Assembly (NCBI GenBank): GCA_947172415.1
Contig: OX359195.1
Coordinates: 1,798,001-1,862,000 of the forward strand
Reading direction: 5' to 3'
From: Chondrosia reniformis
Taxonomy: Eukaryota; Porifera; Demospongiae; Chondrillida; Chondrillidae
DNA length: 64,000 nucleotides
In this document: piece by piece, positions 1 through 64,000 of the stretch
How positions within the stretch are numbered: the stretch's first letter is position 1
Layout: each line of letters begins with the position of its first letter
Notes under the pieces: generated by a model
Seen by the model: only the letters and a program-made list of their open reading frames with translations
The model's database searches: none
Told to the model about the DNA's origin: nothing
Program-made: the position numbers and the translations under genes

Positions 1-1554
1 ATATGCAGTCAGATAATTAGACTTATAACTACGTATAAAAACTACAATCAAGTACCAATATATACATTTACATTAAATTAATAATTATTATAATTTGCAC
101 ATAACACCAGTACTCAGATAAGGCCCCATAAACCTCACAGCTAGGTTCTCATGATCATCCTCAAAGGTTCACAATTTTAGTGAGGTGGGAGGTTATTGAT
201 AATTCATATATAATTTCAATTATAACAAAGGCCATCTCTTGCTAACTGTGTCATATTTTAACCAAGCTAGTAACCCAGGCCTGTAATATAGGCAAAGTGG
301 CCAAAGGTTAATGATGCTGGTGAGGATGAGAGCCTAACTATTAAGTTTGTTAGACCATAATGTTCCCCAGAGTAACGTAGAATGCTAGAAAGTACACATA
401 ACTTCATATTACTTGTTTGAGTAAAATGCATACATACAATAGCAATAATCTATATATTATATATTGCCAGGCTTTTGCATGTTATCAATAAATTCATAGT
501 GCAAGCATGATGTCCACGCATGTGTTTAAATATACCTATCATATTTTGTATATAGCTCCCTGAGATGTTTGCAGATGCAGCAAGAGGATTGCATGCATTT
601 ATAAGAATAGTCTTGGATTGGAAAGAATACCCCAGTGGATTTACCCTACTGTGACTATGGAATTAGTTAACAATCATAGGTTTTGTACCTAACTAGGCCC
701 AGTGACTACATATACATAGTTACAACTTATACAACACTTTAATCACAGGATGTGAACTTACCCAAGTCAGATAATATATCAAAATATACACTCTTGTGGG
801 TATATCTTGAGAAATCATTCAGAAAAACTGTTCTCCATCCTCTTCAATCTTGAATGAAATGGAATCATACTGCTTGCTTTGGGCATTATACAGAATCTTC
901 AGATGAAGCAAAACATCTTAGATTAACATCAAAGTTACCTTCCCTTATTACCTAATAATAATGATAATAAGGAGAAAAAGACGTAAAGTAAATCAGCTTG
1001 GTAGTAAAGGTTTAATATACACATAAGTATATTGCTATGAGATCGTCCTGAGTAGCTATAGGTAAGGTATTAATTGCTATATATCATTGTTTGTGAAAAT
1101 ACTAGTCAAATGGATGGAAAATGATACTTACAGGACTTCAAAATGTTTGGTAATGAATTTCACCAAAGATGATAGCGATACATAATCATTGTAATAATTA
1201 AACCACAATCAATCAGTGTCAAGCATCAGGAGGAAACCATAAGGAGCAGTTGTTGGGAATTGAACTCAGGACAGCTGGTTTAAACTGAGCTAGAATTGCC
1301 ATGCTCCATTCATGTCTCCCTCCTAAATCAGGTGTATTATGTTCAACCCCCAACTAGGCATTCACATTGCTAGGCCAACTAATAAAGACTTTTAGGTTTA
1401 TATACTAATAAAAACCAGATCCCCCGAAATACAGTATCTGTCTTGCCAAGTAAGTGGAAAAAAACAAGTCAAAAGAAGGAATGAACCTTTACTTCAAGGC
1501 CATAATTACAGTGCTAATCACTCTAATTTAATTGTATTCATAGCTATGTAGGTA
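1..1554. other. Intergenic or intronic AT-rich DNA, no gene recognised
   Basis: I see no exon with convincing splice sites and no recognisable protein in this stretch. It is AT-rich and holds only short unrelated open frames. It may be intergenic DNA or an intron of a gene outside the window. Confidence 0.5.
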
Positions 1555-2058
1555 CAGTGGCCGCCGGTTAATCGGGATCCGGTTAATAGGGATTTTCGGT
1601 TAAACGGGTGCATTCCTGTGGAACGGATTCGCTATACACGTTTTGTATACAAATTACTTCTGATAATCGGGACGAGATTTCGGTTAATTGGGACGTTTGG
1701 CGAAGGCTAAGGAAGAAATCTTGGAGCAGTTTGAAAGCGGCTGCAATCGTGAGCGTAAGCGACAGCGAGTTGGGAAAGAGGAGGATGTTGGCAGTGCCCT
1801 GTTTCTATGGTTAAACAGAAGTTGAGCCAGGGTGCACGACTTTCAGGACCAATACTAAAGCAGAAGGCCAAGGAACTCGGAGAAGCGGATGAATCTAATT
1901 TTTCACCTTCTGACGGCTGGCTGTCACGTTGGAAGAAACGCTACGACATTGTTTAAAGTTTAATATACATTTTCTTTACCTTCTGCTTAATTGGGACTAC
2001 TGGTTAATTGGGACATTCTCCCTACTCCCCAGGCGTCCCGATTAAGTGGAGTGTACTG
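1555..2058 (+). mobile_element. Tigger/pogo-type DNA transposon remnant with CENP-B-like HTH
   Basis: The element starts CAGTGGCCGCC and ends with the inverse of CAGTACACTCC, and both ends are flanked by TA, the target-site signature of Tc1/mariner/pogo elements. The terminal repeats share a stretch ending TTAATCGGGA. Inside, about 1711-1956 on the plus strand can be read as a CENP-B/Tigger helix-turn-helix (key stretch SGPILKQKAKEL, then GWLSRWKKRYDI). A frameshift near 1817 and a stop at 1954-1956 break it. The catalytic DDE domain is absent, so the element is non-autonomous. Confidence 0.82.
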
Positions 2059-2350
2059 TACATACAGAAAAATGATATTTCAAAGGTTCACATATAAATA
2101 CTTTAGCAGGAGGAACCAACCTCACACACCAATTTTATTGCATTAAATTAATCTACAGTATTCCAGTGTATATATTCAACACGTACATTTTGCATAAAGC
2201 AGTGTCTAATGAGATTCAGAGTGTTTGAAAGTAAGGAGTGCAATAACCCCCAATATATATATGTAACTATGGCATGGAATTGGTACGTACATAATTCACA
2301 ATTCTCAGTCGTTTAGAAAAAAACGCGAGTGATCAATTTACTTGACGGAA
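2059..2350. other. Upstream region of the ALDH gene
   Basis: This short gap lies between the Tigger remnant and the ALDH start codon. No clear TATA box or other core promoter element stands out. It presumably carries the ALDH promoter and 5' UTR; that is inferred from position only. Confidence 0.4.
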
Positions 2351-16404
<14,054 letters not shown>

Positions 16405-17250
16405 TTCCAAGAAGAAGGTTGATAGATATTCCTAAGGCCATAGATGTACTTGGATTCCAATATTCAATAGTCCAGGAATATCTTTATGTTAATTTTGTTA
16501 TGCATTTTATAAACTATCTCAGCTTTATATAACTAATGTGTGTGTATGTATGATTTGGAAATGTTGCTATTTTTCGGGACTATGGTATATTATAACCAAT
16601 GTACTCACTACGTTATTGTGTACACTATCTGGTAACAATTGACTTTAGTTGCTCCACTTCCGAGTGATATCTTGCTGTATTCCAAGACATGCTGTACACC
16701 ATACATACATACATTTAAAAATCTTTGTACCATTGGATTGAATTTACTGGATTATCATTATTTATTATGTATATTTAAGTTAATTATTAAGTCATACCTA
16801 TCCTCGATCAACACTTATCTAAAGGATATTATCTTTGAACATATCTCTTTTATTCTTATCAAAGGTGTATGCATGTATATTAAATCCTTTCTTGACTGTG
16901 GTGTTCAAACTGCTTCAAATAAAAGAGCTTGCATGTAAATATGTAATATGTATATGATCTCGTGCAATGAAGAATTCGAAAGCTTTTTCTATCTCCGCTA
17001 TCAACTAGTCATTATGATGTAAGCTATAACGCTTTTTGTTAGCATTCACAGACATCTATGAAGCATGCATGCTAAATTGATCACGAGTACTAGATGCATA
17101 TAATTGCAAGCTCTGTCTCTCACTACGTAAACATATTAAGATACTGTACTATAGTATGTAAATTATCAAGCCAGTACATAAGAGTATATGGCAACCTAAG
17201 AATTATATTCATAGCTATATGTATACGAGTTCCTAACCATTATATAATAA
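16405..17250. other. Convergent intergenic gap between ALDH and carboxypeptidase
   Basis: The gap presumably contains the two 3' UTRs. It is AT-rich with many TATA and TACGTA tracts, and no gene is recognisable. Confidence 0.5.
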
Positions 17251-20200
17251 TTACATGGGTCTGTATTCTTGTTTCCTATAGTTTTGTCTTACATGTAGAA
17301 ACAGTTTCCAAACTCCAAGTGATGCTTCCCAGGCAATAGGTTCAATCTGTATATTAAAGAGATGCGTATGCAAGTACGTATATACGTATGTATATATATA
17401 CACTCCAGGATCCGTTGCTGGGGCAACCAAGGCAAATTATATTCCACAACCGTTGTATAACTATAATAAGAGGCACTTTGGCCTTATTATAGTTATACAA
17501 TGCAATATCCCACCGATAACTCAGTAAAAGCCGAAAGGGGCGAAGTGTATAACAGTTATACATTCAAACCATGGAAAAGAAGAGAGAGTAATATACGACT
17601 CTTGTATCCTCATTCGGGGTTCTCACATGGTTTCCTATAGGCTTTTCAATGTATTGCAGCATGGCATTTATGAAAGTGGTGTGTTAGATGTTTGTATCTA
17701 TTATCCCTTATCTCCATGCATTAATATACACAAACATCGTGCATGCATCTACATATAGTATGCTTTAACTTACATTTCTGGGAAGAACTACAAAACCCCT
17801 ATTGAACTCTTGTTCCTTAAATGTACCCATCTTTGGTCTTAGCTCTATGGAGTATGGCAGTGTCCTGTAGGGCTGGCCACGCCTCTTGTTTTCGGCAGCT
17901 ACATCAGCACTAAATGCCCTAAAAGTATTTACATCATTGAGGAAACAGTATAGCATATTGTCACTTTTCGAATTTAGTAATTTATAAGTGCATAATCATG
18001 CATGATGCATGCAGTTACAATATCTGAAGATGATTTATATATATATATATATATATACGTTCCACTATAAAATGTTGCTGTAAATTAGCTGCAAACTGAC
18101 ATATATACAGTATTATATTAAATATAGAAAACAGCTGTTAGTATAGAGAAGATAAAAATTTAAAGGAGAAAACTCTTGTATCCTCATCCAAAGCTCTCAC
18201 TAGGTTTAGTTCCCAATAGGCCTTTACTTTAAAGAACCAAGATGTAGCATGTATGTAAGAAAAATGGTGCATCAATATACATGAGTTGACATAAACATTT
18301 ACCAGTCAATAAAACTGCCAGATACAGCTGATGAACCACCCAAATTAAAAGCATCTGTGATGCCATACACATGTCCATTCTCCTAATATGATTGTTGAGA
18401 TTGCATTTATTTTAGTCATGTGATTATATATAAAAGGCATATTGGTATTGGTTTCAAATCAATTCGTATGTGTCAAAAGATTGCACATACAGTCTAAACT
18501 CGCAATTCACATTCTTTTGACACACACATTCAATTTCCAATATACGGTAATTGTAAAGGCATACATACATACTGATTATAAATGGTCAAGAGAAACTTAC
18601 TCTCAATCCAGTTTGTAGAGCGATTGCTCCTGCTTTAAGCATCTCTAAATCTTGTTCGCATGTTATCCTAGGATGACATCCTATAATTATATATATATAA
18701 TTATATGCTTCAGAATATTAGCTAATAATAAGTATATTATACAACCATATGTACACTGCAAGAAAAAGGGGTTTGCTATAGTTTGCAAGTTTTGTAAACT
18801 ACTGATTTACAAAGCGTTTGTCAAAGTTTGCACACAATATTGTTTACAACAGCAATATTGTTTACAACAACAATATTGTGTGCAAACTTTGGCAAACCCC
18901 CTGTAAATCAGTTCGTTTGCAAACCTGTAAACTTTAGCAAACTTATCTTTTTCTTGCTGTGACGTAGATACACAATTATTGTAAGGATTCATATTTTAAC
19001 AATTTGTTGTTATATATATTTTTATGTACATTATGTATTATCTTCACCTAGTATATTATGGTAAAGGGACATTTAGGCCTTTCCCTTTCAGAGTCATATA
19101 TATTTCCTCACCTCCTATATGGTTTTTCATTAATTCACATATAATATCTATATCTTTATCTTGAAATTTATATCTTTATGCATGAATGTATTACATACCG
19201 AGGTAGATCTAAGAGATGGCCTCTAAGCGTTCCAAAACTGACTTGAAAATCGCCTGATATGTGACTATAAGAGGAAAATTCGATGGCTATACGCAGGAGC
19301 AAATATCGTTTATCGTTTTATTGTTGATGATATACGTATATTTGGTTAATCTGCCAAACTCAACATTCCGCCAAAAAAGTGCTTGAACGAATTGTGCTGG
19401 ATTATCCGGGATACACTGTACGTATATATACGTATGACATACCCCATGGTGTTATAATCATTTGCCAGTAAGAGTGAAAGTCAACGGCTGCCATTATAGG
19501 ATGTTGCAACTTAAAATGGTTGATTATTGCTGCAGTTTCTCTTTCAGATCCTGCTGAAGGACCAACATAGTTTTCATCTAGACAAGGATATTTAGTTGCT
19601 CCCCTCCCTTCGGACTATATATATATAATTTAACAGATTCAATTAATTGTATATAATAATTGACATACGTACATTAGTTCCCTATATATATATACATAGG
19701 CTTTTTATGCATGTATGCAGGAAAAGGTGTATTATATAGATTAATCATGATGTATCCAAGAATTAGAGCTATGCAAAATTAACCAATGTTTTTGAATGCA
19801 TACAGGCTATCTTAATCCAAAGCTCTCTTCAGGTTTAGTTCCCCTATAGACTTTTTACAGAATAGGCTATAGCATGTAGGAAAATGGTATCTTAGATTTT
19901 TCATACATGCTTTCATTTTTAGGTCTACATACAAACTGTATATGTATACATTATGTATACAGAATACCGTAAAGCAACAATTGTATGTGTGAGTTTTAAT
20001 ACAGAATATAGTTCACTGGTTTATAAGCTGTACCTATATATAACTTACTGCCCAGCGGTAGGGAAAGTTTCTGTTCAAATCGACTCCAATACAATATTTG
20101 TAAGTAAAACCTCGTATCATAAATGCCCTCATAACGTTCCTAAAGAGTGTTAGATCAGTTCGTGGTGTACTTGACCAAGGACCTGGATACTTATCAGGAA

Positions 20201-21898
20201 GTGGAATCTGCTTAGGTGTGCTAGGTTTCTTGTCCCACACTTCCCCCTTCATCTTTTTTTTTTTTTTCATAATATATAAGCTTCTAAACGCCTTTTCTAA
20301 TAATGCATTCCATTCAGTTGGTTTCCTATTCATTCTCCAGAAGCGATTTTCATGAGCTGAATGTGTAAACTATACATATCAGAACTATGCATAAATTTCA
20401 TCATGGTACCATTAATCATAAAAATCATGCACATATATATATATGTACATACCATGCAAGTTACTATATATACATATGTATATTATGCATATGCAAGACT
20501 ATATCTTTTTGACTCTCAGTATAAGCAGTAAACACAATATCCAAATTCATACAGAATATACGTAGTCATGTATACTCACCTCATATCCATCAGGGTTTGC
20601 TACTGGTATTATAATAAAGTCCCAGGTATCAAATAAAGCACGGAACTAAATATGAAAAGTAGAAGGATACACTGTACGTACGTATATATATATTAAGATT
20701 TTCTTCTTTCTTATATACAGTATATAATAGGTATTGCCCAGGGGTGAGGATTATAGCCAAAATATGATTGCCTCTGGACTCTTACTTATATATTTCAGAG
20801 AATAAATAAATAGAACAGCTACGTGTATGCATACATATAATTGGAATCGCTCAAAAATGTTAACAATATTTTTCTTTAGTAATAAGTAATGGGAGAAACA
20901 GCTGTTTGTGGCTTTGTCTGGCTGCCATTTATAGGTTCCCCGGCCAAGATGCGACCCCTTATAGTGGGAGGGGCCATCTTAACCAATTGTGTGTGACATC
21001 ATAGTTGTACAGGAAAACGTATTATGCAATATGTAAAGGTTATTTTGAAACCACACATGATATGTATTGGATATGATACCCGTGGCCTTTCGTATACTCT
21101 ATCAAATAATACATTTACATTTGTGATATTGCGATCCCTTGGACAGTTTGGTATAATGATCAAGTGATTTTCCATAGTATATACACAATTTCAAGGTAAT
21201 CTTCATTTGAATAGGAAGAAAATCAACATCATGATCAGTGGCACCAGTGCACAAACTAACCGCCTTTCTACCAGTCTCTGCATAATTTTGAATAAGTGCT
21301 TCAGAGAAATACAGGCAAGCTGATCCTGCCACCCACTCACCTAATTAAACATTTCACAAATACAGTAATCACTATTATTGTATATACATAGCTTTTGCTT
21401 TCATATAGACAAAAGGATTTTCAAAACTTACGTGCATGAAGTAGACATTGTACCCAAATTTTCATCTTGCTATCATCAGCAGTGGAAAAGAAAGTATGTG
21501 AACTTCTACTTCCTATTGTAAAATGTATGGCCCAGATTGGTTTCCCTCCTATAGAAGTACCAATCTGCCCCTTATGCACTAAGTCTGGATATCTCCTTAC
21601 CAGGCTGTCATAATAGGCTCCTATCTCTGTTAGTGTATACTAAAGAAGAAATATATTAACATTTTTAATTATAAATCAAATAAGCCTCTCAATGCCAGTT
21701 TTGGGTCCAGCCTGTATGCAATCTTACATATGTGTCTCCAACCCATGCTTGTCCAGTGACTGGTTTATCTCTAAAGACACCTTCAACGTCATCTGCAAGA
21801 CGTGTCTCCACTCCATAGACCTGCTGGGTCCCAGCTAGCAGCTGCAAGGTGTTCAGGATAGCCACTTTGGTGGCTAACTTATTAAGAATGGACCACAT
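17251..21898 (-). CDS. Zinc metallocarboxypeptidase, M14 family (carboxypeptidase A/B type)
   Basis: Removes C-terminal residues from peptides. Exons (minus strand, 5' to 3'): 21728-21898, 21432-21639, 21261-21340, 20580-20645, 20049-20369, about 19443-19610, 18601-18680, 18303-18382, 17774-17918, 17251-17346. All junctions are in phase except the 5' edge of exon 6, where a micro-exon may be missing. The catalytic set is complete: zinc ligands in HAREW (about 125-128) and in the FHSYWQ of exon 6, the substrate-carboxylate Arg of DLNRNF (about 275), and the catalytic Glu of PYSIELRP. No N-terminal signal peptide or propeptide is visible in the first 57 residues (MWSILNKLATKVAI), unusual for secreted M14A enzymes. 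Exon 5 carries an insertion of about 60 residues with a lysine run before YKYCIGVDLNRNF. An upstream exon encoding a signal peptide cannot be excluded. Confidence 0.88.
17405..17572. repeat. Foldback repeat with GTTGCTGGGGCAAC palindrome
   Basis: It contains GTTGCTGGGGCAAC and the inverted pair GTATAACTATAATAAG / CTTATTATAGTTATAC. Related sequences with GTTGC/GGCAAC cores are at about 26062-26400 and 27498-27735. Non-coding repeat family. Confidence 0.6.
18438..18552. repeat. Diverged MITE with ATACCGTATA-type ends
   Basis: Degenerate inverted ends around TGTCAAAAGA-TTGC / GCAATTCACATTCTTTTGACA and a right end ATATACGGTAATT match the better-preserved copy at 37414-37618. It lies in the carboxypeptidase intron between exons 8 and 7. 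Confidence 0.55.
18754..18960. repeat. Foldback MITE with GCAAGAAAAAG ends
   Basis: Inverted termini read CACTGCAAGAAAAAGG and, at the other end, CAGCAAGAAAAAGA. The inner arms (TTTGCACACAATATTGTTTACA and inverse) make the same peptide pattern readable on both strands, so the mirrored frames are not genes. Confidence 0.72.
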
Positions 21899-22484
21899 TG
21901 TACAAACAACTAGCTATAATTTATAGCTAACGGCAGAAGTGGCAATTTCAATTTCTGTGAAATGAAAGTATTCTTATGCGAGAAGTGAAAAAATTATGAG
22001 ATTCACATTTATATACGTAAATACTCGTGCACTGTAGGTACTAGCTGTTAATTATACAGTTCCTATGCATACCTACGAACATGTGTAAACAATAAGGTAC
22101 GTATATTATACAAAGAGATAATTGCATTATAAAATTAGAGACTATTTGAATAATATTATACTAATAATTTTATAAGACCTTCAATTTATACATGTATGTC
22201 ATTGATTACATCACTTGCTGACAACTAATCATATAAGTCATCATAAATATGAGGCCTTCAATTTATATATATCATTGAATACCTGTATATATCCATTACA
22301 TGAAGAACTGTGTATTCAAAGTATACATATAATCAACTTAATATGATCATCTATCTGCCTTTAAGAATAGGTTCCTATTATATCTGTTATATATTTTGAT
22401 AACTTTATTAATTTACCTATTTTTTCTTGATTTTCCCTTCTACCACTTCAACCACCAACCACAAACACAATATATATATATATA

Positions 22485-23525
22485 TACTTGCAATTGTCCA
22501 TGTTTAGGAATAAGGAGTGTTATATATTATGCATGTTTAAATACAATCAAGTACTACACAGTGCAAGTTACAAATTTATGCACGGATGCAAGTGACTCCC
22601 AAGATAATCACACTGAGGTAGATAATATAATACAGATGCAAATGACTCCCAAAATAATCACAATCAGGTATATTAAACGCTACAAGACTTTAGCCACACT
22701 GAAATTCTCAACTGCTGCATACAGAGTAGTAGTCTCTACAGATCATATAAGGTTAAACGCATGGCCTTCCAATTACCTTTTCACACCTTAGTATAGACTG
22801 AAGATGATGCATCTGCATGCCATTATCAGCAAAAATTCCAGTCTCATGCAGGGGGTCTCAGCCAATAATCACCGCAGATTTGACTTGCCTTGAGTGTGAG
22901 CTAGGAGTACCGTTGGTTGCTTTCATGCATTCACATAAACAATAGGGTGAGAGACAATTTGGTAACTTGCACACAAGGGACATAAAGGCTGGGGCCTTTA
23001 ATTTATTCCATGAACAATGTCCCTTGTGTGCAAGTTACCAAATTGTCTCTCACCCTGTTGTTTATGTGAATGCATGAAAGCAACCAATTGCAACGGTACT
23101 CCTAGCTCACACTCAAGGCAAGTCAAATCTGCGGTGATTATTGGCTGAGACCCCCTGCATGAGACTAGAATTTTTGCTGATAATGGCATGCAGATGCATC
23201 ATCTTCAGTCTATACTAAGGTGTGAAAAGGTAATTGGAAGGCCATGCGTTTAACCTTATATGATCTGTAGAGACTACTACTCTGTATGCAGCAGTTGAGA
23301 ATTTCAGTGTGGCTAAAGTCTTGTAGCGTTTAATATACCTGATTGTGATTATTTTGGGAGTCATTTCCATCTGTATTATATTATCTACCTCAGTGTGATT
23401 ATCTTGGGAGTCACTTGCATCCGTGCATAAATTTGTAACTTGCACTGTGTAGTACTTGATTGTATTTAAACATGCATAATATATAACACTCTTTATTCCT
23501 AAACATGCATGGACAATTGCAAGTA
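22485..23525. mobile_element. 1-kb near-perfect palindrome (foldback element)
   Basis: Arms of about 500 bp (22485-22984 and about 23016-23525) are almost exact inverse copies, with a 30-bp spacer holding AAGGCTGGGGCCTTTA. CAGTGCAAGTTACAA lies inside each arm (22559-22573 and inverse) and recurs at other copies (24379-24394, 24850-24865, 57947-58250), so it is probably the element's terminal repeat. Open frames in the two arms mirror each other and are not genes. Confidence 0.88.
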
Positions 23526-23959
23526 AAAATATGAATAAAAAACACAAGAAGAGAAGACAGAGCTTAAATTACCGAAGTTTTAAGACGGTCGACTAAACGA
23601 ATTTCTTTTGCATCAATATTGGGAGCTATCGAATAAGCGAGTTGTAGCGAAGATTAGATAAAGCGTATTTGTATACGTTCCCATTAAGTTTGAGGCAGAA
23701 TTGTCCTTCAGGCTATATATATAGCAACATTTCTGGCTTAACCTTTACATGAACGTATACAAATACGCTTTATCTAACCTTCGCTACAACTCGCTTATTC
23801 CGTAGCTCCTTCTCGTAGGAGAGCGTCGACTTGTCATAGCCGTTCTCGAAAGGATGATCTTCTTTAGCAACGAGCCGGTGACGTTTTCGCAACGTCACAT
23901 GATTCACTAAATGTGTGTACGGAGCGACATACGAAGGTGTCGGTGACGCAATAGAAAAA

Positions 23960-24865
23960 CATCACAAAACATCACCAGCTTGCGCAATCGTAACTTTGAA
24001 TTCTTCATTATATTTTGATTATTTTGCTCATTTAATTAAGCAAAACTTTGCCAGACGTTTCTTATACACATGTACCATGATATATGTTGATTTCCCAGTT
24101 ATCTGACAAATTGAAATTTTTTATTAATATAACACATGGTTTGCATATAAATTTCCCATATGTTTTCTATAGTCCTATGGCCTTTTATATGCAAACTTTG
24201 TCCTCCGTTTTCTAACAAACGGAGGCCTAAATAAAAAAATCCCTTAATTTGAAACGAGTTTTATACCCTAAAATTTATGATGATATGCCCATTTTGTTTC
24301 TAGGTCCTTTCTTGGAGCTATATGAATTATTTAATTATTTATTTATTTATATTATATTATATTAGATTACCTTTGTATATTGTAACTTGCACTGTATATA
24401 ACATCACAATACATCACCAGCTTGCGCAATCGTAACTTTGAATTCTTCATTATATCTTGATTATTTTGCTCATTTAATTAAGCAAAACTTCACCACACGT
24501 TTTTCATACACATGTACCATGATATATGTTGATTTCAAAATGATCTGACCAATTGCAATTGATAATTTTTATTAATATAACACAATGTTTCAATATAAAT
24601 TTCTCATAGGTTTTCTATAGTCCTATGGCCTTTTATATGCAGATTTTGTCTTCCGTTTTCTAACAAACGGAGGCCTAAATCAAAAATCCCTTAATTTTAA
24701 ATGAGTTTTATATATACCCTAAACTTTATGATGATATGCCCATTTTGTTTCTATATAGGTCCTTTCTTGGAGCCATATGAATTATTTAATTATATTATTT
24801 ATTTATTTATTTATTTATATTATTTATATTAGATTACCTTAGTATATTGTAACTTGCACTGTATA
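23960..24865. repeat. Direct duplication of a roughly 450-bp repeat
   Basis: Unit 1 (about 23960-24396) and unit 2 (about 24402-24865) share ACATCACCAGCTTGCGCAAT, the CGGAGGCCTAAAT block and a TTGTAACTTGCACTG end. They differ by small indels and by TTTA-repeat length. A diverged partial copy is at about 58130-58256. Confidence 0.85.
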
Positions 24866-25578
24866 TATGTAATACTATTATCTGTAAAATTGTAACCACA
24901 GGCAGCTATACGTATACGTATATACATATTGTGTTAGTGTATATACAGTCCCCTACTTTTCATCTATATACATCCAGTATATAACACATATTATACACAA
25001 GATTAAGTTTATTCTTAAATATTTCAAGATTCTTCTTATGTCAATAGTTAGACCTAATGGTCTGTAACTCAATATTCATATTCCCTTCCCTTTCCTGTTG
25101 AGGCTATATACTGAGCTAGATTCCTTGTTCTAAAGTACAACACTTTCAAATCCCCATCTTGTTTTAACATTTACCCCAAAACACCTGAACTATTTTGGGC
25201 TTAAACTATGGACATCCCATAATCACTGGATCTTGAATCTTGTGCCATAGACCACCAGCACCCCCATGCTTGATTTTTCCCTGCTGAATTCTTCACATAA
25301 TATTCATAACATTAACGAATAATCTAAAATTGCTATATACATCACTGCCATCTACTTAAACATATGGTGTATTGCTGATGAAGGCCTCCGGGCTGAAACT
25401 TCAATTTCTGTTAATACTCTAATTTTTAAGTATGCCTCCGTTCTCCCCAAAATTGGGGAAATTCAAATATAACACATTAGGCTGAATGCTAAAAACCAAA
25501 AACTGCTCAATACGTAGGTTTTAAAATATAAATTAAGTTAGCAAATTTCCTCTAACTAAACTTAAAAAAACAGTGTAG
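24866..25578. other. Intergenic region downstream of DNAJC25
   Basis: AT-rich DNA with no gene. It includes a hammerhead-like motif at 25369-25417 (see its own entry) and presumably the DNAJC25 3' UTR. Confidence 0.45.
25369..25417 (+). ncRNA. Hammerhead-ribozyme-like motif
   Basis: Core CTGATGA is followed by one extra A, then a 4-bp stem with a UCCG tetraloop (GGCC-TCCG-GGCT, last pair G-U), then GAAAC. Outer bases GTATT and AATAC can pair after a GTT cleavage-type triplet. The extra base between CTGATGA and the stem departs from the hammerhead consensus, so activity is doubtful. Confidence 0.4.
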
Positions 25579-28500
25579 TTACATTTCATCATCAATGAAT
25601 GTCATTCTCCCTGGCTTGTTATTCTTCATGTATCTCTTGTATTGTTTGTACTTGTTACTCTCTGCCAGTTTAGCTTTTTCTATCTCCTTCTGTTCCTCCA
25701 AATACACCTAACACATGCAAACCAGCATTAAATTAGCACTTATGAAGTGTAGCAAAAATGGAATGTTATATAGCAGCTGTTTCCTTAACAAATGAAGACC
25801 AAAGTATATATAAACCCATGGCAACACTTGCTTACGTACCTACTGGTACCATTTTTAACACGTGTACATTCTGTGCTCTCAAAGTATGGCAACAGACACA
25901 TATACTGAGTATTGTAATGCCTGGAGCAGGCATAACGAGGGTTAAATATAAGTTGATGAACAAATACACTGAAAGAGGTTCATTGGAGAAAAATTAAATA
26001 TTTAAATAGCTGTTCAGCTTTATTATTATGTGCATACAAATTAAGATGGTATAACTTTACATATACTCCATTGCTGGGGCAACCCCCTGTGTTTAAATTT
26101 CGTAACCGCGATATAACAGGATTTAAGAAGCTATATACTGCATCGGCCTCTTAAATCCTGTTATATCCCTGCCCAAATATGGTAAACTAAGACACTTCTT
26201 CTTGGAGGGTGGACAATTCTCCTTACATTTAGGACAGTTGGAGTAGTCAGGGCAAGAGCATTCTATGAAGTCGTCAGCATTTAAGCAAAACAACCAGACG
26301 CTAGCAGAGCCATCCTGAAAGTCCCACCAAAATAACGATAACAAGCGACGGAGTATATATCACTCATTCCATGGCGTTTCGGTGTATATGGATTTTATAC
26401 ACCTCAGCGCTGTGGTATAACTAATACATAACTCATACTTAAACGAAACAAATATACAATGATCATGATTTACACAAATTATGAAAGAATTAACAAACAT
26501 TTGTGTTAGCAGTATAATGTACATGCCACTTGACTTACAGTGAGGTTAGCCTTAATCCATAACTGTTTTGTCAACAGAGTTTCTCTATTCTTCTCTGGAA
26601 GCATCTATCAACATAGAAATATTCAAATAATTATCTGTCCCACAAATTATCAGATAATTAAAACTTGCAAACTTCATTTTTTCACATTGATTGTAAAAAT
26701 ACCAAGCTATAACTAATGAAAGATAGCAAGCACAATCCTTTAGAAATAGCTAATTGAACACACAGTACAGATACAATGAAATGAGAGTAAAATCCATAAA
26801 ACTGAAAAAGTATGTAATCTCATCTTAAATCAAAATACCCATATAAGAACTTTAACAGTTCAAGCATTCTTATTCATGACATTTCTAATACATTCACAAT
26901 CTAAGACAACTGTAAATCCCTTTATTTAAGTAGAACCAAAAGTTAGCAAAACTGGATTTTACCCCTACATAGCGGAATTTAATGTTAGCGACTTACAAAA
27001 TACGTACATGGAAGTTTTGTTAGTTAATTACAGTAATAAATAATTACAGTAGTACTCTATTTAGTAGTAATACTATATTTAGCGAACTCTAATTTTAGCG
27101 TTAAATGTCAAATCGCTAATATAACTAAATTTAAAAGCACACTAATAATAAGGGATTTACAGTATATATTTCAGAACATTTCGGTCTGTAGACCATCCTC
27201 AGCTGAAAATAACACTATACGTCTAACATAAACAAACTGATAGTGTAGCACACATTCACGCTTATTGTAACAGCGTAGCAATGAATCTATATTAAAACAT
27301 TCACAGTCTAACCTGCCACTGCGTCTCTGAGAGCTTCAGACTCTTCCTTGTCAAGTAGTCTATTTCTTCAGGGCCATATGGTTCTTTATTTATCGTGAAC
27401 TTCCAAGTCCAAATGACCCACCATTTTACATAGCAAAACAAGTAGTAAGGGCTAGACGTGAGAGACCGGATAATTAGGCAGTCTATATATGTACTATATA
27501 TCACGTTACCAGGGCAACCGGGTGATATCTGGGGTGTTACAAACCTTATATTTCACACTTGAACTAGTGATAAATGTTATATCACCAGTGGGCCTACTCA
27601 TGTTTACTTATCATCACCTTTACAATTGATTCAAGTCATACATGATCAAGTGTGAAGCTTAGTGATATCCGCCCTCGACCTTCGGTCTCTGGCAGATATC
27701 ACTTATGCATCACACTCGAGTGTGGTATAACTACTACATATATACTAGGACTTTATGAATGAATGGATCAGTGCAAGTTAATTACCTAAATAAGATCTGA
27801 AATACCAGTACATCTAACACTTTAGGTTGTCTGTATCCACCTCTAAATAAGGAAAAGGTAGTTTTTGGAATTTCAAGTGCAGTTCTCATTTAATATTATA
27901 CCTACTCTATTTGGAGGTTTTCTTCTAAAACTTTTATTAAAATCTTCTCCTCCTCTGCCTTAATTTCCTCCTATCACAAAAATAACAAGTCTCATTATAT
28001 ACACGTGATGCAGTCGAAATGTCTGAAGCTCTTGACTGTACTTGTTATACCAAAATAAATACCCTGGCCTTAGCAATACTCAATTCAAACCATTTACTGA
28101 ATGCAGTCATATCATGTACGTATGATAGATAAGTTTATTGGAGCTACGTATCTGCAATGAAAATCGAGCTAGATTGAATGCTTCAACCCGTAGGTCTTCA
28201 TCAGCAATAAGCTTGATTTTCACTGCAGATAGCTCCAATTAACTTATCTATCATAATGAATGTAACTAAAATTACTCCCTATCATGTACGTATGTACGTA
28301 TGCATGCAAAAGTTAAGCATACTTTTGTCATTTTATGTTTCTTTCTCAATTCCTGTGGGCTCTTTAGCAAGCCTTGAGACTTGGCTATCTCTTTAGCCTA
28401 CAATGTACCATACAGGGAGACAATAATCTGAAAAGTCCTAACAATTGTATACGTATGTATGCAAGTGTGCACTACCGATCCAAGGTAGTCGGTACATGCA

Positions 28501-31500
28501 ACCATAAATGGAGCAATAGTGACTGTAGTTACGTATACAGAATTGCAACATCATCCCCCAACAGGATCAGCAAAAGTAATGCATATGTACAAGGCTTGAC
28601 CAGAATACAAGAATGAGGTTCCAAAAGTTCAAGAAGGGGGAGGGGAGGGGGTGGCAATTCAAACAAGGGGAACAAATTCCCCTCACATGCACCCCTGGCT
28701 TATATACGTAGGCTTCAATGTAACTGAATATGCATATAGCTATACCCGATCTTTTGGATGGAACACCTTTCCACATTTCCACCAAAATAAATACCAAAAC
28801 ATGTACAGTGGACCCTCGCCTATCCGGACCTCGAGTATTCCACCTTAGATTTTGTTTCTAATTAACGTCCATCGTTTAATAGCGTGTACGAGTTTACGAC
28901 AATGGCTAGCTGTAGCGATGTCTCCTTGAAAAGGAAGCGTTGTTGTAGTACTTTAAAGACCAAAATAACTTATTTGAACTAACCACTCGACGAAATCAAC
29001 CAAAATACTACTTGTTCCTCGCTTGAAAATCTCGATCGAGGCGGCGTTTCTTTTGCTTCACATATCCAGTCGTTTCAGTTATCCGGACATGGTCCGGTCC
29101 CGTTGGGTCCGGACAAGCGAGGGTCCACTGTATTTGTAGATGTTCAACAAATCAAAAGATATTCCATTCAAAAGATAACTTTGACACAATCAGACGGAAT
29201 CCTTATTCTATTAACTATACCTGATTTCTGTACTTTGATTGAGCGAAGGCATACCGGATTGCAGAGTTGTATGACGTCCTCCAACTGACATACTGGACCA
29301 CTGATATGAGGAGAATGGTCCCCAAAATGACCACTCTGACATCAACCTTCGGAGCCACCCTGCGTCTGTAATACTTGTAGTAGTGCAACAAGTACTCATC
29401 TACAGATAATAACAATAGTTAACTAGTAACTGACCATGCATAAAAGAGAAACGGGGAGACTACAGTCAACTAGTAATTGTCTATAAAGAGAAACGAGGAG
29501 ACTACAGTCAACTAGTTATTGTCTATAAAAGAGAAACGGGGAGACTACAGTCAACTAGTAATTGTCTATAAAAGAGAAACGGGGAGACTACAGTCAACTA
29601 GTAATTGTCTATAAAGAGAAACGGGGAGACTACAGTCAACTAGTAATTGTCTATAAAGAGAAACGGGGAGACTACAGTCAACTAGTAATTGTCTATAAAA
29701 GAGAAACGGGGAGACTACAGTCAACTAGTAATTGTCTATAAAAGAGAAACGGGGAGACTACAGTCAACTAGTAATTGTCTATAAAAGAGAAACAGGGAGA
29801 CTACAGTCAACTAGTAATTGTCTATAAAAGAGAAACGGGGAGACTACAGTCAACTAGTAATTGTCTATAAAAGAGAAACGGGGAGACTACAGTCAACTAG
29901 TAATTGTCTATAAAGAGAAACGGGGAGACTACAGTCAGTGATTTAATGAAGATCACCATCACAGTCAAAATGGTTGACACTTAAAGATTTATAGATCTCT
30001 AGAGGCTTAAAAGTTTGAAAAATGGTCCATACATATCAATGTCAATGTCAAAACATTTACATACTGTACATTTGAAAAATGGTCCACCTCGAGATATATG
30101 TATGTAGTTAGTGTACATACATATGTTGGAATGAATGCATTTTAATCAAAGTTGACAAGTCTTCATTTGGGCCATCTCATAAATAACATCACAACACGTT
30201 ATACTTTCTTATCCAACCAATCAATTGTTTATATTTGAGGTGTAACTCATTAGTGTCATTCAGCTGATGAAGGTCTATGAACCAAAATGTCCTGAAATAA
30301 TTTAGTAACTGTTACGAGCTACTATAGAAGGCTCATCATCTAGTTTGTCAAATTTGAGGTTGTAGGTGTAATCTTTATAGAGCACCACTATACAGCATTC
30401 AGCAGCAATACCCTGATACGTAGGTAATGGCTGCTTACCAGGATTGTCCAGTAGGTAATCGTAATCTGCTCTACTTTCCTCATCTTTAAGTGTCTAATGG
30501 CACCAGAATACAGATATACTGTACATACGTACATATGTATATATTATGTATGTAACATAGTGGCATGTGATACCATAGTACTCATGCATTGTCATATATA
30601 CACTCATGCATTGTCATATATACACTCATACATTGTGGTTGACGATATTTGTAAATGATTGTGGTTTGATTGATTATTACTGGTATTCTGTGCAGGTACA
30701 CTTACTTCATAAGCTGTAGCAATCAGCTGAAACTTCTCTTCGGCATCCTCACCCTTGCATATATGATAAGGAATATAGGTAACTGAAATATAACAGGTTC
30801 ACATACATACATAATATGCATATAGTCAAGATTTGAACAACATACATACATACACATAAATTGTCAAAGGTATTGGTAATTTGGTTTTCTTCAAGGGAAG
30901 GAGGATAACTATTCGCAAGAGGGGACAAATGCCCCCCTCCCCCCAAGTGCAGTTTGCTACTTGGTCTAAAATAGTAAATTTATATGTATGCACTGTACAG
31001 GTAATAGCATAAATTATTTAGTCTCATTCTCACTTTGTATTTGTCAGGATGATATTGACGAGCCTTCCTCCTATATGCTCTTGCTATCTCAGCCTATATA
31101 CAAAGACATATCTAGATGTACCCCTATCGGATACACACACCCACATCAGCTACACACTCCCACATCAGCTACACACCCACATCAGCTACACACTCCCACA
31201 TCAGCCACACTCCCACATCAGTCACACTCCCACATCAGCTACACACTCCCACAGCTACACACACTCCCACATCAGCCACACTCCCACATCAGCTACACAC
31301 CCACATCAGCTACACACCCACATCAGCTACACACTCCCACAGCTACACACACTCCCACATCAGCCACACTCCCACATCAGCTACACACCCACATCAGCTA
31401 CACACCCACATCAGCTACACACTCCCACATCAGCTACACACTCCTACATCAGCTACACACTCCCACATCAGCCACACTCCCACATCAGCTACACACCCAC

Positions 31501-33940
31501 ATCAGCTACACACTCCCACATCAGCCACACTCCCACATCAGCTACACTCCCACATCAGCTACACACTCCCACATCAGCTACACACTCTCACATCAGCCAC
31601 ACAACAATACATTCATACTTCAGTTAGCCCTAATTTGCAAAAGTGTATTGATGGAGTGAATTACACAGTAAAGGTGGAAAACCAGGTGCAACAGGAATGA
31701 ATGTGACCATGGAGTAATAGGAAGCCATAATAGGGGGACAGAAGGAAACCACTAAGGTGCCATGAATACCTACACTAATTTTACTCTGAAAGTCTAAAAT
31801 ATACATACAAACTATACGCTCAAACATAATACTCATTTATGTGTGTTTTAGTATGGGTACTGTACACAAACTGACTATATACACAAATGGACAAACATTG
31901 CTATAAATGGGAAGTCGGTGTTAAAGTTCAGTTTGACTGGAAAACAATCATTGTTTAATGCTTCACACAAGACACAACACTGCATGATTGTCATGTGATT
32001 TATCAATCTCAGGCTAACCCAAGAGGCTGTCTCTCCTTTGAGATAAGGACATGCACAAATACACTAATGTCTTAAAGGTGTCTGTAATATTTTAGTTCTT
32101 TTAATCAGCTGAAGAAGGTCTACGGACTGAAACATCCTGAAATATTTGATTGTTTCGATCGGCTACAGAAAGCTCACTAATCTCACTTGTCATAGACCAA
32201 ACATAGCAATGAATCGGTATTCTATCACACAAATGACTGTAATGACATCTATGAGATACACCGTTTACAATGGAGATTCACCGTATGCAATGGAGATACA
32301 CCGTATACAATGGAGATACACCGTATACAATGGAGATACACCGTATACAATGGAGATACACCATATGCAATGGAGATACACCATATGCAATGGAGATACA
32401 CCGTATACAATGGAGATACACCATATACAATGCAGCACACAGAACTGTGTACTTTGATCTACATTAAAACATGGAGTAAGCCTATGTTTGTGGTCTACAT
32501 GTAGGGATTGCATGCACGTTTAGTGTGTGATGAAAATCAAGACACCACTTGTGCCTGAAGCTGGTGTTCTCATTCTTAAGGATGTGTCCTGAATCCATAC
32601 ACCTCAGGCTAAAGGACATTGGTAATCTGAACCATGATTTATGCTTATAGCTAGTCTCTTTTTAATTAATGTAAATTTTCTACGATTTTCTTTTAAAGTT
32701 GAACAGCCTTCCAGTTAAGTAGTCACATGAGGTGAATGGACAGTACAACAATGACATATGATGACTCAACATTCTAAAGTTTCAGCAGTGCATGCTATAC
32801 ATTTAACTAGGCTCGAGGTCTCCATTGGTAAAGTTCCCAATAATGAAAACCACACATAATATTAGCACACTGATGATGCATCTCTAAATGCCATTCATTG
32901 GGTGGTTAAGTCAGCAGACACACACAAACTGAAAGTCAGTAAAGGTGTTTGATGTAGAGAACCTACTCAACCATTGACTGACTATTACAGTCATTGCCTA
33001 CCACAATAGCAGTTGCACTTTACCTTCTCTGTGTCCCGAGTGACTTCCAGAACTGTAGCAATATAACAATTAAAGACATGTTATAATCTTAAAATTCTAT
33101 CTACATCGATCTTATCGACAAGAGAGTAAAAAGAGTCTATTTATAGAAGCAATTGGCTGGCCCGGAATGGTCATAGACAACATGAGTAAAGTGATAGGGA
33201 GTAATTTTAGTTGCATTCATAAGTTTATTGGAGCTATCTGCAACAAAAATCAAGCTAGATTGAACGTTTCGACCAAATAAGAAAATGAGGTAGTTCCTGT
33301 TTCTTGCAATCCTGCCTGTGATATTCCTCAATTTGTAGATGGTTGAAATTGTCGCTTGCTCTGAGCTTTTGATGAAGTGATAGGGAGTAATTTTAGTTGC
33401 ATTTATTATGATACATAAGTTTATTGGAGCTATATTGCTGACGAAGACCTACGAATCAAAACATTCAATCTAGCTCAATTTTTGTTGCAGATAGCTCCAT
33501 CTAGCTTATCTATCATAACATGAGTAATCCAAAACATTATTTTCCTACATAGAACATCCATACTACAGTAAAAGGTCTATAGAGAACTAAAACTAGTGAG
33601 AACTTTAGATGAGGATACAAGATCTTTTCTTTATACTTCTGCTCCACTGGGACAGATAGCTGCTTATAGCATAATGAACACTTCTGCGCTGTAAATATCT
33701 CCAAGCCTTCAGACCACTTATAAACAATATTGTATAACAAACACGTTCTTCAATATAAATTCAAAAGATAACTATCTGTTATATATAGCTTAGAAATTTG
33801 GATTTAAAACAGTGAAAGTTAATTTACGTACCATCATAACAGTTTTCCCTTCCGCAGTATAGTCCATCTATTAGAGACACGGTAGTGTGGATATTGAGAG
33901 AGAGGACACTTAGAGTAAGGAAAAGTGCTGCAGGCCCCAT
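25579..33940 (-). CDS. DNAJC25: DnaJ homolog subfamily C member 25 (ER/membrane J-domain protein)
   Basis: J-domain co-chaperone that stimulates Hsp70 ATPase, membrane-anchored. Twelve exons (minus, 5' to 3'): 33832-33940, 33024-33052, 31034-31093, 30706-30753, 30439-30493, 29221-29399, 28323-28397, 27906-27970, 27786-27842, 27313-27451, 26539-26604, 25579-25707, all in phase, 336 aa (human about 360). Residues 1-25 form a signal peptide (MGPAALFLTLSVLSL). The J domain follows, with YCGRENCYDVLEV and the HPD motif at about 61-63, then DEYLLHYYKYYRRRVAPKVD, a transmembrane segment (VILGTILLISVVQYVSW), a second hydrophobic segment in exon 10 (PYYLFCYVKWWVIW) and the conserved C-terminus GRMTFIDD. 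Start is the first ATG before the signal peptide. It diverges from APH-1 across 473 bp. Introns carry three minisatellites. Confidence 0.95.
26062..26400. repeat. Foldback repeat with GTTGCTGGGGCAAC and a Cys-rich open frame
   Basis: Lies in DNAJC25 intron 11. It contains GTTGCTGGGGCAAC and the inverted pair GATATAACAGGATTTAAGA / CTTAAATCCTGTTATATC. A minus-strand open frame (26344-26123) encodes a Cys/Pro-rich peptide (CSCPDYSNCPKCKENCPP) of unknown meaning, probably chance or a transposon remnant. Confidence 0.45.
26909..27163. mobile_element. MITE with ACTGTAAATCCC ends
   Basis: Perfect inverted termini are ACTGTAAATCCC and GGGATTTACAGT. The interior repeats TTAGCG-like motifs. A nearly identical copy is at 54053-54305 and an internally collapsed one at about 38447-38499. 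Confidence 0.85.
27168..27210 (-). ncRNA. Hammerhead-ribozyme-like motif
   Basis: Core CTGAGGA (position 7 is free in the hammerhead consensus), one extra T, stem GGTC-TACA-GACC, then GAAAT and GTT. Flanks TTTCAG and CTGAAA form a perfect 6-bp stem I starting directly at the core. Stem III is essentially missing. It abuts the MITE ending at 27163. Confidence 0.4.
28138..28238 (-). repeat. Foldback with internal hammerhead-like core
   Basis: Outer arms TTGGAGCTA...TCTGCAATGAAAATC and their inverse form a stem of about 35 bp. Inside, the minus strand reads CTGATGA, A, GACC-TACG-GGTT, GAAGC. The homologous copy at 33424-33499 has the same outer stem. Confidence 0.6.
28806..29130 (+). mobile_element. 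Tigger-derived MITE in DNAJC25 intron
   Basis: Termini CAGTGGACCCTCGCC and inverse CAGTGGACCCTCGCTTGTCC are flanked by TA. An ATG at 28902 opens a short basic peptide (MASCSDVSLKRKRCCSTLKT) resembling the start of Tigger transposases. Same family as 6255-6596. Confidence 0.87.
29425..29936. repeat. Minisatellite, about 43-45-bp unit, about 11 copies
   Basis: Unit contains AGAAACGGGGAGACTACAGT and CAACTAGTAATTGTCTATAA. Copies alternate between one and two forms of a short A run (AAAGAG versus AAAAGAG). Located in DNAJC25 intron 5, starting about 25 bp upstream of the exon 6 acceptor. Confidence 0.95.
30258..30298 (+). ncRNA. Degenerate hammerhead-like motif
   Basis: ATTCAG, CTGATGA, AGGTCTATGAACC, then AAAATGTC and CTGAAAT. 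Outer TTCAG/CTGAA pair directly next to the core. GAAA has become AAAA, which should abolish activity. Confidence 0.35.
31130..31612. repeat. Minisatellite of CCCACATCAGCTACACACT units
   Basis: About 25-30 imperfect copies of 13-19-bp units. Three frames stay open for up to 220 codons, but all are low-complexity HisThrSer repeats. It lies in DNAJC25 intron 2, ending about 35 bp from the exon 3 acceptor, so the pre-mRNA there is GT-rich. Confidence 0.93.
32104..32143 (+). ncRNA. Hammerhead-ribozyme-like motif
   Basis: Core CTGAAGA, one extra A, stem GGTC-TACG-GACT, then GAAAC and ATC, followed by CTGAAAT. Stem I is short (CAG/CTG). Close relative of the motifs at 27168 and 30258. Confidence 0.38.
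32250..32440. repeat. Minisatellite, 20-bp unit ATGGAGATACACCGTATACA, about 9 copies
   Basis: Units vary at one or two positions (CCGTATAC, CCATATGC). Repeat frames are open on both strands. Located in DNAJC25 intron 2. Confidence 0.95.
33424..33499 (+). repeat. Foldback with internal hammerhead-like core
   Basis: Outer arms TTGGAGCTAT and ATAGCTCCA enclose CTGACGA, AGACCTACGAATC, AAAAC. A half copy of the same repeat precedes it at about 33220-33275. The core is mutated relative to 28138-28238. Confidence 0.5.
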
Positions 33941-34002
33941 CTCTCTGAACCCATTTGTTTATCAACCACTTCCGACAGCCATTTTGATTTTATAACCTAT
34001 CG

Positions 34003-34012
34003 GTCACGTGAC
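34003..34012. promoter_or_regulatory. GTCACGTGAC E-box in the DNAJC25/APH-1 divergent promoter
   Basis: A perfect 10-bp palindrome matches the CLEAR/USF-type E-box bound by bHLH-ZIP factors (TFEB, MITF, USF). It lies 63 bp upstream of the DNAJC25 ATG and 401 bp upstream of the APH-1 ATG. An ETS-like CCACTTCCG at about 33966 is adjacent. Binding is inferred from the motif only. Confidence 0.5.
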
Positions 34013-34413
34013 AGTGAAATGCTACTTCCTTGAATACATCTTTTACATAATTTAGACAGTAAGTATTTAGTCTAGTAACAAATGAAGTGCCTAGTTACAG
34101 CATATAACTGACTGTCATTATTAAGCAGCTGAGCTCATTAAATTTCATAATACATTTGCCAAGGTTCTATATAGGAATGTTTTTGGTGTTTGAGGAAGAA
34201 GCTTCTCCCTCTAGAAAGAACCATGCATTAATTAACTTTTTAACTTGAAAACATCGCAAGTAGGTCGGGATTTTATTTGCCATTTTTGAGTCTGAGTATA
34301 TGTGGTCCACTTATATAATAACTGAAATAAAATGTCTCTTGAATTAATAGAGGTCTGGGAGCGCCAGACTCGTTGCTCTTTCGTTCTATAAGCGTTTTTG
34401 TTTACCGAACAAA

Positions 34414-37400
34414 ATGCCTGCCTTGGCTACTATAGGTTATGCCCTGATAGCGTACAGCCCAATAACGGCTTTATTTTTTGGAACAGTGGCGTCGTATCCA
34501 CACGAAGTTATCCTACTTATCTTGGGGTAAGTACGTATGGAGACATATTTCCCGATTTTACTGTATGATACTTCTTAGTGTTACCACACTATTGACCGCC
34601 TTTAGTCCTTCCATTTTGCATGTAAATGTACCCAATAGTTCCATACTATGTGTCTGATATGAATTTAAACCTTCTCGATTCAATCCCTCGACGTTTTATA
34701 TTGTAAAGTACTTAGCAATTTTCATACTTGGCTGGAATTATAGTATGTCATTGGTATCTTTAAAGTGTGTACTCTGGAATGTTTTATAACTTCAAAGAAT
34801 TTACATTATTTTTGTTCATTTATCCTCATCGTTTGAAGAGCTGGAAATGTATCTACTTTAAATAAGCCAGTGTTACTGATCTGCACAATTTTAATGCAGT
34901 CGAAATACTTGCCAATCTTGTGGATAGTACAGTTTATCAGAGTATTGCAATACCACTTTTCAGTACTCCTGCCCTCTCATAGAAATCTAAAGCTTTATTA
35001 AAGTATCAATTATTATTGCACATACATGTATGCATGTAATTGACTTACCACTCCCCCCACCCCCAAACCCTTATCAACTCTTGCTATGTTTAATATAAAA
35101 CAGTTGTGGTTTTGTCTTATTCATCTTGGAGATGGTTCATTTATTAGTCTTTTGAACATCTAGAGACACAGTTGGTTCTTGTAGGATTTGGATGTTTCAC
35201 TTCAGTGACTGATGGTGACTGACAATAGGGGCTGAAGAAGACCCCCCAGGGTTGAAACGTCCAAATCCTAAAGGAGCCAACTGTGTCTCTAGATGTTCAA
35301 AAGACTAAACCTTCTCAAATATAAGTTTGGCGCAGTTCGAAGGAATTTCTATCATCACTTATTCTATCATCGTTTATGTTTGTAGTTCTTTCTTTTATTT
35401 GGTGGCCTTTCTGTTGACTGCAATTATTTGGGTGATCATACCACCTCTATGGAGAAATCCAGTCATAGCAGTCATTTTTGGTGCTCCGTTGCAAGAGTTT
35501 TTTCGATTCCTCTACTATCGGACCCTCAAGTATGTTGATAACAGTGATTTCCATCAGTAGTGTTTTATATATGTACGTATCTCTATTTTGGACATGTATA
35601 TATTAATATCTACTTCACCTTGCTGTCATTCTTGATTTTTATTCATTTCTTGATTTGGTTCAAATATCAGTAAATATAGACAAAAGGAGCTTCTACATGA
35701 CCACTCACCCATGCATCCAACCATTCATCTATCTTGCCACCCACCCATGCATCCAACCATTCATCTATCTTGCCACCCACCCATGCATCCAACCATCCAT
35801 CTATCTTGCCACCCACCCATGCATCCAACCATCCATCTATCTCGCCACCCACCCATGCATCCAACCATCCATCTATCTCGCCACCCACCCATGCATCCAA
35901 CCATCCATCTATCTCGCCACCCACCCATGCATCCAACCATCCATCTATCTCGCCACCCACCCATGCATCCAACCATCCATCTATCTCGCCACCCACCCAT
36001 GCATCCAACCATCCATCTATCTCGCCACCCACCCATGCATCCAACCATCCATCTATCTTGCCACCCACCCATGCATCCAACCATCCATCTATCTCGCCAC
36101 TCACCCATGCATCCAACCATCCATCTATCTCGCCACTCACCCATGCATCCAACCATCCATCTATCTCGCCACCCACCCATGCATCCAACCATCCATCTAT
36201 CTCGCCACTCACCCATGCATCCAACCATCCATCTATCTCGCCACTCACCCATGCATCCAACCATCCATCTATCTCGCCACCCACCCATGCATCCAACCAT
36301 CCATCTATCTCGCCACCCACCCATGCATCCAACCATCCATCTATCTTGCCACCCACCCATGCATCCAACCATCCATCTATCTCGCCACTCACCCATGCAT
36401 CCAACCATCCATCTATCTCGCCACCCACCCATGCATCCAACCATCCATCTATCTCGCCACTCACCCATGCATCCAACCATCCATCTATCTCGCCACTCAC
36501 CCATGCATCCAACCATCCATCTATCTCGCCACCCACCCATGCATCCAACCATCCATCTATCTTGCCACCCACCCATGCATCCAACCATCCATCTATCTCG
36601 CCACCCACCCATGCATCCAGCCATCCATCTATCTCGCCACTCACCCATGCATCCAACCAACCATCTATATTCTGCTATTCTGCTAGCTATTCTATGTTCT
36701 GAGACAACCTCTTAAAATCATTTTCCTTTTATCCTGTTAGAAGAGTTGATCACCTACTGCAAGTTGTTAGTGGAGATTCTACATACAAGAGAAAGCATAA
36801 ACAAGCCTATGGTAAGTACATATAAACCTATTGCCTCTATCGTGTAAATAGATGTATCTGCTTAGAATACACTAATAAAGTTTTCGCTTACTTATATATG
36901 TATTTAGAATATAATTCAATTCTTACTATTGAGCTCTCTTTCATGATCTTGCACTAGTGCCATATGACTTCTCTGCCTTATTTTGCATTTACTGTATATG
37001 TCTCAGATTAGTTTAAGAATATAAATACACAAGTAATAATATATGATATTTAATATAGATGTACTTATAGGACATACGTATATGTAAAAGTGACATAATT
37101 GATTGAATATTGTATGAGACTTTTGACTTACAAAAATTCAATACATTTATAATTTGTGCTGATTCTCTTAATTGTACCGTAGTTAGTGGTTCTACTGCTC
37201 CAAATGTGTCTAAACTTCCATTTTCTAGTTGGCGGAATGGGTTTTGGGATCATGGCTGGAGCACTGTCAGGGATCAATATGATAATACTATCTGCTTCCT
37301 CTGGTACGGCTGGACTAGCTATCAATGAGCAGAGTCCAATCAGTGACAGTTTTTTCATTACAACAAGTTAGTACATGTTTGTGTAGCTAGTGACACAATT

Positions 37401-39086
37401 TTCCATGAATAATATACCGTATATCGGGAATTGAATGTCAAAAAAATGCGAATTGCGGTTTTGACTGTATGCACAATCTTTTGACATGTATTAATTTGAC
37501 ACCTCAGTAATTTCGTGTACAAGTCCCATACACCTAAGCTTTATCTCGCATTCTTTTAACGACAATGTTTACTTATACCAGTAATTCGTACTCACATTCA
37601 ATTCCCGATATACGGTATGTACCATATTTCTTACATGCTACATCTACTTTAGAACAAAGACCTATAGGGTACTAAACCTAGTGAGATATTTAGATGAGGA
37701 TACAAGAGTTTTCTCCTTCTCTTCTTCCCCACTGCATGGGCCATACAGTACCTGGTAGTACATTTGACAATGTGTTCATTTGTATTCTTTTCTCTAATTG
37801 CAGCCTTTATGGTGCTGATTCAAATATTTCTTCACATTTGTTGGGGCGTCCTGTATTTTGATGCAATTGAGAAGCGACAATATTGGAAAGTAGTCATCGT
37901 CATTTTGACTCATTTGGCAGCATCTCTTGTTGTATGTTATCCTGTTTACATTGTATCAGGGTCTTACTTTTACTATCATCCATTTTGTCCATCAAATGCT
38001 ATAGAATTATAATTGTGAAATTGTGAATATTGCCTTCCAACATTGTATGTAAGATGTCCAATAGCAACTCTTTCAATAAAACTAGCTTTAGGTAATTTTT
38101 AAACTTTACAAAATCAAGAGCTATGTCTCTCTATTTAATCTTAAAAGTGACAGTTTGTTTAGCTTTGAATCTTTATATAGAAGTTCGTTATATAGAAATA
38201 TGTGACCCTTTCAACCATATACTTTATAATTTCCAGAATGTTACCATCATACACAGTGTAAATACAGACTGCTATGATTTTAGTGACAATTTCAAACCAC
38301 CAGTAATAAATAGGTCATATACGTACATAATAAGATAATAAAATGGCAAACATTATTAATATACTTGCTATCTTATGCTTAAAGTTGATGTTTGTTGTCT
38401 AATTGAAATATTTAGCAAATTTTCACTAAAAATAAATGATATATTGTAAATCCCTTTATTTAAGCAGAACCAAAAGTTAGCGATAAGGGATTTACAGTAC
38501 CCATGAGATGATTAATGTATTGATCTAATGCTGTTTTTACACTGTAATCCATGAAGTTTAGGTGCAAAACCACGAATACTGGAGCAGATCTCGTGGTTTT
38601 CCAGAGCTCCTACTTATGAATAATCAGTGATAATCAATTTACATAGAAAAGGATAATTCTGTTGCATTTAGACTACCATTTACAACTAGGCCAACTGAGC
38701 CTGACCAGCTGTTGTTAATTTCCCACTCACATTACATATTTCCACCTGCATGGGCCAACTGGACTAATAGTGACTGTGCTGGTCCACTTATGTAAACAGG
38801 CATAAGCTGCAAAGATTCTCAAGATTGAATTACTTTTATGTTCTTTTGTAATGTTCTTTTACATACATTATACCATCCTTTTCCCCATTTATGTTCTTTT
38901 GCATGCATTATACCATCCTTTCCCTGTTTACTGCAGACTTTGGTGAACCTCTACATACCTGGCCAATCAGCTGCTCCCTATGTGGTAATTGCCAATGCTG
39001 TACTCCTACTTGTACTGATGGGCTTTACGTTCTGGACTGCAGGATTAAGTATCAGTGGTATCAGATACCTCTTTAGAATTCGCTAA
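34414..39086 (+). CDS. APH1: Gamma-secretase subunit APH-1
   Basis: Multipass membrane scaffold of gamma-secretase, the presenilin protease that cleaves Notch and many type I membrane proteins. Six exons: 34414-34526, 35386-35529, 36741-36811, 37229-37366, 37804-37931, 38937-39086, all in phase, 247 aa (human APH1A 247-265). Seven hydrophobic segments are visible. TM4 carries the GxxxGxxxG motif needed for complex assembly (GFGIMAGALSG, about residues 114-124), and the two conserved TM histidines are at about 166 (FLHICWGV) and 192 (LTHLAAS). LQEFFRFLYY and FDAIEKRQYW match the family. Start is the only ATG giving a first TM segment. Intron 2 holds a 1-kb satellite and intron 4 a MITE. Confidence 0.96.
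35142..35318 (+). repeat. Foldback hairpin with hammerhead-like centre
   Basis: Lies in APH-1 intron 1. Arms AGTCTTTTGAACATCTAGAG... and inverse (about 35146-35195 and 35260-35308) flank CTGAAGA, AGACCCCCCAGGGTT, GAAACGTC. Degenerate relatives are at about 5700-5800 and 50200-50310. Confidence 0.6.
35700..36664. repeat. 36-bp satellite, about 26 copies
   Basis: Unit contains CCATCTATCTCGCCACCCAC and CCATGCATCCAAC. Copies differ mainly at CTCGCC/CTTGCC and CCCACC/CTCACC. Because 36 is divisible by 3, at least five frames stay open for about 300 codons on both strands. None is a plausible protein, and the array sits between APH-1 exons 2 and 3. Confidence 0.97.
37414..37618. mobile_element. 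MITE with ATACCGTATATCGGGAATTG ends
   Basis: Inverted termini are perfect over about 25 bp at each end. It is a non-coding insertion in APH-1 intron 4. The better copy of the family also seen at 18438-18552. Confidence 0.83.
38447..38499. repeat. Collapsed ACTGTAAATCCC MITE
   Basis: Both ends of the element found at 26909-27163 and 54053-54305 are present, but the interior is deleted, leaving about 53 bp. Located in APH-1 intron 5. Confidence 0.7.
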
Positions 39087-40133
39087 TAGAAACTCTGTAA
39101 ATATCCAGTACATGTTGACTGACTTTGCTGAATTCTTATATAAATACCATAATTAATATAATGTATAATGTACACTGTTTTTTTTCATTCCCTGATGATG
39201 ATCCCTGTTTAGGCATCGAAACGTTGGAGTAATAAATTGTAATAAATTGTTCAGGCTAGAGACAAATGATTAACTGCATGGATAAAATAATGTATATTGC
39301 AGCTATTACTTGTGTTGTTTGGCATGCCGTAAAACAGGAAATTTAACAGCATTTAAAGTTGACGGTTTGGATTAAAAAACTAGATGGCTTGTTGTCTGCA
39401 TACCAGTTTTACTGAATGAGAAGGGGTCACTGATATACTTTCATTATACATAACAATGAGGCACAATATTTTGTATTGCTCCTTATTGTGTATAATCCGG
39501 AGACTAAATAGAGTTCTAGACTAAAATTAACCATACATAAGCAGTAATATTTAATTACCTAATACAGACAGATGGTGAGGCTTGATCAACTGGTTCGAAT
39601 GTACGTTAACATGTGTAATCCTAGAAATTGATTTTTTGAGAAGATTGTCACATGTTCCACTGAAGGATGTTACTTATAAAGCCTGGAAATCAAGCAAGCA
39701 CTTTTAAAATTTTCAAAGGTTTTAGTTGTTTGTAGATTAAACTCCTAATAAATAATTACATATCATACACAAACAAGCGGTGTTACATTTCAAGAAACGT
39801 TGAGGAACATTTGACTCCATGTGTTTAAACATTACAGTATAGAATGCACTGTTGTATGTATTATGAATTTTATCAGGTACAGGGTCGACTTTTGAATGGA
39901 GATTAATTCCTATCTCTATTAGTACTTTCCTTATTTATTGGGGGAGTGGCTCTTGATCATACATTATTGAGTGAGTCAGTTCTGTTTACATTCTCATTCC
40001 CATTTCCAATTCAGTATCTAGATGATATACACATGTCGCTCCTTGTGGTGTTATTGTTATTTGGTGTCGTCCATCGATAGTCGGTGTCGACAGTCGATCT
40101 TCGTTTTTGTCCACTTTGGCGCTCCATATTATG
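39087..40133. other. Intergenic region between APH-1 and the foldback element
   Basis: Contains the APH-1 3' UTR with two AATAAA sites near 39230-39250 and a hammerhead-like motif at 39186-39228 (core CTGATGA, extra T, GATCC/GG-ATC stem, GAAACGTT; flanks ATTCC/GGAGT). No gene is recognisable. Confidence 0.5.
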
Positions 40134-41265
40134 ATCATAGAGTACGGTAGTACTCTATAAGTAGGGATGGCCGAAAAAAAAACATGGCCGCCCTATTCAA
40201 TGTATTATCAATTAACACCTCATAAATCAACAACGTTCAGATTTTCGGTTGCATTCGTGTGTTTGCAGTCGTTTTTGCATGCTTTTCTAAACGCCAAAGC
40301 ATGTTTCGATGCTCTACAACCTTCGCAAAGTGGTTAAACCGAAATAGGCCAAATTCTGAAATTCCTCATTTTTTCTTCTTCTTATTCTTCTTTTTTCAAA
40401 TGAGCTAGCGCTAACATGCGAACTTACGCAGGTGCATACAAATACTAAATCGTCATGAATTTTTCCGAACTAGGGAATAGGCTACCCTAGATTTCAACGC
40501 GCTCCAACCGAAGCGTGTTACTTTTGAAAGTGCCAAATTTAGGGCCTCTTCGAACGCCATTTTTTAATTAAGTTTCAAATTCTCTGTATATAAAATAAGT
40601 AACTCGAGTGAGTAATATTTGTGGTACTGCCGCCACCCGCGATCGAATTTCTTAGTCGCTTTGCAGGGCCTATATACAGTCGTATTCTTAACGATTATAG
40701 ACCCTTTAATATCCTAAACTCAATGTTAAAGAACGGTACCGTAGAAAACTTATTTGACAAATTTGGGATCTTTTCGGACGCCATTTTTTAATTTAGAGCT
40801 CTCTATTATATCGTCTATTCTGCTACTTTATTTCTAGTTTTCGCCAAGAAAACTTTCAAAACAAATATTAACAAGAAAAAAGGGGCAATACAAGTTAAAT
40901 AAAAACATTCAAAAATGAAGTTAAAAGTAGGGATGGCACTATAACAGTGATTGGCACATCTAGAAAAAGTAACGAAACAAGAAAGTGATCATATGGTAAG
41001 GCTAACATTGCAGAAGTGGCATACTGAAACTTATCTGTACACATCACTTCTATGTTTGGGCGCATCATGGATATACTAGAAGTAGGGATTGATGCGCCCA
41101 AACATAGAAGTGATGTGTACAGATAAGTTTCAGTATGCCACTTCTGCAATGTTAGCCTTACCATATGATCACTTTCTTGTTTCATTACTTTTTCTAGATG
41201 TGCCAATCACTGTTATAGTGCCATCCCTACTTTTAACTTCATTTTTGAATGTTTTTATTTAACTT
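40134..41265 (-). mobile_element. Foldback repeat element, GTAGGGATGG family, copy 2
   Basis: Nearly identical to 3058-4195 in reverse orientation. It starts with the palindrome AGAGTACGGTAGTACTCT followed by AAGTAGGGATGGCC, has the same body, and ends in a long hairpin (arms about 40880-41065 and 41085-41262). High identity implies recent movement. It ends about 275 bp before the Kelch gene ATG. Confidence 0.82.
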
Positions 41266-41541
41266 GATATATACACTTCAAATAGCGTCATTCTGGGCGG
41301 GCCGATTTTAGCACGTGTAGCTAACGTGGACCTCTGTCAGTCAGAATAAAGGACAAGACAAGCTCGGTTTAGTTTGGTTTAGTTATCAGAAATCTCAAAT
41401 GAAATGGGTTTTGGAAAAGAAACAGAAGGTACAGAGTGTGTACTGTATTTTCATGTAGTTTAACTAATTCGGACACTGTAATCTTGCCTGAATAGTTTAG
41501 TATCAAAGTCCTTCTCGTATAATATAGTGATAACAACCAAC

Positions 41542-43248
41542 ATGGATAATGGCGAGGTAAAATGTGACTTTAATGGCCACTGCTCCTCTCTCCTGAACTC
41601 CTTCAAAAAGATGTTGGAGAACAGAGAACTGTGCGATGTGATACTGACCGTTGGAATGAAGCAGTTTCACGTTCACAAAGTCATACTAGCGGCCAGTAGC
41701 CCATATTTCCAAGCTATGTTTACTAGTGCACTTCAGGAGAGTGCTCAGAGAGAAATCAATTTGAAAGGAGCCAATGCGGAGACTGTTGAGACCCTTATCA
41801 ACTGTGTGTATGAATCTACTCTAACTATCACTGTAGAGAATGCCACTTCAGTCCTCACTTTATCAGCTCAGTGGCAGATGGAGAAGGTTGTGGAAGTCTG
41901 TGGTAACTTTCTCCTCAAACATCTGGACATTGAAAATTGCCTTGAAATGCTTATTTTTGCTGATGTACATGGCTGTGATGTCCTGAAGAAAGCGGCCACA
42001 GATGTTTCAATTGTCGATTTTTCAGGTGTTTGTCAAACAGAAGCATTTGTCAATGCTCCCGTTGAAATCTTGTTGGAATTGCTGAAATCAGACATTTTGG
42101 TGGTTCAGTCGGAAGAGAAGCTATTTGAAAGCCTTCTAAAGTGGTTTAATCACAGCCCTGAGCTCCGAAGAAGTGACATACTAAAGATGTTAGATCTTAT
42201 CAAGTTCCCCTTAATACCCTGGGAGGTCATTGAAGAGAAACTGAAACAGAATAAATTATATTCTGAGCAAAAATGTAAGAGGATGCTTACAAATGCACAT
42301 AACTTTCAGATGCATCCTAAAAAGGGAGCAGACTACAATAGGGAAGATCCCCTATATGTTCCACGTAGTGGGAGTAAGCCAATTTATGTCATTGAATACG
42401 ATTACGGCTTTTTAAAATGCTGTGTAAAACAGTATGATCCAACATTAAATCAGTGGAAAAGACTTACAGCTCTTAATTACAGCAGGTGGGAGGGCTTTGA
42501 AGTGTGCACCCATCAGGGGTTACTGTATGTCATTGGTGGTCGCGATCGTTTTGACACTGTAAGCCTTGTAGAATGCTATGATCTTAAGAGTGGTCAGTGG
42601 AGCAGGCGTGCTGATATGCTGGAAAGACGTACAGATTTTGGGGTTGGAGTAGTTGATGGATGTTTGTATGCTGTTGGAGGAGCTGAATACGAGACAAAGA
42701 ACATGTATTCGCCGAATATTCTGCAATCTGTAGAAAGGTATGACCCAGAAAAGAATCAGTGGTCTTTTGTGGCTCCTTTGAATACCAAACGTTGTCAGTT
42801 GACCGTTGTTACAGATAACACTACTATGTATGCTGTTGGTGGGATAGATGAAGAGGGAGATCTGCCCACCTGCGAGGTGTACAATCCTGTCAAAAACGAA
42901 TGGAGTGTCATTGCCACCATGACCGTTCCAAGATGTAATGCTGGTGCTTGTATGGTAGATAGGTTGCTCTATGTTTTTTGTGGGAACGAAAGTGAAGATG
43001 CAGAAGTGTTCAATCCAGCTACTAAAACTTGGAAAATGATCTCAGGAATGTCCAAAGCTCAAACTATTCCAAACCGGCAGAATCTGTTAGCATCTCAGGG
43101 AAAGATTGTTGTCATTGGCAGGTCTATCAATGAATGTTCTAGAACTGTTCAATTTTATAGTTCTCAAACAATGAATTGGTATATTGTGTCAGAAATTAAA
43201 TCTGAACATAACTTACACCATGAAGTAATACATGCCTGCTGTATTTAA
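41542..43248 (+). CDS. BTB-BACK-Kelch protein (putative Cullin-3 substrate adaptor)
   Basis: Proteins of this architecture recruit substrates to Cullin-3 ubiquitin ligases. A single uninterrupted 568-aa frame is read from the ATG at 41542. BTB covers about residues 20-128 (CDVILTV, FHVHKVILAASSPYFQAMF), BACK about 133-240 (CLEMLIFADVHGCDVL, then LLKWFNHSPELR), and five or six Kelch repeats about 270-560 (LLYVIGGRDRF, CLYAVGGAEYE, TMYAVGGIDEE, each followed by YDP/YNP-x-W). Some late blades are degenerate (LLYVFCGNESE). Length is normal for KLHL proteins. Lack of introns in an intron-rich region suggests an old retrocopy or an intronless subfamily; 5' UTR introns are possible. The exact KLHL orthologue is not identifiable here. 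Confidence 0.93.
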   Translation: MDNGEVKCDFNGHCSSLLNSFKKMLENRELCDVILTVGMKQFHVHKVILAASSPYFQAMFTSALQESAQREINLKGANAETVETLINCVYESTLTITVENATSVLTLSAQWQMEKVVEVCGNFLLKHLDIENCLEMLIFADVHGCDVLKKAATDVSIVDFSGVCQTEAFVNAPVEILLELLKSDILVVQSEEKLFESLLKWFNHSPELRRSDILKMLDLIKFPLIPWEVIEEKLKQNKLYSEQKCKRMLTNAHNFQMHPKKGADYNREDPLYVPRSGSKPIYVIEYDYGFLKCCVKQYDPTLNQWKRLTALNYSRWEGFEVCTHQGLLYVIGGRDRFDTVSLVECYDLKSGQWSRRADMLERRTDFGVGVVDGCLYAVGGAEYETKNMYSPNILQSVERYDPEKNQWSFVAPLNTKRCQLTVVTDNTTMYAVGGIDEEGDLPTCEVYNPVKNEWSVIATMTVPRCNAGACMVDRLLYVFCGNESEDAEVFNPATKTWKMISGMSKAQTIPNRQNLLASQGKIVVIGRSINECSRTVQFYSSQTMNWYIVSEIKSEHNLHHEVIHACCI

Positions 43249-44798
43249 ACTTGGAACATATTGTATTTTGTCAAAAAATATATAATGTATTTATATAGTA
43301 GTAGTTTTGTAACTTATTATCATTTCGCAACTTATATTATCATTTTGCAAAGCCTACATGCATGTACACACATTGTATATTGGACTACATTTTTATGTAT
43401 CAGAGATAGGTATATATATAGAGAGAAAATGTTAATTGCAATAATTGTATATATTTGTACTATATATATTCATATGTATATATAGCTATAGCAACGTATA
43501 TATATATACGTATACGAATGGTTCCAGTCATATATATATGTGTTGATGTGAATTTGTACCAGTTGATCATGAGGAATTCAAAGATTGAAAGATGCCTGTG
43601 CTACAAAAAATGAAATTAATTGTATACAGACTTCTATGTCTCTCTAAGTAGGAATGGCCGAAAAAATATATATGCACCCTATATATATATCCAATGTATT
43701 AGCATAGACTATCTATATACTAGGCTCTAGTGAAAGGGAAATTGTGGAACAACTATTCATTTTGTAAAACTTAAATCTTTTTAAAACTCCATGGTGGGAT
43801 TGCTTACATTCTCTAGAGGAAAAACATGTTATGAATATAAGACACAGAACTATCCAATGCAGGTAAAACATCTTTGGTGGAAAATGTGACCACAAAAAAT
43901 CAAATCAATACGTATACGTACCCAATTACCATTCCAACCAGTTGTCTGACACTCCTCCCACTCCTTATTACCCTAAACTGTCAAAAACAGCAACCTGACA
44001 TTGATCTAATTAAAAATTGCTGCTTAAGACTTCAGATGTGGTTATAGTTCAGAACTTTCTTTCATCTTCAGATTCTGACCAACAATATAGACTGTCTCTT
44101 ACATGCTAATGAGTATGCCCTCTAATTATGCGTAGACAGATCTAGATCCTTTTCCCCAATGGCTTCCTAACCCAAAGAAATTAGGAAGCCATTTTGGAAA
44201 GGGTGTAACTATGTGGAATTATATGCACTACAGGCAAAGTTAATTCTAAAAATTTTGTTGCTACATGCCTTGCAAAGAGAAGTTTATATTCTCCATGAGC
44301 CCATACTCCTTCGACCAAAATAGTCATGTATATAACATATATCAACCAAGTGTTTATATATCTCTAAATCTCTCTAGTTGTTTCTCTACATTAGTATTAG
44401 GCCATTGTATTCCTGACCATGACTTAAATAGCCCATTTAAAATTAAAATATGATGTCACAGTGCCTATACGTCTACTTAAAATGTATATGTGGCTAATTG
44501 AGTTTGCTTATTTCAATTCATCTTAAGGTACATGGGGAAATCAACAAATGTAATTAGTCATATCATTATGTCTTACCACTATTAGCCATTTTCATTATGA
44601 TGCCATAGAAATGGTGGAAATGGTCTCGTTCTCTCCCTCCCCATGCATAGCTGCTGTAAATATATATATTATTGTCAGCACATATGCATTGAAAAGGGCA
44701 GCCATGCATGATTATTCTGGACATGGATCACTACTAAAGAGTACATATTCTCTGATATACAGTGCATGATACATTTGCAAGTGATCATTGCATAAAAA
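43249..44798. other. Intergenic region with small repeats
   Basis: Contains a fragment of the GTAGGAATGGCCG repeat (about 43648-43706), TA-rich tracts at 43488-43516, and a small hairpin CAATGGCTTCCTAA / TTAGGAAGCCATTTTGG near 44155-44203. No gene is seen. Confidence 0.5.
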
Positions 44799-45986
44799 TC
44801 AATGAATATGCTTCTGCAAAGGATTTAATGAAGACAATGAAGTGTTGTAACGTTTATAGGTTGAAATAGAATTAATTGCTTCTTTTAGATACTTCAGCAC
44901 TGGTAACGGCCAACCAATCAGTGCAGATGTGTGGGACTCTTCCGTGAACACATGGGATACACATTTACTGATATAATCCTCTGAACACTCAATATCCAGA
45001 AATTTACAGAGTTTTACTATTTCTTCTCTTGGATTAGTTATAAGATCACTACAATGAACATCCACTGCTTTGTCTACCAGAGATACTACTTGTTCACTTG
45101 CGGTGTATAGCTGGAAATATAGCCGTGTAGTTGAGTTTAAATCAAAGGGATGGTGAAAATTTCTTTTTCGCTTAGAAAAATCTTTAAAACTAGTCCTTGA
45201 TCCCAAGGAATTGTAAAGAGCGATGGTAGCTATGTTATCAAAAGGGTTACGAACTACTCGAATAGCATATATCGGAATATCTAGAGTTTTTCGTAATTCT
45301 CCTAACGTGTCAACAAAAGCTTCTGAATGTGCGGTAAAATCTTTCGATACACCACCTCCAAATTTATCACCGATGACATCAACATGATCCTCGTATTTTC
45401 CCTGCAGTAAATCTGTGAAAATAAGAGAATAACCTTTTGCATGCTCTGCTCTCGCTCGTAGGCCGCTCACACTGCCGCACCAAGAGCTGTAATAAAGCTC
45501 TTTTAGGATTGACTCTCTCGACATGTTTAATTGTCCGGCTTGCAAATGCCTAAGAAGTCCAAATTCGTCTCCTATGACCATATGAGGATGACCATCCAGT
45601 AGACTGCCAACAAAACTACTGCAGCTTCGCGGCCATCCGACAAAGAGAAGTAACTTCTTGACTGACTTAAAATCTTTAGCCAAAAAGAGAGGTTTTTGAC
45701 TCCTGGATCGTTGATCGTGATAGCTAGCGGTTGTGGTCAAGTCGCCGACCTGATCATTATTTTGCTCCAAATCTGCATTACCTTGAGCAATATTCGCAAA
45801 GAAATCACTAGCAGACTCACTATCACTTTGTAGAGAACTATCACTTCTAGTGTGAAAGCTTACAGGAGTCTTTAAAATTAAAGAAAGATCTGCAGAATTG
45901 CTGTTGAAAAAACTCAAAGAAACCCCACTAATCAAAAGCACAACGCAAATAAGGAATCCAATAGTGTATACAGATTTGATAGACAT
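44799..45986 (-). CDS. Type II membrane sulfotransferase-like protein, copy A
   Basis: Predicted Golgi enzyme transferring sulfate from PAPS to an unknown glycan or peptide. Single exon, 395 aa: short cytosolic end, one signal anchor (about 8-27), an acidic Ser-rich stem, and a catalytic domain from about residue 110. The 5'-phosphosulfate loop is LLLFVGWPRSCSSFVGS (Arg about 120) and the 3'-phosphate motif is RVVRNPFDNIA (about 243-253). The C-terminal HCSDLITNPREEI...FLDIECSEDYI fits sulfotransferases that end in a short helix region. The GWPRS-SF-G-LLD-HPH pattern belongs to an uncharacterised animal sulfotransferase-like group. Tandem with copies B and C; acceptor unknown. Confidence 0.85.
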   Translation of the reverse strand: MSIKSVYTIGFLICVVLLISGVSLSFFNSNSADLSLILKTPVSFHTRSDSSLQSDSESASDFFANIAQGNADLEQNNDQVGDLTTTASYHDQRSRSQKPLFLAKDFKSVKKLLLFVGWPRSCSSFVGSLLDGHPHMVIGDEFGLLRHLQAGQLNMSRESILKELYYSSWCGSVSGLRARAEHAKGYSLIFTDLLQGKYEDHVDVIGDKFGGGVSKDFTAHSEAFVDTLGELRKTLDIPIYAIRVVRNPFDNIATIALYNSLGSRTSFKDFSKRKRNFHHPFDLNSTTRLYFQLYTASEQVVSLVDKAVDVHCSDLITNPREEIVKLCKFLDIECSEDYISKCVSHVFTEESHTSALIGWPLPVLKYLKEAINSISTYKRYNTSLSSLNPLQKHIH

Positions 45987-46497
45987 ATATAGCCCTCACA
46001 AGATATATGACATGCAAATCCGTATAAGAAATCTGAATGTGCTAATTCTAGATCTTTTTGGCTGTGCTGATGATTTTATACCAAATATCGTATGACTATC
46101 GCGGTATACATCAATGCTTGGCTAACCTAATTATAATTACTTGTGTATAATAATGTGTAGTAATTGTTTGGCGTGATTTCTGGCATTTTTGTACCTAATA
46201 TATATTTACATATAGGTTTATCACACCTAGACAGCTGCACATTAAAAGGACAGCCATGTTTTTCTGGATAGGCATTTTCATATGAAGTCATGATAATGGT
46301 GGAAACGGTCTCGTTCTCTCCCTCCCCATAGCTGCTGTAAATATATTATTGTCAGCACATATGCATTGAAAAGGGAGGTTTATTTTGGACATATGGATCA
46401 CTACTAGAGAGTATGTATTCTCTGACATACATAGAACACAAACCAGTGATATAGCTATATACATTTGCAAGTGATCATATAGTCATTACATAAAAAA
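45987..46497. other. Spacer between sulfotransferase copies A and B
   Basis: This spacer is itself duplicated: much of it reappears at 47700-48187 between B and C, and the downstream part resembles 44560-44798. That shows the unit of tandem duplication includes flanking DNA. Confidence 0.7.
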
Positions 46498-47699
46498 TCA
46501 ATGTACATGCTTCTGCAAAGGATTTAATGAAGACAATGAAGTGTTGTAACGTTTATAGGTTGAAATAGAATTAATTGCTTCTTTTAGATACTTCAGCACT
46601 GGTAACGGCCAACCAATCAGTGCAGATGTGTGGGACTCTTCCGTGAACACATGGGATACACATTTACTGATATAATCCTCTGAACACTCAATATCCAGAA
46701 ATTTACAGAGTTTTACTAATTCTTCTCTTGGATTAGCTATAAGATCACTACAATGAACATCCACTGCTTTGTCTACCAGAGATACTACTTGTTCACTTGC
46801 GGTGTATATATAGCTGGAAATACAGCCGTGTAGTTGAGTTTAAACCAAAGGGATGGTGAAAAAGTTTTTTTCGCTTAGAAAGTTCTTTAAACCTTCTGAC
46901 ATCCCTCGTTCCCAAGGAGCTGTAAAGAGCGATGGTAGCTATGTTATCAAAAGGGTTACGAACTACTCGAATAGCATATATTGGAATATCTAGAGTTTTT
47001 CGTAATTCCCTTAACGTGTCAACAAAAGCTTCTGAATGTGCGGTAAAATCTTTCGATACACCACCTCCAAATTTATCACCGATGACATCAACATGATCCT
47101 CGTATTTTCCCTGCAGTAAATCTGTGAAAATAAGAGAATAACCTTTTGCATGCTCTGCTCTCGCTCGTAGGCCGCTCACACTGCCGCACCAAGAGCTGTA
47201 ATAAAGCTCTTTTAGAATTGACTCTCTCGACATGTTTAATTGTCCGGCTTGCAAATGCCTAAGAAGTCCAAATTCGTCTCCTATGACCATATGAGGATGA
47301 CCATCCAGTAGACTGCCAACAAAACTATTGCAGCTTCGCGGCCATCCGACAAAGAGAAGTAACTTCTTGACCGACTTAAAATCTCTTGCCAAAAAGAGAG
47401 GTTTTTGACTCCTGGATCGTTGATCGTGATAGCTAGCGGTTGTGGTCAAGTCGCCGACCTTCTCATTATTTTGCTCCAAATCTGCATTACCTTGAGCAAT
47501 ATTCGCAAAAAAATCACTAACACACTCACCATCACTTTGCAGAGAACTATCACTTCTATATAGTGTGAAAGCTTACAGGAGTCTTTAAAATTAAAGAAAG
47601 ATCTGCAGAATTACTGTTGAAAAAACTCAAAGAAACCCCACTAATCAAAAGCACAACGCAAATAAGGAATCCAATATTGTATACAGATTTGATAGACAT
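46498..47699 (-). pseudogene. Sulfotransferase-like copy B, frameshifted
   Basis: Nearly identical to copy A over its whole length and flanks. Two 4-bp gains break it: near 47556 (CTTCTATATAGTG where A has CTTCTAGTG) in the stem, and near 46804 (GTGTATATATAGC where A has GTGTATAGC) in the catalytic domain. The segments between and after remain open (47479-46793 and 46764-46498). Both PAPS-binding motifs are intact in sequence but not in one frame with the signal anchor. Could be an assembly error if raw reads disagree. Confidence 0.85.
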
Positions 47700-48187
47700 A
47701 TATAGCCCTCACAAGATATATGACATGCAAATCCGTATAAGAAATCTGAATGTGCTAATTCTAGATCTTTTTGGCTGTGCTGATGATTTTATACCAAATA
47801 TCGTATGACTATCGGTATATATATCAATGCTTGGCTAACCTATTACTTGTGTATAATAATGTGTAGTAATTGTTTGGCGTGATTTCTGGCATTTTTGTAC
47901 CTAATATATTTACATATACGTAGGTTTATCACACCTAGACAGCTGTACATTAAAAGGACAGCCATGTCTTTCTGGATAGGCATTTTCATATGAAGTCATA
48001 ATAATGGTGGAAACAGTCTCGTTCTCTCCCTCCCCATGCATAGCTGCTGTAAATATATATATTATTGTCAGCACATATGCATTGAAAAGGGAGGTTTATT
48101 CTGGACATATGGATCACTACTAGAGAGTATGTATTCTCTGATATACATAGAACACAAACCAGTGATATATAGTCATTACATAAAAAA

Positions 48188-49477
48188 TCAATGTTTATGC
48201 TTCTGCAAAGGATTTAATGAAGACAATGAAGTGTTGTAACGTTTATATGTTGAAATAGAATTAATTGCTTCTTTTAGATACTTCAGCACTGGTAACGGCC
48301 AACCAATCAGTGCAGATGTGTGGGACTCTTCCGTGAACACATGGGATACACATTTACTGATATAATCCTCTGAACACTCAATATCCAGAAATTTACAGAG
48401 TTTTACTATTTCTTCTCTTGGATTAGTTATAAGATCACTACAATGAACATCCACTGCTTTGTCTACCAGAGATACTACTTGTTCACTTGCGGTGTATAGC
48501 TGGAAATACAGCCGTGTAGTTGAGTTTAAATCAAAGGGATGGGAAAAAAGTTTTTTTCGCTTAGAAAGTTCTTTAAACCTTCTGACATCCCTCGTTCTCA
48601 AGGAGCTGTAAAGAGCGATGGTAGCTATGTTATCAAAAGGGTTACGAACTACTCGAATAGCATATATTGGAATATCTAGAGTTTTTCGTAATTCTCTTAA
48701 CGTGTCAACAAAAGCTTCTGAATGTGCGGTAAAATCTTTCGATACACCACCTCCAAATTTATCACCGATGACATCAACATGATCCTCGTATTTTCCCTGC
48801 AGTAAATCTGTGAAAATAAGAGAATAACCTTTTGCATGCTCTGCTCTCGCTCGTAGGCCGCTCACACTGCCGCACCAAGAGCTGTAATAAAGCTCTTTTA
48901 GGATTGACTCTGTTGACATGTTTAATTTACCGGCTTGCAAACGCCTAAGAAGTCCAAATTCGTCTCCTATGACCATATGAGGATGACCATCCAGTAGACT
49001 GCCAACAAAACTATTGCAGCTTCGCGGCCATCCGACAAAAAGAAGTAACTTCTTGACTGACTTAAAATCTTCCATAAGAAAGGGGGGAACTTTTTCTTGA
49101 TACATACGTGAAAAGTCATGCTCCCGAAACCCAAGTCGTTGATGTTCCATGAATGGGAGCTTGCAAGGGTTATGCTTCAACTTCAAGTCACCATTTTCTT
49201 GGGTAACATGAAAGAACGAATCACTATTACGAAGGCGATCTATGGTTATTTTAAGCCCTTTGTCAGGGTTATCAAGAGTGGATCGTATGTTCACGTCTTT
49301 TAAGAAGTTAGCATAGAAAATTCCAGAATGATTTTCAGCGTATTTCCTCTTAAAAATACTCAAATAAGCTTCACCTAACAAAATCACTAAGTAAATAAAA
49401 AATCCAAGGATGAGAAGCGACTTAAGCTTCTTGAGAGATACAGCTTTCAAACTATGCCTCAACATAGTCAACAGCAC
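48188..49477 (-). CDS. Type II membrane sulfotransferase-like protein, copy C
   Basis: Single exon, 429 aa. Signal anchor at about 20-40 (SLLILGFFIYLVILLGEAYL), a stem unrelated to A and B, then from DFKSVKKLLLFVGWPRSC onward a catalytic domain almost identical to A and B. The PAPS motifs GWPRSCNSF and RVVRNPFDNIA are present. The last residues differ only at HKH versus HVH/HIH. Presumed Golgi sulfotransferase with unknown acceptor. The different N-terminal half suggests an older paralogue whose catalytic part was overwritten by gene conversion. Confidence 0.85.
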   Translation of the reverse strand: MLLTMLRHSLKAVSLKKLKSLLILGFFIYLVILLGEAYLSIFKRKYAENHSGIFYANFLKDVNIRSTLDNPDKGLKITIDRLRNSDSFFHVTQENGDLKLKHNPCKLPFMEHQRLGFREHDFSRMYQEKVPPFLMEDFKSVKKLLLFVGWPRSCNSFVGSLLDGHPHMVIGDEFGLLRRLQAGKLNMSTESILKELYYSSWCGSVSGLRARAEHAKGYSLIFTDLLQGKYEDHVDVIGDKFGGGVSKDFTAHSEAFVDTLRELRKTLDIPIYAIRVVRNPFDNIATIALYSSLRTRDVRRFKELSKRKKLFSHPFDLNSTTRLYFQLYTASEQVVSLVDKAVDVHCSDLITNPREEIVKLCKFLDIECSEDYISKCVSHVFTEESHTSALIGWPLPVLKYLKEAINSISTYKRYNTSLSSLNPLQKHKH

Positions 49478-49885
49478 AAATTAATCATGATGATATCGAT
49501 CACACTTCCAAGAAACCATTTTTAATGACGTCATTAATATTATAATCGATCATCTGAAAAAGATGCACACTTTACAAGGATATGTATAATATATGATAAA
49601 AGATATCTCCTGTCTACATGATTCTTAGCATCATTGATGCACTTATTTTATACATCATCCTTCATGAATCGATCATCTGCACACTTTACAAGGAAATATA
49701 TATGTGTGACATCCTCCACCTACTCACATATGACACCACATCTATAGAGCATATATACTATATCTCATTTATAATATATAATACATTATTTAGCTAGTCA
49801 TAGATCAAAGGAAGCATCAGGAGGCAATCATGGCCAGATTGTACAGTTTGTTGGGAGTTCATGAAGAGACATTAAATAAGTCAAT
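49478..49885. other. Intergenic gap between copy C and JMJD6
   Basis: Shared upstream region of copy C and 3' side of JMJD6 in head-to-tail orientation on the minus strand. No gene or strong motif is recognised. Confidence 0.45.
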
Positions 49886-49891
49886 TTTATT
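49886..49891 (-). terminator. AATAAA poly(A) signal overlapping the JMJD6 stop codon
   Basis: AATAAA on the minus strand contains the TAA stop (49889-49887). If used, the 3' UTR would be only about 15-25 nt, which is unusually short. No other AATAAA lies close downstream. Confidence 0.45.
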
Positions 49892-52800
49892 TGTCAGTGT
49901 CAGGTGTTTGACCCCTGGAAGCATTCTCCTGTCCTGACATCTGTCCACTGTCTTCACTATCTGAATTAACCTTCCTGTGAAAAAAAGAATATCCACCTAG
50001 TATGTGAAAACTCACAAGATTTAAATCTGATAAACATGATATTTATCAGCTATAGGCTTTTTTACAGAATTGGCACATCATGTAAGGAAAATGGTGTATT
50101 AGATTTTTCATGTTTTTTGTGACAATCCACATAGTCAAACACAATTTGTGTCGTGTTTTGTAAATATAATTAATAATGATAGACTGTATTTGAAATGGTT
50201 TATTGAAATGGTCTTTTCAGTGACTGAACAAGACCCCCAGGGTCAAAATGTCCGAATCCTAAAAGAATCAACTTTGTATCTAGACGTTCAAAAGACTATA
50301 TTAAATGAACCATCTCGATAGTACAATATCCTTTCTTTATGATTCATATAAAACCTAAGATGCCTATATCACGCTTATACACTTATAAGGCTCAAATGGT
50401 AATTGTTATATTATTCAATTATTGAAACAATGTTTTATTTTTTGTCGTCCAACTCATAAAAAGATATTACAGATCTCATCACACTAAAGGATTCTATAGA
50501 CTAATTAACACACCTTTTCTTGCTGGCAAATTCTTCATTTTCACTATCACTTTCCTCAGAGGAAGAAGATGAAGAGGACGAGTCACTAGAGGAATCAGAT
50601 GGAATTCCGGTTCCTTCATCCAGATCTACTGAGTCAGCAATCTCTGCTATTTCGGGTCGCTCTTTCTGCATTAAAAAAACCCTTCATATATGCATACATG
50701 TTTGATACGATGAAAAGGGGTGTTAATTGCACTTGGCCTGTGCAAAGGCTAAGATGATAAGCAAGAAATAATCACTGGAAGTATTATGCCAACCAGCCAA
50801 GTGACCGAAGTCTAATCTTGGCTGGGGGACCGAAGTCCTATTAAATTGGCAACCAGTGATCGCCTCCCAGTCATCCAGGATGGAAAAATTCATCAAAAAC
50901 CACTGACAGCTGTTTCACCCTCATTTGGGTTCATCAGTGTGGTATACTTTATGGAGGCTGCAGTCTAGGTGAGACTGAACACTCACAATGAAAAAATGTT
51001 TGATACAAAACGAAACTGTACAAACAATTGACAACAAGTAGCATTCAATTTGGCTATGAGTGAAACCTCCATTAGTTTAGCCACCCTGAGATAGGACTAA
51101 AACATATTCAAATATGTACATATAGACTATATACCAGAAGAATACCACGACGTAATCCTTCCTGTTTATACATACCGTAAATGGGGAAGTAAATGTGGGG
51201 TTTAATAATTGCATTTTTGCACATTTTTGAGGCTTTAAAAGTAATTGCAGTTTAAAAATTGTGGAACTACAATTACAATGGTATGCAGTTGTGGTATAAA
51301 TAAGATTCAGCATATATAAACAATACAGCAGTGGCTCGGAAACACTTCAAGGAGCTGAATCTTAGTGAAAGTACTGTTTGCTAGGCTATCTACTTGGTTG
51401 TGATCGCACTACTCCATTCTATACAGAGTACTTGCCAACCTTGGCACAATCATCTGCCATAAAAATTGATTTACTGGTATTTTCGCAAGCACGTATGTTT
51501 GGCAGTGGATGTACGTAGGTGTGTGCATGGCTTTACGTAAAACCATGGTAACTACCGTATAATAAATTGTAGTTTACTTTTTGGTGAATGCAGAGAGAAC
51601 TCGCAATCTTGCAATTATTTGACCCTTGCAATAAATTCCCCATTTACGGTATTACATAAGAAAGAAAACCTCAACATACATGGAAAATAAACCACATACA
51701 ACATTATATTTTTCAACATGCATGACAGACAAATATGTTTACTTTTAGCTTCCGATACCAAATTCTAGACAGTTTGGATCTTCCTCTAATAAAGAATAAA
51801 CACAACCTATCACAGACACACATTATAAAGAGGGAAAACATGAAAGAAGCAATTGCAGGTGGCTAGAGCCACTAGTACTCTGCCACTGGGCTACAATTGT
51901 TACAGCAATTCTCCCTTCACATATTTCCCCTTCTAATACTAAATACAAAGTATAGTGGAACTGGCAAACACGAACATGCTTTACAGAATTATCATTTTAT
52001 ATGAACAAAACTTGGAAACAGAGTCCCTATAATACAAAAGCTACCTATGAATAACACAAACAATATTTGGTGACAGATTATTACTTAAACTATCAGTTAG
52101 ACCTATTTCAAATTAAATACTTTCATGAAGACAACGATTACACATAATGGCTACTTTTAACCATATATGGAGGTGATAAGCAAAAATAATCACTGGAAAG
52201 TATTACGCCAAACCAGCCAAGTGACCGAAGCCTAATTCTTGGCTGGGGGGGCTGAAGTCCTATTAAATTCATTGTAAGTTTAATCAATTAAGTTCATTTG
52301 CAATTAGACAGGTGCAGTATCATGGATAAAGTATAAAGATCATTTATGCATACCACATATGTCCAAAGCTCTCTTCAGGTTTAGTTCCCCTATAGGCTCT
52401 TTTACAGAATAGGCATATAGCATGTAGAAAACCGGTATCTTAGTTTTTTTCATGTACATACGTAAGTGAAGGGCTTTGTACAAGCAACATCAGTGATGGA
52501 AACCTTACCTTACGGTCTTGTGCCAAACTACGGGAAAGTTTGTAGGACTTGCAAAGTTTTGAGTTATGGCAACACTATTTTTAACATTCAAAACAACATG
52601 CCACCACCCACCAGGAACAAACACAGTCTCTCCAGCCTCTTGCATAATTTCCAACTGTATCAAAATACAAACTATTAAGCTATGAAAAAAAAAACCAGAA
52701 AAATCTTGACTATATTGTCATTGGAAGTTAGAACTTTGGATGAGAATACAAGAGTTTTCTCCTCCTTCTCTTCATGCATGTATATGTAAATATAAATGTA

Positions 52801-55800
52801 CATATTTTGAATCTCACTAGGTTTAGTTCCCTAAAGGTCTCTACTTTAAAGTAGATGTAGCATGTTGAAAAATGGTAGACTATTCGTATATTAATAGCGA
52901 CATTGTTGTAAATGCTGAAAGTACTGTGATTGTTATTAAGAGCAACTTTTGAACTAAGTTAACTCACGGGATAGTACTCTTTAGGCCATGATGGGAGTTG
53001 TGTTTTAGGGTATATGGTGGAAAACCATACTATTGCTTCATCTCTTTGATTACCTCCAACCTCCTTGGTAACTGATACCATCTCTTTGGGTGTCGTGGGA
53101 GGAAAGAGGGCCCATCTAAGCAGACATAACATAACACACATGCCCTCAACAGTAACCATATCAAACAGACAGTACATCCTTTTTAATTGTCACTATTTTG
53201 AAAATGGATGATATGTAATTTGGGAAATTTTCGTTGTTAAAATACTTTTGTGGTTGGCTCAAACCACGAAAATTTATCACACAAAATATTTTTAACAAAT
53301 AATAACATGTACAATCTACGTATATGTAAATGCAACACAGCTGAGCGCGGCCAAAATGGCTCTACTGTGATACCTGCAGCGCAAGGACGGTTCACCGGAC
53401 CCAAAGGGCTCACTTTCATCCGAAGTACCAGCAGCAACAATCGCTCGTGCGACCCAGACCACAAAAATATTTTAACACAAAAATCTCCCGAACTACGGTA
53501 TGTAATTTGTATTTATGTATATGTGTGTATACATGCATATTTTAATTTAGCTGCAACTTTGTTTATAGATAATACGGTACACACCAAAAGAAACTCCACC
53601 TTGATCGAGATTTTCAAGTGAGGCACTTGCCGAGAGAAGTGCAAACGAGTGGTATTTAGGTTTAAGTGGTGGCTCGAGGCATCCCTCGATTGGCGAGCGA
53701 GGTAATGACGAGTGCTAATGAGACAAAGAGGTATCGAAATAGTTTAACACAATATACCGATCGATTCTTTGGCCAACTCAGCTTTGATTTCACTATATTT
53801 TAGACTGTTTTTGAGTAGAGAAATGATTTATTTTCTATTGACAATCCCTACAAATGCAATATAAAGTGTAAACACGTTGAAGTATTTTACTATGTACTAA
53901 CTGCGTGAAATGATCACACCTTTTCCCTAATTTTTTCTCTTATATATAATCATTTATATAATGCCATGCATACGCTCTCCCATTTTCTGTTTTGCATCTT
54001 ACCATCTGTCTAAATATCCTGCTATACTATACCACTGCCGAAGACAGTTGAATACTGTAAATCCCTTTATTTAAGCGGAACCAAAAGTTAACAAAACTGG
54101 ATTTTTACCCCTACATAGCGGAATTTAATGTTAGCGACTTACAAAATGCATTGAAGTTTTGTTAGTTAATTACAGTAATAAATAATTACAGTAGTACTCT
54201 ATTTAGTAGTAATACTATATTTAGTGAACTCTAATTTTAGCGGTAAATGTCAAATTGCTAATATAGTCAATTTAAAAGCATGCAAATAATAAGGGATTTA
54301 CAGTAGTTGTTGAAAGGTTAAGGATTTAAAACTTTGGTTGGTGTCTGGCTTATACAGAATAAGATAACGATTGCTTAAAGACAGCAGGTACCTTTTACAT
54401 ATATACAAACCTCTTGCAGCCATGAACGAGAGCATTCCAAGCACTAGTCCCAAGTGGGTCCACATGTATTCCAGTTCCAGATCTAGCTGGGCCCATTACA
54501 AACCAGCGATAGGGAGGTCTTTTCTTTTCACCCGCATATGCAAAAAGGTCATCTCTAAAGTAACTTGGTATATTGTAATCATCCAAAAGCTTACATTTCT
54601 TTGGGTGCTATGAATATACAGACATACATACATATATACATATGTGCATGCATATTACATACATTAATACATACATACAAATAATCTAATACACCATTTT
54701 TCAACTCCTTTAGGGTAAAAGGCCTATAGGAAATTGAACCTAGTGAGAACTTTGGATGAGGATACCATAGACTGCCTTTCAATTGCGACCGCCAAACAAT
54801 TACAAATTGCAAAATTCTACAGTTTTTGCAAAAATTTATCAGCTATTTTATTAACGGTTGGTTATCACTTTATAATGACATGTGCATTATTCGTGCGAAA
54901 GGAGTCTGTAGGCGCGCATAAAATACAAATACGAGCCTTTAATCACTTCTTTAAGCCACAGCAGCTGCCAACGCTTACAGCACAAGAGACAGGCCTCTCA
55001 CCGAGAGTAGAGGAAGAAGCCAAAAAGCCGTGAAGAAAGTGACATTGCCGAAAAACACAATCTTTGAACTGCAATCAGCTTGCAATGCAGCAAAACGCAA
55101 TAATTTAACACTGCAATTTAAAAGTAGTCTACGGTACAAGCGTTTTCACCTTCTTCTTGGAATCTCCATTGGGCCAGACAGCTGTTTCTGGGAATTTCAC
55201 TCTCTATCAGTAATACTGGGAATTCTTGTCTTTTTGATCTTTCTAAGTCAACATACATACATACAAACATACGTACATACCCAAGGACCATGGCCAAGGA
55301 TTCACAAAAGATCAAAAAGGAGACAAAGATTCCCAGGGTCACCGTTAAAGAATGAAATTCCAAGAAATATCTGTCTGGCTCAGTCCAGAAAGCTCATGTA
55401 TCTTCATCCAAAGCTCTCATTAAATTTTGTTCCCTTAGGCCTTTTACTTACTCCAGAATAAATATAGCATATATTCATGTTGCATGCTGACACTAAATAA
55501 GGCTTTATTCTCATACAAATATGCGTATGTACTTTATATGATATACTGTAGATGGATGAAATGATTTCACATGAAAAAGAGTGTATTATATGTACCTCCC
55601 CAAAAGACCCATCAAAGATATAAAGAGGACTGTCATCTCTTGTAGTGTTCATATACTGCATATAATACTTCATTTTCAACTTTACAGAATATCCGTCATC
55701 ATCCTCGCCACATTTAAACTTCTGATTTCTATACTTTTTGTATAACCGCTACAAAAGAAGACAAAATTATAATACATCACCCTAACTATATTCTTAGATC

Positions 55801-56836
55801 TGCCAACACTTCTAGGGTGGACGGTGACCGGTGACTCATTAGTAAAGATAGCTCCTCCCACAGGAAGTGGGCCAGATCTTAATTAGTCAGCTTGTTCTGA
55901 TGAATAGAATAACATTATAATATTTCGAGTTTACAAAATACTTGCTGGTTCTTAGATCTCCGGTTAACCAATTCCAGTCGTTGCTTGATAGCCGTCAATT
56001 TCAAGGCCATATCTCGTAAAAAACATTTTTGCATAAGCTTTACGTTAGTAAAGGTGGTTTCTAAATCCTTTTCGTTTGTTCAATGTTCAACGCAAAGGAA
56101 GAGAAAGCACGAACAGGAAGCCATATGTTAACATACGTATTGGTTAACATACCAATTTCTGACAACAATATAGGGGCACAAAGAGTCCACAAGTTATAAT
56201 CATTATCATTTTTCTTACAGTAAAGCTGAACTACAACATATCTAAATATAAAATAGTTTTTGTAAATATACTTACCTCACAGTTCCACTTTTTGCTTGCT
56301 TGCCAACTGTCTTGGGACCCCCTTATCACTACGGGCAAACGAGGCCTTTCAAATCTCTTTATAAACTCCTCTGTGGATACCTGTGTATAGCTGATACGAT
56401 CTACTGTGTTCTGTCCTTCTAAGAGGGTGAAATTCCTTTCCAAAGCAAACCTGGTCCATCCCTCCACCCCTTTCAACTCTAAAGCAAACACATATACATA
56501 GTATTATGTAGAAAGTAAAACTTTGAATTTAACTCTATTATATCAGTTATTATTAAGAATCGTACAAGGATTATTGGCACTTCAGTCTATTTTTGAGCCT
56601 TCTAGAAAATGATTTAGAACAATTGACGAAGTACTCTTGATCTGGCTAGTAGGAAACACTAACAACTATGTGCACTTTATACTTTACACATTTTGTCAGG
56701 TATGAAAATTATGATTTCTGTTAAGATGAAATTTCTGTTAAGACGAAATTTTTTAGTGGTCCCAGCCATTACATCTTAACAGGGTTCAACTGTATAATCA
56801 CATTGAAAGGTACAAGGTTAGCTGGGCTCCTTTAAT

Positions 56837-56922
<86 letters not shown>

Positions 56923-59135
56923 CTATTATTTATACTGGGGAAACGCCTTAGCCACGGGCTAATATACAGTGGGCCCAGGTTACAGAGATACAATTATAAT
57001 AGGGTGCCGGGTGGATACACTACATACAGATGATAAAATAATACAATTTAAAAGAAATATCAGATCTCTCCAAGTAGGAATGGCTGAAAAAATATGGCCG
57101 CCCTATCTAATGTATTATCAAGCAATAAGTAGGAATGGTGTGCCCAAACTCATAAGTGTATGGTTAAATATAATAAGTTACTTAAATTTCAGTATACATG
57201 CAACTTCTGTATGATTAGCCTTATCATATAATCAGTGTCTTGTTTCGATACTTTTTGCAGATGTACTGGTGAACACTGCCATTCCTACTTCTAACATCAT
57301 GTTTTTTATTCACTTGTATTCCCCCTTTTGTTAAAATTACTTGTTCTAATTAGTTTTGAAAGTTTTCTTGGCAAATATATATCTCGAAATAACATGTCAG
57401 ACAAGAGAAATATGCCGAAAACCACGATCCCTTATCTAAAAATGGCAGCTGAGAAGACCACAATTTTCACTTTTCACAATTAGCATGCTTCATGTAGAGC
57501 GCTTTCGGACTTCAGGCTTAGTGTATATATGCAACTTCTATATAATTAGCCTTATCATATAATCACTGTCTTGTTTCGTTACTTTTTGGAGATGTACCAT
57601 AGTGAACACTGCCATTCCTACTTCTAACATCATTTTTGTAAATGTTTGTTATTTACTTTTTTAAATACAAATTAGCAGGTGAATCTTCTATACACAATTA
57701 GGTAAGTAGGTATTGTTCAAAACATTCTCCAAAAAGGAATGTACTTAATTATATAAGTTGTTTATACAAAACAATCTTTTAAATAATTAACTATTAACAG
57801 CTAGTCATCTGTTGAATCAAACAACACAAAGTTACAGGGAAAATTAAGTATGTATGTTTATCTTACAATCAATTATAGAAAGTACACAACAAATCAATTG
57901 CTGTCAACTCTATGAGTGTACATATATTTAATTACAATCGAGTACTACACAGTGCAAGTTACAAATTTATAAAGATGCAATGAATCCTAGGATAATCACA
58001 GTACAAGACTTTAGTCACACTAGTACTGATGCATTCAGGCTTGAAACATCATTGAAATCCTCAAATTCTGCATGGAGAGTAGTAGTTTATACAAGGTAGA
58101 CCACATGGCCTACCAATTATTGTTTCTTTCTATAGGTTTTCTATATATATAATGGCATTTTATATGCAGATGTGTCCTTCGTTTTCTAACAAACTTTGAT
58201 GAATTAATTACATTAGATTAGATTAACTTAGTATATTGTAACTTGCACTGCATATATATCAGGCAAATTTAAATGAGAATGCAAATGCCTACATAAAGAC
58301 TATAATGTGATATGGATAAAATGGCTATCCATACCAGTCATTATTGAGACCTACCAAGTCCCAAGCCTTAGGCATGTGACTCACGCTCTGGGGGATGATC
58401 TCAAGTTCTCATGCACAGGTGCCCTAATCGTACACCTTAAAAAATCATCGTTCTATCACACACAATTAGAAATTGCATTTCTAAGAAATTACTTGACTGA
58501 TGACTTGCAAGCTAACCACAAGACATTCAATCTTTGATGGCAGTCTGAGCAAGAGTCCAGAACTGAACGGTGTTGGTTAGTCTTGTATCCAGCCCACTTT
58601 TCATAGCCTCCATTTTTATATTATGATGTCATAACAAACTACATGTGTCACTCTTAGTAGAGTTCCACATTTAGGTACTTTGATACAGAGAAGTTTATAC
58701 CTTTCTAACATACTTACCACTTGGAGTATACATGAGCACAACAGTATTGAAATATAGTCTAAGAAATCTGACCCCTCTATTACGCAACGATAAGGTCTGA
58801 TTTCTTCAGTATTAATAAATGGCCATGAACTAAAAACTAAAATAGTCTATTTAAATTGAGTAACAAAATCTATATGTAGAGGACGTTTCAAAAAAACTAT
58901 ATCAAATTCATATTAGTTTCCTCTTTGCTCATAATATTATTGAAATGCTGTGATCCTTAAGCACTTAAGCTACAGCTCGGGCATCCGTCTTTCTCATTAT
59001 CCAACAAATAAAAGAAGATTAAGAAGACTACTCTACGTATATTCTCATATATAATTAGTTTTACATACCAGGTCTTGCTCGAGACTTGGCGTCCTCAATT
59101 CTGCAACGGAAGCGCCTATCTTTATTATCCGCCAT
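49887..59135 (-). CDS. JMJD6: JmjC-domain protein JMJD6 (2-oxoglutarate oxygenase, lysyl hydroxylase)
   Basis: Nuclear Fe(II)/2-oxoglutarate oxygenase known to hydroxylate lysines of splicing regulators such as U2AF65. Nine exons (minus, 5' to 3'): 59069-59135, 56276-56478, 55596-55748, 54411-54607, 52968-53115, 52509-52654, 51743-51785, 50514-50665, 49887-49974, all in phase, 398 aa (human 403). Iron ligands are His189 and Asp191 (TGIHVDPLG) and His275 (GGWWHVV). Other conserved blocks: [45 protein letters not shown]. The poly-Ser tract typical of the family is in exon 8 ([13 protein letters not shown]). Start ATG sits in AAAATGGCGGA. Exon 1 is 2.6 kb from exon 2, across a repeat-rich intron. 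It splits the sulfotransferase cluster. Confidence 0.96.
50756..50850. repeat. Dispersed repeat with AGCCAAG/CTTGGCT hairpin
   Basis: Sequence ATAATCACTGGAA-GTATTA, CCAGCCAAGTGACCGAAG, then CTTGGCTGGGGG. A second copy is at about 52171-52266. Both lie in JMJD6 introns. No coding content. Confidence 0.65.
50899..50943 (-). ncRNA. Hammerhead-ribozyme motif (best match in the window)
   Basis: Minus strand reads ACCAC, A, CTGATGA, ACCC-AAATGA-GGGT, GAAAC, AGCT, GTC, A, GTGGT. This gives the invariant CUGAUGA and GAAA, a perfect 4-bp stem II, a 2-bp stem III (AC/GU) with a 4-nt loop, a GUC cleavage triplet, and a 5-bp stem I after one A-A mismatch. The minimal stem III resembles retrozyme and Penelope-type hammerheads. 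Predicted cut is between 50905 and 50904. The stem I mismatch beside the core is the weak point. Confidence 0.6.
51172..51652. mobile_element. MITE with ATACCGTAAATGGGG ends
   Basis: Inverted termini ATACCGTAAATGGGGAA-TA and inverse are present in JMJD6 intron 7 (between exons 7 and 8). It shares the TACCGTA start with the elements at 7783, 37414 and 53213, so these may be one superfamily. Confidence 0.8.
53213..53501. mobile_element. MITE with degenerate TACCGTA end
   Basis: Left GGGAAATTTTCGTTGTTAAA and the right inverse (TTTAACACAAAAATCTCCCG then TACGGTA) are diverged inverted repeats. The GC-rich centre (AAGGACGGTTCACCGGACCC) stands out from the AT-rich surroundings. Located in the JMJD6 intron between exons 4 and 5. 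Confidence 0.62.
54053..54305. mobile_element. MITE with ACTGTAAATCCC ends, second copy
   Basis: TACTGTAAATCCC ... GGGATTTACAGTA. More than 90 percent of the interior reads the same as 26909-27163, so the family moved fairly recently. Confidence 0.85.
56836..56922. repeat. (GATA)n microsatellite, about 21 units
   Basis: Perfect tandem GATA repeat in JMJD6 intron 1. Confidence 0.98.
57063..57640. mobile_element. Old copy of the GTAGGGATGG foldback family
   Basis: Contains AAGTAGGAATGGCTGAAAA, ATGGCCGCCCTAT, the GTGTGCCCAAAC block and two copies of the CTTGTTTCGATACTTTTTG...TGCCATTCCTACTTCTAAC end. It is considerably diverged from 40134-41265. JMJD6 intron 1. Confidence 0.68.
57938..58256. 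repeat. Diverged copy of the CAGTGCAAGTTACAA element
   Basis: Begins ACACAGTGCAAGTTACAAAT, ends TTGTAACTTGCACTG. It joins sequence like the arm of the 22485-23525 palindrome to sequence like the end of the 23960-24865 duplication, suggesting that those are rearranged parts of one element. Confidence 0.68.
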
Positions 59136-59138
59136 TTT
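59128..59138 (-). promoter_or_regulatory. YY1-like AAAATGGCGGA over the JMJD6 start codon
   Basis: The start codon lies inside AAAATGGCGGA, which matches the animal YY1 site AAnATGGCGGC seen just downstream of many housekeeping TSSs. Binding is inferred. Confidence 0.4.
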
Positions 59139-59734
59139 CTTCAGCGATCCATTGGCTCGCAGTCCGCGAGTTGCATCATAGATATACGATACGATTATCG
59201 TAAATGGTTGTATGCATCAAGAAAAATTGTCTGGGCCCCTCTTCAAAGTAGCCATATGGGTAAATGGGATTTCCTAGCTAAAAGATTGAAAGAAGCTACT
59301 TTCTACTGCCGAAGCGCTGTGAAAAGTCCCAATTTTAAAATGTGATATATAGAAAATTGAAGAGATAGAAGATCTATCTACCGATAGAAGATATAGATAG
59401 AATCTCTATACTAATGAAATATTTATTATAAACGTTTTATGCTATCATTATCCATTTCTAGTGACCACCAAACCTTAATTAAATTTTAACACTTTACTTT
59501 ATTAATTTCTATAACTATTTTCTATTGGCATGCATTTTAGCTAATTGTATTGGTGGAGGTTTCAGCTGCAGGGTGGTGTGACGTTCGGTGTGACATGTTG
59601 GTATAGCACTGGCGAAGGCCAACTCCGAGTCAGCTATAACTAGGATGTGGAATGGCCCCTTGCAAGTGCTAAGTATTAATTGGTTTGCAGCAGGAATGAG
59701 TGAAATTTTAACCATTCATGCACGGATAACTAAA
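59139..59734. other. Divergent spacer between JMJD6 and sulfotransferase copy D
   Basis: About 600 bp shared upstream region. A frame continues upstream of copy D to 59645, but comparison with copy E supports the ATG at 59735. Confidence 0.5.
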
Positions 59735-60934
59735 ATGTATTCTAAAAGGTTTAGTCTGTTGGTCCTCATTTTTATTGGCTTTATACTACTCTTTTCTGCA
59801 AACCTTTTCAGTGGAAAACGTTCAATTGAGACCAAAACTTTTCCAGTTCAATTGAAGAAGGATCACTCGCTAAACACTGTTCCAGTTCAACTGAAGAAGG
59901 ATCACTCGCTAAACACTGTTCCAGTTCAACCGAAGAAGGATCACTCACTAAACACTCCAGTTCAACTGAAGAAGGATCACTCGCTAAACACTCCTGTTCA
60001 ACGGAATAAGGATCACTCGCTAAACACTAGTCTTCCAGTTCAACTGCAGAAGGATCGCTCGCTAAACACTCATAATGACATATTTAATTCGGTCAAGAAA
60101 TTGTTACTCTTTGTCGGGTGGCCACGAAGTTGTCACAGTTTTGTGGGAAGCATACTGGATGGTCATCCTCATATACTTGTAGCTGATGAATACTTTCTGA
60201 TGACCAAACTCCGTAAAGGCCGATTAGCAATTCAAAGAGATGTTATATTCAAAGCACTATACAATAGTTCAACTAGTTCAATCAAGAACGCTAGGAGTAT
60301 GAGAGCAAGAACAGAACGTATGAAAGGTTACTCTCTATTATTTGAAGACTTGATGCAAGGTCAATTTGAGGACCACATCGATATTATTGGAGACAAAGCT
60401 GGTGCCCATGTGTCAATGCTCCTAAATGACAAGACTTACAATATTAGTAAGACATTTGGGATACTAAAAAAGCAGTTGAGGGTTGACATCTATGTGATAA
60501 GAGTAGTACGAAATCCCTATGATAATATAGCAACAGACTCCGTATACAAACATGGTTTAAAAGAAAAACTTAAAGAAATGAGAAGCTTAGAAAATACATC
60601 ATTGCTTCAAGTTCCAAAAACAGCATTAAGTAGATCTGCAATGGAGTATTTTCGGCTTTATTTTGCAAGTGAAAAGGTGAAGGCTGCAGCAGATAAGACA
60701 ATTGATGTACATTGTAGTGATCTCATAGACAATCCAAGAGAAGAAATATCAAAACTCTGTGAATTTTTGGAGGTTCAATGTTCAGAGGATTACATCAGTA
60801 AATGTGCATCACATGCATTCACTGAAGAATCTCATACAAGTAAACTAATCAATTGGCCACCAGAGGTGAAGGAATCAATTCAACATAAACTGGATTCCAT
60901 TTCAGTATTCAAAGCTTACAATTACAAGCTTTAA
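59735..60934 (+). CDS. Type II membrane sulfotransferase-like protein, copy D, with repeat stem
   Basis: Presumed Golgi sulfotransferase, acceptor unknown. Single exon, 399 aa from the ATG at 59735 (chosen because MYSKRFSLLVLIFIGF gives a short basic end plus signal anchor, as in copy E). Stem residues about 37-112 are six tandem copies of a 12-residue unit, PVQLKKDHSLNT, basic and Thr/Ser containing. The catalytic domain then has the PAPS motifs LLLFVGWPRSCHSFVGS and RVVRNPYDNIA, and the C-terminal HCSDLIDNPREEI. It is about half identical to copies A-C. AATAAA at 60973 follows the stop by about 40 nt. It converges with copy E. Confidence 0.86.
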   Translation: MYSKRFSLLVLIFIGFILLFSANLFSGKRSIETKTFPVQLKKDHSLNTVPVQLKKDHSLNTVPVQPKKDHSLNTPVQLKKDHSLNTPVQRNKDHSLNTSLPVQLQKDRSLNTHNDIFNSVKKLLLFVGWPRSCHSFVGSILDGHPHILVADEYFLMTKLRKGRLAIQRDVIFKALYNSSTSSIKNARSMRARTERMKGYSLLFEDLMQGQFEDHIDIIGDKAGAHVSMLLNDKTYNISKTFGILKKQLRVDIYVIRVVRNPYDNIATDSVYKHGLKEKLKEMRSLENTSLLQVPKTALSRSAMEYFRLYFASEKVKAAADKTIDVHCSDLIDNPREEISKLCEFLEVQCSEDYISKCASHAFTEESHTSKLINWPPEVKESIQHKLDSISVFKAYNYKL

Positions 60935-62299
60935 GCTTTTGAACCTTTAATTGTTTTCCATGCATGACTTTCAATAAAAGTAGCTAAAATATATATCCAT
61001 ATGCATGCACCATGCACCATTAATAAAGAGAAAGTAGGTACGTAAATATATATGTACATATTGCACATGTATGATGTATAATATTTTATATATATATTGC
61101 ACCCTGATGTAGACGGCAGCTGCAGAAAATATATGTATTTAGATATGCATGAATATAATAGATTGTAGCTTATGTATACAAAGCATGCATATATATGTAT
61201 ATATGTCTTTGTTATGATAAGTAGGGATACAGATCTTATATATACATTTAAAAGGATTGATACATGCAGGAAATTGGTATTATAATTACATCATCAACCA
61301 TACTATGCATGTAAAAACCTTTCAATTATTATGTATATACTTAAACCACATGCTCATGATCATGCATATATATATACGTATATATATTTGTTTTTAATGT
61401 GCCTTAGCAATTAAAGACTATATACATGTACAAACTAAATCTAGCTTGCCATTAATCATAAAGCACGCATGCAGTTTCAATTCTAATGCCACATGTACAT
61501 TTATTGGGCATTGCAAGCTTGAATGATCTATATAGTGTAAATTGATCCACAATCTAAGTGGAAGAGAAATGTGCAATGAATGGACTACAGGATTGGATGT
61601 GAATATGAAATTTGATTTTAAAATGGCAGTCGAGTCCTGTTATATTTAAATTGATATTAATATTATTAGAAACTCTGATTTTCCTTGTTAAATGTAAGGC
61701 ATATAAAAAGATTAATTATAAAGATGTCAACCAGTTATATATGGTTATGGGGCACAGAACTGCACTTGAGCATGTAATATATAGTCATTCACTTGCAAGG
61801 CTACCATGCATGCTCATGCACAGCCTGGAATTAAAATGTTTTGTCACCTTTGTAATTGTTTACATGTGGTGTTTGTAATCTAATACATTTTGACATGTAC
61901 AGCTCATGAGAGTGCATGGGCCTTCACTGGTGCTACCAGGCCACACTATCCAGCCACCATCAACCCAAATGTGGAGAAGAGCTGGGTTAAAAAGGTTCAA
62001 TTTGGTGACTACATGTGCATGCATGGTGCACGGTCACTAATTATAAATGGAAAATGCATGTACTTCAGCCAGCCTACCAAAATGCCCAATGAAAAGGACA
62101 AGTCCTTAAAGGGTTTCTTAAAATCGTCTTCCACAATAAAGGTGTAGAGAAAATAGGCCTCTCAGGTATCTTAAACCAAAAGTTAGTGTTAGAAACTGTC
62201 CCACCCTTTATGTGTATATAGTGTATTAAATATACCCAACCAATAGGACCTCAAATCTTAAACTTTTCACAAGCATTGCATGAAATTTACAGAAAACAA
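60935..62299. other. Region between the convergent copies D and E
   Basis: Contains the copy D 3' UTR (AATAAA at 60973-60978), TA-rich tracts, and an exon-like open frame at 61903-62147. The 3' ends of D and E share sequence into this region. Confidence 0.55.
61903..62147 (+). other. Possible orphan terminal exon, unknown protein
   Basis: A good acceptor (TTGACATGTACAG) precedes an 81-codon open stretch: AHESAWAFTGATRPHYPATI, then KKVQFGDYMCMHGARSLIIN and a Lys/Ser-rich end, stop at 62145. Composition is protein-like. I do not recognise the family, and no upstream partner exon is evident. It could be a displaced exon, a retrocopy fragment or chance. Confidence 0.28.
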
Positions 62300-63547
62300 T
62301 TACAGATTCAAAAGCTTGTAATTGTAAGCTTTGAATACTGAAATGGAATCCAGTTTATTTTGAATTGATTTCTTCACCTCTGATGGCCAATTGATTAGTT
62401 TACTTGTATGAGATTCTTCAGTGAATACATGTGATGCACATTTACTGATGTAATCCTCTGAACATTGAACCTCCAAAAATTCACAGAGTTTTGTTATTTC
62501 TTCTCTTGGATTGTCTATGAGATCACTACAATGTATATCAGTTGTCTTATCTGCTGCAGCCTTCACCTTTTCACTCGCAAAATAAAGACGAAAATACCCC
62601 ATTGCAGATCCACTTAATGCTGTTTTTGGAACTTGAAGCAATGATTTATTTCTTGTTCTTTTCATTTCTTTAAGTACTTTTACTAAACCACAGTGGTATA
62701 TGGAATCAGTTGCTATATTGTCATAGGGATTTCGTACTACTCTTATCACATAGATGTCAACCCTCAACTGCTTTTTTAGTATCCTAAATGTCTTACTAAT
62801 ATTGTAAGTCTTGTCATTTAGGAGCATTGACACGTGGGCACCAGCTTTGTCTCCAATAATATCGATGTGGTCCTCAAATTGACCTTGCATCAAGTCTTCA
62901 AATAAAAGAGAGTAACCTTTCATATGTTCTGTTCTTGCTCTCATACTCCTAGCGTTCTTGATTGAACGAGTTGAACTATTGTATAGTGCTTTGAATATAA
63001 CATCTCTTTGAATTGCTAATCGGCCTGTACGGAGTTTGGTCATCAGAAAGTATTCATCAGCTACAAGTATATGAGGATGACCATCCAGTATGCTTCCCAC
63101 AAAACTGTGACAACTTCGTGGCCACCCGACAAAGAGTAACAATTTCTTGACCGAATTAAATATGTCATTATGAGTGTTTAGCGAGCGATCCTTCTGCAGT
63201 TGAACTGGAGTAGTGTTTATCGAGTGATCCTTCTTCAGTTGAACTGGAGTAGTGTTTAGTGAGTGATCCTTCTTCGGTTGAACTGGAATAGTGTTCAATG
63301 TCTCTGATAGATCCTGAACTGGAATACTAGTATTTAGCGAGTGATCCTTCTTCGGTTGAACTGGAATAGTGTTCAATGTCTCTGATAGATCCTGAACTGG
63401 AATACTAGTATTTAGCGAATGATCCTTCTTCAGAATACTTCTGGTCAATATTGAACGCTCTCCGATGAATAGATCCGCAGATAATAATAATAGTAGTAGT
63501 ATAATAATGAGGGCCAACAGATTAAACCTTATGGTTTTAAGCATCAC
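62300..63547 (-). CDS. Type II membrane sulfotransferase-like protein, copy E, with repeat stem
   Basis: Single exon, 415 aa. Signal anchor MLKTIRFNLLALIIILLLLL, then a stem of the same 12-residue units as copy D (PVQPKKDHSLNT), here interleaved with a second unit (PVQDLSETLNT) as a 26-residue compound repeat present twice. The catalytic domain matches D almost residue for residue (GWPRSCHSFVGSILDGHPH, RVVRNPYDNIA, HCSDLIDNPREEI). The C-terminus extends to KLLNL where D ends KL. D and E form an inverted duplicate pair. Presumed Golgi enzyme with unknown acceptor. Confidence 0.86.
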   Translation of the reverse strand: MMLKTIRFNLLALIIILLLLLLSADLFIGERSILTRSILKKDHSLNTSIPVQDLSETLNTIPVQPKKDHSLNTSIPVQDLSETLNTIPVQPKKDHSLNTTPVQLKKDHSINTTPVQLQKDRSLNTHNDIFNSVKKLLLFVGWPRSCHSFVGSILDGHPHILVADEYFLMTKLRTGRLAIQRDVIFKALYNSSTRSIKNARSMRARTEHMKGYSLLFEDLMQGQFEDHIDIIGDKAGAHVSMLLNDKTYNISKTFRILKKQLRVDIYVIRVVRNPYDNIATDSIYHCGLVKVLKEMKRTRNKSLLQVPKTALSGSAMGYFRLYFASEKVKAAADKTTDIHCSDLIDNPREEITKLCEFLEVQCSEDYISKCASHVFTEESHTSKLINWPSEVKKSIQNKLDSISVFKAYNYKLLNL

Positions 63548-64000
63548 TGCACAAAAGGTTCTTGTTATGTGCAGAAGGGCGCGGCTTGAAGAGCATTTCT
63601 AAAACATCAGTGCACGTGATGTAATTATAAGATAGCAGATTCAAGTGTACGTATGTAACAGAGCAACTGAACTACACAGATGAATCCCCAATTAGGGCGA
63701 AACATCCACATTGAATGTAGGGAATTACTGTATAAGGGTGCAACTTAGTCTGGCTTGCTATCTCCTACTTCCTGGCCCGCCGACGATAGCAAGCAGACAA
63801 GGTATCGACTTAAATGCCGCATTTCACTCGTTAGCTAACACCACATTCGATTCATGATTGTTATAACACTCATTTTAGCAATTGACCACTAATTATTACT
63901 GATAGTTGTATATGAAACGTTTTAAAGTTTTATTCATAATACAAGTGACATGCAAGATGCAAGGTTAATATAATGAATACAGTAACGCAACAACATCATG
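63548..64000. other. Upstream region of copy E to window end
   Basis: Contains a hammerhead-like motif at about 63671-63720 (CAGATGA in place of CTGATGA, CCC/GGG stem, GAAAC; outer CTACA/TGTAG pair). No gene is seen before the end of the window. Confidence 0.45.

Follow-up and report, generated by a model that had tools for sequence, protein, structure and literature searches.

Penelope-like elements (PLEs) carry type I hammerhead ribozymes with a reduced stem III, as described in the available text of PMC7761336 and PMC6155905, where the minimal hammerheads of PLEs and Terminons are credited to Cervera and de la Pena (2014) and to Lunse, Weinberg and Breaker (2017). For PAc, a PLE of Anolis, the accessible part of PMC11167929 reports that the hammerhead cut only in the presence of protein, that its mutation left insertion in vitro intact and that none of the reads terminated at the cleavage position. 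The CChMVd(+) hammerhead carries an additional core base, A10, and nonetheless counts as a hammerhead in the portion of PMC3705267 available to us. A limited literature search on sponge hammerheads returned no paper. Here we describe a repeated motif in 64,000 nucleotides of the genome of the sponge Chondrosia reniformis (hereafter the window) and compare it with its relatives genome-wide. The sites probably derive from minimal type I hammerheads in the pseudo-LTRs (pLTRs) of sponge PLEs and are copies, several now decayed, left in the genome, an account that includes the start-site and reverse-transcript steps set out below.

The initial annotation of the window had proposed a dispersed, hammerhead-like motif, and the counts bear this out. 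The exact pattern CTGANGA-N8..20-GAAAC matches at five positions (25375(+), 32109(+), 35232(+), 39192(+) and 50937(-)) against 0.31 expected, a number reached in none of 100 shuffles. A descriptor combining the CTGANGA core with stem I, stem II and the NUH triplet (cut-off score at least 5) also returned five sites, 25375(+), 27202(-), 28204(-), 32109(+) and 39192(+), each with one extra base, and none in the reversed sequence. Two covariance models, R1 (built on 28 copies, including five of the window) and R2 (built on 22 copies, all from outside the window), gave eight and seven window matches respectively at E<=1, including a weak R2 match at 59117-59152(-) (19.0 bits, E 0.02). Rfam Hammerhead_1 (RF00163) has no match in the window at its gathering cut-off; a relaxed threshold produced 41 weak matches, mostly of microRNA models sitting on palindromes or simple repeats, and these were dropped as evidence. 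Genome-wide, a loose pattern matched 3226 and 3207 times on the two strands against 523 and 515 for the reversed pattern, an excess in which an abundant repeat, family D, is also counted. The repeated motif is confirmed as a real family of dispersed, hammerhead-like elements.

Table 1. Predicted hammerhead copies and one reading-frame remnant in the window, with the searches that recovered them.
Feature	Position	Strand	Recovered by
Subfamily A hammerhead, C3 at 25375	25367..25416	+	exact words, descriptor, R1 50.3 bits (outside model)
Subfamily A2 hammerhead, C3 at 27202	27160..27210	-	descriptor, R1 48.7 bits (in model)
Subfamily A hammerhead, C3 at 28204	28162..28212	-	descriptor, R1 57.8 bits (in model)
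Decayed subfamily A2 copy, C3 at 30264	30256..30306	+	R1 52.2 bits (in model)
Subfamily A2 hammerhead, C3 at 32109	32101..32151	+	exact words, descriptor, R1 58.6 bits (in model)
Decayed subfamily A copy, C3 at 33438	33430..33480	+	R1 52.7 bits (in model)
Decayed subfamily B copy, C3 at 35232	35224..35272	+	exact words, R2 35.2 bits (outside model)
Unclassified hammerhead-like site, C3 at 39192	39184..39239	+	exact words, descriptor, R1 21.1, R2 26.4 bits
Subfamily B copy	50216..50266	+	R2 37.9 bits, E 7.5e-8
Decayed canonical retrozyme-like family C copy, C3 at 50937	50882..50956	-	exact words
Penelope-like reading-frame remnant, GIY-YIG-first type	62056..62296	+	tblastn with L031 frame

Ten sites had been listed as a single family in which CTGANGA is followed by GAAAC. 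Nine carry CTGANGA; the tenth, at 63671, reads CAGATGA, is matched by neither R1 nor R2, and is possibly a chance match. GAAAC is exact at five and altered at four: GAAAT at 27202(-), where the extra base is U and stem I has 6 bp; GAAGC at 28204(-), in a copy that occupies the tip of a long inverted repeat; AAAAT at 30264(+), which keeps a TATA-like word upstream; and AAAAC at 33438(+), where stem II is partly broken. The position given as 35142 is the other arm of a palindrome (arms at about 35144-35199 and 35253-35308) in which the motif itself lies at 35232(+), and the list had overlooked the copy at 50216-50266(+). Its members divide among subfamilies A, A2 and B, one decayed copy of family C, the unclassified 39192(+) and the non-member at 63671. 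At 25375(+), TT stands after GAAAC, where RTT is usual, and 39192(+) combines an extra U with five of six stem II pairs, a GUU triplet and a 5-bp stem I, and could still be a chance match. The best-preserved copy is 32109(+), with cleavage predicted after 32136 and both stems I and II present in its minimum-energy fold (the fold set leaves out the row 'A2 L073'). The suggestion that some sites are decayed ribozymes holds for the several window copies with broken cores or stems. All hammerhead copies in the window are solo; the reading-frame remnant in Table 1 consists of two pieces of about 70% identity to the L031 frame (E 4e-21).

In the descriptor and the alignments the order of elements is an open stem I, CUGANGA, a hairpin stem II of 4-5 bp, GAAA, an NUH triplet (RUH at the predicted cleavage site) and the return strand of stem I. 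The A, A2 and B sites are minimal type I hammerheads, and the order speaks against the proposal of a distinct structured RNA sharing only the core, being that of a type I hammerhead with reduced stem III. Two hammerhead features are absent from A, A2 and B: stem II does not directly follow A9, as it does in family C, and there is no loop-closed stem III. The extra base had been reported correctly: it is A in 27 of 28 A/A2 copies and in 22 of 22 B copies of the alignments and, by eye, in 98 of the 100 A words listed, 59 of 59 A2 words and all 100 B words listed. Stem III is reduced or missing as in PLE hammerheads, and only ACGU or its decay products lie between GAAA and the predicted cleavage site in A, A2 and B (ACGU in 14 of 28 A/A2 and 15 of 22 B copies, mostly ACAU or AUGU in the remainder). 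Because the self-complementary ACGU does not close as a hairpin and may pair between two copies, cleavage as a dimer would be expected. The three subfamilies differ in the sequence of stems I and II, and all keep the pairing, the extra A and the NUH triplet. The RNA elements are probably self-cutting.

The pairing of stem II, for which covariation had been claimed from a correctly quoted series of stems, is decisive genome-wide: there are 689 GACC/GGTY words (A) and 59 GGTC/GACY words (A2), against one and zero mispaired swaps and none in reversed controls. These counts exclude chance for A and A2, whose difference in stem II may be a single event. In the A/A2 alignment, two-sided pair changes number 23, whereas shuffles give 7.9 and slid structures no more than 9. 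Two further measures are weak: 39 of 500 shuffles do as well as the data in the count of pairs that change on both sides, and 59 of 500 in further pair types. Subfamily B has 570 strict copies, and in its alignment just two pairs change on both sides (reached by 19 of 500 shuffles), none of them in stem II. Stem I arms, said to pair in most copies, do so in most window copies; stem I is unpaired at 35232(+) and has a mismatch at its start at 50937(-), and it is poor in part of family A, with 13 of 28 cells at its outer pair unpaired.

Family C is a canonical type I hammerhead, some copies of which lie in tandem repeats. A strict pattern finds it 201 times, and the first 100 of these matches include spacings of about 352-363 bp. 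Among the 20 source sequences given, four pass Rfam Hammerhead_1 (L017, L022, L026 and L043), all of family C; no A, A2 or B source passes the RF00163 gathering cut-off. The window copy at 50937(-) is solo and decayed, without the extra base and with 84% identity to L026 over 175 bp; in the Rfam scan of the window it matched HH9 only (18.5 bits, E 9.2). Family D, with 313 exact copies of one 33-nt word, shares GAAACAGCTGT with family C, and one locus (L051) has potentially pairing GGGTCA/TGGCC flanks. Its standing as a possible fifth hammerhead family is doubtful: its stem II would have A-A at the closing position, its shared sequence extends past stem I, and by eye one of its frames looks partly open. 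It forms no part of the supporting evidence.

Four loci place the motif in the terminal repeat of an element with reverse transcriptase and GIY-YIG domains. The B motif lies 33 nt past the stop of a 750-aa RVT_1 and GIY-YIG frame in L030 and likewise follows the stop of a PLE frame in L029; an A motif lies about 230 nt beyond a GIY-YIG match in L059, and in L071 a GIY-YIG frame stops about 90 nt ahead of an A2 motif. Several other GIY-YIG loci inspected, such as L031, L052 and L056, have no motif. GIY-YIG-first elements were rejected as hosts, the motif being absent near L031, L067 and L068. In two viral contigs with A-word matches (L069 and L070) no arrangement of NUH triplet and stem I was seen by eye. 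The predicted hammerheads are probably spread through the genome by Penelope-like retrotransposons.

TATA-like words occur at -34 to -38 in the promoter-bearing copies of A, A2 and B. Across 54 copies, which were selected by core pattern and share lineages, nine have such a word in the -41..-33 bin against one to four in six other bins. Conservation among 55 A copies is 0.60 at -6 and drops to 0.44 one position further out, at -7, and in 15 of 25 A copies the upstream identity with the best partner spans 6-9 nt only (25 of 30 rows counted, row W 33495 and four A2 rows being left out). Subfamily B has a TCAGTC word at the predicted start; no TCA word was found near it in 27 of 54 copies. A TATA box 34-38 nt upstream, together with an edge of shared sequence near -7, suggests that transcription starts within stem I. 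We infer that the pLTR promoter would initiate transcription within the 5' strand of stem I, about 5-9 nt upstream of CUGANGA; the ribozyme would then come first in the PLE RNA and occupy roughly its first 35 nt. There it could trim the capped leader and cut read-through tandem transcripts into units.

Dispersed short copies would then be reverse transcripts that reach the 5' end of the RNA from the start of reverse transcription, or tail (predicted at +77 in A and about +100 in B), and palindromic copies would be two such transcripts joined head to head. Of 39 matches to short B copies, 30 have their end at +95 to +97, and full-length PLE copies end near the same point (+100 in 15 of 39). For these end counts one search used only the 39 rows starting at query position 1, the query aside; the other left out the query and seven of the other 50 rows (partial inverted matches starting at query position 75 or later). 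Only 40 candidates were scored in each of the three DNA searches on B and its palindromes. Snapback priming of cDNA at stem I would account for 28204(-), but it was rejected as the source of the palindromes, because further copies join at other points, namely within stem II in L034 and L086 and near +31 in L063. Since the joins fall at differing places, two cDNAs joined with small overlaps would provide a simpler origin.

The proposal that PLE RNA has the minimal hammerhead as its 5'-terminal domain and sheds the capped leader through a dimeric, A10-type hammerhead, with the short insertions as its fossil record, is a tentative one that we rate a little short of probable; hundreds of short insertions would begin at the start site and end where reverse transcription starts. 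It has to be weighed against a doubtful but real possibility, that the edge near -7 is a reverse-transcription stop or a processing end, for instance at the cap-distal side of a folded stem I. The coincidence of the edge with the end of stem I, and the joining of the inverted arms of many copies at varied positions, are in keeping with such an end, whereas the TATA-like word 34-38 nt before C3 in promoter-bearing copies of three subfamilies and the TCAGTC word in B point to a transcription start. It is also conceivable, and rather unlikely, that the hammerheads are inactive or unselected passengers persisting through recent PLE masters, their stem II pairing being a relic of ancient selection. 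The broken window copies, the insertion of PAc ribozyme mutants in vitro and the predominance of TG or CA among the changes at A's three CpG sites would all suit passengers; the retention of pairing, extra A and NUH across subfamilies with differing stems, and the scarcity of mispaired stem II words, do not.

It seems very improbable that a transposase moved the short palindromic copies as foldback (MITE-like) DNA elements in which the hammerhead is incidental. All 40 short B matches scored also match the opposite strand at the same place, with a query that is itself palindromic, but their ends lie near the end of full-length PLEs, and full-length L030 has the same inverted end. Chance matches to a short, degenerate motif are a practically negligible explanation: about 500 loose-pattern matches per strand are expected and 32 of the 100 places listed lack a stem of at least 3 bp, yet the exact and descriptor counts in the window far exceed their controls (5 against 0.31 and 5 against 0), and the family patterns give no match in the reversed control.

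If the 5'-terminal ribozyme is real, it would link the unexplained hammerhead of PLEs to whether an RNA becomes capped mRNA or uncapped template, and the succession of TATA box, start edge in stem I, ribozyme and tail would give it a concrete, testable role. Independently of that role, the sponge is documented to hold PLE hammerheads and retrozyme-like arrays, and it supplies a large natural collection of animal hammerheads whose core has one base more than usual and which go unrecognised by Rfam. The new part is the arrangement at the promoter start, which we infer; PLE hammerheads themselves were already known, and the available text of PMC7761336 and PMC6155905 contains no description of a promoter-start coincidence for them.

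With the hammerheads of PLEs and Terminons, as those two sources present them in part, the sponge motifs share type I order, a reduced or missing helix III, likely dimers, thousands of dispersed copies, tandem copies and location in the PLE pseudo-LTR; they may differ, on secondary descriptions, in the extra base that nearly every copy has between A9 and stem II. This base is unusual but has a precedent in A10 of CChMVd(+), likewise one unpaired A directly 3' of A9 (PMC3705267, in the portion available); CChMVd(+) is a plant viroid, whereas the sponge motifs belong to a genome, are much smaller and have almost no stem III. Family C resembles the metazoan non-LTR retrozymes in its canonical type I form and tandem repeats of about 352-363 bp (PMC7229834, in the sections available), unlike A, A2 and B, which are minimal and lie downstream of PLE frames. 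From PAc, whose frame begins at stem II, the sponge elements differ in that the motif lies at least about 33 nt (B) past the stop of the preceding frame. The accessible part of PMC11167929 also shows a likeness: PAc combines reverse transcriptase with a C-terminal GIY-YIG domain and a pLTR hammerhead, and its reverse transcription begins inside the RNA and yields a tail, the same course as we propose for the sponge.

The five exact matches to CTGANGA...GAAAC in the window compare with 0.31 expected, and a fuller descriptor recovered five sites there and none in the reversed window sequence; each of the five has one extra base after CTGANGA, as the initial annotation had described. Nine of the ten sites that it listed carry CTGANGA (one displaced by 90 bases), but that at 63671 does not. 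Genome-wide (117,379,552 bases in 15 contigs, the window being C7:1,798,001-1,862,000), the loose pattern outnumbers its reversed control about sixfold. Among the first 100 loose-pattern matches listed, all within the first 3 Mb of contig C1, 31 combine a stem of 3 bp or longer with just one extra base 5' of it, 23 belong to a separate repeat (family D) in which an A is unpaired on each side, and 32 lack any stem of that length. Of the 69 distinct inserts among these matches, 28 form a stem of 4 bp or longer, where 1000 shuffles gave 4.2 on average and 12 at most. Covariance models built from 28 genomic copies of subfamilies A and A2, five of them window copies (R1), and from 22 copies of subfamily B, all from outside the window (R2), gave eight and seven window matches respectively at E<=1, the latter including a B copy absent from the initial list.

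Hammerhead subfamilies and other features of the window and genome (consensus sequences based on alignments and word searches; offsets and the sites W30264 and 50937 refer to C3, the C of the core CUGANGA)
Feature	Position	Strand	Description
Subfamily A			AUUG-CUGAUGA-A-GACC-NNNN-GGUY-GAAACRUY/C; TATA-like words TATTTATA (loci L061-L064) and TATTTAAA (locus L059)
Subfamily A2			UCAG-CUGANGA-A-GGUC-NNNN-GACY-GAAACRUY/CUGA; TATA-like words in window copy W30264 and locus L074
Subfamily B			GUCA-CUGARGA-A-GACCC-NNN-GGGUY-GAAACGUY/UGAY; CTATAAA-type words between -34 and -38, missing from some copies
B copy	50216	+	Matched by R2
Weak B-model match	59117-59152	-	19.0 bits, E 0.02
Family C copy	50937	-	Decayed
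Tandem array	35701-36668		36-bp unit, ~27 copies, 97% matches; overlapping frames open on both strands, very likely a repeat artefact
Inverted repeat	41029-41128		29-bp arms; microRNA precursor model matched below cut-off on both strands, from the hairpin shape only, and rejected
Three frames	44799-49477	-	395, 228 and 429 aa; common word at 44828, 46527 and 48217; probably a tandem gene duplication, period ~1.7 kb
Frame	59645-60934	+	429 aa; probably an inverted gene pair with the next; both overlap tandem arrays of near-identical 39-bp units on opposite strands
Frame	62300-63547	-	415 aa
Frame remnant	62056-62296		GIY-YIG-first frame, as in L031
Locus L031	C2:5827000-5831500		Second kind of Penelope-like element: GIY-YIG near N-terminus of a 742-aa frame; ~250-bp tandem repeats upstream of the frame

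A and A2 are distinguished in stem II by two compensated pairs. The genome has 689 and 59 instances of the paired combinations, and one and none of the mispaired swaps; no reversed A or A2 stem II pattern has a match in the genome, and the strict B pattern has 570 matches with none reversed. The named structure of the 28 A/A2 copies has 23 two-sided changes, whereas shuffles gave 7.9 and slid structures no more than 9. The covariation proposed initially was upheld in these copies by a covariation score and a percentage paired above all 500 shuffles, but more weakly by the count of pairs changed on both sides (five, reached by 39 of 500 shuffles) or of pair types (reached by 59 of 500), and the 22 B copies show both-side changes at two stem I pairs and at none in stem II. 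The extra base is A in 27/28 A/A2 and 22/22 B aligned copies and, by eye in the words listed, in 98 of 100 (A), 59 of 59 (A2) and 100 of 100 (B). Stem III is reduced, and reads ACGU in 14 of the 28 A/A2 and 15 of the 22 B copies, the remainder being mostly ACAU or AUGU; ACGU is self-complementary, so that two copies could pair with one another and a single copy cannot close the hairpin.

ACAU and AUGU are the products expected from CpG decay of ACGU. The A motif has three CpG sites, where departures are mostly TG or CA, and the window has a CpG observed/expected ratio of 0.53; the G-U pair noted earlier in stem II (GACC...GGUU) is consistent with decay of this type. The suggestion of decayed ribozymes therefore proves apt, in the sense of CpG decay, for several window copies.

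A GIY-YIG search of the genome gave at least 38 matches, and locus L030 has a 750-aa frame carrying RVT_1 and GIY-YIG, the layout of a Penelope-like element (PLE). Here C3 of a B hammerhead lies 33 nt 3' of the stop codon, which the TATA word overlaps; L029 repeats this arrangement and adds 615-nt tandem copies. An A hammerhead lies ~230 nt past the GIY-YIG match of L059, where the frame contains a stop, and an A2 hammerhead ~90 nt past the stop of a GIY-YIG frame at L071. These loci place one copy or more of each of the minimal subfamilies A, A2 and B in the terminal repeat of a PLE, the link for A and A2 coming from one locus each. A hammerhead motif was sought in L031, and none was found.

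In promoter-bearing copies of all three subfamilies a TATA-like word starts 34-38 nt 5' of C3. TATA boxes usually lie ~30 nt upstream of the start, and transcription would thus begin at about -5 to -9; in B, TCAGTC at -7..-2, downstream of the TATA word, resembles an initiator. Independently of TATA distance, sequence sharing among A copies mostly stops at the same place. Upstream sharing with the best partner is 6-9 nt in 15 of 25 A copies and at least 24 in seven (3, 11 and 19 in the other three), and no more than 14 nt in 40 of a set of 55 (42 copies at the next 40 A-word places plus 13 earlier ones); the copies of both sets were picked by the core pattern, and some have a lineage in common. 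Majority-base frequency in the 55 is 0.91, 0.98, 0.71, 0.75, 0.84 and 0.60 from -1 to -6, falls to 0.44 at -7 and beyond is 0.29-0.51, except 0.58 at -36. TATA-like words are most frequent in the -41..-33 bin (9/54 copies; each of six other bins has 1-4), and 27 of 54 copies lack a TCA word near the predicted start.

Ends were tallied in three DNA searches, with 40 candidates scored in each. Among the scored matches, 21 of 43 A matches end at +77 and 21 begin at -7, which is also where the query starts; of 39 short B copies, 30 stop at +95 to +97, and of 39 full-length B matches, 15 stop at +100 and nine continue to +184. At its other end the L030 element bears 75 nt of its tail copied in inverted orientation, the inner edge of this copy being at most one base from the predicted cleavage site. 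With a palindromic query, all 40 short B matches that were scored proved palindromic themselves, and in these the hammerhead lies close to the tip. The simplest reading is that the palindromes would be two cDNAs, begun at the tail on both target strands and fused head to head. According to a study of the lizard (Anolis) element PAc, that PLE cleaves and extends both strands, and reverse transcription begins within its RNA; PAc hammerhead mutants still insert in vitro, cleavage requires protein and no reads end at the cut site (PMC11167929), three results that count against a simple ribozyme role. Support for the idea of a hammerhead-trimmed leader comes from a plant retrozyme whose start site could be mapped only with the ribozyme killed, the 5' region being otherwise cleaved off (PMC12029980).

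In the canonical family C, stem II lacks the extra base and stem III is the palindrome ACAGCUGU; four of its loci exceed the Rfam Hammerhead_1 cut-off, and its strict pattern has 201 copies, some of the 100 matches listed lying in tandem at ~352-363 bp, an arrangement shared with animal retrozymes. Family D (L047-L051 and genome-wide) reads CTGATGA-AGGGTGGAATTCCCA-GAAACAGCTG(T), a 33-nt word of it occurring in 313 exact copies; stem II has its unpaired A on both sides, stem I is possible from the flanks in some copies, and the family may be a hammerhead relative, a coding repeat or a coincidence.

By titles and opening lines, a search of a limited set of papers returned no report of sponge hammerheads, nor of transcription start, PLE and hammerhead together. 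The kind of hammerhead is already known, and the role proposed for the sponge copies is one that we infer from sequence. Two sources describe minimal type I hammerheads of PLEs without helix III, which are scattered through animal genomes in thousands of copies, may be active as dimers and have no known role (PMC7761336, PMC6155905); a coral is reported to have >6000 type I motifs, 1508 of them canonical (PMC7229834). A precedent for the sponge extra A is the extra A of CChMVd(+), which lowers the rate moderately, U at that position raising it (PMC3705267), and another study reports reduced activity in vitro for a core carrying an additional adenine (PMC12531169).
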